Positions 1 to 64,000 of a stretch of DNA of 64,000 nucleotides are shown piece by piece. The translations under genes were made by a program, and so were the position numbers. The stretch covers positions 56,461,301 through 56,525,300 of the forward strand of contig NC_088776.1 of the NCBI RefSeq assembly GCF_954871325.1. The letters run 5' to 3'. Origin of the DNA: Gordionus sp. m RMFG-2023. Lineage: Eukaryota > Nematomorpha > Gordioida > Chordodea > Parachordodidae. Numbering within the stretch: position 1 is the first letter of the stretch; each line of letters opens with the position of its first letter. Under the pieces are notes generated by a model. That model was not told where the DNA came from. It was given only the letters and a program-made list of their open reading frames with translations, and did no database searches.

Positions 1-84
1 AAAAACGTAATTTCCCTGTCAGAAAATAACTGACATTTGATGTATTAAATTAAATTTATTTCTTCTTTTTTCAAAAGCTACAAC
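1..84. repeat. Direct repeat, left copy
   Basis: This stretch recurs almost unchanged at 4,262-4,345, with only a few mismatches near the end (caaaagctacaac against caacagctataac). The two copies are about 4.26 kb apart and flank the hAT element. They could be the ends of long terminal repeats, one cut by the window edge, but no primer-binding site, polypurine tract or matching target duplication is visible. They may equally be two copies of a dispersed repeat. Confidence 0.85.
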
Positions 85-129
85 ACGCCCACCCTTCACA
101 AGCCCAGCGTCCCTCTCTCTGTGGTGGTG

Positions 130-214
130 TTGTATCGAATCGCCTCTTTGAATTGTATCAACTTTGAATTGTATCGACTTTGAATTGTAACGAATCACCT
201 CTCTGAATTGTATC
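130..214. repeat. Short minisatellite, unit near tttgaattgtatcga
   Basis: The motif 'gaattgtatcg' and close variants recur four to five times at roughly 15-20 bp spacing. It follows a locally G+C-richer stretch (85-130). From here to 1,247 the sequence is A+T-rich, with no gene or repeat that I can support. Confidence 0.6.
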
Positions 215-1247
215 GGGACGCCTTGAAGACGTTCAGGGAATTTATCGAATCGACTTCCCTTATGATGATTTTAATGTAATATCTCCGATACATTTCAATA
301 TATAATCGCCAAAACACATATTATCAATAATGACATGTAAATTGGGGTATCTGCCTTTATAATCTATGGAACCTTAATATGGACAATGTAATATCAGCAA
401 AACATAATAATTCATTCATTTTAAGACATTTGGGAAATATGAGCTATAATATACATTATTTGGGTATGATTCATGGTAATTAATAAATAATGATTTTACA
501 TATAATAATGTAATGTGAACATATGGTCTGTGTGTGAAATGCAATTTCAACACATGTAATTTTCCTTCTGTCATGTGAAAAAAACAATGCTACATCTTTA
601 TAAATATCTCCTAAAATGAATATAAAAATCCATCTTTAGGTATTAAAAATAATTGCGAAACTTTGCCGAACAAAGATTTTAAATAAAATTACAAAACATA
701 TGTATAGAAATAAATTTAATATTTTATAGGGAGAAAAAATATATAATATGTAGAAAATACAATATTTTCCATCTAGAAATTACTCAGTATCCTAAGAAAA
801 ATATACCATTTCTACCTAACTCTGCCATCACAATTAGCACAAATTCACAAAAATGTAGAATGCAAAGTAACAAAATTGAGAATATAATGTGTTATATGGT
901 GTATATGTAAAGAATTTTTAATATACCTTCACAATATAAAATAATTTGAGTCTTTTCTTTAAAAAAAATGTTCATAAATAAATAGTAAATAATAGTGATG
1001 TGCTATAAAATTATTACAAAGATTAAAAAAAATGTAATATGCAGCATAAATTTACAAAAAAAAAATTACACAAAAAAAACTTTCCCAGTATGCAAACTGA
1101 ACAATATTCTCACCTCAAGGCATACCCATCAATACGGGCTGACCTTATTTGTAAAAATATTTTCCCTTCACATCATTGCATACCAAAAAAATAATATAAT
1201 AATTGCAAATAAAACTTTTATAATTTAAAAAAAAAATATATATATAT

Positions 1248-3037
1248 CAGAGACCTGCAGAGGTACCATTTGCACGGCCCGGCCCGGTTTTAAATTTTTT
1301 ACGGCCCGGCCCGGCCCGGATTTAAAAATTTAAGGCCCGGCCCGGATATTTTTTAAAAAAAATTTTTACAGCCCGGCCCGGATTTAAAAATTTGATGCCC
1401 GGCCCGGATATTTTTAAAAAAAAAATTTCAGGCCCAGCTCGGAATTTTTTAAAATTATATTCGACCTGGTATATACAAAAATTCACCAATGAGGTATTTT
1501 ACCATATTTTTCAGCGAGTATTATCGCTTATTATTTAAAAAATACATGTAAAAAGCTAATATTTTGAGAATATTATATTGAATTTATAAAAATTATAAAA
1601 CTGTTATTTATAAAAATGGATATTTTGAGCATATACTATATTTTATATTGCATTTATAAAAATAAAATTGATATTCAAAAAAATGGTAATAATATTTTGA
1701 GCATATACTATATTTTATATTGCATTTAAAAATAATAAAACTAATATTTAATTTATAAAAATGGAAAATATTTTGAGAATATAATATATTGTATTTAATT
1801 TACTATTTAATTTATAAAATAAAAATAAATCGCTATTTAAAAAAATGCATGTATAATAAATAGTATTTTGAAAATATAATCTAATTGCACAATATTAATA
1901 TAATTTATTTTATAATATGAATTTTTAACAAAAGAAGATAATTGTATTATATTATTGTAAAAAAAAATAATGAAAAATGTTGGATTAAAAACTTTCATGA
2001 CTCAAGGTAAATATAATAAATGCAATAAATATTTGACAGTTTGCAAAGTAAAAAACCAGCATGATTGACGAAACCCTATACTCAAGAAAGATATTAAAAA
2101 TTCACAAATTATCATAAAGAAAGAGAAGCATATCTACCTTTTCAGGTTGAAGATTACTTCTTCTTTCTTCAAGAATTCTCGTAGTGCAAAAATTCCGCTC
2201 ACAGCTTGCACTTGAAGCAGGAATTGCCAATTTTGCTAAAATTGGAAATTCGCTTTGATGAGCCGCCCACCACTCTAACAAATTATCCACCTTAAATGTT
2301 TCATTTATTTTTTTATTTATGTAATTATAATATTCATCATCGGGTATTGACATATTACCAGAATTACCATCGCCCCATTTGTCATAAAACGATTCAGTTT
2401 GTTTAACAACAGTCGTAATTTGACTAGTCGATGGTATTTCATTTACTTCCTGAGCCTCTTGTAATTTAATATAATCTTTTATATAGTTTACGTCATCTTG
2501 CGATCTGTCCCTGACTATATACGTAATTGCTTGAATTTGGGACAAAGAAAAAGAGAAATAAAATGATACTTGTGTAAAACAAATTTTTCAATTAAAAAAT
2601 GCTTTATATTAAGTAAAATCAATTTTATTTCTCCTTTTTCGCTTTGAAAGGTATTACAAACTTCAAGTAGTGATATTCCTTTATTTGATTGTTTTGGTAA
2701 AATATATTCTAAAAATTTAGATATGAATTATAAAAAAATATATTAATACTTTGAATAAATTTGCAGAAAATTAATAATTAGATCGATCTGTGGGTGTTAG
2801 GTAGTGTTAACCATCACCCAATATTATATTAATCATAACTATAATATAATATAATCTTATAACCATTAACTCATAATGTCAAAATTTTTATAAGAAATAT
2901 TAAGGCCCGGCCGGGTTTAACAATCTTAGGCCCGGCCCGGATATATTTAAAAAAAATTTTTTAGGCCCAGCCCGGCCCGGGTATATTTAAAAAATTTAAA
3001 ATACGGCCGGGCTTAGGGCCGGGCCTGCAGGTCTCTG
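1248..3037 (-). mobile_element. hAT DNA transposon with intact ends
   Basis: The element starts CAGAGACCTGCAG and ends CTGCAGGTCTCTG, a perfect 13-bp terminal inverted repeat. It is flanked by an 8-bp duplication ATATATAT (1,240-1,247 and 3,038-3,045), the size expected for hAT; the duplication is low in complexity. Just inside both ends are many copies of 'ggcccggcccgg' separated by A+T-rich spacers, in opposite orientation at the two ends. These are strikingly G+C-rich for this DNA and resemble subterminal transposase-binding repeats. The interior holds the C-terminal part of a transposase on the minus strand. The same terminal signature marks several small non-autonomous copies in this window. 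Confidence 0.9.
2102..2545 (-). pseudogene. hAT transposase, C-terminal fragment (dimerisation domain)
   Basis: This 147-codon open frame ends with the typical hAT C-terminal dimerisation region: 'EWWAAHQSEFPILAKLA' (about residues 90-106), then 'IPASSASCERNFCTTRILEERRSNL' in two parts, then 'MLLFLYDNL' at the end. In the family this domain joins transposase subunits and completes the RNase H-like catalytic fold around the last acidic residue. The first ~80 residues are polar and not recognisable. The zinc-finger and most of the catalytic region are missing from this frame, and a full hAT protein is usually 500-700 residues. It lies in the middle of the 1.8-kb element, so it is an internally deleted or decayed copy. 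Confidence 0.85.
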
Positions 3038-3325
3038 ATATATATTAAATATAAAAATTTCATAATTTGGAAAAAAATATTATACATCATCTAATATATC
3101 ATATAAATTCCTACACAATTTATATACCAAATGCAGACACTAAATCAAAATAACTATCCACATCTAACATTATAGATATTATTCTGACTTCATCATACTT
3201 CAATTCCTTTAGATTATCATTCATAATTAAACATATCATATATGTAATTCACATTACATTCTATTTCATAAAAATGGTTAATTACTTCAAAATAAACCAC
3301 ATTAACTCACCCTCAATGGATCACT

Positions 3326-3476
3326 TAATGATATATCAACTTTAATTGAAACTAAATTACAAATACAATATATTAACCTTAATTAATAATAAATGATATC
3401 CCTTAATAACATATCAACCTTAATTGAAACTAAATTACAAATACAATATATTAACATTAATTAATAATAAATGATC
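3326..3476. repeat. 78-bp tandem duplication (two copies)
   Basis: The block containing 'tatcaac.ttaattgaaac' repeats with a 78-bp period (3,334 and 3,412) and few differences. It sits in A+T-rich sequence (3,038-4,235) with no gene that I can support. Confidence 0.8.
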
Positions 3477-4235
3477 CCACACATGTCCATCCCTTTAAAA
3501 ACCCAAAATGCATAATTATATAATACACACCTAATTACAAAAGTCTATTTCCATATATATTTTCCTAAATTTCAAATATTTAAATATTTAGCAATCCTTT
3601 CTGTCCTGCTGATCATGAGGTCTTAGCTTCCTATGACGGAATACCTATAACACCATTCAATGAGTCTTAATGCGTATCAAATAATAAACAAAATTGGATG
3701 TACAATATACATCTAGACATATAATATACCAAATATTACTGTCTTAAATTCCTGATCTTATTTTCATATTCCTGATTAATATTCATTACATACTTTCTAT
3801 CTTACACCTTTTAAGTTAAATATTTAATATGAAATTAAAGGAACCCTTAAACTCACCTCCTGACCCCCTGTATCGTGGTTAGTACTACTGCGCTGCCAAA
3901 AATTTATCAGATAAAATATATATCAACAAAAATTTTGTTTTACCTTTAAAATACCGAATAACCCTGGAGTCGAAACTATCCTGTAGTCGCGGTCACTAAC
4001 TAAACAAATCCATAAACACTCCAACTTTATTCATAATTAAGTATATCATAATTATATTTATCTATCCATTAAAAAAGAATATAAATATTATAAATCATAA
4101 TTATCCCGCTTCACATGTTCTTCATTCCCACAGGTCCCTTCTTCATTCCTCCCAGCTGACATCTTCTCCACTAAATCCAATATTTTCATTCCAAAATAGC
4201 TAACAAAGGAATCCTTAAAAACCAAACATGTGATG

Positions 4236-4272
4236 ATTACGTTTTTTCCCTATCCACAAGGAAAAACGTAAT
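4236..4272. other. Strong hairpin at the edge of the right 84-bp repeat
   Basis: 'attacgttttttcc' (4,236-4,249) is almost perfectly complementary to 'ggaaaaacgtaat' (4,260-4,272) across a 10-base loop. The right arm overlaps the start of the 84-bp direct repeat. It could be a transposon end or a structured RNA; nothing decides between these. Confidence 0.6.
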
Positions 4273-4345
4273 TTCCCTGTCAGAAAATAACTGACATTTG
4301 ATGTATTAAATTAAATTTATTTCTTCTTTTTTCAACAGCTATAAC
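4262..4345. repeat. Direct repeat, right copy
   Basis: This is nearly identical to bases 1-84. It abuts the foldback element that begins at 4,347, so that element may have inserted at the edge of the repeat. Confidence 0.85.
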
Positions 4346-4346
4346 A

Positions 4347-5653
4347 GTAGTAAGAATTTATCATCTCTTATATTATGCCATGTGCAATTATTAAATAAGC
4401 ATTTGTATTATTTTAATTAATATTTTTAGGCATATTTTGAATTGGTAAAATAATTTTATGACAAGAAATCAACCTAATTTGTAAACCTCGACCAAAATTT
4501 ATTAAAATGTAATAAGACCCCCCATTTATTATTAAATGTAATATACGGAATCACAAAGTTGAGTCCTATATCATAAACCAGAAATCACTTGGTTATGGAA
4601 GTAAAACAATAAAAGAATTTAAATTTTTTTTACACTTTATTGATACATTTCAACATTAAAAAATATCCTCTATTGCTCACCTATAAAAACTTAAATAAAA
4701 TAATCACTGTGAATGTTTAAAATGCTATTATTTGATATTTATTGAAATTTTAAAATATAAAATACAAAAATTACAAAATAATTTATAACTGGGGGAAGGA
4801 CATATTTTTCCCACTGTGTATTATATACATTATTTTTTGTTATGAAAAGAAAAATCAATTTCTTTTAGTTAATACATACCGAAACTTTACAAATAGAACA
4901 TTCCCAGGATATCCTAATATATTTTCCCAAGGGATTCTAGTGAATATAAAAAATAAATACTTATATTAAAGAAGAAGATTCAAATAGTAACTGCAGCGGT
5001 AAATTTACCAAAATTTATATTTCTTAAATAATATCGTTTAGATTTAGAATATATTGAACATGTTAGTGCAACTCGTCCAATCAAAGAATATACCGACATG
5101 GATAAGATATAAAATAACCACATTTCCATTAAGTATTTGTCCAAATTTTAAATATTACTGGCAGCAAATATCTCATTCCGTTCATCTCTATTAGTTTTAT
5201 AGTAGTTTTTAATTTCAAAAATATATATCTAATACTTTTTTCAAAATGTTATTTTTTCTATAATTTTTTTTGGGAACGAGTGAACCCTACCCGGGGACCA
5301 GTGGTCCTTACAACGGTGAGGGTCCGAAGCAACTGCTTCTAAAAATTTGAATGGGGGTACCTTAAAAAAAATTATAATTCTTTTATTGTTTTATTTCCAT
5401 AACCAAATGATTTCTATTTTATGATATGGGACTCGACCTCGTGATTCCATATACATATTAAATTTAATAATAAATGGGGAGTCTTATTACATTTTAATAA
5501 ATTTTGGCCGATGTTTGGCAAATTAGGTTGATTTCTTGTCATAAAATTATTTTACCAATTTCAAAATATGCCTAAAAATATTAACCAAAATAATAAAATG
5601 CTTATTTAATAATTGCACATGGCATAATATAAGAGATGATAAATTCTTACTAC
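4347..5653. mobile_element. Foldback element with ~285-bp terminal inverted repeats
   Basis: The left arm (4,347 to about 4,632) starts gtagtaagaatttatcatctc and is the reverse complement of the right arm (about 5,366-5,653), with moderate divergence. The arms include a distinctive stretch, 'cataaaccagaaatca..ttggttatgg'. The 0.7-kb centre has no coding signal, but carries a G+C-richer block near 5,270-5,350 ('gaagcaactgcttc'). A third copy of the arm plus this block lies at 39,430-39,800. No target duplication is clear. It is probably a non-autonomous DNA transposon of unknown superfamily. Confidence 0.75.
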
Positions 5654-5872
5654 CTCATATACTGCCAAGACTTCTTAATACCATGAAAGATCCATTTCTT
5701 AATAATTTAACCATTTTATCAATGAAATTTTTTTTTATCTAAACAATTAAATAATGATTAGAGGTGGGCGCGGGCCTTGAAATTACACTTGACCCATGGT
5801 GTTAACGGTGGGTCACGGCGTGAGTGTGAATAAATTTTAAATTAAATTTGCAATTTTATAAAAGAACCGCAA

Positions 5873-6080
5873 TCAAAAGGTAACCCTTATAATTTTTTAC
5901 ATACTGAACCGTAACCGTCCTTGCTTAAATGTTCAACGAAAATTGTTGCCATAATTTGGATTTTTTATAAATATATTTGTTAATATTTTTTAAAACAAAA
6001 AGTCTTAACCTCATCCCTTTTCATTCATTATATGCCTTAATTTTATACTATTTACTTTTTTTTAAATCCCTTATTTTGAA
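5873..6080. repeat. ~210-bp dispersed repeat, copy 1
   Basis: This matches 11,655-11,880 in the same orientation with few changes; both contain 'catactgaaccgtaaccgtcc'. Copy 1 leads directly into a 'tatagagaatg' array, and copy 2 lies just after an array of the same unit in reverse. The two loci are probably rearranged copies of one composite element. Confidence 0.85.
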
Positions 6081-6117
6081 ATTTTTAAAACCAAAAAATA
6101 TTTTTAAAGCGTAAAAA

Positions 6118-6512
6118 TAGAATGTATTTTATAGAGAAACGTTTATAGAGAAAACAATTATAGAGAATGCATTTATAGAGAATTGTTTTATAGAGAATGT
6201 AGTTTATAGAGAATGTTTTATAGGGAATGTTTTATATAGAGATTTTTATAGAGAATTAATTTATAGATAATGGTTTTATAGAGAATGCCGATTATAGAGA
6301 ATGATTTTAAAGAGAATTAAAGAGAATGATTTTATAGAGAATGTTGTTTATAGAGAATGATTTTAAAGAGAATTACTTTTATAGAGAATTATTTTGTAGA
6401 GAATTATATTGTAGAGAATTATTTTGTAGAGAATTACATTGTAGAGAATTATTTTGTAGAGAATTATTTTCTAGATCTTGATTTTAAAGAGAAATATTAT
6501 ATATGGGACAAT
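6118..6512 (+). repeat. Minisatellite array, unit near ttttatagagaatg
   Basis: About 25 imperfect copies of a 13-19-bp unit with the core 'tatagagaat'. The end of the array can be read as an open frame of repeating IVENYFVENY, but that is a by-product of the repeat. The same unit occurs in reverse orientation at 10,771-11,287. Confidence 0.9.
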
Positions 6513-7109
6513 TATAGAGTTCAAAAAATTTATGTGGGATTTGAAAAATATATCAAAATTAACTCTTTAATAATACAATTCAGTTTAACTTGATTATTAA
6601 CTCAGCAACTAAACCTGAAACGATTTGTAATATGTATTAACCGTTATTAAAGAGAATCTAAACTGAACCAACCATTTTAAAATTTTTTATATATTGCATT
6701 TATATGTCAACTACCTAAATTAGCCTATAGAAGGGTTCTCTTATGGATATAATATGACGGAAGAGAATCTTGATTCTAATTTTAATTAAGAAAAGGTTTT
6801 AACCAGTTGTTTGGGTAAAAAATATGTCACATTCCCGTTCATTCTGCGTTTCGGAACACGTTTCTAAATATAATTTTCTTCCTATTTTATTATTCAAATT
6901 TTATTCATAAATCTTTTTAATATAGATAACTAAGAATTCATTAATCTCTAATGATACACATTTAGATGTATGCGATGGCTTTAATATATTGATTGTCGAA
7001 AAGTGCCGATCTCTATTTAGGGTTCCACATATTATAGAGAAACCTATATTTTTGATTTAATAGAAGCACCATAATTTTGTCCTACCTAAAAAACTAAAAC
7101 CGTCAATTG
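6513..7109. other. A+T-rich sequence, no gene seen
   Basis: Scattered 'agagaatc' and 'ggttcagttt' remnants near 6,640-6,680 link it to the minisatellite composite; similar words occur at 11,345-11,410. No coding or RNA signal was found. Confidence 0.5.
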
Positions 7110-7262
7110 AAGATTTCTATATAAGATATTATAGCGAATGCATTATCGCGAGTATAATACAGCGAAAATATTATAGCGAATGTCACGAATATATTAGCGC
7201 GAATGCATTATCGCAAATGTATTATCGTGAATGCATTATCTTAAATGAATTACATCAGTTGC
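7110..7262 (+). repeat. Second minisatellite, unit near attatcgcgaatgc
   Basis: Eight to nine diverged copies of a 13-18-bp unit, 'ttatagcgaatgc / ttatcgcgaatgt'. It resembles the 'tatagagaatg' unit but with 'gcg' in place of 'gag', so it may be a sister array. Confidence 0.75.
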
Positions 7263-9590
7263 GATATCGAGAATGGAGTTTGATTAAAACTACAATTTTA
7301 TATTTATCGGCCTTTAGACAAACTTAGTTGAACCTGGAAATTAAGTTAAAGTTGGGCTTGGGCCTAAAAATATTTTTTTTAAAAATAGGGTTAAGGCTTT
7401 TTATTTTTTTGACTCAAAAAATATATAAAAGATTCTAAGCAATAAAATAGATTTCTCTAAAGATTAGGGTAAAGGAATTAAATTTTTATATTAATTGATT
7501 GTTTAAATATGCGTTTAGTTATATTTTTCAATTAAATTTGGGACAGGACAGGCTCAGGCCTAAAATTTAAAATTATGGCTAGGTTCCTAAAAATAAAGAT
7601 TTTGGATGAAGCTTTGGCCGAAGAAAATAAAATTTGCAAGGCACTAAGAAAAAAAGTTTTATTTAAAACATTGAGCCAAACAGATAATTAGACTTCGGAT
7701 TTATATTATTCTTTGACAAAGCATGCTTTAATTAGTGAGGGATTTAGTATGGACTTGATAAGCATTATTTAATAATAAATTTGTATAAAGTTCTCTTATT
7801 GTTTAATCAAAAAAACAAGGTCAAAGCTTATCACAACAAGACATGAAACAATATTCAGCAACATAGGTAGATTGTCGAATTGAATTGCTATACATCTCAG
7901 TACTTAATTCGTGTAATCTCTGATGAAATTGCCACTATTGTGACTCAGGAATTGGGAAAAAAATAGATTATTGATTTCCTTAATTGATTCTTGCTAAGTT
8001 CTTGCTTCCTGACGAGTCTTTTTTTTAATTATGTGATCAAAGACAAAATTGTATAAAAATGGATATAGAAATATAATAAATATAAGTAGAGCTAAAATTG
8101 AATGAATTGTACATACCTCATATATTATTAAAAATAACTTAGCTATTTTTAATACAAATTATAGTATATTTCCATTTCAGTTCGCTATATTTTATTAATC
8201 TGATGAATGTCATAAATTTTATTGGAGTGACGATAATAGAGATTGGAGGTTACTATCATCGCTGAGGATGAGAAAATTTAATGAAATGAAATTACTTTGT
8301 GAGTTGTACTTCAAGGAGTAGATACAACCCTAAAAAATCGAAAGGTGGAAAATATCTATTTTTTACATTTTCTATGCCTTCATATTTTTAAATGTGTATT
8401 TTCAAGACTAAAAGAGGTTTAGAAAGATTTAAAATAAAAGTTATAAAAGCAAGCATTGACTGATATTAAAATTAATTAAACAAGTTGAAGCGAACTTATC
8501 ATTTATGATTCCACTTTTTACAGTAGAAAGCAAGGCCCTACAGAAAAATTATATAAGAAAAGTAAGATATCTGTCTCAGGAAGCGTAGATAATGAAAATC
8601 CTTATGTTATGCTGGAAAATAAAAATATTGCTTTAATCATGAAATTTTTTTTATTAAGAAACACCCCCCCCCTCCCAACAGAAAAGTTTGAATAAATAAT
8701 TAGCCCTAATGATACCAAGAAATTTAAATATTAATGATAATTATACTTGCTTATAACCAGATCTATAGACCGACTACCAATAATAAAAAGACGCTTAACC
8801 ATTCAAAAAATGTTAAACAGGACCTTTTACCACAGGGGAAGGGGTTATAACTTAAGATTGGCATTGAAATTAAAATGGGTAGTTTGTATTTAGAATTCCG
8901 TTGTTCTAATTTTGATGTGGTATAGGAAATGATGGGAGTGGGGGAAGGGGGTAGTATTATAATATATAATGCAAAATCTTTTGATAATTAGATATTTGAA
9001 ATATCTTCTAAGTGTAAAAGAGTTAGTAAAATATTGTGCAATCTGCTGCAAATATCAAGCTTCGATGATGGTAATCAGTGTATATCATGATACAAAGCTT
9101 CTTATAATCATATGATGAAATACAAGTTTGTCTGTGAACCAATCATATTTAAACAAATTGGTATCAATAAATATAATCCCTATATGTAAATAAAAAATTT
9201 CTTTAAAAGTCTGATCTTCGGAATGTTTAACAAGTGCAAAAAACCTATAAAAACAGTTTAAACTTTTGGATTCATCTTTTTTTTACACTGCTAAGGAGTT
9301 TAGGCTTGTAATAAGAAATTTTCATTACTAAAATCAATTTAGAGAAATAAGTGTATTATTTTAAATTTTGTCGATGTATAATTTTTAGGTAAGGGTTTGA
9401 ACTATCATTTTGTATTTTGTAAATTCAGCTACAATTTTTCGGACCTATGACGATTTTGACAGAAATTGATCCAACCACCCCCTGGTCTTCCTTGCCTACC
9501 CTGTGAATATTAGACAGTACTCTAGTGATCTTTTAACTAAACTCAATTTTGGTAAAGCGATAATATGATGGGTATTGTTTTATTTTTTGT
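7263..9590. other. Long stretch without a supported gene
   Basis: Around 7,323-7,630 there are degenerate 'gggcttgggcctaaaaat' motifs like the subterminal repeats of the local hAT family, suggesting an old copy. A C-run lies at 8,663-8,676. The rest is A+T-rich, with no ORF, RNA or transposon signature that I recognise. Confidence 0.5.
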
Positions 9591-9599
9591 TATTATTTG

Positions 9600-10045
9600 C
9601 ATTTAAAATCATTAATTGAGTGCGTTTTATTAAATTTAAAAATCTGTTTAATTAGGCTTAGCATAAAAATAGGCGAAAACTAATTATTCAAAAATTAGGC
9701 ATCGGCTAAGGAGCTCGCTTAATTGCCCGTCATATATCGTTACATAATATAAAATAATTTTAATAAAGGCTAGGCCTAGTATTGCGTAACGCTGACGGGC
9801 GATTAGCCTAGCTCCCAGTCCCTACAATTTGTCTAATTAGTTTTAGGCGATTTTTCGGTTAAGCCAAATTATGTTTAGCTGATTTTTAGGCTACTAACAC
9901 TACTTATAAATTTTAGATTAATGTAAATTAAAATATCAGAGGTTCAATATAAGATCTTCTGAAATTTATTAAATGCATTTTCGGCAAAATCAGATTTAAA
10001 ATTTAATAAAACGAGCTCAATTTATGATTTAAAATGATAGAACAA
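9600..10045. repeat. Nested inverted-repeat (foldback) element
   Basis: The outer arms pair 'gcgttttattaaatttaaa' (about 9,620-9,643) with its complement near 9,990-10,015. The inner arms pair 'taattaggctta..gcgaaaactaatta' with 'taattagttttaggcga..' near 9,835-9,895, and 'gcccgtca' with 'tgacgggc' near the centre. There is no coding capacity. It is probably an old MITE or snap-back element. Confidence 0.7.
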
Positions 10046-10163
10046 AATAAAATTATTAAATACAAAAAATTTTGGCGCAATCGTACGAAATTCCCAGGGT
10101 AGATTCTCTTCGGAGTTGGTAAAATCAGATTTATTAGGGAAATTATAAAAGCGCACTATAAAT

Positions 10164-10402
10164 CAGAGACTTACAGGCCCGACCTTAAACCCGGGCCGTA
10201 TTTTAATTTTTTTAAATATACCCGGGCCTAGCCTAACATTTTATATTTTTAAATACACGGGCCGGGTCAAAAAAAGCTTTTTTTTAAAACACTCGGGCCG
10301 GGCCATATATTTTAAAACCAAATATTTTAAATCACCATTATTATCTAGGCAAATTAAAAATATATAATATATTTTTAAAAAATCGGGGCCGGGCCAAGCA
10401 GA
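10164..10402. mobile_element. Degraded hAT-type MITE
   Basis: It starts CAGAGACTTACAGG, close to the terminus of the hAT at 1,248, and is followed by several 'cccgggcc' subterminal motifs, then 'gggccgggcc' near 10,384. The far terminus is not recognisable. Confidence 0.65.
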
Positions 10403-10770
10403 TTAAAATAATGCACAAAGCAACTAAATATTGACAAAATTAAAACAATTGGCGTAAAGCTGGCTTAGTTGCTTATAGTTTTTTTTTAAAATGGCTACTC
10501 TACTAGTTAAAGCAAAGCACTAATAGAAACTGATAAAGAAGGAAACATTTTCATTTTTGCATTACTACTTCTAATTGTTCAGCGTATTTTAAAACAAATA
10601 ACAACAGGAAACTCAAAAATATTATCATAATTATTCATAAGCAATACAAATCAGGAACGTGAATAATTTTTTTTAAGATTATTTTTTCCCTTTTTTTATC
10701 CAAGGGTTCCGAGAATTTATATGACGGCATCTGGCTTGTGTTTTTGAGAAAATTTATTTCTAAAATAATA

Positions 10771-11287
10771 CTTAATTCATTTTCTATAAAATCATTCTCT
10801 ATAAAATTCTTCAATATAAAATTATTCTCTATAAAATCCTTATATATAAAATAATTCTCTCTAAAACAATTCTCTGTAAAATATTCTTTAAAAATAATTC
10901 TCTGTAAAACAATCTGTAAAATATTCTCTATAAAATCATTCTCTATAAACGACATTCAAATATAATTTTTTTCTCTATTTAAAAGTTTCTCTATAAAATA
11001 AATTCTCTATAAAATCATTCTCTATAAACGACATTCTATATAATTGTTTTCTCTTTAAAAGTTTCTCTATAAAATAAATTCTCTATAAAATCAATCTCTA
11101 TAAATGAGGTTCTCTATAAACGACATTCTCCATAATTGTTTTCTCTTTAAAAGTTTCTCTATAAAATAAATTCTCTATAAAATCATTCTCTATAAACGAT
11201 ATTCTTTATAAACGACAATCTTTACAATTGTTTTCTCTATAAAAGTTTCTCTATATTTGCATTCTCTATAAAAGATTCTCTGTAAAG
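10771..11287 (-). repeat. Minisatellite array, 'ttctctataaaa' unit (reverse of the 6,118 array)
   Basis: More than 30 imperfect copies of 'ttctctataaaatca' and 'ttctctataaacgaca'. A higher-order period is visible: the set 'aaaagtttctctataaaataaattctctataaaatca' recurs at about 10,980, 11,055 and 11,150. The minus-strand open frame across its left part is read-through of the repeat. Confidence 0.9.
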
Positions 11288-11654
11288 ACGGGATACCAAT
11301 ATTTTTTTCAAAAAAATTTATTTTTCCGTAACCGAATATAATTATTTTTTGAGGGAGTAAAGAGAACCTTTAGAAAAAACGGTTAAACAGGTTCAGTTTA
11401 TATATTTTAGAGAAATAATTTTAATATCCAGAATTATATAAACGCTGGCGGTCCCGCAACACTAGTTACTGTAGAAAGGGCTAAGTTCAAATAAAATATT
11501 TAAAAATGAGTTATTTTGAATCTTATATATTTTTTTATATATAATTCATAGATGCTTATAATATAAAGCAATTAGAAGATGGTTTCAATAAAAAAAAATT
11601 ATGAACTAAACCTTTATAATTAGTTGAATCGAACCGAACCTTTATAAATTTCTT

Positions 11655-11880
11655 CTCAAGAACCGTAACCAAAACGTAACCATTATAATTTTTTACATAC
11701 TGAACCGTAACCGTCCCTGCTTAAATGTTCAAAGAAATTTGTTGCAATAATTCGGATTTTTTATAAATATATTTATTAATATTTTTTAAAACAAAAAAGT
11801 CTTAACCTCATCCCTTTTCATTCATTATATGCCTTAATTTTATACTATTTACTTTTTTTAAATCTCTTATTTTGGCCTTT
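11655..11880. repeat. ~210-bp dispersed repeat, copy 2
   Basis: Second copy of the 5,873-6,080 repeat, same orientation, with near identity over 'catactgaaccgtaaccgtcc' and 'cattatatgccttaatttta'. Confidence 0.85.
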
Positions 11881-12559
11881 TAATTATATGGTGCTAGCAG
11901 CCGCAAAAAAGAGAAGAAAAAGTAATTAAATTATTATTTTTTTTTTTCATGGGGATTCGGAATATTTTTCGAATAAAACGTGGGGATTCAATGATTCCGA
12001 CATGATTCCATAATATGACACATATAAAAACACAAAATAATCATGTTTTTTAGGATTTTAGTTTTAATGCTTATTATTTACATATATTGCCCCCTAATTT
12101 AAAAAATTAATTACTATATATTTGGTATAATATAGGATTTAAGTCTTATTACTTATATTTAAGTGTGAAACTCTTGGCTCAGTTCTCGTCCCAGTCTGGG
12201 TTTTTGTATAAATATTTAGAATTATAATTTCTATCTGTAAAGAAAATTTGAAAAAATAAGCAATTTTTATTTAGCTATTTCTGGTTTCAATTTCCGGTTT
12301 TTGTTAGTAGACTTTATTTCAATTAAAGGGTTATTCTATAGCTATTTAATAAAATTTAAATTATGTTTTTGATTAATTACATTTTGAGATATTTAAAATT
12401 AACTATTTCAGAAATTTTTGTTGGCCATATCTCGTGAAGTCTATCAATTTGAAAAGTAATATAATCTTACTCTTTTAAAATACAAATTTTAAAAAAAATC
12501 GAAGGGGGTCATGTTATAGCGAAACGAGTTTTAAATTTAATTCTAGTTCAAATATAAAT
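11881..12559. other. A+T-rich sequence before array A, no gene seen
   Basis: I looked here for a signal-peptide exon like the one at 33,465 that could start the array A gene copy, and did not find one. Confidence 0.45.
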
Positions 12560-15500
12560 AAAATAATAAGTTGAAATCGATTTTTGTTCTTTTTTAAATA
12601 ATTTGAAATAAAAACTATCAAGAAAATAATGTTGTAAAATTAAAATAAAGTTTTCAGCTTATTTAGATACTGCTCCTAACCATTAAACTTTCTTATTTAA
12701 TGACTTATTAATAAAAATAAAATATCGACATAAAAAAAATTTCTAGGCATAAATTTTTTATTTTTATCAAATTTCATATTTAAAATTATTCATATCTTTA
12801 GAAATGCTATTGTTTATTTTTTTTTTAATTTATTCTCTTTTGAATCATGAATGTTTAATATTTTATTTTTATTTTATTAAACCATAATTATATTTTATAT
12901 ATAAATCATTCTTTCTTTTTAGAAATCAAAAAATCTATCTATGAAAAAGTAGAAGATAGTTTTTAAATATAAGGACATCAACGTGTTGGGAAAACTCCTA
13001 CTTTTTAGCACGCTAACGCTATTATTTGCCGAAAGGCGCGCTTATTAGCTAGATTTGTTAAAGTGCAGCTTGACTAAAATATACCTAATCATAATTTTTA
13101 TGGGGGTGGTGTGGGGGGGGGGAGAAGGGATCCATATTAAACCCTTACTTTTTATTTATATAATAAATAAATTAACATTTATAAATATTTAAAAATGATT
13201 ATAAAATTAGAATATTAAAAATAATTTTTTTTTCATTATATATGAGCTTACAAAAAATCTTTGTACCTATAATATTATTTTAAATTAAAATACAAATTTA
13301 TATAAAATATAATTTTTTTAAATGACCATATTATGTTCAAAATTAATTGTTGAATAGCTATTTTTAATTTCAAAGCAATTTTCGAGTAAAACTTTATGAA
13401 AATAATGTTTTAAAACATTAAAATAAAGTTTTGAAGTATAATAATAGACTGATCAGCTTTTTCATATGGGAATTTTTTTTGAAGATATTAGATTTTGATT
13501 TACCCCACTCTTTAAAATAGTATAGCTGTAAACACCCCCTAGGAATTTTATCCATTTCACCTGAAAGATATATAGAATTAATTAGCTCCAATCATTCACA
13601 CACTTATTTATATATTTATCCTACATTTATTTATTATGACTTCTTATTAAAAATATACAATCGACATAAAAATTAATTTTTTTTCCAAAAATTCATATTA
13701 ATAATCATCATGTTTTGAGAAATGTTATATTGTTTATTTTAAAAAAAAATATATTCGCTTTTTTTCTTTTTATTTAATTAATAATTTTTATATTTAATAA
13801 AATTATCAATCTCCCTTTTAGATATGGAAAACCAAATCAAAGATTTTATAAAAAGTAAATTTTTTTAAATATAGGACAAATAACTAGTGTTGCTAACTTC
13901 TATTTTTAGAAATGACAAGTTAACGCTATCGTTGTTTGACCCAAACGTAGCGCCCTCCTAAATTCTTCAAGAGAAATTGCACGCTTTTTGTCAACCATTT
14001 TTGACTAATAATAAATTTTTTAATTTCATTTATGTTTATAATTTAAAAATCAACATTTGTTATTTAAAAAATATATTTCTTGATTATAAAAAGGTTTAAA
14101 AAATAATTTTCTTGTCATTAACATATGCTGGCAAAAAGTCTTTGAAGAGATAAAACTTCAATTATAATAATAAATGATGATTGTCGAGTAAGCCATTGGC
14201 TAATATCTAGCTATTATAAAATATACAATGATTTTATAGTCACTTCAAAAAATATCATAATGTGTAGACGAAAACTTAAATTAAATAAAAATCAAAATAG
14301 CTGTGTCACCAGCTGATTTAAATTCAGAGAAGCTCTAAAATGCATTTTAATGAATAATTTAATTATCGTCTGGTGCGTATTATATGTCATTGGTTCTCTC
14401 TTAATTTATTTTGACTTAAGAAATGTAGAATCAGTTTTGAACAAAGCTTGAAAAAAATATTTTACTATCTATGTAATATAAAATCTTATAATTTAGGAAG
14501 AAATGTTTTTAATATTTGTTTTATTATAAAGAATATAATATTATTTGAAATTAAAATAAAATAAATATAAATAAAATATTTTTTTTATTGATGTACATAC
14601 AATGTTATAAATTAATTGTTAAAGTTCTATTTAATTTTTTAAAGTAAATTTATTTAAAATCAATAAAAATATTTATGTTTTCATATATAATATTAAACAG
14701 ATCAGCTTTTTATGTTTTGATTAAGCCCACTCTCAAAATAATTTAACTCCATAACATACCTAGGAATTTTATCCATGTTACATGAAAGACATATAGAATC
14801 ATAGAGCTTCTAACATTCCCCATATTTACATACTTATCTTATGATCTTATGATCTTTAACTTCTCTTTTCTATTGTTTTATCAAAATCATATTAATATTT
14901 ATTCATGTTTGAGTATCCGCTTTCGTGCATGTTTATTTTCATTTTATTTCAATAAATATCATCTTTATATTTTATTAATATTATTATTCTCCCTTTTAGT
15001 TTCCCAAAGATAGTCGATTATTATTTAAAAGGTAAAATATTTTAAATATAAAAACAAATCACCACTGTTGTCAACGGCTTACCTTTAAAAGTAACACGCT
15101 ATATCGGTATTTGCTTAAAGAGTTCTACCGAACTTATCAAAAGTAGTTATCGCACATGTTGAAATAAATTAAATTTTTTTTGTTTTAATTTTAAACTCAA
15201 CATTTATAAATATTCAATAATATATTTATTGAATATAAAAAGAGTTTATATATTTAAACTATAAAATATTATTATATTTATATTAGCTGGCAAAATTATC
15301 TCTTATAAGAGATAAAGTTTTAATTATAATGATAAAAGATATATTATCTATGCAATGGCAGAAATTTAACAATTATAAAATAAGCAATAATTATTACAGT
15401 CGTTTTCTGAGAAATATCCTAATGTGTATAACGATACTATGATTAATTGATGTGGTATCGTATTTGAGGTTGCGTCACCTTTAGAGATTCTTTAAATATT

Positions 15501-16845
15501 TACCCAATTTTCTATAATATATGAAGTACCTTGTTTTCTCAGTTTTTATTAATAGACGAGACAGCTACCCATACAGCTGTTTAATTTAAAGCCAAAATAT
15601 ATTAAATGATAAAGGAAAATCCCCACTTACAAAACTCAATCATTAAAATTTGTGTAGTTTTAATAGTAGTCCTTACGAAATATTTTATTACTTTATATAC
15701 AATATTTAAATTAATATACATTTATTCTATATTTTTTTTTATTGAGTTCCATAAACTGATATTCTATACTATTTAGACTGACCATTTATTTATATATCAA
15801 TAAAAATCAATGACACACCATTTGGTTACCCATATAGATTTATATACATAAATTGCATTAAATAATATAATATTATTTTAAATTTTCCTTTTTTATTTGT
15901 TTGACCATACAATGTTCTATATTAATTGTTATATATCTATTTTTAATTTTTTTAAAGTCATTTTAGATAAAACTTTAAATAAAATATTATTATAAAACAT
16001 TAAAATAAAATTTTAAAGTATAATAATAAACTGAAAAATTTTTATTGAGCTAACTTTTTTTTAAGATATCATGTCTTGATTTACCCCTCTCCTCAAAATA
16101 TGTTAGCTCCTAAACCTCCTATGAATTTTATCTATATCACCTGAAAGATATATAGTATCAAATAGCTCCAATCATTTACCCGCTTATTTAGATATTGACC
16201 CTACCTTTTGTCGAATATATTTTTATAACATTTATAATTATCGGAATTTATTTTATGTGAGTCGCCACCTTTATAAATTCACTAAATATTTACCCATTTC
16301 TATAGTATTATATTCATCATGTTTTCTCGGTTTTTATTAAATGACCAAATAATAAATAAATATAAATGATAATGAAAAATCCACAATTGGGAAACAAACT
16401 TTGATCCAAAATTTGCATAGTTTTAATGGTCGCCCAATACGAGATATTTTACTACTCTAAATAATACACTATACTTTTCGAAAAAAATAATATAATAATA
16501 TCCATCTGTTCTACATTTTTTGTTGGACGCTTCTATCCACTGATATATAATACTATCGTTTATTTATGTATTAATAAACTAACAATGCCATTCTGGTTAC
16601 CTAAATATTTATATTTACATTAAAATTTCATAAAAACTTAAATTATAAGATATCCAAAATGTTATGTCACCAGCTAATTTAAATTCAAAAAAGCTTCAAA
16701 ATGCCTTTTAATAAATGAATGATAGTTGAGTATCATGTCATTGGTTCTCTCTTAATTTATCATGGCTTATGAAATGTGCTTTAATTATTTAAAGAATATA
16801 ATATTATTTTAAATTAAAATAAAATATTATTTTAGGAGAGATAAA
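12560..16845 (+). repeat. Tandem ~1.65-kb unit, block A
   Basis: Three to four diverged, partly deleted copies of the unit that also fills 34.4-38.3, 50.3-56.6 and 60.1-61.7 kb. Landmarks that recur in order are the pyrimidine tract and AG before the micro-exon, then 'acgctatcgttatttgccc', then 'cacctttggagattct', then 'ttggttctctcttaattta', then 'cacctgaaagatatatagaa'. Spacings here are 0.9-1.2 kb, so deletions have occurred; the last copy (about 16,200) has lost the micro-exon segment. The block ends at a LINE fragment. Confidence 0.85.
12923..15031 (+). pseudogene. Three micro-exons of a decaying paralogue of the micro-exon gene
   Basis: Exon at 12,923-12,955 (33 nt): good acceptor (tctttcttttttag-like), phase-1 reading IKKSIYEKVE, but the donor GT is now AT. 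Exon at 13,822-13,854 (33 nt): acceptor ctcccttttag, donor gtaaat, reading MENQIKDFIK. Exon at 15,000-15,031: acceptor cccttttag, donor gtaaaa, but only 32 nt; anchored at its 3' end it reads FPKIVDYYLK. All three follow the pattern of the array at 34-61 kb. No first exon was found upstream, and a retrotransposon lies downstream. One lost donor and one frame-breaking length suggest this copy is no longer functional, although the reading frames are still free of stops. Confidence 0.6.
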
Positions 16846-16847
16846 AG

Positions 16848-17950
16848 GATCTTTAATGCTAAAAGGCTTTTGAGATAGACAGGGATATGAGAGAGAATAG
16901 AACTTTCGACGCATACAAGAAACTAAATTACTTTTGTAAAGCCAAAGTGTTCAAGACACTTCCAACTATAAGACTGGATAATAATAAGTTAATTACTGAC
17001 CCCGACGAACAGATGGTGTTATGGCGACCACTATATGGGAGTCTTTGATTCTAGGAGGCCTACCTTAATCCCATACACTAGTCAAAATGTTGGACAATTG
17101 AACGCAAACTTTTCATTGAAATTGTGGCCGCTATTAAGAAGCTTAGGAATAATAAATCTCCGGGTACGGATAACATTACAGGAGAACATCTGAAAGCAGC
17201 TCCCTTAGCGATCTCTCGGTTCTTACTGCCTTTGTTTAACAAGATATGGTTGACTGGGATGATGCCAGCGGATTGGAATAAGACTATCTTTTGCAACTTC
17301 CCGAAAATTCCAAATCCATCTAAATTCAAGGATTATAGAGCCATCGCTCTCACATCTATTGCATCAAAAGTTTTTATGGTTCTTTTAAAAAACCGCTTTC
17401 TTTCCTCTACACCAAACCTTTTGTCTAAATACATTTGTGCTTACCGTCCAGGTAGAAATATAAACGAACCAATATTAGCTTTAAAGATTATAATGCAGAA
17501 ATGTCAGAAGTATAAATTACCTTTTTACTTTATTTTTATCGACTTTAAACGTGCTTTTGATAATGTTAACCATGATGCACTTTGGAAGATTTTAACCGAA
17601 TGTGGCATTGACTCTAATATTATAAGGATCCTTAAAACACATTATAGTAATCTTTTTGCCTCCTTAAAAATCAATAATAAGGTTTCTCCATCTTTTAGGA
17701 CAAAGAAAGGGGTAAAACAAGAATGTGTTCTTTCCCCGCTATTGTTTAATATACTTATGAATAAAATCATAGTAGATACGCTGGCTACTGCGAATCTCTT
17801 AGAATTAAGTTCCAGTCAGTCTTTTTTCTTGGAAAATAGGGTGATTTCTTATGCTGACGACATAGTTTTGATAATAAAAAGTTTGGAAGAAACCCAAAAT
17901 TTGAATTAAACTCTGTTAATTTTTCTCAACTCAATTATATGGGATCATAA
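16848..17950 (+). pseudogene. Non-LTR retrotransposon reverse transcriptase, fragment
   Basis: The longest frame (17,124-17,909, 261 codons) carries recognisable RT blocks: 'NKSPGTDNITGEHLKAAP' near residue 10, 'DYRAIALTSIASKVF' near 70, 'AYRPGRNINEPILAL' near 108, motif A 'FIDFKRAFDNVNHDALW' near 138, 'KKGVKQECVLSPLLFNILMN' near 194, and the catalytic box 'ISYADDIVLI' near 243. The usual QG of the QGCVLSP block is QE here. A frameshifted part lies upstream: 'TDPDEQMV' can be read around 17,000. The frame stops shortly after the catalytic box, so thumb and endonuclease regions are absent. The element copies RNA into DNA at the insertion site; this copy is dead. It interrupts the right end of tandem block A. 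Confidence 0.9.
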
Positions 17951-19206
17951 TTATAACAAGCAGGATATTATATAAAAAAAATTCAATTATAAAATTTATA
18001 GGTGTTGGATTATTTTTTGCTTTGCTTTAAAATAAAGATATATGCATAATTTGACGATTATTACTATATATAATATCAAATATATTATGGTGCCATTAGA
18101 TCATAATACAAGCGAGTTTTTTTAAATATCCATCCTTTTTTCCATTTATTTTGAAATATTTTTCTTCCAAAATTTTTTCCCAATTTTTAAGATCAAATTA
18201 TTTCCATTGTAGGAAGGAATGGGGATATACATGAATGGATGTATTTACTTCTATTATTTATTTTCCAGACTAATAATTATTTATTTTTAATCAATATTTA
18301 TATTTGTAATGACCACTTTGAAGATTTTTGGTCCTGAAGCTATAATTTTTAAAAATCTTTATGTCTTATATTCTTAATGTGTGTTTTTATTTTAAAATAA
18401 ATCTCAAATGCTCTTTACAAATCTAATCTATTCCCTATTTATGGTTCTCGATGCCTGCTGTGACATAGGAAATATTTTTTTACTACTTATTTTTGTCATT
18501 TTGTAAAACTTTTGATGTTATTTTTAATTTTCTTTTTTTAAAAAATGTTCCTTTTCAAAATATTCTCAATTATTTTTCAAAACCACTTTGACAATAAACA
18601 ATTTTTTTTAAAAATATAAAATAGGTTATTCTATAAAAACCTAAGTGTAACTGTAACTACAAGTTCTCCGCAAAATCCATAATTATATTTTAAAATATTA
18701 ATTTGTGTCGTTTTTGAAAAAAAATTCCTTTATTTAATGATTCTGCTTTTACCACCAAAATGATGTAAAAAATTTAAATTTCGGCTTGACATTTGTCCAA
18801 TATAATGATTGGTATTAATAATTAGTTAATTTTGATATTTATTCTTTGTCTAGGAATCGTATACGAATTGAAATTTTTAGAAAGGAATAGACACATGTGA
18901 TCCTAAATTAATGATTTAACATAAAGCAAATGTACTGTAAAACTATCAGGAATCTGGTCATCTTTTGAATATAAACAAGAAAGTTAAAGAATTTTTGGTA
19001 TTCTGGCTCTCATTTTAAAACAAAGGTATGGAATAATGGCATTTATAAAAAAAAATATATGAAAAACTGTTTAATTAATTAGTTTCGACTAGAGCAGCAC
19101 GGGCTATCCAACCCTGACTAGGTTCTACTGGGGCTCAGACATCATAAGCTTTTTCTCAGGCTGACGTCGGGCTTCTAATATCTAGCAATTTTTTAATTAT
19201 ATTAAT
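17951..19206. other. A+T-rich sequence, no gene seen
   Basis: The only unusual part is a G+C-richer stretch at about 19,085-19,190 ('gagcagcacgggctatccaaccctgac'), possibly an old transposon end. No coding signal was found. Confidence 0.45.
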
Positions 19207-22200
19207 CAGGGATGGACTAGCCAGTTAGCCTAGTGGGAAAATCTCCCAGGGGCCTCAAAATTTTACAAATTTGGGGGTATCATTTGTAAAAGATTTTTTT
19301 TAAAAAATTGACATAAAATATAAATATGTTTTAATACGAATTAATATTATCAATTTAAATAGTTATTAAATATTAATTTAATTATCTGATGGGATATAAG
19401 CACTATTAAAAAATTCATATATTCATTCATTTAAAAATAAAACCATTTATTGTCTTAAAATTAGCTACAAGTAAATATTAATATTAATTTATGCAATATT
19501 TTTAGTTTATAAAGAAAACACAATAAACATTTATTGAAAATGGACCGAAATAAAAATAATGAACAACACCACCATAACCAGACCTTATAAAAATAATTAT
19601 ATTAATAATAAATATAAAATATATAATGGAATTTTAATATAAAAAATGAAGTTTCTTTCATATTCATTTTCTATATTTATCTAAAGTTAAAATAAAATTA
19701 ACTATTCTAACCAAGAAATAAGTATAAGTATTAAAAAATTTATAATACCCCCCCCCCCTCCTTTCCCAACTAAAATGAGCTATATTTGTTTTACAAGCAT
19801 AACCCAATGTAAATGTTCAAAGATTTTTAAGCTAAAGTGGAATCTACATATTGATTAAATGATCTTATTATTCAAACATAGCATAAACATTTTATCTGGC
19901 ATAGATCATTATAAAGAAAAAATATAAAGATAAACTTGATAGCTATTTTATTAAATATATATTCTAATTTTAAATTGAAATCTATATTTTTTATATTAAC
20001 ATTCATACAAAATATAGTAAAAAAAGAAATTACATAAGTGGAGGAAAAATACTTGATAAATCTTGTAAACAACTTAAGATAGCTGGTGAAAATCCACAAC
20101 AGACTTATCAAAAACATCTTCAATTCTTGAAACTTCTTCAGACTCTCCTTTATGCTCTAAAAAGATGATAATACAACGTTGCCTGACATTCTAAGTCACA
20201 CCATAAAAAGTCCATATAAATCACATCTTAAAAAAATTATCCTATACTCAAACCACAAATTAAAAAATTAGCATATTTAACAAAAGATATAAGCTCTACC
20301 ACAAATACCTCAACAATATGCTCAAAGACTCCAGACAAATACCTTCATCTTTATCTACATTACAAATACCTACATCTATGAATTGTAATGGATTACCTGG
20401 CTTTTAATGCACAAAAGCAGCAAATTTAAAGAAAAAGATTTCAGCTATTAAGTCAAATTTATTTTAAATTCAAATGCAATAATTCCAAAAAACTTGCCTT
20501 TTTACAGAAACATCCAATCCAACCCGTGAACCTGAGACTAAATATATCACGTTTGTATTATAGAGTAGTTATGGAAGATAAAGTACCACCAAATTTACTT
20601 TCGAATGCCATAATTAATCAAGAAATTAAAGCTATTTACTGCAATTTGTACAGATTTGCTGGTTATGAAAATACATTTTCAAAAGGATACACCAATTTTA
20701 AACATGTATATTCTGTTGTTGAAATTCATGACACAACTGTTAATATCCAAGAAATGGAATACTTTCTTAAGGCATCCAGTGACAAAACCATATAAGATTC
20801 AGTTAATAATTAATAATAAACTTATAGCTGGAAAAGAAAAGCAAATTTCTAATAATATACTCATATAATAAAACATATATTTTAAATATTTAAACATATA
20901 TTTTAAATATTTAAACTATAAAGACGTCAAAATATGCAATTTAGAGGTCTGATTGTAATATAACCTTATCAAATTTTGAAGATATAAATTAAAACTTTGG
21001 AAATTTCTTAGAACTGATATTTCAACTATCAAATTATGATCCAATCCTTAATAATCAAAGGCTATTCAAAGAAGCAAACATAGGAAGGAAAAACTTAAAC
21101 TCTCAGGCAAATTAATTCCAAGGGAAGAGCTTAATTACCTTATTATAGAAGACGACTTCTGGAAATGTTATTGCTTCAATTCTATACTCGCTTAGAAAAC
21201 CAATTAAGAAACAATTAGAAAATAAAATATTCAGCTACAGATGGACAGCACTCAGGAGATACAATTTGTGCTGTAAATTTATAATAGAGAAATTAAAGAA
21301 AAACTTTCTGCAGTGGTTAAAGTGACTAATTCTTCAGGTAAATGACTTTTTGATATATTAATTTCGTGTTTCTCTAAACAAGGGCTACAATTAAATAATA
21401 TATTTGTAACATTTGATGATGAGTCTAACTTGAGAAGTGAAATTGTTGGCTTGCAAGCTCAAATATAAAGAAGTGCAAGGCAGTATATATATATATCTAT
21501 TTGGTGCTATAGCCACATTCTTAACTTATATGTTTCTGCCACATGTGATAATCTCGAAGCGAAAAATCTTTTTTGATTACTAAAAAGGTTTGCGACATTT
21601 TTCAATGAATCTTATAAAAGAATGGAAGTTTGGATAAAAGCAAATGTGGTGAATAAAGGGTTTATTGGTTCAAAAAAATTAAAAAGGCTTCAAATAATTG
21701 GGGAAACAAGATGGTGGGCACGCGGAAGGAGTTTTTTGTATGTTTAATTACAAAGATGCACTAATATATACTACAATAAGTGCCTTACATTATTAATAAC
21801 AAAAAATCTTTTGACGATGACTTTAGAAGTCGATACTTTATTAGAAAAGTTCTGTAAATTTAAAACCCTCCTAACGGCACAAAATTTTTGAAGTAATTGG
21901 GCCTCTACCAAGATATTTACTAACAAAAAACGTAGACATTTTGACTGCCTGGAAAATGGTTAAAAATTGTAAATATTATAAATTTCTTCTCAATACATAT
22001 GAAAGCTACAAATATGGCATTAATAAAGATGTGGCCGATTTGATGATACCTGATTATACATTAGAAAATGAAAGTGAAGAATTTCAAGATGTTGCAATGG
22101 AGATTTTTTAACAAAATGCAATATAAAATGCAAGCAATGTTTGATAAGTGTATATGAGATGTTATGCCGATATAATATCATACATCTGCATATACAAATT

Positions 22201-22680
22201 TAAATATAGTATATGAATATCTACTCACTTTATCTTTTTCACAAATAAATTGTGAAAGATTAGCAAAATAGAAAATAATTAAAAATGCTAGAAAATATTA
22301 AGCAGGATTATTTAGAAGCCTTTTAATGATCTCAATAGAGAGGGAATTATTAGAAGAAATAAAAAAGTGAAATTCTTGAATATCTGCACAAATGTTCACC
22401 ATTAAGGAGAAAATTGTTAAGCTAACCTTATTATGTACAGAATCGAGATATAATCAAATTAATAAATTTGATAGAGGATAAGATAGGAAATCCTTATAGA
22501 AATTGAACCTTAAGGCGTCAAGAATGACTGGAAATCAGAATTTTCTCCTTATGGATAAATAAAAAATTACCTTTATTTGACGATGGATGAATCAGAATAG
22601 TCAAATGAGAGGAATAGATTATCCTAATTCATTCTTCCAAGATTTATCCCTAAATTTTTAGAGGTAAGGCAAAATATTTT
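19207..22680 (+). mobile_element. Decayed hAT element, ZMYM/DUF4371-like group
   Basis: The left end reads CAGGGATGGACTAGCCAGTT, the terminal signature of the hAT group whose transposases resemble zinc-finger MYM-type proteins. The interior (20,500-22,680) is a frameshifted transposase of that type. No matching right terminus (ending ..tccatccctg) was found before the RTE relic starts near 22,690. Confidence 0.65.
20526..22400 (+). pseudogene. ZMYM-like hAT transposase, multiply broken
   Basis: The N-terminal open part (20,526-20,795) includes 'FSKGYTNFKHVYSVVEIHD', like the TTF-type zinc-finger region that precedes DUF4371. Further on, in shifting frames, come 'FVTFDDESNLRSEIVGLQAQ' (usual form: GYDGAxNMxGxxxGVQA), then 'LKRLQIIGETRWWARGRSF' near 21,680-21,740, then 'KNVDILTAWKMVKNCKYYKF' near 21,940-21,990. 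The order and spacing match a DUF4371/hAT transposase of about 600-700 residues. Many stops and frameshifts make it inactive. Classification rests on motif recognition only. Confidence 0.75.
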
Positions 22681-22689
22681 TTTTTCTTT

Positions 22690-24165
22690 TTAGTTTTCAC
22701 CTTTTCTGGTGGTAAGCTCCTCCATCTTCCTCCACTTTATGTTATTCATACTATCTCTTTTATGTAATTTATACTTCTTCATATTGGCTCTAACTTTATG
22801 GTCCATTAATGTTTTGGCCTTTCTCTTTTACGTTTACCCTCACTTCCAAACTCTCGTTTCTATGTAGTTCATAGGCCTTCTCATCGTATGCCTATACCAC
22901 CTAAGACTGTTTACCATTATCTTAGTCTTAATGGGCACTACCTTTAAACTTCCTAGTATTCTTGTACTTCACATCTTATCCTTTCTTGTTACCCCAGCAA
23001 TCATCCTCAACATTCTCATCTCCATAGTTTGTAGACTTCTCTCGTCTGATTCTTTGGTTGGCCATGTTTCCGAACTATATAGAATAGTTGGTTGTACTGT
23101 GGAACTGTAAATTTTTCCCTACAATTTGTCTGGGATTCTTTTGTCAAAGAGCACTCCAGATAGATCTCCACTTTGACCACTTTTGATTAATTTTACTCTT
23201 TATCCCTTTCTCTATTGTACCATTTGTTTGTATAGTGGAGCCCAAATATTAGCAGCTTTCAATTGCCGATATCTGTCATTCATTTATATAAATGCTCTCT
23301 ATTTCATTTCCTCCTATCACCTTATACCCGGTCTTTTCTCAATTTACTTTTAGTCCATGCTTTTCTAAGATATTTATCCAGCTCACTAATCTTTTTTCAT
23401 TTCATCCTTGGATTCGGCAAGTATCACAATATCATCTGCAAATATCATATTCCACGGGACTGTTTGTGGTATAGATGGTGCTAATACATCTATTACTGTT
23501 ATGAAGAGAAGTGGGCTGAGAGCCGACACTTTGTGCTACGGACCATTGTTGTATGGTCCATATACATATCCTTTTATTTATATATTTTTCGGGAACCTTT
23601 TTGTGACATAGCTTCCACCAGATAAGTTTTCTTATGATTCTATCGAAGGCTTTTTCTAGATCGTGAAAGACCATGTATAGCTTTAAGTTCTTTTCCCTGT
23701 ATTTTCTCATTTGCCTAATTGCGTGGATAGCATCAGTTGTTAATCTTCCAGACATAAAGCCAAACAGAGTTTCTCCTATTTTGATTAGTCTCTTAACATT
23801 TTTTCTATTATTTTTCGTAGAGTTTAAGACAGTGTGACATTAGTTTTATGCCCCTGAAATTTTGACAATTGTGTGGATCCCTTCTATTTTTGAAGATAGG
23901 AACTAGATAGCTCTGCCTCCATTTTTGAGGGATTTCTTCATTTCCCAGTATTTTATTATACAGATTTGTGAGGTATTCCATCATATGGAATAAAAAAAAC
24001 ATGATTTGTGAGTTATGATATTTATAAAAAATTTTAACAAATTTTTCATATCTAAACACAATGGTTTTTGCCCTCCCACCTGTATAAAATCTACATTCAT
24101 TAGAAAGTTTTAAATACTTTAAAACCTTTCTAAATACTCTTTTAAAAAAACCTGCCATCATAGAT
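22690..24165 (-). pseudogene. RTE-type non-LTR retrotransposon, 5'-truncated relic
   Basis: Read on the minus strand from 24,165: 'NLYNKILGNEEIPQKWRQS', then 'LVPIFKNRRDPHNCQNFRG' and 'IKLMSHCLKLYEK'. After a frameshift, 23,755-23,432 gives 'MSGRLTTDAIHAIRQMRKYR' and motif A 'MVFHDLEKAFDRIIRKLIWW'. Downstream, in broken frames near 23,230-23,170, there is an 'LGSTIQTNGTIE..' thumb segment, and near 23,010-22,980 a fragment of the C-terminal 'EMRMLRW..GVTRKDR' region. This order is diagnostic of RTE-like elements. The endonuclease domain is missing, as is usual for target-primed insertions that end early. Nothing is intact. Confidence 0.85.
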
Positions 24166-25229
24166 TAGAATCAATTATGGGGGCAAACCTGATTATCTCA
24201 CAAACACTTTGGTGGTATCCACCCCATTGCAGTGGGCTATTTATAAGATTTTTAGCAAAAATAATTGCCATGGATTAAAACCCATGGTCGGGTCTTAACT
24301 TATTAAGTATACGTATCAATTAGGATTTGGTGTAGAGGGATAAGGCAAAATAGCTTCACATGCCTTTTGTATTATATCAAGAATCCTCCTCCTGATATGG
24401 CTATTATAAAGTAGACTTTAAAAATGTTTATAATAACTAATTTTGTGAAAATCATGAATTATTCTTATCCCAAATTTCTTGTTTATTAAAAATTACTGTC
24501 ATTAACACCCCTTTATTCAGCTCCCATGTCCAACAGGGGGCACTTGTCCTTCTTTATTTTACCTTGGTATTTATTATCTCATCTATTATCTTAAATCTAT
24601 ATTTGATTTGGATATAAATATTTTGTATCTTTATGATTGAACAATCTTTGATGCTCTTTCTAAGATAATGTTTTCAATTTCTTGAAGCCAATTTTAAAAG
24701 ATTCAAATAAAGTCCAAATCCAAAATCTGTTTCTATGATATAAATAACCCTCTTCTAACAAGATTAAATTTTTATAGAGTGCATAAATAATAAAAATTAA
24801 AAAAATTAGAAATTAAAATAATTTAAGAAAAGTATATTCTAACATGTTATTAATATATTATAAGGATAATGAAAATTTTGGAATTAACATTCATTAAAAT
24901 AAGGTAAATTTCTGATTTACACCTCATATAGGTTTATTTCTGATTTATCCATCATCAAATTAAGGAGAGCACTAATTCATTGTCATTCTTGTGAGACATC
25001 AGTTAATAATCATATAAAATGCAAATATTTATTAGATTGTTTGAATGAATCTTTCCTTATGGAGTTTTTTTTATTTACAATGGAAGCAACAAAGCACACC
25101 TTGGTAAATTGTTATCCATAGAGTTTTGAATAAGTTTAATTCTCATAATGTGGATCCATTCTTCAAGATGATACTAATTATAAGAAAATATATTTTGATA
25201 AAGGTACAGGCGTTAGGCCATATTTTATT
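24166..25229. other. No gene seen
   Basis: A+T-rich sequence. A slightly richer stretch around 24,180-24,300 ('ggtatccaccccattgcagtggg') resembles nothing that I can name. Confidence 0.45.
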
Positions 25230-25565
25230 TATTTTAAATTTATTCGGGATACCCCTAAATTTATCCCAAAGGACGGAACCAAGTTGGATTAAGAAAAAAA
25301 AATACCAAGTTAAATTAAGAAAAATATGATCTTTGCTGGAATTCTAACCCATAATATGGGTCTGCCACTTTTATTTTCCCTTGCATTTTCCATCAGAGAT
25401 CTAAAAATGACAACTTTTACATGCCCTGGGAATTTGTTAATGCCTATCCCAAAGGATGGAACCACCAAGTTGGATTAAGAAAAAAAAGAACTTTGCTGTG
25501 ATTCATACCCAAAGCCATCAGATTTGTAAGCGACGCTCTTGCCTATTAAGCCATAGACGCTTTTC
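25230..25565 (-). mobile_element. tRNA-derived SINE
   Basis: On the minus strand, 25,560 down to about 25,490 resembles a tRNA: an A-box-like TGGCTTAATAGGC, an anticodon-arm-like region, and a B-box-like GGGTATGAATC. It is followed by an A/T-rich body with 'cttaatccaacttggtggttcc'. The body is duplicated: 'ggaaccaagttggattaag' at about 25,271 and 'ggaaccaccaagttggattaag' at about 25,459. The acceptor stem does not pair well, so this is a SINE head rather than a working tRNA gene. RNA polymerase III would transcribe such an element from the internal boxes. Confidence 0.65.
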
Positions 25566-26894
25566 AAAATTTAAGATTTTTTAAATATATATTAAAAATT
25601 GTGATGCTGTGACTGTTACATTGTGAGTGTGACACGGTTTTATATATATATTATATAAATATAGGTCAGATGAAAGTGTTAATATAATACAAATATAACC
25701 TTAGTTAAAATCTCGCACTTATGTCAATCTTATCAAATACATGATAAGTTTCCACCACCTTAAGCAACCAATACTCTTAATTTTATGGGATTTCTCATAT
25801 AATATAAGTCTTTGAATTTCCTTACATTACAATAATCTTTAATTTTTTTATTCCAGAGCTCTTTTCTCTCTCTTCTCATCTAACACTCAGACTATTATAA
25901 AATACTAGAAACTTCTAGAAAAATTATTTAAAGTGGGTTCTTTATTCAGGGAAACACGATATAAAACTGAATTATAGTTTTCAAACTATGAACCTCTATT
26001 GCTTTTGGAATCCAGTTGTTTTGTACAGTAAATTGAGTTCAAATATAAAAGAAAAAATATTTAGTGCATATCCCTAATTTCATTAAAATCTTTTAATTTA
26101 AAATATATTTTTTATTTAAAACTAGGTAATATAAACTAATATCCAATACAGAGTTAGGCTGGTTTCACAAAGGGATCCTAACCGTTACTATTTATCCAAT
26201 AATTTTTAAAATCTGTTTATATTTTTATTTTAACTTTTAAAAATATTAATGTTATTTTTGATCCTTTTCATGATAATAATCTAAAAATTATTTATTATAA
26301 TAAAGAAAAATTGATATCATTAAAAAATTTTTAAAATCACCCATCTTTCGATGAAAAAAAATTCACTCAGGATTTACTCAGGTTTTTCCAAAAAAAAATT
26401 CTGGCCTGGCTGTGCTTAAAAATTAAGCTCGATGAAGATTTCTAATGTTCAATTCCCATTGCATTCGTATAAATTGATATTTTTCAAAACTCATAAATTT
26501 ATTTAGGCGCCTTTTGGAAACTTCCCAAAATTTTTAATAATATATAAAATAATATAACTAAGAATTTATTAATTATCATATAAATTCAATTGCAGCTTTA
26601 TCTCTAATTATCCATTTTTTAAAAATAATTTTTAATTTAAAATAAATATATATATTAGGATATTAATAATTAAAGAGTTTTAATGGATCTGGGACTTTAA
26701 ATCCATGTTTCTCTACCATTCTTAATAGTTACGCCATTAAATGAACTTAATGATAATTTAATATATAAAATGCAATTTTTTTAATTTCATAAATCTTAAT
26801 ATATCTGATTTATACGATCACCAATCTTGTATTATATCTAAGTGTACAATCATTAAAAAATTAACCATCATATTTTAAATTTGCCTCCTACTTC
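25566..26894. other. A+T-rich sequence, no gene seen
   Basis: Short dinucleotide runs (tatata near 25,640) and no coding or transposon signature. Confidence 0.45.
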
Positions 26895-27600
26895 GAAAAT
26901 AATTTGGTAATATTTATGCAATAAATTATTGTAAAACAAAAATATAAATAATCTGTAATAAATGACTGAGTTAGATAGTATTGAGCATAATTTAAATCGG
27001 CTTGCATAGGTACCATTTGCAGGGACCGGCCAGGATTTTCTTAAATAATTTCCGGTCAGGCCCTGCCCGGGTTTATTTTCAGACCCAGCCCAGATTTTTT
27101 TAAAATATATTTTACTTATTTTTAATTTTAAGGCTAATAATGACGATTAAATTTGATTTTTAAAATATAAGCCCTAGTCTGGGTATTTTAAAAGAATTTT
27201 TAGGCCCGGCCAATATATATTTTAAAATTATTGCAGCTCTGATTTATATAATATTTTTCGTTTAGCTCTAATACATATAATAATTCTTATTATTTGTTTA
27301 CTTTTTTTAATAAATAAAAAAAAAAGGAGTTAGAAAGATATTTTTGCCAAAACAAACATTATAATAAAATTTAAAATTTTCACAAAATTTTTAACACGTA
27401 TATAAATTTATTTAATTATTTGAAAGATAACTTAAAATATACGAATAATATTTTTTTAAAAATTATTGCTTTTAGTGAACCTTAATATTTGAGCAGAAAT
27501 TTTTGAAAGAAATGGATTTAATCTTATTCTTTTTTTCACAAGCATGATTATACTTCCACCACTATGCACTGAGCTTCAATTGAGTTGATACCTTTTTTTT
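26895..27600 (+). repeat. Inverted duplication, left arm
   Basis: This arm is the reverse complement of about 29,325-29,985. Shared landmarks are 'ctgtaataaatgactga.ttagata', then the MITE, then 'gccaaaacaaacattata', then 'ttgaaagaaatgga', then 'actgagcttcaattgagttg'. The MITE lies at the same internal position in both arms, so it was present before the duplication. A third, direct partial copy follows at 28,010-28,330. Confidence 0.8.
26998..27241. mobile_element. hAT-type MITE in the left arm
   Basis: It starts with a worn terminus (cggcttgcataggtaccatt) and ends gcagctctg. Inside are 'ggaccggcc' and 'gcccggcc' subterminal motifs of the same family as the element at 1,248. Confidence 0.7.
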
Positions 27601-27717
27601 ATATTAAAAACAATATCCACCGATTAATTAATATAGCTCAAAATCATTTTTAAAACAATAATATCACTATAAATAAGTTTATTTTCTTTATTAAGATTTA
27701 TTAAGTATAATTTATAA

Positions 27718-27998
27718 CAGAGGCCTGCATAAGTACCATTTGCAGGGACCAGCCCGGATTTTCTTAAAATAAATATTGGTCCGGCCTTCCTGGGTTTTAT
27801 ATTTTTAGACCTGGCACAGATTTTCTAAGCCCCGGCCTGAATATTTTTGAATTATATTTTATTTATATTTAATTTTTACAGCTAATAATGACGATTTAAA
27901 ATATTTGCTTTTTAAAATATAGGGCCCTGCCCGGGTATATTAAAAGAATTTTTTAGCCCGGCCCAGATATATTTTAAATAAATTACTGCAGCTCTCTG
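27718..27998. mobile_element. hAT-type MITE
   Basis: It begins CAGAGGCCTGCAT and ends CTGCAGCTCTCTG. It is G+C-rich just inside both ends, with an A+T-rich centre. The 8-bp flanks (atttataa and atataata) agree at five of eight positions, so the target duplication is worn or recombined. Confidence 0.75.
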
Positions 27999-28009
27999 AT
28001 ATAATATTT

Positions 28010-28330
28010 ATTCGTCTAGCTCTGCTTACCCAATACACATAATAATTCTTATTACTTTTTATTTTATATCATAAAAAAAAAGGGAGTTAAAATGATAATT
28101 TTGCCAAAACAAACATTATAGTAAAATTTTAAATTTTCATAAAATTTTTAATACGTATATAAATTTATTTGATAATTTGAAGGATAACTTAAAATATATG
28201 AACACCTTCATATTTGAGCAGAAAATTTAGTTTTGAAAGAAATGGATTTTAATCCTATTTTTTTTTCCACACAAATTTGCCTTATACTTCCACTAATATG
28301 AACTGAGCTTCAATTGAGTTGTTACCCTTT
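28010..28330 (+). repeat. Third, direct copy of the duplicated segment
   Basis: It matches 27,250-27,600 in the same order: 'cataataattcttatta', 'ccaaaacaaacattata', 'gagcagaaa', 'gaactgagcttcaattgag'. The stretch after it (28,331-28,763) has no gene; the short ORF there is not supported. Confidence 0.75.
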
Positions 28331-28763
28331 TTGTTATAGCAATAAATCTGTCAATACTAAAAATAAATAAAATTTTATAGAATGAGAGAGGGACAAATTG
28401 TCAATGTCTTCTGCAAATTTTATCAAATTCTATAAACGGAATTGCTTCTTTATTAACCATTTCAGCTACCCCCCTTTAATTCATGCACTATTGCCAAATA
28501 TCAGATTCTGCGATACTTTTTTTTCAATCAATCGATTCAGTGCTAGGAAATTTTTTTGTCTCGATTTTGTCTTAAAATTTTAAATGTTCATCTTTAGTGA
28601 AACATTATTATTTAATCGTCAACTTATATGAAAAGTTTAATATAAAAAAAAGTAAAAATACATGTTAGAAAATTTGAATTATTATTTGTCCATCTTTGAA
28701 TATGAATAACGGGCCCTAGAATTTGATGAATCTTTTAGAAAGCATTGAATAATCTTTATTTAT

Positions 28764-28982
28764 CAGAGACCTGCATAAAGTACCAAATTTTTTTTAAATA
28801 TATCAATTTTTTTAATTTTTATAGCTATTAAAGATGATTTATAATATTTGATTTTAATATACAAGGCCAGGCCCGGATATTTAAAAAAATTTTTTAAGCC
28901 CGGATCAGGTATATTTATAAAAAATTAAAATTGACCAGTCCGTTAGCCGGGCCGAGCTTAGGACTGGGCTTGTAGATATTTG
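28764..28982. mobile_element. hAT-type MITE
   Basis: It starts CAGAGACCTGCAT and ends in a worn 'cttgtagatatttg'. The flanks ttatttat and atatttat match at seven of eight positions. It contains 'gccaggcccgg' and 'gccgggccgagc' subterminal motifs. Confidence 0.7.
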
Positions 28983-29324
28983 ATATTTATTGCTACTACA
29001 TAAACATTATAGTTTAATAGGAACACAGAGTATATAAATAAATTTAAAAAAAAACCAAAAAAAATTATGTTCGGGCTAATTTTTGACTTATAATCAAACA
29101 TCAAAATATTGAGAAAAATAAAAATCTTTAAAGATTATTTTTAAAAGATGAAGGATTTTTGATTCCAATTTTGTTTATCCAAATTTAAATGAACATAACT
29201 TTTAACCCTGTTTTAAGAATTTGATAAAATGTACAGAAAACATTGATAATTTGTCCATCTCTCAAACTATAAAATTTTATTTAATTTTGGTATTCACAGA
29301 TTCCTAAAACATAAAGGGTATCAA

Positions 29325-29985
29325 CTCAATTGGAGCTCAGTGCATATTGGTAGTAGTAAAACTCAAATTTGAGAAAAATATCATGATCGTAAAAAAGAGA
29401 ATTAGGATTAAAATCCATTTCTTTCAAAATTAAATTTTCTGCTCATATAAGAAGGTTCAATATAAAATAATTTTTTTAAAATTTATATTGCTAGTTGGGA
29501 GGGGGGGGGGGAGGGGGTTATTGATTTAAAAGTATATATTGTTCGTATATTTTAAATTATCTTCCAAATTATTAAATTTATATATATATACGTGTTAAAA
29601 ATTTTACTATAATGTTTGTTTTGACTTCTTTTTTTAAATTTATTAAACAAATTTAAAAGAAAAAAAATAATTAGAATTATAGGCAGAGTTAAAAGAAAAA
29701 ATATTATATAAATCAGAGAGCTGCTATAATTTTTTTTTTTAAATACTCGGGACGGGCCGTATATTTCAAAACCATATTTTAAATCGTCATTATTAGCTAT
29801 AAAATTAAAAATAAATAAAATATATTTTAAGAAAATCCGGACCAAGCCGAGCATATGCTACCTCTGCAGGTCTCTGATATAAATTATGCTTAATATTATC
29901 TAATTCAGTCATTTATTACAGAATATTTATATTTAAGGTTTACAAAAATTTATTGTATAAATATTAACTAATTCATATTCGAAGC
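29325..29985 (-). repeat. Inverted duplication, right arm
   Basis: Reverse complement of 26,895-27,600. It also carries a G-run (29,497-29,518) absent from the left arm. The minus-strand open frame here is not supported as a gene: it crosses a transposon end. Confidence 0.8.
29714..29876. mobile_element. 163-bp hAT-type MITE with exact 8-bp target duplication
   Basis: It starts CAGAGAGCTGC, ends GCAGGTCTCTG, and is flanked by ATATAAAT on both sides (29,706-29,713 and 29,877-29,884). It is the shortest clear member of the family in the window. Confidence 0.85.
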
Positions 29986-31926
29986 CGCTTATTTAAATGC
30001 CAATTTTAAAAATGATAGTTATTTTACGATTTTTAAGCTTCTTAAATTAGGGTGACTTTAATTATTACAAGATGTAAAATCACGATCTCTATAAGATCTA
30101 TGAGATAAAAAGAAATGAAATACAATTATTTTAAAAATTGCATTGTTTTAATAAAATAATTTTGTAAACAACTTTATAGTAAATTATTCACTAAATTTTT
30201 AACACGTCTATATACATATTTATTATAATAATTTGAAAGATAATTGAATTTACATGTAAACTTTAACACCCTTCACCCCTCCCCCCCCCCCTCACCCCAT
30301 CTTCCAACCCTAATAAATTTTAAAAATTATTACTTAAAATGAACCTTCTTAAAATTTATTTTTGTCATTTTCTCAAATTTGAGTTTTACTGATAGAATTT
30401 GATGAATCTTGCTGAAAGCATTGATTATTTATCCCTCCCTCAATATATAAAATTTTATTGAATATTTAGAATTTAACAGATTTATTGCTATTACGCTTAG
30501 GATAACGGTTCAATTGGAACACAATGTATATATATGAATTATAAAAAATCTGGGTAAAACAAACTTCCAAAAAAAATTCCGGGTGTCCTAATTTTTGACT
30601 TTTAATCAAAGTTTGAAAAACTAACACCAAAATATTGAAAAAAAATCTTTGAAGTTATTCTTAAAAAAAGATGGATTTTTGTTCAAATCAAATTTTACCT
30701 TAAATATTCCTAATTCCTTTTTTAAAAAAATCTCCTATGTAATTATTTTGTAATTTTGCGCATAAGATAAAAAAAATTTTTTTTAAAGATATGAAATATA
30801 ATATTGTATTTATTTATTTTTAAAAATGATTTTTTCAAAGATTAAAAACTAATTCAAACGCTATAAAACTATCAAAAATTAATAATGTTTTAAGTTATAA
30901 ATAGTAAGATTTTTTCAAGAAAGGAGGAAAAATGTAGAGACATCAAGTAGGTGAGGGGGAATCAGTATTTTTCTCAAAAATAAAATATTTAATAAAAGCA
31001 TCCAAACAAATAAATTTCCTTTTAGAAAGTTCCTACCGACTGAAATCTAGTGTTAAAATTAAGATCTGACACTGACCTAGTAATCGATTTGGTCAGATCA
31101 GGCAGGTCTAAGCAAATACTCTGATATACATTAATAGTATTAATAATTGAAATTTATGATTTAAAATTTTATACTTCCTTTAAATTGGTAAAATGTTCAT
31201 ATTTTAAAAATTTGCCTAATACGCATCATGATATAATATTATTTAAATTCTCATGTTTTTGTTATGAAGTTCATCTGAGAAAATATTTTATTAAAAATAA
31301 ATTATATACAAAATATACAAATTATAGTTAATGTTTTTTTTAAATTTTATTTCTAAAAATTTTGTATAACAAGCATAATAATTTATCATTTCCTTTCTAA
31401 AATTTTACATATATTTTAAGAAAAAATTAATTTTTCATCGGATTAAATAATAGAAAAAAAAAAGAAGAAATATAGTTTAGTAATGAGATATTTAAAACCC
31501 CGCTTGGTTCGCCCAAAAGCCTGTCCCTCGGGTTGGAAAATATTTGGCAAAAATATTACAAGTCTGACGGCAAAAAATTTAACGAGGAGCCAGACACTTC
31601 GTACATAAATAGTTTAGGGTTGATGGGACCAGAAAATTAACACCTCGCCAACTATTTTTTTTAGTAAATTAGGAAAAATTGAATAAAATGTAGAAATAAA
31701 AATCTTATGGAATAAAAAATTTAATAATTAAAATCTGTGGAAAAAATATAATATCTATTATTAAAAAAGAAAATATAATTAATAAAGTGGAGATAACATC
31801 TAAGATGACTAATAGTTTATAAGATCTAAATTTGTTATATCTTTAAATAAGGTAAATGTTTTAAAAATAAAGTTGTCAGTATTAAAATAAAAAATATTTT
31901 TTAACTGTTTTAATTTATTATATATA
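29986..31926. other. A+T-rich sequence with a partial duplicate, no gene seen
   Basis: 30,160-30,540 partly repeats sequence near 28,690-29,060 ('gaatttgatgaatctt..gaaagcattga'). A long C-run lies at 30,268-30,298. A G+C-richer patch at 31,500-31,640 ('cgcttggttcgcccaaaagcctg') is not recognised. Confidence 0.5.
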
Positions 31927-32100
31927 AAAAGGCAAAATAGCTCCATTTTAGCTGATTTTAAAATTCAGTATTTTATTCAGAAAAATATTAGGCAAACCTA
32001 AAGATTTTGCAAATTGGACATCTATTAGCGAAATCTCAAATTAGGTAATATTTTTTGGGCGAAAATATTGAGTTAGACCTTTTTAAAAATTTCCTCAAAT
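31927..32100. mobile_element. Old copy of the 'gttgttaaacggctc' MITE
   Basis: The interior matches the MITE at 58,274-58,496: 'attcagaaaaatatta.gcaaacctaaaggttttgc'-like sequence, then 'gcgaaatctc', then 'aatattgagttag'. The termini have decayed. Confidence 0.6.
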
Positions 32101-33417
32101 TAATTTAAAAAAACCTTAATATAAAAAAATTTACTATCCTAAATTTTGATGAAGAAGATAATTAAATAAATTTAATAATTTCATCTATTCCAAGATCCCT
32201 GTTTATTAGAGCTACTTTTAATTATGCTTGATAATCATAGTTGACACAGTCGATTCCATATCTCAAATTTTAAAAATGAAACGAAACGAAAATAATTTCA
32301 AAATAATATACAGGAATATAATATTCTAAGATAATTGCTAAACATATATGTTCCCTGAAGGCCTTTAAAAATGCTTGAAAATTTAATGATAATTATTTCC
32401 CCACAAGGATTTATAAAAGAATTTGCTTTCGATTTCAAATAAATTTTTGAAGTTTTTATTTTGAATAATTTCGTAATTCTTGTTTATCTACTTTCAAACC
32501 TTGAACCCAAACAGGATATTAATTTTTTAAAACTCATATTACTTTATCCTAGATTTTTTAAAAAATATAATTAAATTTATTAATATCATAATTAATTATT
32601 AAAAAAAAATTTAAATTATAGATTTATCTCCCCTATAAAATATTGACGTAGTTTGAAAAATAAAATTTTCATAGAGAAATTATAATATCCCTATACCCCT
32701 TCTTTATATGAAATGGCAAAGTGTTTAATTATTTTGTTCAATGCTGAATTTTTATTATACTATACTTTAGTATAATATAATTTGGAAGCATTTTTGAAGG
32801 AAAACATTCTTTAAATCGGTATAACCTTAGATTCAAAAAAATAATATAATTTTTTTGAAGAAATTTATATTGAATAATGATATTTTTTTATAAATAGCAT
32901 TTTAGAGCCTTCCAATTTTTTTCCCCTAATTTTAAATGTCGGGTGATCTCATATGGCCACTTTAAAAAGGTTCCACTTTATAAAACTATAATACAATAAA
33001 ATGAAAAATTTAAAAATATAATCCATTTTTTTTAAATACATTAATTTTGATTTTATTTACAAAACGTTTAATAAGTATATTATTTGTTTTTTTATTCTCA
33101 ATTCGTAGAATTTTTATTAATTTTGATTATTTACAAAACATATAAATGAAAATTATTTATTTTTCCTTCCCAATTCGTAGAATTTTTGTCAATTTTTTTT
33201 TTATTTCTATCTCTTAGTTAACAAATTTCTGAGAAAATTCACTAAAAACAAAATATTTTATTACAATATTAAAAAATAGATAAAAAAAATAATAATAAAT
33301 AAAAAAATAATAATTCAGTTGAACAATATTATAAGTACTGGCTTGTTTTATCAAAATCTTTATTAAATAATTTTCCTTTAAATTTTTTGATTAAACTTCC
33401 TAAATTTCGTTTGATTT
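32101..33417. other. A+T-rich sequence upstream of the micro-exon gene
   Basis: No ORF or transposon signature was found. It contains a short partial duplication, 'ttcccaattcgtagaattttt' (near 33,099 and 33,165). Confidence 0.45.
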
Positions 33418-33464
33418 ATTATATTTAAAATTTAAAATAATCTTTACTTGAAATCAATTATTTA
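33418..33464 (+). promoter_or_regulatory. Possible TATA box and start site before exon 1
   Basis: 'ttatatttaaaat' at 33,418-33,430 lies about 30 bases before 'atcaatt' (33,452-33,458), a weak initiator match, and the exon 1 ATG follows at 33,465. TATA-like words are common in DNA this A+T-rich, so this is only a candidate. Confidence 0.2.
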
Positions 33465-33522
33465 ATGAATAAATTTTTACCAATTTTAGTACTACTTATT
33501 CTGACTTTCTGCGAGTCCTACG
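33465..33522 (+). CDS. Micro-exon gene, exon 1 (signal peptide)
   Basis: ATG opens the reading MNKFLPILVLLILTFCESY plus one base: a lysine, a hydrophobic core LPILVLLILTF, and a small polar end, as in a secretory signal. It is followed directly by the donor GGTAAAT (GT at 33,523). The exon ends after codon base 1, the same phase as every micro-exon downstream. An in-frame stop would soon follow if it were not spliced. It is the only such exon I found ahead of array block B. Confidence 0.55.
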
Positions 33523-36500
33523 GTAAATAAAATAATTGTAACAATTTAAATATTTATTTCCATTATATTATAAATATATGTTTTAATTTTATTTTTTTCA
33601 TTTAGAGACTGAAAGTAAAAATTTAAAACTTTTTATGTCAAATATAAGAAAAGATACATTTCAATTATATGCATTTTTACTAGGTTTTTTCTAAATAGAA
33701 ATAAATTCTTAAAATTTTTTGAAAGATTTAAATGATAAATAAGATGATACTCACATTCCAAATGAGCAAATAAATTTATAAAAAAAAAGAATGGTAATTA
33801 AATTAATTATTTATTAAATAGAAAACTTTTAAATTAAAGTAATTTCCCTCTGAACTTCGAAAAACCTGTAAAACACTCAAAAGTGTATTGCCCCTCTATA
33901 TATAGGAAATATGAGAATATTGATATTCTAAGAAAATTTAATATTAATCTATGTTAAATTTTTCTCTAGCTTAAATATTTTTTAAATATTTGACATTTTT
34001 TTATATAAATTATTATTCATATTGTTTAAATTAAAATTTGTTTAATCAGAATTAATTTAAATTAATGTTATTTTTATAAATAATAAAATTAAATATTATG
34101 AAAACTTAAAAAATAATTATTTCTTTAATTGATTATAAGAAATTTGTTTCAAAATTATTTAGGGAAAACGTTAAAATTCAAAAGTTTTTAACCTAAGAAA
34201 AAGACTCGAACTATTTATCATATGAAATAACTTATGCCTTTAATTTTACCTTTATATTACTTATTGACACTTTATCTGAACCTTATATAAAATATATAGA
34301 ATAGAATGCAATGAAAATTTAATTGATTATATCAAAAAATATTATGTTAATTTATAATCGAACACAATTTTTTAGATATATTTTTTTTATTTCTATCAAA
34401 ACTCATCATAATACATGTCTTGATAAATGGATATTATTTTAAAAATTTATTATCTTTTTAATCATGGATGTTTAATTATTGTTCTCCCTTTTAGATATAG
34501 AAAAATATTTCCAAGAAAAATTTATAGGTAAAAGTTTTTAAATATAAAGATAAATCACCAATGTTATTAATCCCTACTTTTAAAAATAATACCCTAACCC
34601 TATCATTAATTACCCCCAAAATAGCATACTATCTAACTTATCAATAACAAATATCACGTTTATTAGTTACCATTTTTAAAAAAAAGATTGACTGAAAAAA
34701 TTACAAACGATGACTTAATTTTATTTATTAAACATTTATAAATATTTTAAAATAATATAATTATTGATTATAAAAAGAATATATATAATTAGTGTATAAA
34801 TTTTCTTTTTATTATTATCTGCTAACAAAAAATCTTTGTACCAAGAGATAAGGCTTTGATTATAATAATATAAGATGGATTATCAATCAAGGCATTAGCA
34901 ATTATAAATAGAAAATAATTTTTACAGTCAGTTTCTAAAAAATATTGTAATATTTTATAACTAGGCTAAGATTAATCGATAAGGTTTGAATTAAATTCTA
35001 TTTCGCTTTCACCTTTGGGGATTCTTTAAAACTCAATTTTCTATTAATATTAACAATATATTTGTCTTCCTTGATTTTGTTAAACAACTTTCCGAAAATC
35101 TGTTTAAACCTTCGAAGCACACATAATAAATAAATATTTATGATAATAAAAAATCCCCATTTTACAAACCTAGGATAAAATTTCTGTAGTTTTAATTGAC
35201 TACTTATATTATTCTAGCAATTAAAATTTGTTTTTTTTTTGTCTGAAGGTTAATGCACTAATATAATATTATATAAACTAATCATTAATTTATCATGGTT
35301 ATCCATATAAAAATATTTACATTAAGAATCTATGAAAACTTAATAAAAAGAAGAAAACAAAATCACCTAGCTGATTGCATTCAAAGAAGTTTCAAAATAC
35401 ATCTTAAAGAATGAATGAATCATCAGTCAAGGTGGGTATTATGTTTGCTTCTATCTTATATCTTCAGGCTTACGAAAAATAAATCAGTTTTGAAAGTAGT
35501 TTGTATTTTTTTTTTTATGGAAATAAATATTGATCAAAAAAAATCGTTTTATATTTGCTTAAATCCTTTAAATAATATAAAATAATAGAATAATATTTTA
35601 AATTAATGTCTTGAGAAATATCATATTTTTATTTTTTTAAATTAATTCGTGTTGGAATAAATGAATGTTTAACTATTTTCTTTTATTTAAAAACAATCTC
35701 CGTTAGAAATCGAAATAAACCAAGGGATAAAAGGTAAAATATTTTTAATATAGGACAAATATATCCTGTTTCTAACCCTTTTTAAAAATGATACACTAAC
35801 GCTATCGTTATTTGACCCCAAAAAAGCGCTCTACTGAACTTCCCTAAAATAAATAGAGCGCTTATTAGCCACCATATTTAAAAAGCTACTTAACTAGTTT
35901 AATTTAAAAATCATTTAAAATAATGATTTTTTAATCATTGTACCAAGATAATAAAACTTTAATTATAAGAAATGACGGATTATCAACCAAGGCATTGGCT
36001 TAACTCTAGCAATTATAAAATACACAATGACATTTAGAGTCAGTTTCTAATAAATATCCTAATGTGTAATAATTATTTAGGATATATTGATGTGGTGTGA
36101 TATAAATATTTTTTGGGGTGTGGTCACCTTTGGAGATTCTATAAATATTTACCCAATTTTCTATATTATTATCTTGTTTTTTCGGTTTTTGCTAAACGCT
36201 GCTCTACCTGGACAGCTGTTTAAACCTTGAAAGCACTTAATAAATTAATATAAATAACCAGGAAATAATCCCAATTAGAATACAAACCTTGGTCATAAAT
36301 ATTTTAATTGTTTTAAGGGTACAAGATATTTTAGCACTATATATAAAACATTATACTTTTCAAAAATAATAATATAATAATATGCATCTCTTCTACCTTT
36401 TTTGTTGGTTTGTTCTATCCACTAATATATATTACTAGCTAGATAGACAATTAATTAATTTAAATATGTATCAATAATTATAAACTAGAGACAAGCCATT

Positions 36501-39500
36501 TGTTTACCCATATAAATATATTTATATTAAAATTTCGTGAAAACTTAAAAAGAAAATTAGATGATATGTCACCAGATAAGCTTCAAAGTGTATTTTAGTG
36601 AATCTGACCAGTAGGTTATTACATCTCATTGATTCTCTCATATTTCATCATGGCTTACGAAAATAAAATCAGCTTTAAACATATCTTTGAATAACTTTTT
36701 ACTCATACAATTTAAAAAAAATTATTAATCTAAGATATCGCTTTTTTTTGTATTTGCTTTAATAATTTATATAAAATAATATTATTTTAAATTAAATACA
36801 TATGAATAAAATATTATTTTTTTAAATAATAATGTTCTAAATTAATTGTTGAAAATTTATTTATGATTTTTTAAATTTATTTAGACAAAACTATTAATAA
36901 AATAATGATTTAAAACATTAAAATATAGTTTTAAATAATAATAAAAAAATGATCAGCTTTTTCATAAGGAATTTCTATTTAAGTGATATCACACCTTGAC
37001 TTACCCCTTTCTTCAAAATATTTATTAACATCCCTATTAATTTTATCTATATCACCTGAAAGATATATAGAATCATACAACCTTCAAATAACTCTTATCC
37101 TTCCACCGCTTATTTAGATAATATTGACTCTGACCTTTAACCTCTCTTATTTAATATGACTTCTTAATTAAAATATATTTACGACCTAAAAAATTATTTC
37201 AGATAGAATATTTTTATTTCTATCTTAAGCAATTAATAATCATTCATGTCTTGAGAAATGCATATTGTTTATTTTTCATAATTATTTGAATTATGGATGT
37301 TTAACTATTTTCTTTTATTTAAATAAATAAATCTTTATATTATAATAATATTATCAATCTCCCTTCTAGAAATCGAAGACTTAACGAACAAAACGATAAA
37401 TGGTAAAATATTTTTAATATAGAACAAATAACTACGGTAACCCTTACTTTTAAAAATGACACATTAACGCTATCGTTATTTGCCCCAAAATAAGCGCCCT
37501 ATCGAATTATCCTAAAATAAATAGCGCGCTTATTAGCTAACATATTTAAAAAAATTGTTTAACTAAAAAATTTTATAAATAAATTAATATTTTTTGTTTA
37601 ATTTAAAAATCGACTATCATTTAATAAATAATAATTGATTATAAAAAGAATTCATAAAATTTAAGTATAACAAATACTTTTCTTGTCATTAATATCTAAC
37701 TATCTTTGTACCAAGATAATAGAACTTTAATTAAAATAATAAATGATGGATTATCACTAATCTTTGATTGAATTCTAGCAATTATAGAATAGACAATGAT
37801 ATTTAGAGTTAGTTTATGAGTATATTAATGTGTACTAACTGTCTAGGATAAATTGATGTGGTTTATATAAATATTTATTTTTGGGGTGGCGTTACCTTTG
37901 GAGATTCTATAAATATTAACCCAATTTATTATTATTTTGTTTTTTCAGTTTTTGCTAAACGCTGCATCTACCCGGACAGCTGTTTACTTGAAAACACTTA
38001 ATAAATAAATATAAATAATCAGGAAATAACCCCAATTGGAATACAAACTTTGGTCATAAATATTTAAGTTGTTTTAATGGTACAGGATATTTTAGCATTA
38101 TAAATAGAACATTTTACTTTTCGAAAACAATAATATAATAATATGCATCTGTTATACTTTTTTTGTTAGACCGTTCTATTCACTGACATATAATACTAGC
38201 TAGATAGACCATTAATTTATTTAAATATATATCAAAAATAGCAACAAGCCATTTACAGCGATAAACCTCAAATATATATTAATAAGTTAAAAACTACTTA
38301 AAATAACATTAGATACACTCTAATTTAATATTATATTCTTATAAATCATTTTAATCAAATATATTTGAGATTCTAAATTACACAATCACTCAAATTGATC
38401 ACAACTCGATTTTAAATAAGGGCCTTTGCCCTCCTTGAGGCATTTATACAGCTCTATTTTATCTAGCTGTTTAAGAATACACATTCTGATTCTACTTACC
38501 ATCAGTATTCCTCCCTCTCCATCACAAACCCCACCATACGATAATGTTATTAATGATATGGATAAATTACCACATTATAAAACCATCTTTACAATATAGG
38601 CTTTCATATCATGATCTCATATAATAAACTCATTTGAGAATAGAATATCAAAATTGTACCTATTTGATATTGGAATGGGCAATATAATAACGAATTATTC
38701 CATTTAGAGTTTTAAATTCATTAGTAAATGGAATAAATGTGATGAATGTCAATTACATAAATTTCATCACATTCTATTTATATGATTTTTAATTTGCAGA
38801 GTATTATATACATTTAGCCATAAAACACAATTGTAAATTTTAACAATAATGATATTTACCTTCACCCTCAATCTGGTAAAAATTTCAAATTCATGAGCCT
38901 ACCAGACCTCAGCACATCACCTACCAAATATAACTTCCCACTGTGTAATAAACTTTAAAGTAACCAAATTGGGCTATCGAAATCAGAAAATCAAGTGTCC
39001 TAAATCTGGGCTACCTATCTTATCACCAGCCATTCCTCAAACCCTTCCTTTTTCAGTCCTTGCCCTCACAACTAAAAACCCATAGTCACTATTCCCACCT
39101 CATTGGCAGATGTGCTTACTAGCCCAACAGTCCCTATCTCCACTGGCACAAATGTTTTCAAGTTTTACCCAGACGACTCTACAGATGTATAAATAATTTC
39201 AGTGACACCAAAATCATTTGTAATTTCTCGAATACGTAAGGGAGCAAGACTTCAAGTTTCGAGACATTTGTGGAAAGGTCACGTGTAATAACTACATTCC
39301 ACGTTTTAGCCATTTTATTGTAATATAAGTATAAACAATTAAATAATTAATAAAAAAAATATTTGCTATTCGTCCAATTTTAGATTCTTTATATATAAAA
39401 ATTAAGCCCACCATGTCTTTTTCAAATGTGGTATGCCCATTTATCATCTCATATTATGGCATGTGCAATTATTAATTAAGTATTTTTAATTTTTTTGGTT

Positions 39501-42500
39501 AATATTTTTTTGATTGAAAAAATGATTATATGACAAGAAATCTCAGATAACCACCTAATTTGCCAAACATCAACCAAAATTTAATAAAACATAATAATAG
39601 GATTCCTCACTTATTATTTAATTTAATAAGTATGGAATCACGAGGTCGAGTCCGATATCATAAACCAGAAATCATTTGGTTATGGATGGGTTTAGAAAAA
39701 CAATAAAAGAATTAAATTAAAATTTTTTTTTTTTAGAAAAATACCCCCACTCAAATTTTAGAAGCAGTTGCTTCCGACCCCCATCGTTGTAGGAGTCACT
39801 GCAGCTATCTACCCCTTACCCATTACATTTCCACATCCTTTAAGGGTGATGACAGGGATAAAATAAATACATGAAAATGAACTGATCAAGGTCATGCTGG
39901 TATTTATAAAATTAGATAGCCTGAATGTTATCATATTCCTGGGATCTGACAATAAGCTGGCTCCCTATGATGAAGCAACTTATTAAGCTCTTCTCCTCAC
40001 CACTTACACAATCTTAAAGACGAAATACGTCTAGCTCTGGAGCTCCTTTAATTGCAGCCTCTTATACCACAACCGACGTTAGAAAGGCTATTCTAGGCTT
40101 CAAACGCGATTCCTCAGGTTTGATGGGTTTTGCCCAATATTCGCTACAGGATCTAAGCATAACTTACATCACACAACAATGCGACGTTTATGGAAAAAAA
40201 TATCCACTCATCAACAATATGCCTACTGGAGGCATACTACCCGCCATTGTTCCTCTCCTATACGGAGCTTAACTCTTTGCTCTCCATAAACCTAATAAAG
40301 ATATACTCCCTACTAAGCAGAATATTGTTCACAATATCCAATCACCCGTGCCCGAATTAATTAGGGGTCAACGTAAAAGATGGATGTGAGGTACCCCTTC
40401 ACATGACCCGGATGTATTTACAAACAGACCTCAAAGACAATATCCTAGTTAAAATAGACTTTTCGAACGCCTTTAACACTCTAAGGCCTAGAGTGTTTTT
40501 AAATCCTATCCTTACCCTCTACCCTGATTTCTCACAATTTATCTTCGATTGTTATGCTAGTCCCTCGCACCTATAATTTGAAGATAGATTGATTTCTTCG
40601 AGCGATGGTAATACCACAAGGTGACCCTCTAGGTTACTTTTTGTTCTGTCTAAGCATTAACAGCCTGATACGAGGCATAAATGACCAATGCAAGCTAAAT
40701 CCTCATAAGTAGCATATCGACGATGGTATACTAGGCAGCCCACCGGATAAAGTTATTATTGCCGTTGGACAGTTGAGTGCAGTCAAGAAAATTTTTATTC
40801 AAAATAAAAATGAAAAATAACATATTCTCTCCCAAAACGACCTTTTTTATATCTTATAATCAATAATTAAAAAAATAATTCTCTAAAATAAAAATAACAC
40901 GACTTATCCTGAGTCTTACGATTAGATTAATGCGCTGGAATAAAACAAAATATAATGAATTTATACAAAAAAATATATATCAAAATAATAATAAAAAAAC
41001 ATCAATGACATCCTCCCCCCCTTACAAACAAACTGTCCCTGCTGTTGACTGCTACATTTTTTCTTGCTATAGTTTTACCTAGTAGTTCTTTTCAAGTGGA
41101 CCACTTGTTCTTATTTTTATCCGAAATATTTTCATAATCCTTTTTCTTTCTTCTATAAGTCAACAGGACAAATCAAAAAATCTTATCTTAAACCCTATCA
41201 TTATCTTGAGACATTTTATTATATTACATTCCTCAAAAATCTCAAAATAGTCAAGGGCACCCAGAAAAAAACAATATTATTTTTTAATACTTTTTTCACA
41301 CTTTTAATATAAAAACGTTGGTTAACAAAATTCAACTATAAAACAACTATTCCCTTCCCAATCTCATCACTCCTCTCTCATAAATCACTATCTTATTCAT
41401 CTCACATATTTTACTCACTTTTTAAAAAAAGAATAATTTACAAAATAAAAAACAAACAACTTTTATATAAAATAGATAAAATATAAACTTTCATTCTTTC
41501 CAAAATCTGATCCACATTCTAATTCATTTGTCTACCTTTTCCTTTTCAACTTAAAAAAAGGTAATCTCAATTACTTTATATAATATATATCAATCAAGCT
41601 TACCTTTAATCATTCATATTTTATTTATTTATCCTTCTTTTTACAAAAACTTAAAAAAACTAAAAAGACGCCTCCTACTTCCTCCTGTTTTTATGACATA
41701 TAAACCCTTAAAATTTTGCTCACCTTCCCCACTACATTTACAAACAAAAATATTTCGTCACATGTTTTTTAATGCACAATTTTATATTCTTTTTACTCAA
41801 GTCTTAAATTCTCATTAGCTTTTAGAAAATAAACAAATTCCTCAAATAAACATAAGGGATATAAATATAATATATTTATGAATAAGATACATAGGCTTTA
41901 ATTGATTTACGAAAATATGTATTTTCATAAAAATTAACTTCGATAATCAGGACAATATACTCGTTTAGACACCATAGGTCATTTTTTAAAATATTTATTA
42001 AAGCCATATTGTTGAGACATATATTGAAGTATATAAAATTTAATTTAAAAGGGTATATATATTCATATAAAAATTAATAATTATGAAAAGATAAGTATTA
42101 GATGCCATATTTTTTCTTCATCCCTTCTGGAGAAGGGGAACTCGTTGATTTTTCAATGATCTGTTTTTAAAAAAAACGTAGCCATGTCCTCCACCTCCGG
42201 ACCTCAACTGGCCGGGCTTCACTCCCTTTCTCATCTGGTCAACATTCCAGATTCATATTCTCCCATTCGCGAACCTTATACGGCACTTCCTATTTCTTTA
42301 AACTTCCAATGGGCCATCTTTTAAAATTCTTGACTTCACCCTCCATAGCCATTTCCATCTCTTCTCTCACCGTCACACCTTTGCCCTAAACCTCTTCACC
42401 TTTTCCACATGTTGAGATAATGTCCGGCAAATAGTTCTCTTGCCCCCTTCGATATTTCAACGTATTAAAACTTGCTACCAATTACAATCACCTCTGTAAC

Positions 42501-45500
42501 CTCGGAGACATCAACTATTTATCCTTTTTAAACAAATGTATCAATGGCTTATGATCTGTATACACCACAAACTGCTGCCCAATCAAATATTCTCTAATGG
42601 TCAACCTAAAAATTACCGCCAATGTCTCCTTCTTACTTAACGAATACTTCGTCTCTGTATCGCGTAATACTTTTGAAAAAAACAGAACTAGTCTCTATTC
42701 CATCTATATCATGTAATAATCCCCCCGTACTCCTTTACTAACCTCCTACTTTCAACAACTTGTAACGTCGCTGTTCGACAAAATTCTCAATAAACAGATG
42801 ATAGTAATTTACTATCTTTACAAGGATTGCACACTTTACACCGTGGCTTCATTATATTTTTAATTTCAATCATATTCTTATCTACTGGCTGCACTTTCAC
42901 TTCATTATTCTGATGTCATAATTACACAACATTCATTACTCTCAGTACACTTTTCTCTCTATTCGCTTGTGATCCTTTCTCTCGGATTCTCTGAAATACC
43001 TCTTCCAACATTCGATTCTGCTGATCCTACGTGACCTCTGTTACCAACACATCATCCATATAATAAAACACTCCTTAGGTGTCGAAATGTGACCACTGTG
43101 GCAACATTCAAAACATTTAATATCCCGACAGTAAGTTGCTATGTGTACACCACATTTAAAATACCCAATATTTCTATTCTTCAGATCTTCCGTCCTAAAC
43201 GACCGTGTCAATTATCTATGACCTCTATATATTCCCATTCTTCTATCTCTACTTCCTTATCCTCTCCTATTTCAAATCCTCATTACTTGCCTATCCTTAC
43301 AACATCTTCTGCATACGCAAACACGTAACCCTTCCAACCCTATCCTCCTCCCCGTTGTGTCTTTCAATCAGCAACATCTGCCCCCGTATTTTAATACTCT
43401 TATTTCGGCGCTCTCTCCTGCCGAAATATAAACCCCACCCAATAAGCAATTGCCGCTCCTAGTATATTATACTGTACTTCCACATATTTAGTTAATAAAA
43501 CCCTTCATTTAAATAAAGGCCGCATTCAAAGTGGGATCCGATCCGACACGATTTAAATGATCGATTTATAAAATCTGTTTATGAGATCAAATATTAAATT
43601 TATCTTTAATTCTATACATCATAATAACCTAAGAAATATTGGTTTTAATAAAGAAAAATTGGTTCTCATGTATCGATCAGTTGTCAAGTGTCGGATCAGA
43701 TCCCACTTTGAATGCGGCCTAAATAATTAAAATGATTGGAAAAATTTTTTGTTGTATTTTATCTCTAAATTAATTAATCTATAACAAATATTCTAACAAA
43801 AATGAAATATAACTCAATTTACTACTTATAAAAATAATAATCAACTCTAAAATTATTTTAACTATATGTAACGTTCTAAAATTAAAACCAAAACAACACA
43901 ACAGTACATCCAACCTAACTATGCTTATTTCAACTCTTAAATAAACCCACATAATTCCACTGTGCCTTTAACAACTATTTTACACCGCAAAATATCCCTG
44001 GGCCTTTAACAATAAAACCACAGTACTTCACCGTATTTCCGCAAAAAAATACTCCACAGGACCCCTATGTCTTTTACAAATATACAGTTTAATATTACAG
44101 TTAACTCACTATGCCCTTAACAAACGTTAAGTTTTTTTTACTTAAATAAATATAAATATAAAAATAAAATTTTTACCTTATGGTTACGGCAGCAATTATT
44201 GCCGTTGGGCAGTTGAGAATCAATCCGATAGGGTCAAGAAGAATTTTTATTATTTTCAAAATAAAAAAGAAAAGTAACATATTCTGCTCCAAATCGGCCT
44301 TTTTAAAAGCTTATAATCAATAAATAAAAATATAATTGTCTAAAATAAAAATAACACGACTCATCTTGATTCCTACAATCTAAGGTCAAACAAATCGCCG
44401 ATGTTAATAAACCAGACTATTGCGCGTGATAAAAATAAAATATTATGAAGTTTCACAAAAAAAATATATATCAAAATAATATTTAAAAAAAACATCAAAC
44501 ATGACAGTTATGAAGGCAATCAACATAATAAAATCCAGGAGTAGTTTGGGAGAGCGAATTAATCACAAGAGCGAATATTCTCATCTTAAGATCATTGACC
44601 TTAACCACGATCCTATGTTCAATCATACACCATTAAATTCTTTGACATATCTCGGATCTCCAGTAGGTAATGAAAAGTCTTAAGTTCTTTGCCGATATTC
44701 CACCCTCATGCGCGATACACTATCTCGCCTCTCAGCCTACTAAGATTTCTTTATATTGAATAACTACCTTCTAATATGGAGAATTTTATATACACTCTGA
44801 TAGTGGCTAATCTTTTAATACAATGTTAACTTCGCTGCACATGAGCTCGAGATTAAGCACCCCATAGAAGTTGTACTTAATCTTAAATTTGGTGACTTAG
44901 CTTGGTTACAGGCTACTTTGCCAACCAAATCCGGTGGCATTAGCATAAGGTCACTCTTCCTACTTTCCGTTAGTGTGTTCATATCCTCTCGCCTCTCTTG
45001 CGAGATACACACACTCACAAAACATTCTTACCCCTTGCTTCTGCAGGCAATTGATCTATAGACTAGAGATCTACAAACGGGCCGGGCCTAATATTTTTAA
45101 AATTTTGGGCTGGGTCGGGTCGGACCTTGGAAATTTTATTAAATATATCTAAATTTATCAATTTTATGTAAAATAAAAATTTTTGATTTAATTTATTGAA
45201 ACTAAACGCTATATATCATATGTCTTTTATTTTAAGTAATTATAAAAATTAATTTCTATATTTAAATAAATTCAGGCCTGGCTAGGCCGGGTCGGTAAAT
45301 TTAAAAAAAATAAATTTGGTGTTCGTGCCGGGCCGGCAAAACTTTTTAAAAAAATTTCAGGCCGGGCCGGGCTTGAAAAATTAGGTCCGATGGATATCAC
45401 TACTATAGACGTCTCTCTCATTAATCAATCCTTCCTCATCGGCACTACAGAAGGACTAGGATAGCCTCTAGTTGGCAACTCCGTTGCATACCTTAAATCG

Positions 45501-48500
45501 AGAAGTCAACCCCAGGACCCTTCTCTGCTCTTCTCCATTTCCGAAGACAGCGGGTACGAATATCTCGAGATTTTTCAATCACAAACTTTGACCAGCTCCT
45601 AAGCAGTGAATACCTTCGTCACATCATCAGTCTTAGACTTAATTGTGATATGTCATACCCTATCACTATATATTCTGTCAAACATCGATCAACTCTAAAG
45701 GCAGTTATTATTCTTTGCACAGCAAACACGATAGGTGTGAATCAGATTCATTTGATTTTATACTAAGTTTTCATATTTTTTATAATATCAGACAAATACA
45801 AAAATATTATATATATTACCAAAATTAAATTCATTATAGATCATAATTTTATCTTTATTCATAGTTTAATTTCATGAAATATCCAATATATTAATATTGC
45901 TCAAACACATTTACAAAATTGTTAATAATTACCATGACATTTTCCAATTATTTTCCCTAATTATTTCATAAAACATCCAATAGATTCATATTACATGTTC
46001 TTTCTCTCGCCGTCGACAATTTAATAAATAAGATAATTTCATATCATATAGTAAAATTCAAACAGCATTCATTTATTTATACAACCATGATCATTCATAA
46101 AGCATGATATAAAATATCATTTATATAATATAATATTAGTTTAAATTTAATTAATATAAATAAAATATTATTTTTTTAAATAACAATATAATGTTCTAAT
46201 TAATTCTTTTGTATCATGGATGTTTAATTGTTATATTCTCTTTTTATTTTTATAATTATAATCTTTATATTTTATTAATATTATCAATCTCCCTTTTAGA
46301 AATCGAAGACCATATGAACAAAGAGAATAAAGGTAAAATATTTTTAATATTGAACAAAAACTAGTGTTGCTAACCCCTAATTTTAATAATGACAATCTAA
46401 CATTATCGTTATTTGCCCCAAAATATTTTTTTAAATAAATATTTTTATAATAGAATTAATACAATTTATCGACCAAATCTATTTATTGCAAACAATCATA
46501 CACATTGTTTTCCAAATAAAACTTTCTGCTATCATTTCAGCAAGCTCATAATGCCACAATAATTAATTCATTGTAAATAATGGAGGTTATAATTGAATTT
46601 ATTAACTAAAAAATAAATTTTTTATATTCACAAAATATCGATAGTTGGTAGTAGAGATAGATTAATTTCAGTTATCCTTTATAAATTCTCTGAAAAGAGT
46701 ATCAATAAATTTAAAAGGTAAAAATAATAATAGGAAGACACCGCCGTCGGAGGCGGCATAATTTTTTTAGGGGGGTAGGCAAAGGTTTTTGAAGGGAGTT
46801 TGCATCCAGTGAAATCCTGTCATGTAGACGCTGACTACTTCCCATTCTAATATATAAAATACATATTTATAAAAAAATGGTATAATCTTTAAATGTATAT
46901 TATATACTTTCTTTGTTTATTATTATAATTTTATTTTGATAATATTGATATTAATATAATTTTTAAAAAAAATGATAAAACACTAAAATATTAAAACAAC
47001 TATATAAAAATATGTAAAATATATTAAATTACTAAATAAAAATATATATTAATAGTATCGAAGGTTCTAAGAAGTGCTTAATTTAATAATGAAAATGTAC
47101 CTAAAGAGCAAGTATAATTGTTTAAAAATTTCCAATTGTAGTTTTTGTTTATGAAATAAGGATTAGCGATTTTCGTTTGTTATGCTAAAAAATTTTCATA
47201 ATAAAGTTTTAAAAAAAATATATGTAGACTGTGAAAAATTGCCATTAATTGAAATGTCTATTGGCTAAAATATAAAGTTTAATTTTAAATATTTATTAAT
47301 TTTATTATTATCCCCACAAGTAAGAGGGTTTGTATTAATTGATGAAGGAAAGGATGAGCAGGTTGCATCCCAAATAAGGGATTTTCCATTGGACCAGGGG
47401 GTACAGGTTAAACCATCGGGTCTCAGGCCGTATTGTAATGAGAGGTTGGTAGGTTGAAGGATGTTGGCTATTTTACCTTATTAAAAGCGTTATGTATAAT
47501 TTTATTAATTGCTTTATGCCGGAGATGGCATCCTTGACTGCGGGTGCAGTTTAGACCGTTCTGGCGTTAGGTTGAACGGGTAGGCTGCACTGGTGGCAAG
47601 AGCATGAATGTGTAAGCCAGCATTCAAGTCTAAAGCCTATAGTAACTCTCAATTGGTCATTGGTTAACAGATTGTCTAAGGTTTGGCTTGGAAGTGCTTC
47701 GAGCCATTCATGCCTGCCGTATTTATCGTTGTTTTGTAATAGTTGTATATCGCTGATTTCGGTAGAGTTAAGACTATTTTGTAATTTTTTTATTAAGGGT
47801 TCGATGATAGATTTTTTAGAGATTTCGGTAGGAAATGTATAACCGTATGGGGTTAGGAGATTCCATCTTTCTATTGCTGCTGAATGAAGATCATCATGGG
47901 AAGTTATGAATGATGAGATCGCAGAATTTAGCGATAGGAGATTTGATATAAATAGAGAAAGAGAAAGTAGTTCTAAGAAGATCAAATCGATACCATCTAG
48001 TTTAGCGGGTAATTGGGCTAAGTGCCAATTAAAGTCTGATAATGAAAAGTTGAGGATCCAATCTATAAAGGTCTTTAAGCGAATATTGTGTTGAATGAAA
48101 AATTTTGAGGAGGTGAATGAGGAGGATGAGTGGAAGAGAAATGAGATTTTGGGAAGATATAAACACTTTTTTAAGTAAAAAAGCTGGTGCGATGAAATTT
48201 GGTTGCTGAACTTTCCAAGTTTTGCATCTCAGAAAAAGTTTTATCGATAATTTTTTCGGGTATATTATTATTAAGTAATGGGGAGCCCAATAGTTGGATA
48301 TCTTCTTTTTCGATAATAGTGTATTCTTTAAATAAATCTAAGGGAATATCGGGGTTGTGGAAGCAAATTTCAGTTGTAGTTTTATTTAATTCTAAACCTA
48401 TTTTAGAGTATTCTCTTTCAAGGTAGTTACGGGCTTTGGTTATTTGATGTGGATTACCGCAAAGGGTGCCATCATCGGTACCATAGGTTTAGGTCGAGAT

Positions 48501-51500
48501 CAAAATCAAATTTAAGATCATTCATCATATTATGGATAGCTAAGCAGAAAAGAATAGGGCCGAGGGAGTCGCCCTGTTATTCTCCCTCTTCAGAGTATAT
48601 AACGCTATTAAAGATGAGAGTCTATGAAGCGCGAGTATTGGGGGAAATTATCGAAAAAAGATTCGAGTGCCAAGGAACGTGAATATTGAAAGCATTCTTA
48701 AAATCGATTTTACATAAAACGGAGTTTATTGGTGGATGTTGAAGGTAGATTCATAGGCAATGAGAGCCTATATCTATTAGAAACAATTAATAACTTTGTT
48801 AAATCATGCGGATTCTTTAAATATGTACCCTATTTTTTATTTACTATTAGTATAAATTAAAGATATACAAAATTAATTTTTAAATTATTATCAATTTTTA
48901 GATCTAAAGCAAATTTTAAATAAATATTATTACTTTTAATGGTACATTTTTTTTATAAAATAATTACATTAATTTTATTTTCATTAAGATTTTTAATTTT
49001 ATAAAATTTTATTCAGATTTTTATTATTACCTATATCGTATATTATACGAATATGAAATTTAAAAAAATGGTTCTCATCAAGTTAATATTTATTTCTTAA
49101 TTTTGTCTATTACTTCTATTTATAAGTATAATCAATTTATTATTACCAAATAAACTGAAAAAAATGAAATATTATCAACAATTGAAATAACACATTATTT
49201 TAATCTCAAATTACAATAATTTTGTTTCCTTAATTGATTAAGAGAAATTTGTTTCAGTTAAATAAGGGAAATATGTTATTTCAAATGTTTAAACTTAAAA
49301 AAAAGACTTGAAAACTCTCTCATCATTTTTGGATTAGCTTTGTAAAAATTTTATAGTTTGTTAAACCTTAAAACAATATAGAATACATGAAATAAATATT
49401 AAATTGAATATTTAAAAAATAATAGGTTAATTCTTATTTTTTAATATTTAATCAATATTTTTACAAAACTGTTCATTTTCTAATAATTCCCATTTATATT
49501 AATCTGTCATAATCAATAGAACTTATAATTAGTTATGAAAATCTCATTATTTATGCAAGGTTTATTGAATAAAATCTAGCGATGATACTTTTTAATTATA
49601 ATAACAATTAGTTTAGTGGAAATTATTGTGCATTATATTAACCTACTCACTTATAATAAACATTTCGAATTAAAAAAATATGATCATAAACTTAGTAAAT
49701 ATTTATTCTTTATATTTTATTTTACTAAAATTAGCTTCTGAATTACAAAATAGCTCTGAAACAAGTATTATTAGCTCTAGTTTTTTTAATTAATCAAATA
49801 TAAAAATATGCGTTTTTTTCATATCTACAATTATATCCCTACCGTCATAAAAGAGGGATAAAACATAATTCAAAACTAAATTTTATCTCTCTAATTTATG
49901 CGAAGTTAATGGAATAAAATCTAACGATGATAGTTTTTATGTTAATTAGTAAAGTATAAAACAATTTATTAAATGTGGATATATTTATGCATTACATTAT
50001 CTAATACACATTATAAGCAATCAATCCATAAGCAAATCATATTGATTTGAATCTCTTTATTTTTCTAATTTAATTCAATATATTTTGTTTTTTTCTTAAT
50101 CCTAATTTGCACGATATTTATAATAATACTATCAAATAAAATTAATTTAAAAAATAAAATTGTCTTTATTTAATAACATATTAGATTAAGTATTGCCTAT
50201 TATCTTAAAAAATTTTTAAATATTAAGCTAAAATATTTTGAGAGATAAAAAACTTTATCAATTTGAAATTCAACCTATATAGGTTTATAAATAAAATTTA
50301 TAACCCTTGTTGAATAATCTTTAAAGCAAGAAATATAGTAGAATAACTTTCCTAACCCTATAATGTTCTAAATAATTTTTATTTAAAATTTTAAAGTAAT
50401 TTTTGATAAAATCTATCAGTAAAATAATATTTTATAAACTTAAAAATTTCATGAGGATTTTTTTACAACTAATATCACGTCTTGATTTAACACTCGCCTC
50501 AAAATATTTAAACTGCTAACACTCTTATGAATTTTATATATATCACTTGAAAGATATATAGAAACTAATAGTTCCTTCATTCATCAGCTTATTTAGATAT
50601 TGACCTTGATCTTTATCTTCTCTTATATCATACTTCTTATTAAAAATATAATATCGACATAAAAAAATTCTTTTAGATAATTTTTTTTGTATTTTATCAA
50701 AATTAATATTATTTATCATTGATATTCTGGGAAATGTCATATTGTTTATTTTTTGAAATTCATTCGCTTTTAAATCTTGTATTTTTAACTATTTTTATTT
50801 AAACAAATATGATCCTTATATTTTATTAATATTATCAATCTTCCTTTTAGATATTGTAAAGGTTATATACTCAAAAAGAGAAGGCAAAATTTTTCAAATA
50901 TAGCACAAATAACCAGTGTTTCTAACCCCCACTATTAAAAATAACACGTTAAATCTATCATTATCAGCCGCAAAAGAAGCGCCCTACCTAATATTTCAAA
51001 AATAAATAGCTCTCTTATTAGCTTCCATTTTTAAAAAAGCTGATTGATTATAAAAGGAATTTATAAAATTTAAAAATTCATATTAATGATCATCTATGTT
51101 TTGAGAAATGCCATATTGTTTATTTTTTTTGTTTTTGAATTGGATGTTTAAATATTTTCTATATATTTAAATAAATATAATAAAACTTTAATTATAATAA
51201 TAAATGATATATTATCAATTAAGGTATTATTGAACTCTAGCAAATATAAAGTTGACAATTACTTATGCAGTCAAATTTTGAAAAAAAATATGCTAGGATT
51301 AATGAATGTTTGAATAAAATACTACTTCAGGGTGAGGTCACTTTTGAGGATTTTTAAAATATTTACCAATTTTTAATAACATTTATTTAACATGTTTTAT
51401 CGATTTATGTTAAAATACGCGATAGGTGCTAAGACAGATTTTTAAACCTTCAGAGCATATAATAAATAAATTATAATGATAATGAAAAATCTCCAATTGG

Positions 51501-54500
51501 GTTACATGGTCATAAAAATTTACATAATCTATATTGTCGGTCACCCAGATATGTTACTACTTTATATTAAAAATTGTACCTTTCGAAAAAATAATATATT
51601 AATATGCATCTGTTTTACCTAGTGTAATTAATTTGCTATGTTGTAAAATTTACAACCCAATTTTGTGTTCAGGCTTGCTCTAAAACCCGGGGTTCAGACC
51701 GTGGTTTAGACTGGGAGTTTAAACCCGTGGTTCAGACACTAAGTTCAGACCCGGGGTCCAGACTTGTGGTTCAGATCAAAGGTTTAGACTTATGGTTTAG
51801 ACTCAGGATTTAGAAAAACGAAAACTAAGAAAAAATAAATCTCATTTATTAATCTTAAATCTTATTATACATTCTAATTATAAATTAAAACTTTGTTTAT
51901 TATTTTATTATTCATTAATCTCATTTCCTTACCAGTTAAATATTTGTTTAAATGGTGCTTTTGATTGGAGTCAATTTGACCTAGCCATTTTTTCTTTCCA
52001 GACTATGTTAAATTCACATACATAATTATTAGTTTATATAAAGTTAACCCTTTTCAAAACTTTTGTGGGATCTATAGGATATCTACTATAACTTTACAAA
52101 ATTTCTTCGTTTTTTTTTAAAACTTTACCAAATTAATCAACATTCGTTATTTAAATATTTTTGAAGTTAAGGTTATTAATTAATATTTTTTTTAGTTATT
52201 TTATAATTATAACTTTATAAAATTTTTATTAGGGATTTTTTCTAAATAATATCAAGTCTTTACCCCTCTCCTCAAAATATTTTAACTCCTAAAACACATT
52301 TAGGAATTTTGTCCATATCACCTGAAAGATATATAGAAATTAATAGCACTTTTTATTAACTCACTTATTTAGATATTGACCTTGACCTTTATTTTCTCTT
52401 ATATAATGAGTTCTTATTAAAAATAAATAATTTTTTCTATTTTTATCCAACATTGATATTTTAATTTTACTTTTAATGATGTATGTTTAAATATTTTTAT
52501 TTAAACAAATATGATACTTATATTTTATTAATATTATCAATCTCTCTTTTAGATATCAAAGACTTTATGAACGAAAAAATAAAAAGTATTTTATTATATA
52601 CGGTCAAATAACTTTTAAAATTAATATGTTAACGATATCGTTATTTGTCACAAAAAACGCCCTGCCGAATTTTTCAAAAATAAATAGAACCCTTAATAGC
52701 TTCTATTTTTAAAAAGTTGATTGACTAAAAAATTATTTATAAATATATAGAAAAATCAAATAATATATTTATTGATTATAAAAAGATTTATAATTAAAGT
52801 ATGTTAAATAATTTTCTTGTCAATAATATCTGAATCCTTGTATCAAGAGATAGAGCTTTAATTATAATAAATATGAAATTATCTAGAAAGGTATTAACAA
52901 TTATAAAATAGGCAAAGATTTTTAAAGTAAGTAGAGGGAAATTTCTTCATGAGTACTTGCTAGTCTAGGATTAAAGGATGTGGTTTAATTCCTTTTTAGA
53001 TTTGTCACTACCTTGGAGATTCTTTAATTATTTTCCTAATTTCTTATAATATTATATTTGTCATTTATACGCGGCAGCTACCTGACAATTTTTTAAAAAT
53101 AAAGAGAACTTAATAAATAAATTAAAATTCCCAAACGGGATAAACAACTTTGTTTTGAAAAATTTGAATAGGTTATTCGCCCTTAAGAGATAAGTTACTA
53201 CTCTATATAGGATAATATACTTTTCGAAAACAATATAATAAGCACTTATTGTACAATTTTTGCTGGACCGTTCTATTCAATGATATAACTTTCTATGCAT
53301 CAATAAAAATAGCGACATGTCGTCTTGGTTACCCATATAAATATATTTACCATAAAATTTATGCCTAAATAAAACGAAAATAGCATGTCACCAACTCATT
53401 TGTCAAAGAATTTACAAAATAGATTTTAATGTGAATGAATAATTTATCAGTCTAAGTGTATTGATATGTTATTGGTTGAACATAATTTATTATGGCTTAC
53501 AAAAATAAAATCAATGTTATTGTATAAAATTTTAATCTTATAATTTAAAAAAAGTATTAATGAAATATTACATTTTAATTTTTTGTTAGTTAACTTCAAT
53601 CAATTAAGCACTACAATAATATTTTGAATAAAATTAAAATATATTATGCAAAAAACATATTATGTTCTATAAATAAGTTATTAGTTAAATATCTATTTTA
53701 TTTTTAAGTTATTTTCGATAAAAGTTATCAGGAAAATGATGTTTTAAAACAATAAAATAAGTTTTTAAGTAAAATTATAAACTTATAAATTTTACATGAG
53801 GGAATTTCTTGCAAATCACGGATTTACCCCTCTCCTCAAAATATTTTAACTCCTAACACCCTTAGGAATTTTATCTATCTGAAAAATATATAAAATCTAT
53901 TAGCTCCATTTCTCTTATATAAAAACTTCTTAAAATATATAATAGACAATTTTTATCAAAATTAATGTTAATCATTTGATGTTTTGAGAAATGCCATATT
54001 GTTTATAAAATTTCATTAGGCTATGAACTATTTATACTACATTTAAATAAGATCTATATTGATATTAACAATCTCCCTTTTAGATATCAAAGATTTTTTG
54101 ATACAGGAAAAACAAGGTAAATTTTTTTATTTATAATGGACAAATAACCATTGTTGCTAACATCTACTTTTAAAAATGATATGATAACGCTATCGTTATT
54201 TGCCCACAAAAAAGGGTTTTGGTGAATTTCTCAAAAATTAATAGCACGCTTATTAGATTCCATTTTTAAAAAGTTAACTGATCATAAAAATTTATAAAAT
54301 TTCAAAATTCATATTAATAATCTTCATTTATATTTTGAGAAATACCATATTGTTAATTTTTTAAACTTATTCGCTTTTGAATCATGTAAGTTTAACTATT
54401 TTCATTTAAACAAGTTGATCTTTATATTTTATTAATATTATCAATTTCTCCTTTTTAGATATCATAAATCTTACGAAACAGACGATGAAAGGTAATTTTT

Positions 54501-57500
54501 TTTTAATATAGGGCAAATAACCAGTGTTTCTAACCTCTACTATTAAAAATGACACGTCAACGCTATCGTTATTTGCCCCAAAAGAAGCGCCCTATCAAAT
54601 TTTTTTAAAATAAACACGCTTATTAACTTTTAAAAAGTTGACTGACTAAATAATTATTTACAAATATATTAATATTTTTTTGTTAATTAATTAAAAATAA
54701 AATAAAAATTTATTATATAATATATTTATTGATTATAAAGATTTTTTATAAAATTATAAATAATTTTCATGTCATTAATATCTGATGACAAAAATCTTTT
54801 TATCAAGTGATAATGCTTGAATTAAAATAATAAATGAGGAATTATCGCCAAAGGCATTTTGTGAAGTCTAGAAATTGTAAAATAGGCAATGATTTTTACA
54901 GTCGGTTAAGGAAAATTTCATATGTGATATCTAGGCAATGATTAATCGATGTGGTTTCTTTTTGGTGGTTGCCACCTTTGGAAATTATTTAATAATTTAC
55001 TCAACTATCTATTATATTATATCTGTCATTTATCAGTTTTTGTTTAACTGATAAAGCTTTTAAAACTTCAGAACACATAATATATATAGTAATAAAAAAT
55101 TCATAATGGGAAAAAAATTTTGGTCAGAAAAATTTAAATCGTTTATATACTCACCCTTACGAAATAGCACAGTATCTGACCTTTATCTTCACTCATATAA
55201 TGACTTTTCATTAAAAATAGATTATTATAAAAAAAAATTTAAGATATAATTTTTTGATATTTTTATCAAAATTCATATTACTAATCATTGATGTTATGAG
55301 AAATACCATATTGTATATTTTTTTATATTCATTCGCCTTTGAATCATGAAAAAGTTTAATTATATTTTATTAATATTATCATTCTTCCTTTTAGAATTCA
55401 ATGAATATATCCAAATAGAATATGATGGTAATTTTTTTTAATATAATGACCAATGCTGCTCACCGCAAATTTTATAAATGACATGTTAACGTTATCATTA
55501 TATGTTCCAAAATGAGCACCCTACCGAAAATCTTAAAAATAAATAGTACGCTTATTAGCTTCCATGTTTCAAAGTTAATTAAAAATATTTTTTTTATATT
55601 TTAAAAATGAACAAAATTATATAAAATATTTATTGATTATAAAAGAACTTATAAAATTAATTGATTGTCATTAATATCTGATGACAAAAAACCTTTTTTT
55701 TAAGACATATAACTTTAATTACGATAATAAATGAGAAATTATCCAGAAAGGTTTTGCCGAACTCGAGAAACTGTAAATTACCCAATAACTTTTACACTCA
55801 GTTCTGAGAAATATCAATGTACTAATTAGGCTAGGATTAATACATGTTGTTTGATAAATTACTTTTGGATGTGTCGTCACCTTTGGAGGTTCTTAAAATA
55901 TTTACCCAATTTTCTATAATTTATGATGTTTTATCATTTTTTGTTAAATGACGCTTTAGCTACCCGGACAGCTATTTAAAACTTGAGACATAATAAATAA
56001 ATATAAAAGATAATGAAAAATCTTCAATAGGGATACACACTTAGGTCATAATAATTTGCATAGTTTGAATGGTCACCTTTACTAGATATTTTAATCCACT
56101 AACATACTAATCAGATAGACCATTATATTTTTTAAATGCGATCAATAAAAATAAATTAGCGATATGTCATTTTGGTTACCCATTTAAATGTATTTACATT
56201 AAAATTTCATGAAAATCTAAATTAAAAAAAAACTAATATGGCATGGCTGATTTGAATTCAAAAAATCTACAAAATTTTAATAAATGAAATCATCAGTCTA
56301 GGTGGGTATTATATGTTATTGGTTCTATCATAATTTATCATGGCAAAAATAAAATAAGTTTTTAAACATATCTTTGAATACATTTTATACTTATATTTTA
56401 AAGAAAAATTTTTAATCAAATATTACACTTTAATTTTTTTCTATATTTGTTTAAATATTTAAACAATATAATAATAAATTAAAATATTTTTTTTTTAAAT
56501 AATCATTATTCAATATTATTTGTTAAAAATATCTATTGAAATATTTTTAAATAATTTTTGATGGAAACTATCGAAAATAATGTTTTTAAACATTTAAATA
56601 AGTTTTAAAGTATAGGGGAGACCGGGGATGGCTTGGACATTTTCTTTCAAATTCTAATAATATTAATTTTAATAGACTGATCCGAATAAGTAAAACATCT
56701 TCTGAAACCCAAAAGTATATTTTTGAAATAATTAATATTTCTTCTTTAATTGTCTACATTTTTAAATTAAGGAAGTGGATTTAAAATAAATTATCTTCTT
56801 TATATTGACTTATATTATCATAACTTTGAAGTTGTAGTCTCTTATGGCTATGAGACTGATAAGGTATTATTTTCTAAATTTACAGGGTTGGAAATATTTA
56901 ATGGTTGAGATGTTAATTTTTTAAAAATTATGGGTAAATAATCCATCTCTTTAAATATATCAGAATGGTATAGATATACCTTAAATAATTTAATAATATT
57001 TTTAATAGTAAGAGCGAGTGGTAATATATCCTTTAGTACATTAGGAATGTCATAAATACTATAATTTAGATTGCTGAGCATCAAGTAGCACGAAGATATT
57101 ATAATGTTTAATGACCCAAAAATGCACCTGTCAAGGGGTTGTATTTTATTTATGAGTATATGTGGATGTAAGGATAGTAAGATTGCCTAGGCAAATCAAT
57201 ACCAAGAGATTGGTGAATGAATGTCTAGAATTTAAAACACAGGCTTTTCAGGTAGTGGCCTCTCATGATCCTCAAAATGTTCTAAATAATCCATAAATTG
57301 TTTCTTGCATCCAACCTGACCCATTTGTAGCAGCCATTACAACCATTAGGTCTCATCTATTATAAAATAATAAAAAAAAATTTCCTTGGGAAAAGAAACA
57401 TAGGTGGGATGGCATTCCCTACAGCATTAATAGCGAGAAGCTACTAGGGTTCCCTTTTCATCAGATGTCATAGCTACAACTTGCCTTTGACTTTTCTGAG

Positions 57501-60500
57501 CTATTATTTTCCTGGGATTTTGTACAGTTGTTAATTATTGTATATGATAGTTGCAGCTTATATTTAACAAGAATATCTTTGTAGAGGCTAAAAAATAAAT
57601 TCACACAAGATTTATTAAAACCAGAGGCCTTAACCAAGCTTGCAGATTGGGGAGATCGTATATATAATTGTAAATTGCTTTTCATAAAACTAGAGAACCA
57701 ATCATCGTTTACTATATTAAATTCACCCCAATTGTAAAATTTTTTAATTATATTTTACTGCTGTTTGATAGACCAATTCTTTAACCTAAATAAAATGCAT
57801 ATAATATGTATATTAAAAGATTTATAACAAAAGTTTAAATGGTGATGTGATAATGTTCTCATTTCATTAAGCCTATAAAAGACTAGAATATAGAATATAA
57901 TTTTATCTTAATCATTGCATATATTAGCTGATCTTATTTACCTTTTATTTTGGTAAATCCATTATATATTTTATAGAATTTTAATAGTAATTAATTATAT
58001 TTTCCTCCATTTTAATAAAAACATATTTATGATTTGAATTTCCCATTTTAGGTATTGAATTATTTTTAATTTTATTCTTTTTTGTTAAATATCTAGCTAT
58101 ATTTGATTTTGAATGCCTAAAAAAATATATATATAATTAATCTTATCTATAAGTAAAGATACTTGATGACTAAGGTTGTTGGGTATAAATTTACAGCATC
58201 TTCATAATCTTATGTATCAGAAGATTCCTATATTTTTTATTGTAATTCCGCAATACTAGTTAATAATAAAATGTAGTGTTGTTAAACGGCTCGTTTTGAG
58301 CCGATTTTTAAAAACGGCTAACTCATTATTCCATCCAGAAAAATATTATGCAAACCTGAAGGTTTTGCTCATAGAAGCAACAAAAGTCTATACATATATA
58401 AACGAAATCTCGAGACTTAGGCATAATTTTTCTGGCTAATATATTGAGTTAGCCGTTTTAAAAAATCGGCTCAAAACGAGCCGTTTAACAACACAAATAA
58501 AATGAACTAAGCTACTTTTAAAAAAATTAGCTTTAGCTTCTTTTTACGCTATTTTAATTTTTTTTAAAAATATTTTTTACTTAACTTTTTTTCCACAAAT
58601 AAAATTTTGGAATAAAAACATGACTATAATTTGAATTTATTTATTAATGCAATTTAAAAATAATAACACTTCGTTGCCATGAATATTACAAGTATTGTTA
58701 TTATCTTTACCAAATATTCTATATTTATATCATATAAAAAAATTATAATAAATTTAAAACCTGAAAGCCTTCAGGAAATTAGACCCGTTATTTGTAATCA
58801 TACAAACCTTGTTCTGAATTTTGTAAGACATGGATTTCTGAAATAATATTTGCTAGAATATCATAAGTCTGACAGCCAATTGTTCTTTTAGAACTAATGC
58901 TATAGATTATCGTTTTAGATTTTTTGGATCACTCTAATATGCGGTCACTCCATAAGCTCTAAAAATATGAATATAATATTTATAAATCAGAAAATAGGTT
59001 TTTTATTATGCTTCTAGCAATCTGCTGTTGTACAAATGTAGGAGACATCTGATAGATTTAATATTAAAGATTCTTTCATTTCTTTAAAGCTATTCAAAAT
59101 TCTTGCCATCTATGTCTGCTAGCAAAATATCTTGGTAGGTGGAGGAAAAGTGTTTATCATAAAAGAACCATTATCCACCAAGAATAATGGTTGAACAGTA
59201 TCTATTATAAACTTCATTATGACTTTGTCAGCCAATTTTTGAGATACACCTGATGTTGATGAATCCAAATTGCTTAATTTTGTTTGAATTAAATTTGATT
59301 TGGAAGTGGATGTATCTTCTTCCATTACCCCAAAACTTTTGAGATATTTTTTAATCTCTTTAAAATTTGAGGTGTAAACAATCTAAAATTATAACAGTAG
59401 AATAAAAATTATGTAGGAGATAAGTACATAAAAATGATTGAAATAACTATTTTAAAATGTTTTAAATAATTTAGATAAAATATGAATATATAAAAAAAAT
59501 GATTAGTCTTTGTAAAAATTAAGGATTAGCCTACCTACACATTGAAATTAAATTTGTTTAATATATTACCTTTAAATTTTGAATTAGAGCTGCTTGTATG
59601 ATTTGAGGATAAAACTTTGCCACACATCTTACATCGAAACCGATAACCAGTAGTAATTTTTTCTTCAAGATTCAAGTATTTTTTGGGAAAGGATAATCTA
59701 TTTCTCATTTTCCAAAGAAATTTCGCTATCTTTAACAATCTCACACATTTTTAATAACTAGATTTATAATGCTAACTAGATTTATAATGTATATTTTCTT
59801 GTATAAATTTAAATTTCAAAATTAAATAAATAAAAGGATTATAATTTTAGATTTAATAAAAAATATATTTTAATAATTTATAAATGTGTTTATTATGTAA
59901 AATGCTACTTCGCTACTTTTTAAACTAGTAAGCTACCTTTATTGCTATTTTCTAAAATAAGTAGTCCGCTAAAGCTACCGCTAGTGAAAAGTAGCGCGCT
60001 ATTTTAACAACACTGGAGTAACCTAACGTTCCCCTTCCTAAATGTAACCCCGGTCTCCTCTAATAAACTGAAATATTTTTCATGAAAAATATAATATCAA
60101 CGTCTTGTATACCCTGCTCCTCAATATATTTTTACTCCTAACACCTTAATAAATTTTGTCCATATCATCTGAAGGATATATAGAAACAAATAGATTCATT
60201 TATTCACCAGCTTATTTATAATGTTGTTAAAAGGCTCGTTTTGAGCCGATTTTTAAAAACGCCTAATTTAATATTTTCGCCAGATAAATATTGACTAAGC
60301 CTTGAAATTTCGATACTATATGTCTAACCTTTGCTCCCTATACACAAAATTTCAGGTTTGCGTAAAATTTTTCTGAATAAATTACTGAGTTGCCGTTTAA
60401 CAACACTACTTATTTAAATATTGACCGACTTTTTTCTTCTCTTAAATAATGACTTCTTATTAAAAAAAAAAATTTTAGACAAAATTTTAAAATTTTTATT

Positions 60501-62251
60501 AAAATTTATATTAATAATCATTCATGTTTTGAGAAATCCCATATTATTTATTTTTTAAAATTCATTCGCCTGTGAATAATGGATGTTTATATATTTTCTT
60601 TATATTATAAATATAATATTTTATTATATTAATATTATCATTCTCCCTTTTAGTTATCAAAACACTTGCGCAAAATGAAACAAATAGTAAATTTTTTTTA
60701 ATATAAGACAAATAACTAGTGAGGCTAACCATTACTTTTAAAAATGACAAGGTAAGGCTATCGTTATTTGCCCAAAAAAACTCCCTGCCAAATTTTTGAA
60801 AATTAAATAGCGCGCCGCTTATTAGTTTCCATTTTTAAAAATATTTTTGAATATATCAATACAATTTTGTTTTTAATTTTTAAAAAGAATTTATAAAATC
60901 AAAATATAAAAAAATAACTATCTTCTTATTAATATCTGCCGACAAAAAATCTTTGTAAACTTTATTTATAATAATAGATTATGGATTATCAATCAAGGCA
61001 TTGGTTGAACTATGGCAATTATAAAATAGACAATGATATTTAGAGTGGGTTTTTGAGAAATACCTTAATGCACACTAATTATCTAGGATAAATTAATGTG
61101 GTGAGAAATAAATGCTTTTTGGAGTGTCTTCACCTTTAGAGATTAAAATATTTACCAAATTTTCTACATTATAATAATCTTGTTTTCCATGTTTATGTCA
61201 AAAGAAGCAGCCGCTACCCAATTAGCTGTTTAAACTTTCACAGTATATAATAAATAAATAAAAATAATCAAAAAATATCCCCACTTGGAATACAAATTTT
61301 GATCATATAAATTTGCCACGGAGACACTACCGGGATATTTTACTTACTTTTCGAAAACAATAATGAATAATATCAATTAAAAATTTTATGATAACTTAAA
61401 TTAAAAATAAACAAAAATGTCATGTCACCAGCTAATTTGAATTCAAAAGTTTCAAAATGCATCTTACTAAATGATAATCTGTCTAGGTGGATATTGTTTG
61501 TCATTGGTTCAATCTTAATTCATCATGGCTTACGAAATTTAGAATCAATTTTGAACGTAGCTTTGAAAATATGTTTTACTATCTATATAATAAAAACTCT
61601 TATAATTTAGAAAATATTATTGACCAAAAAAAATCATTTTAATTTTTATTATATTTGCTTTAATTATTTAAATAATATAGTATTTTAAATTAAAATAAAT
61701 GTTCTATTCCATAATCAACTCAATATTCAACCCTACCATTTTGGATTTTTTTAAAAATTTGTATGATATATAAAATTTTAATTCCTAACAAAGCTTATAG
61801 ACTATATTTAAATTTAAATAAAAATTAATTAAAAGCTAAAAAAGTATAAATTTTATTAAATAGCTCTAGAACAACCCTTTAAAATAAAATAAAAATTGAT
61901 TTTTTTTCTTTCAATTTTTTTTATGGATAGAAATCATATCACTTAATATTTGTATAAAATTCTAAACACAATTATTACACTTTAAATATAAGTAGTATGG
62001 CTTAAATCCCATATTCATTGAAATAAATGCATGACATTTTCGTGTCTCTGGAATTCTTTTGGCCGTTAAAAAATTATATAGATTTCAACGTTGTTGATAA
62101 TATATATAATCTAAGGATATCAATTCTCGCAGCAAGTTGAAGATTTGCTCTAGCTTTTAATCTCTTAGTAATTCCTTTTAAACTGTTGCAAGGAGTTTTG
62201 CTATGTGCAGTTTCAAGAAAATACTCAGTTTCAATCCTAAAATCATTATAG
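33465..62251 (+). CDS. Candidate micro-exon gene for a repetitive secreted protein (spliced, ~29 kb)
   Basis: I do not recognise this protein. Visible here: a first exon with a signal-peptide-like sequence, a possible 9-nt exon, ten micro-exons (nine of 33 nt, one of 27 nt) and a possible terminal exon with a stop. All introns would be phase 1. Across the ten micro-exons the phase-1 frame has no stop, while phase 0 is stopped in nine of the ten. Each 33-nt exon adds 11 residues with hydrophobic residues mostly at positions 2, 5/6 and 10 and charged residues elsewhere, consistent with an amphipathic helix. The product would be about 150-160 residues. Most introns are tandem ~1.65-kb units; others are enlarged by transposons. 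The design recalls schistosome micro-exon genes and aphid bicycle effector genes, but homology is not claimed. Expression is unproven. Confidence 0.6.
33606..33614 (+). CDS. Micro-exon gene, possible exon 2 (9 nt)
   Basis: The acceptor is a long T-rich tract, 'ttttatttttttcatttag', and the donor is 'gtaaaaattt', close to those in the arrays. Nine bases keep phase 1 and read E-T-E across the first junction. An alternative donor at 33,684 (TAG|gttttttc) would give a 78-nt exon, also phase 1 and open; unspliced, the frame stops at 33,692-33,694. So the acceptor is better supported than the donor choice. Confidence 0.4.
33695..34364. other. Intron sequence between exon 2 and array block B
   Basis: A+T-rich. 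34,110-34,215 resembles 49,215-49,310 ('ttaattgatta.aagaaatttgtttca'). A further 21-nt phase-1 candidate exon (34,163-34,183, acceptor 'attatttag', donor 'gttttt') exists here, but it is weak. Confidence 0.4.
34495..34527 (+). CDS. Micro-exon B1 (33 nt)
   Basis: Acceptor 'gttctcccttttag', donor 'gtaaaa'. Phase-1 reading of the ten complete codons: IEKYFQEKFI, with AT at the start and G at the end joining neighbouring exons. Phase 0 stops at once (TAG). Confidence 0.65.
35707..35733 (+). CDS. Micro-exon B2 (27 nt)
   Basis: Acceptor 'caatctccgttag', donor 'gtaaaa'. It is six bases shorter than the others, so the frame is kept. Reads IEINQGIK in phase 1. The length change by exactly two codons argues for selection on frame. 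Confidence 0.6.
37370..37402 (+). CDS. Micro-exon B3 (33 nt)
   Basis: Acceptor 'tcaatctcccttctag', donor 'gtaaaa'. Reads IEDLTNKTIN in phase 1. The next exon is 8.9 kb downstream because transposons fill the intron. Confidence 0.65.
38271..39429. other. Intronic spacer, no gene seen
   Basis: 38,860-39,310 is less A+T-rich than its surroundings and could be the worn 5' region of the LINE that follows, but I cannot read a domain in it. Confidence 0.4.
39430..39800. repeat. Third copy of the foldback-element arm
   Basis: It matches the left arm at 4,360-4,630 ('cataaaccagaaatcatttggttatgg' region). Continuing, it matches the reverse complement of 5,290-5,360 ('agaagcagttgcttc'). It ends at or just before the LINE fragment. 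Confidence 0.7.
40758..41010 (-). repeat. Gypsy 3' LTR
   Basis: Aligns with 44,197-44,506 over most of its length: 'tattgccgttgg.cagttgag' at one end, 'aaaaataacacgact' in the middle, 'acatca..atgaca' at the other. It is about 57 bp shorter because of internal deletions. Confidence 0.85.
41011..41024 (-). other. Polypurine tract of the gypsy element
   Basis: On the minus strand it reads gtaaggggggagga directly before the LTR start TGTCAT. This is the expected position and composition for the plus-strand DNA primer. Confidence 0.75.
42541..43072 (-). pseudogene. Gypsy reverse transcriptase / RNase H remnant
   Basis: On the minus strand near 43,070-43,048 the catalytic box reads 'YYMDDVLV', followed by 'LEEVFQRIREKGSQANREKS', the usual sequence after that box. 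Downstream, near 42,650-42,545, are 'LSKKETLAVIFRLTIREYLI' and 'VYTDHKPL', the RNase H region. Stops lie between the blocks. The segment between 43,080 and 43,516 on this strand is not readable as a known domain, and the plus-strand frames there are shadows. Confidence 0.8.
43517..43720. mobile_element. 204-bp MITE inside the gypsy element
   Basis: The ends are long and nearly perfect inverted repeats: AGGCCGCATTCAAAGTGGGA at the left is exactly complementary to the right end, and pairing continues to about 34 bp with one mismatch. Flanks share AAATAA (43,511-43,516 and 43,721-43,726); the exact duplication length is uncertain in this A+T-rich context. It is younger than the gypsy copy it interrupts. 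Superfamily unknown. Confidence 0.85.
44197..44506 (-). repeat. Gypsy 5' LTR
   Basis: Longer partner of 40,758-41,010. On the minus strand it runs TGTCATGTTTGATG to CCAACGGCAATA. The bases next inside (attgctgccgtaacc) would be the primer-binding site, but I cannot name the tRNA. Confidence 0.8.
45064..45402. mobile_element. 339-bp hAT-like MITE with exact 8-bp target duplication
   Basis: Flanked by CTATAGAC on both sides (45,056-45,063 and 45,403-45,410). The termini are TAGAGATCTAC and, in reverse, TAGTGATATCC, about 10 of 13 matching. Subterminal 'gggccgggcc' motifs resemble those of the local hAT family, but the terminal sequence differs. It interrupts the C-terminal region of the LINE. 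Confidence 0.85.
46130..46435 (+). repeat. Tandem ~1.65-kb unit, block C (fragment)
   Basis: It holds only the part around the micro-exon, from 'attattttttt..aatgttctaa' to 'atcgttatttgcccc'. Both sides are other sequence: 45,741-46,129 is A+T-rich with no gene seen. Confidence 0.85.
46300..46332 (+). CDS. Micro-exon C1 (33 nt)
   Basis: Acceptor 'tcaatctcccttttag', donor 'gtaaaa'. Reads IEDHMNKENK in phase 1; the other two frames hit stops. It matches exon B3 at 24 of 33 bases. Its survival in a small isolated fragment of the unit is notable. Confidence 0.65.
46436..47309. other. Intronic spacer with a G+C-rich hairpin
   Basis: A+T-rich, except 46,738-46,850, where 'ccgccgtcggaggcgg' can fold into a small hairpin followed by a G-run. 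This could be the worn 3' end of the minus-strand LINE. No gene seen. Confidence 0.4.
47310..48750 (-). pseudogene. Non-LTR retrotransposon of the YLDDG clade, minus strand
   Basis: Read from the right: motif A 'KIDFKNAFN' (about 48,700), 'GDSLGPILFCLAIHNMMNDL' (about 48,575-48,520), catalytic 'YLDDGTL' in a shifted frame (about 48,480), 'IQLLGSPLL' (about 48,300). Then comes the longest frame (47,985-47,551, 144 codons) with 'HEWLEALPSQTLDNLL' and 'RVTIGFRLECWLTHSCSCHQC'. Next is a C-terminal stretch 'LRPDGLTCTPWSNGKSLIWD' (about 47,430-47,380), which is typical of these elements. Cysteine and histidine residues in HSCSCHQC suggest a zinc-binding element near the C terminus. Several stops make it inactive. 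The plus-strand frames here are shadows. Confidence 0.8.
48751..50339. other. Intronic spacer, no gene seen
   Basis: 49,215-49,310 matches 34,110-34,215, the sequence just before block B, so this spacer may include a duplicate of that intron. A short ATG frame at 49,052 (MKFKKMVLIKLIFIS) ends in a stop without a donor and is not called. Confidence 0.45.
50340..51630 (+). repeat. Tandem ~1.65-kb unit, block D
   Basis: One unit with a micro-exon and one deleted unit lacking it: at about 51,180 the sequence jumps from 'tttaaataaatataa' to 'taaaactttaattataataa'. The block ends near 'tgcatctgttttacct'. Confidence 0.85.
50851..50883 (+). CDS. Micro-exon D1 (33 nt, GC donor)
   Basis: Acceptor 'tcaatcttccttttag'. 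The donor is AAG|GCAAAA, a GC instead of GT in an otherwise standard context, usable as a GC-AG intron. Reads IVKVIYSKRE in phase 1; phase 0 stops at the third codon. Confidence 0.55.
51667..51813 (+). repeat. G+C-richer minisatellite, unit near 'gtggttcagactc'
   Basis: About ten diverged 13-15-bp copies of 'cggggttcagac / gtggtttagact'. It separates blocks D and E and is conspicuous in this A+T-rich DNA. The remaining spacer (51,814-52,214) has no gene. Confidence 0.8.
52553..52585 (+). CDS. Micro-exon E1 (33 nt)
   Basis: Acceptor 'tcaatctctcttttag', donor 'gtattt'. Reads IKDFMNEKIK in phase 1, close to the apparent consensus of the family. The junction base is A, giving N instead of D or E with the next exon. 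Confidence 0.65.
54084..54116 (+). CDS. Micro-exon E2 (33 nt)
   Basis: Acceptor 'caatctcccttttag', donor 'gtaaat'. Reads IKDFLIQEKQ in phase 1. Confidence 0.65.
54459..54491 (+). CDS. Micro-exon E3 (33 nt)
   Basis: Acceptor 'caatttctcctttttag', donor 'gtaatt'. Reads IINLTKQTMK in phase 1. It is only 375 bp after E2. The two exons agree at 21 of 33 bases, while a 68-bp intron segment after each agrees at 59 of 68. Confidence 0.65.
55395..55427 (+). CDS. Micro-exon E4 (33 nt)
   Basis: Acceptor 'cattcttccttttag', donor 'gtaatt'. Reads FNEYIQIEYD in phase 1; both other frames have stops. Confidence 0.65.
56848..57720 (-). pseudogene. Pogo/Tigger-type transposase (DDE_1), broken
   Basis: Read from the right on the minus strand: 'LYIRSPQSASLVKASGFNKS' then 'VNLFFSLYKDILVKYKL' (57,670-57,560), the stretch before the first catalytic Asp in this family. 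In a shifted frame comes 'TTVQNPRKIIAQKSQRQVV' then 'AMTSDEKGTLV' (about 57,530-57,440), then 'MGQVGC' (usual SGWM region), 'KIQPLDRCIFGSL' (about 57,145-57,105), and 'SIYDIPNVLKDILPLALTIK' followed by 'FKEMDYLPIIFKK' (57,060-56,910). Order and spacing match a pogo-like transposase of about 400-500 residues. The N-terminal CENP-B-type DNA-binding region is not readable. Multiple stops make it inactive. Confidence 0.85.
58274..58496. mobile_element. 223-bp MITE, termini TAGTGTTGTTAAACGGC
   Basis: The terminal inverted repeats extend about 50 bp ('gttgttaaacggctcgtttt' at one end and its complement at the other). The target duplication ATAAAATG is exact (58,266-58,273 and 58,497-58,504); eight bases suggests hAT. 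Related copies lie at 60,219-60,408 and, degraded, at 31,927-32,100. Confidence 0.9.
58505..60015 (-). mobile_element. hAT element relic inside the pogo-like element
   Basis: The right end reads, in reverse, CAGTGTTGTTAAAATAGC, followed by 'gctac' and 'gtagc' subterminal repeats (59,910-60,000). A similar 'agctactttt' set lies at 58,507-58,560, probably the worn other end. A transposase N-terminal part is inside. Confidence 0.7.
59119..59744 (-). pseudogene. hAT transposase N-terminal part (BED-type finger), broken
   Basis: 59,744-59,535 contains 'YRFRCKMCGKVLSSNHTSSS', a BED-like zinc finger start with CxxC; the matching histidines are lost by frameshift. 59,325-59,119 contains 'SQKLADKVIMKFIIDTVQPL' then 'FLVDNGSF', the conserved segment before the catalytic core of many hAT transposases. 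The order is right for one gene on the minus strand. The catalytic and dimerisation parts are not seen. Confidence 0.8.
60219..60408. mobile_element. 190-bp MITE, second copy of the 58,274 family
   Basis: Starts TAATGTTGTTAAAAGGC and ends GCCGTTTAACAACACTA, with the exact target duplication CTTATTTA (60,211-60,218 and 60,409-60,416). It splits the array landmark 'cttatttagatattgacc'. Confidence 0.88.
60654..60686 (+). CDS. Micro-exon F1 (33 nt)
   Basis: Acceptor 'tcattctcccttttag', donor 'gtaaat'. Reads IKTLAQNETN in phase 1. It begins TT rather than AT or AA and ends in A, so both junction codons differ from the usual D/E. It contains a potential N-glycosylation triplet only if joined to a suitable next residue. 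Confidence 0.6.
61706..62168. other. Putative last intron sequence
   Basis: A+T-rich, unrelated to the tandem unit. No further micro-exon with both splice sites and a multiple-of-three length was found by eye. Confidence 0.35.
62169..62251 (+). CDS. Micro-exon gene, possible terminal exon
   Basis: The acceptor 'gcttttaatctcttag' precedes an exon that is open in phase 1 for 26 codons, beginning IPFKLLQGVLLCAVSRKYS, and stops with TAG at 62,249. A stretch this long without a stop is unusual but not rare by chance in this DNA, so it rests mainly on position and phase. Other 3' exons, inside or beyond the window, remain possible. Confidence 0.3.
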
Positions 62252-62396
62252 TTGTTATATTTCTATTACTTTGACATATATTTTTATTTATCTCTTTATT
62301 AATATAAATTATTTTGCCTCTTTATTTCAATATATCTATGATTCTATGAATATTTCTTTATTTATTTTATATAAAAATTTTTTTTTTTATATCATC

Positions 62397-62535
62397 ATCC
62401 AAAATCATAATAATCATTAATAATAATAAAGTAATATATAATAAAGTTTTATATTCCAAAAAAATATAATAATTTTTTATTCCTAAAAAAATCTTTTTTT
62501 TTTAAATATAACAATTCCGAGAAATCTACATTATT
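62397..62535. repeat. Direct repeat, left copy (1.4-kb spacing)
   Basis: It matches 63,796-63,925: 'aataatcattaataat', 'ttttatattccaaaaa', 'ttattcctaaaaaa', 'aaatataacaattc.gagaaat'. It could be an LTR-like pair or the start of another tandem repeat. Confidence 0.75.
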
Positions 62536-62559
62536 AACTTTCCTCTTAAAGAGAGTCTT

Positions 62560-63795
62560 ATCTATTTTGGATTTTGACCTCGTGTATTTTTTTATTTTCG
62601 TATCTTGCCTCCATTTCCTTCCCCTTCGATCTGGAAGTTGGTAATCTTGGATGTCGATTTAGTCTTGTTGGAATTCGTAAATACATGTCTAATTCTTTGA
62701 TCGCCAGTTTACTATTTTTTTTTGTTTCCGAGCTCTTTTAATTTAGTCTGTCTGAGGTGTAGATTCATCGTCCAAGAGTTATACTAAAATATTTTTTATT
62801 TTAATAAACAAATTTGCATTCCTTTTTGGCTGAATATTTTCCCTTGATTTTCACTTTCTCGATATGAGCATAATCGAGTTTAATCTCTATATTGTGAGAT
62901 TTTAATGAAATATTCAAAGTCCGTTATCATTATTTAATTCGATTTTTTCTCCTATGTTTGTCCTTAAAAATATTTTTCATTTTTATATCTTAATAATTAT
63001 GGTTTGAGACTTGAGTTTTACATCAATTTTATTACACTTCTGTGAAATCATTTGCATGGTTATAGCGTGTAATTTATTCTTTGATACTAAATCCTTTAAA
63101 TATTTTTTCCGTTTCGAAGTGACTTGTCTTTTTCTTCGATATTGATAAAAATATTAAACTAAGAATCTACGGAATCGTTAAGAAGTCATATGAAAAGACG
63201 TAAACTGGTAATTTTTTTGAGTGGAGTACTTGATCTCTAACTTTTTTAGTTTCATTTATCCATTATATTGTCATTATTATCATTTTTGTATTCGTGTTTA
63301 TTTTATCAATTATTTATCATTATTGTTTTCTTCATATTTTTGAAAGTGACCATCATGGTCTATCACGGGTTCCTTCCCCTTTAAAATATTTAACATACTT
63401 TAGATCCATAACATTTTTAGGCATGGCTCTTTGGACTAAATATATATATATATATATCGTTGAATTGTATGAGAGAATAATTATCGCTTTCTTTTTTTAG
63501 TCCGTAATATATTTTCCACAAAATGCACTTCAAGTCTTAGAATAATATTGGCAAAATTTTCTCCGAATTGTTTTGTAAATGTCATTATTGATAAATATTT
63601 TTTAGAAGTTTCACAATATTCACATATTCTTTATACAACATTGACATTCCCTTTCCGTAAATTGCGCTATTTTTTTCCCAGTCTCCACGGGTTGTTTTCG
63701 TTGCCAAGTCGCTTTTGTTATATTACACATTATTCAAAGTTTATTTTTTCATACTTTATTATTCACAATAAAAAAATAATTTCTTTCTTTTATCC
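62560..63795. other. T-rich region, possible decayed coding sequence on the minus strand
   Basis: On the minus strand, short readable stretches such as 'ELDMYLRIPTRLNRHPRLPT' (about 62,710-62,650) and 'VTSKRKKYLKDLVSKNKL' (about 63,120-63,075) look coding-like, with basic residues, but no domain is recognised and stops are frequent. The plus-strand short ORFs at 63,294-63,500 and 63,548-63,814 are hydrophobic T-rich frames and are not supported. Confidence 0.25.
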
Positions 63796-63925
63796 AAATT
63801 CAAATAATCATTAATAATCAAAAAAGATGATTTATATATAAAATTTTATATTCCAAAAATAAAATAATTTATTCCTAAAAAAAAATTAATTTTATCAAAT
63901 ATAACAATTCGAGAAATTTATATTC
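63796..63925. repeat. Direct repeat, right copy
   Basis: See 62,397-62,535. It is followed to the window end by A+T-rich sequence with no gene. Confidence 0.75.
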
Positions 63926-64000
63926 ATATCAATAATGGTTGTATAGGAGCTTTTTATGTTTTTATGCTGGGTAACAGCTCCATCAGAAAAATAAAAAATT

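Follow-up and report, generated by a model that had tools for sequence, protein, structure and literature searches.

A candidate secreted-protein gene of tandemly duplicated 33-nt micro-exons in the horsehair worm Gordionus sp.

In the 287 Mb genome of Gordionus sp. m RMFG-2023, a horsehair worm of the phylum Nematomorpha, we observe a long same-strand array of short exon-like segments, most of them exactly 33 nt long, for which the best-fitting reading is a gene of tandemly duplicated micro-exons, each carried with its own intron unit; its transcription and splice junctions are predicted. We consider it probable that this is one of a family of genes encoding fast-evolving secreted amphipathic-helix proteins, which grew by duplication of exon together with intron. 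The transcript would begin with a signal-peptide exon, probably followed by a 9-nt second exon and then by dozens of symmetric micro-exons spliced in one phase. The array starts within a stretch of 64,000 nucleotides, hereafter the window (C2:56,461,301-56,525,300). An earlier note on this stretch had described ten such segments and suggested an insect setting; the segments are confirmed as real and the array is larger than first described, whereas the suggested setting was wrong.

The exon array and its signal-peptide exon

All ten plus-strand segments of the earlier note (Table 1) are present at its positions, each preceded by AG and followed by GT or GC. Read with two leading bases, all ten are open; with none leading, nine meet a stop and one is open, and with one leading, three meet a stop and seven are open, figures identical to those reported before. 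The signal-peptide-like exon that had been placed just upstream in the matching phase is likewise there, with relatives elsewhere in the genome; its signal peptide was judged from sequence and hydrophobicity. The possible exon 2 starts 83 nt after exon 1, and a relative of it at C2:56317230 on the minus strand keeps both splice sites while differing at two of the nine exon bases. An eleven-codon exon recurring with its own intron unit, as had been proposed, would still best account for the constant length, the single open phase, the whole-codon differences, a signal-peptide exon that matches in phase and has relatives, and the open exons elsewhere. The unit length of about 1.65 kb given for it fits some spacings, but spacing in the window ranges from 375 to 8930 bp.

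Stretches related to the representative unit of Table 1 lie at 34-36 kb, 46 kb, 50-56 kb, 60-61 kb and 12.7-16.5 kb of the window. Within the 8.9 kb that separate the exons at 37370 and 46300, the DNA at 38000-46000 is GC-richer, shows strong negative GC skew and contains an inverted repeat (43517-43720); this block is perhaps inserted DNA.

Table 1. Predicted exons, unit copies and signal-peptide relatives (window positions unless a contig is named)
Feature	Position	Strand	Remarks
Exon 1	33465..33522	+	58 nt: start codon, signal peptide MNKFLPILVLLILTFCESY and one base; donor GTAAAT
Possible exon 2	33606..33614	+	9 nt; AG before, GTAAAA after; same phase
Micro-exon	34495..34527	+	33 nt
Micro-exon	35707..35733	+	27 nt
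Micro-exon	37370..37402	+	33 nt
Micro-exon	46300..46332	+	33 nt
Micro-exon	50851..50883	+	33 nt; GC donor
Micro-exon	52553..52585	+	33 nt; donor GTATTT
Micro-exon	54084..54116	+	33 nt
Micro-exon	54459..54491	+	33 nt
Micro-exon	55395..55427	+	33 nt
Micro-exon	60654..60686	+	33 nt; last in window
Representative duplicated unit	36995..38240	+	exon 37370 with flanking intron
Unit copy upstream of exon 1	12923..12955	+	no GT donor at the usual place (by eye)
Unit copy upstream of exon 1	13822..13854	+	intact; 33 nt
Unit copy upstream of exon 1 (C2a 45000)	15000..15031	+	32 nt; out of frame
Signal-peptide relative	C140:17771		unit at 20023
Signal-peptide relative	C2:55952074		unit at 55986411
Signal-peptide relative	C2:59936996		unit at 59972573
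Signal-peptide relative	C2:60117671	-	unit at 60090761
Signal-peptide relative	C2:56259230	-	units at 56187031 and 56147111

The end of the feature had been set at 62251; the last of the ten exons ends at 60686, and the array itself continues past the window with 27 further called copies, 26 of them in frame, the last ending at C2:56,585,104. Since that position is close to the end of the examined DNA, the extent is a lower bound, and the array, if one gene, would span at least 90 kb. A profile begun from nine window copies and rebuilt once identified 66 units in 261 kb (the window and further DNA), of which three lacked exon coverage and were dropped. An exon caller that ignores frame and favours no length assigned exactly 33 nt to 46 of the remaining 63 copies, a multiple of three to 58 and a length within 21-33 nt to 59; the other in-frame lengths in the array include some of 21, 27 or 30 nt. 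The expected phase is open in 59 of the 63 copies, and the other two phases in 21 and 35. Judged by eye, two of the four copies with a stop are miscalls (C139 27389 and C2a 116628) and two are frameshifted (C2a 45000 and C57 8285), and one copy within the array (141661) has lost its usual acceptor. By place, the copies that are both in frame and open make up 10/10 of the window gene, 26/27 of those further along the array, 1/3 of those upstream of the signal-peptide exon and 19/23 of those at other loci, where four copies fail. The decayed upstream group (C2:56.474-56.476 Mb) had no signal-peptide exon of its own that we could find nearby, and the decay of copies outside the gene would fit the gene reading, the basis being these three upstream copies, one of them intact.

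The signal-peptide exon also belongs to a family. DNA similarity covers it at 13 other places in the genome, and all seven protein matches to it (itself included) are open, at 65-100% identity; the copy on C140 shares its end phase. Five of the 13 places are followed downstream, on their own strand, by an exon-bearing unit (Table 1), and for the other eight, none among the best-scored candidates was clearly theirs. Conversely, we found no signal-peptide exon near the unit groups at C2:57.45 Mb, C2:58.20 Mb and C5:1.17 Mb. Two further groups, at C2:58.45 and 58.52 Mb, were rejected as exons because similarity covers only the intron part of the query.

Instead of a single gene of at least 90 kb, the array could represent several genes or transcripts with alternative starts, a doubtful but live alternative that overlaps with our preferred reading and would change only the boundaries. 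It draws on spacings of up to 12 kb, the largest in the array, on a terminal exon that did not emerge when the tails of four arrays were compared for a shared last exon (one tail by its first 41 matches to other contigs), and on two signal-peptide-like starts inside the array (C2a 85346 and 153702), both of which lie in unit tracts. Against it, every unit of the array has the same strand and the same phase, and our searches turned up no further relative of exon 1 inside it. We infer a single gene.

Other parts of the window contain further features. Two minisatellite arrays of ~15 bp units (6119-6503 and 10777-11286), about 4.3 kb apart, have units that look mutually reverse-complement, and the pair resembles the ends of a large DNA element. 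An ORF with a hAT dimerisation match lies at 2102-2587 on the minus strand, and a reverse-transcriptase ORF matching Gordionus proteins at 17082-17909 on the plus strand; at 23432-23839 on the minus strand there is a second, weaker reverse-transcriptase match that falls short of its cut-off. In the genome at large, 57 COX1-like matches, nearly all on C1-C5 with some on small contigs, appear to be many nuclear copies of mitochondrial DNA; several are open except for TGA, one gives a sensible reading under the invertebrate mitochondrial code, consistent with a nematomorph, and the best is 64% identical to a generic insect COX1. A published COI primer for grape phylloxera (PMC7718921) has no exact match, and that insect was rejected as the source.

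The encoded peptide and its divergence

Among 45 distinct 33-nt exons, hydrophobic residues occupy position 2 in 42, position 10 in 33, position 6 in 30 and position 5 in 23, against an expected count of ~16.5 per position, and positions 10, 2 and 6 have the 3-4-4 spacing of a hendecad. When 35 exons are joined in order as a predicted spliced peptide, the top hydrophobic period is 3.66 residues (11/3 = 3.67), with a power of 13.2 that equals the largest of 500 shuffles (99% level 9.3), the shuffles having used a coarser grid that slightly favours the observed value; a second peak stands at 2.74, that is, 11/4. Each 33-nt exon appears to encode one hendecad, eleven residues in what would be three helical turns. 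The two 21-nt exons would each encode one heptad, also keeping register; exons of 27 and 30 nt obey that rule less closely. Part of this periodicity is due to common ancestry, but the hydrophobic positions persist as other positions in the exon change. Taken exon by exon, the hydrophobic moment is highest at 90-95 degrees (0.41) and is 0.385 at 100 degrees, against 0.300 (standard deviation 0.021) in shuffles; at 180 degrees it reaches 0.39, almost the peak value. A helix is thus the preferred reading but has a competitor, a strand being compatible with the per-exon data alone. On the helical reading, every added exon would lengthen a single amphipathic helix, and as one exon equals three turns, arrays could change length without leaving register. 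The match of exon length to helical repeat would offer a simple physical reason for the one exon size.

The peptide is rich in Lys, Asn and Glu and has few Cys, Pro or Gly, with two Cys in the 450 residues of the 45 distinct exons. Repeats of 11 residues with a hydrophobic face are typical of group-3 LEA proteins and exchangeable apolipoproteins, and the same anatomy might accordingly encode a stress or lipid protein, either LEA-like, for cyst drying or freezing, or apolipoprotein-like, for lipid uptake. Such a role seems unlikely to us. The composition speaks for it, and LEA_4 does surface in a Pfam search, although its score of 12.0 bits (E=0.2) falls far short of the cut-off, 51.1; no family passes its own. 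The hydrophobic face is moreover Ile-rich, whereas the LEA motif is Ala-rich, and the exons diverge more than the introns, which one would not expect of a lipid or stress protein with a housekeeping role. A search of the first 181 residues against solved structures gave one match, with E=0.77. The 390-residue spliced prediction has no match among 7,993 scored annotated-protein candidates of ~215-682 residues, drawn from a database that includes other Gordionus proteins; models outside that length range would be missed.

The divergence was measured over 55 open exons of 21-33 nt, compared pairwise and ranked by the identity of their downstream flanks. Where downstream identity exceeds 0.9 (4 pairs), mean exon identity is 0.87; at 0.80-0.90 (17 pairs) it is 0.61, at 0.7-0.8 (357 pairs) 0.52 and at 0.6-0.7 (777 pairs) 0.49. 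The upstream flank, which is the fairer control because the ranking used the downstream side, remains at 0.75, 0.70 and 0.68 in the latter three classes. At 0.5-0.6 (305 pairs), exon (0.51) and downstream (0.55) identities are alike, with the upstream flank at 0.70, so that the most diverged pairs show no excess of exon divergence relative to the downstream side. Among 17 hand-chosen pairs, exon mismatches exceed intron mismatches in 16, ten with p below 0.05. Summed within-exon pN (0.295) and pS (0.257) are similar. These figures are descriptive and come from pairs that share members and from local alignments that flatter the introns; taken so, exons that change more than introns yet keep their frame, as expected of diversifying selection, suggest that such selection acts on an exported protein.

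Reading frame and growth of the array

The units might also be a neutral satellite-like or transposon-derived repeat that has spread splice-like motifs along with a non-coding exon-like piece. Many copies exist and some are broken, and in both of the units tested, the intron immediately beyond the donor contains a piece of dispersed repeat: in one, a segment ~30-145 nt after the donor (L039:9835-9950) has copies on C1-C5 at ~75% identity, and in the other, a shorter piece has copies on several large chromosomes. The exons themselves behave differently, with one open phase only and length differences that are mostly whole codons. In the expected phase, every one of the 46 exons with a length of 33 nt is open (12 and 25 are open in the other two), and when windows of this length are moved to 30 different offsets within these units, 1-37 of the 46 are open. 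Among exons of in-frame length, 55/56 are open, as against a mean of 21.5 and at most 34/56 in 500 base shuffles. Gaps of 1 and 2 nt occur in the pyrimidine tract and downstream flank and none in the exons, in rows that had been prefiltered for in-frame exons. We regard a neutral origin as very improbable.

Evidence free of homology agrees in length and strand. A scan of C2a 63401-154000 for five pyrimidines, AG, L nucleotides and GTAA, with L from 20 to 45, returned 24 plus-strand sites at L=33; the remaining 25 lengths gave 0-4 each, and the minus strand gave two at L=33. All 24 are open and 23 are exons already called; the remaining one (C2a 140742) resembles unit-body sequence and was taken as chance. 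Two exons on C5 that were used in no profile are, by eye, both 33 nt long and open.

The least probable alternative, by a small degree further from belief, has each unit open a small secreted-peptide gene of its own, with the hydrophobic reading of the pyrimidine tract as that gene's signal peptide: the exon frame does continue into the tract, and in seven of the 56 in-frame open exons (e.g. window 55395 and 52553) an in-frame ATG lies at least 12 codons upstream with a mostly hydrophobic start, but 49/56 lack such a start, a count on which we rejected a separate start codon per unit, the tract varies in length by other than whole codons, and the conserved upstream sequence looks, in our own reading, like a branch point and acceptor tract.

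Returning to the gene of duplicated micro-exons, its growth would proceed by duplication of an exon along with its intron, most simply through unequal crossing-over between similar introns, for which the dispersed repeat within the introns is a possible substrate. The units at C2a 99994 (C2:56531294) and C2a 104700 (C2:56536000), 4.7 kb apart, have identical exons and a flank identity of 0.99, and some duplication is thus recent. The units at C2a 101702, 106409 and 108090 differ in exon length by a whole codon at flank identities of 0.95-0.97. With whole-codon exons in one phase, the gain, loss or skipping of an exon would not shift the frame. Because of the secretion signal, the speed of change and the parasitic life of the worm, the likeliest role for the product in this arthropod parasite would be a host-facing secretion. 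A bolder extension, which we rate as rather unlikely, is that the parasite uses one-exon-per-hendecad arrays as a combinatorial system in which recombination, and perhaps exon skipping, varies helix lengths and surfaces while frame and register are kept automatically; if true, a host-facing protein could diversify without ever breaking.

Comparison with known micro-exon and repeat-exon genes

To our knowledge, few molecules are known for host manipulation by horsehair worms, and the array would provide these animals with a candidate secreted gene family, one with no annotated match in our protein search. Its product, as predicted, shares with apolipoproteins and group-3 LEA proteins, as generally described, an 11-residue period and one hydrophobic face. 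In those proteins the repeats lie within larger exons, whereas in Gordionus each repeat is predicted to be an exon of its own.

Micro-exon genes for secreted proteins have been described from schistosomes (PMC5825161) and from aphids and their kin (PMC9168663); among the papers listed by a literature search, judged by titles and abstract, none described such genes in Nematomorpha. The parallel that the earlier note drew with both groups holds for the anatomy and for the fast change, but kinship with bicycle genes is unsupported, as the array lacks CYC motifs and its bearer is not an insect. According to the schistosome accounts (PMC5825161, PMC4671649), micro-exon genes (MEGs) have a signal peptide in the 5' exon and short symmetric exons, 6-36 bp long, whose skipping leaves the frame intact; alternative splicing varies their proteins, and MEG-26 proteins have a predicted amphipathic helix, with tandem internal duplication in some members. 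The Gordionus array resembles them in its signal peptide in the 5' exon, its short symmetric exons and its secreted protein of a parasite, all of which are predicted here. As in MEGs, the predicted coding sequence consists mostly of symmetric exons of 6-36 bp; of the long flanking exons of MEGs, the coding part of exon 1 measures 58 nt here and the last exon was not found in four array tails. Unlike schistosome MEGs, the array belongs to another phylum, is far longer and devotes one exon to one hendecad, and its known exons would all derive from a single 33-nt exon copied along with its intron; it is on these features that we set the two apart.

As described in PMC9168663, bicycle genes have many micro-exons starting at codon position 2, and megacycle has a secretion signal and 118 exons in ~100 kb and grew by internal tandem duplication; CYC motifs are also absent from some putative bicycle homologues and from megacycle. 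The predicted Gordionus gene likewise has numerous small internal exons that begin at the second position of a codon. The structural classifier for bicycle genes (threshold 0.72), computed by hand with an assumed last exon of 10-150 nt and a gene length of 27.8 or 90.3 kb, gave 0.990-0.998 for ten exons and >0.999 for 36, and its positive outcome in Gordionus suggests that gene structure alone is no proof of kinship across phyla. Unlike bicycle genes, which belong to Hemiptera (aphids, phylloxerids or coccids), the nematomorph array has no CYC motifs and almost no cysteine, and its repeat is a single 11-codon exon.

The growth of the array, in turn, is most like that of the 90-bp-exon LRR genes of Tetrahymena, for which PMC6564038 reports tandem equal-length exon/intron units of the same phase, associated with a retrotransposon and attributed to proposed unequal crossing-over, with exons encoding 30-residue repeats mostly under purifying selection. 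The tandem, equal-length, same-phase exons duplicated with their introns are alike in both; unlike the 90-bp LRR exons of the ciliate, those of Gordionus are 33 nt long, encode a hendecad and diverge fast. We would assign the Gordionus array, which has neither CYC motifs nor an LRR match that passes its Pfam cut-off, to none of the MEG, bicycle and Tetrahymena LRR groups, from each of which it also differs in phylum. A further case in a separate parasite phylum would make the repeated origin of micro-exon genes for secreted proteins directly testable.
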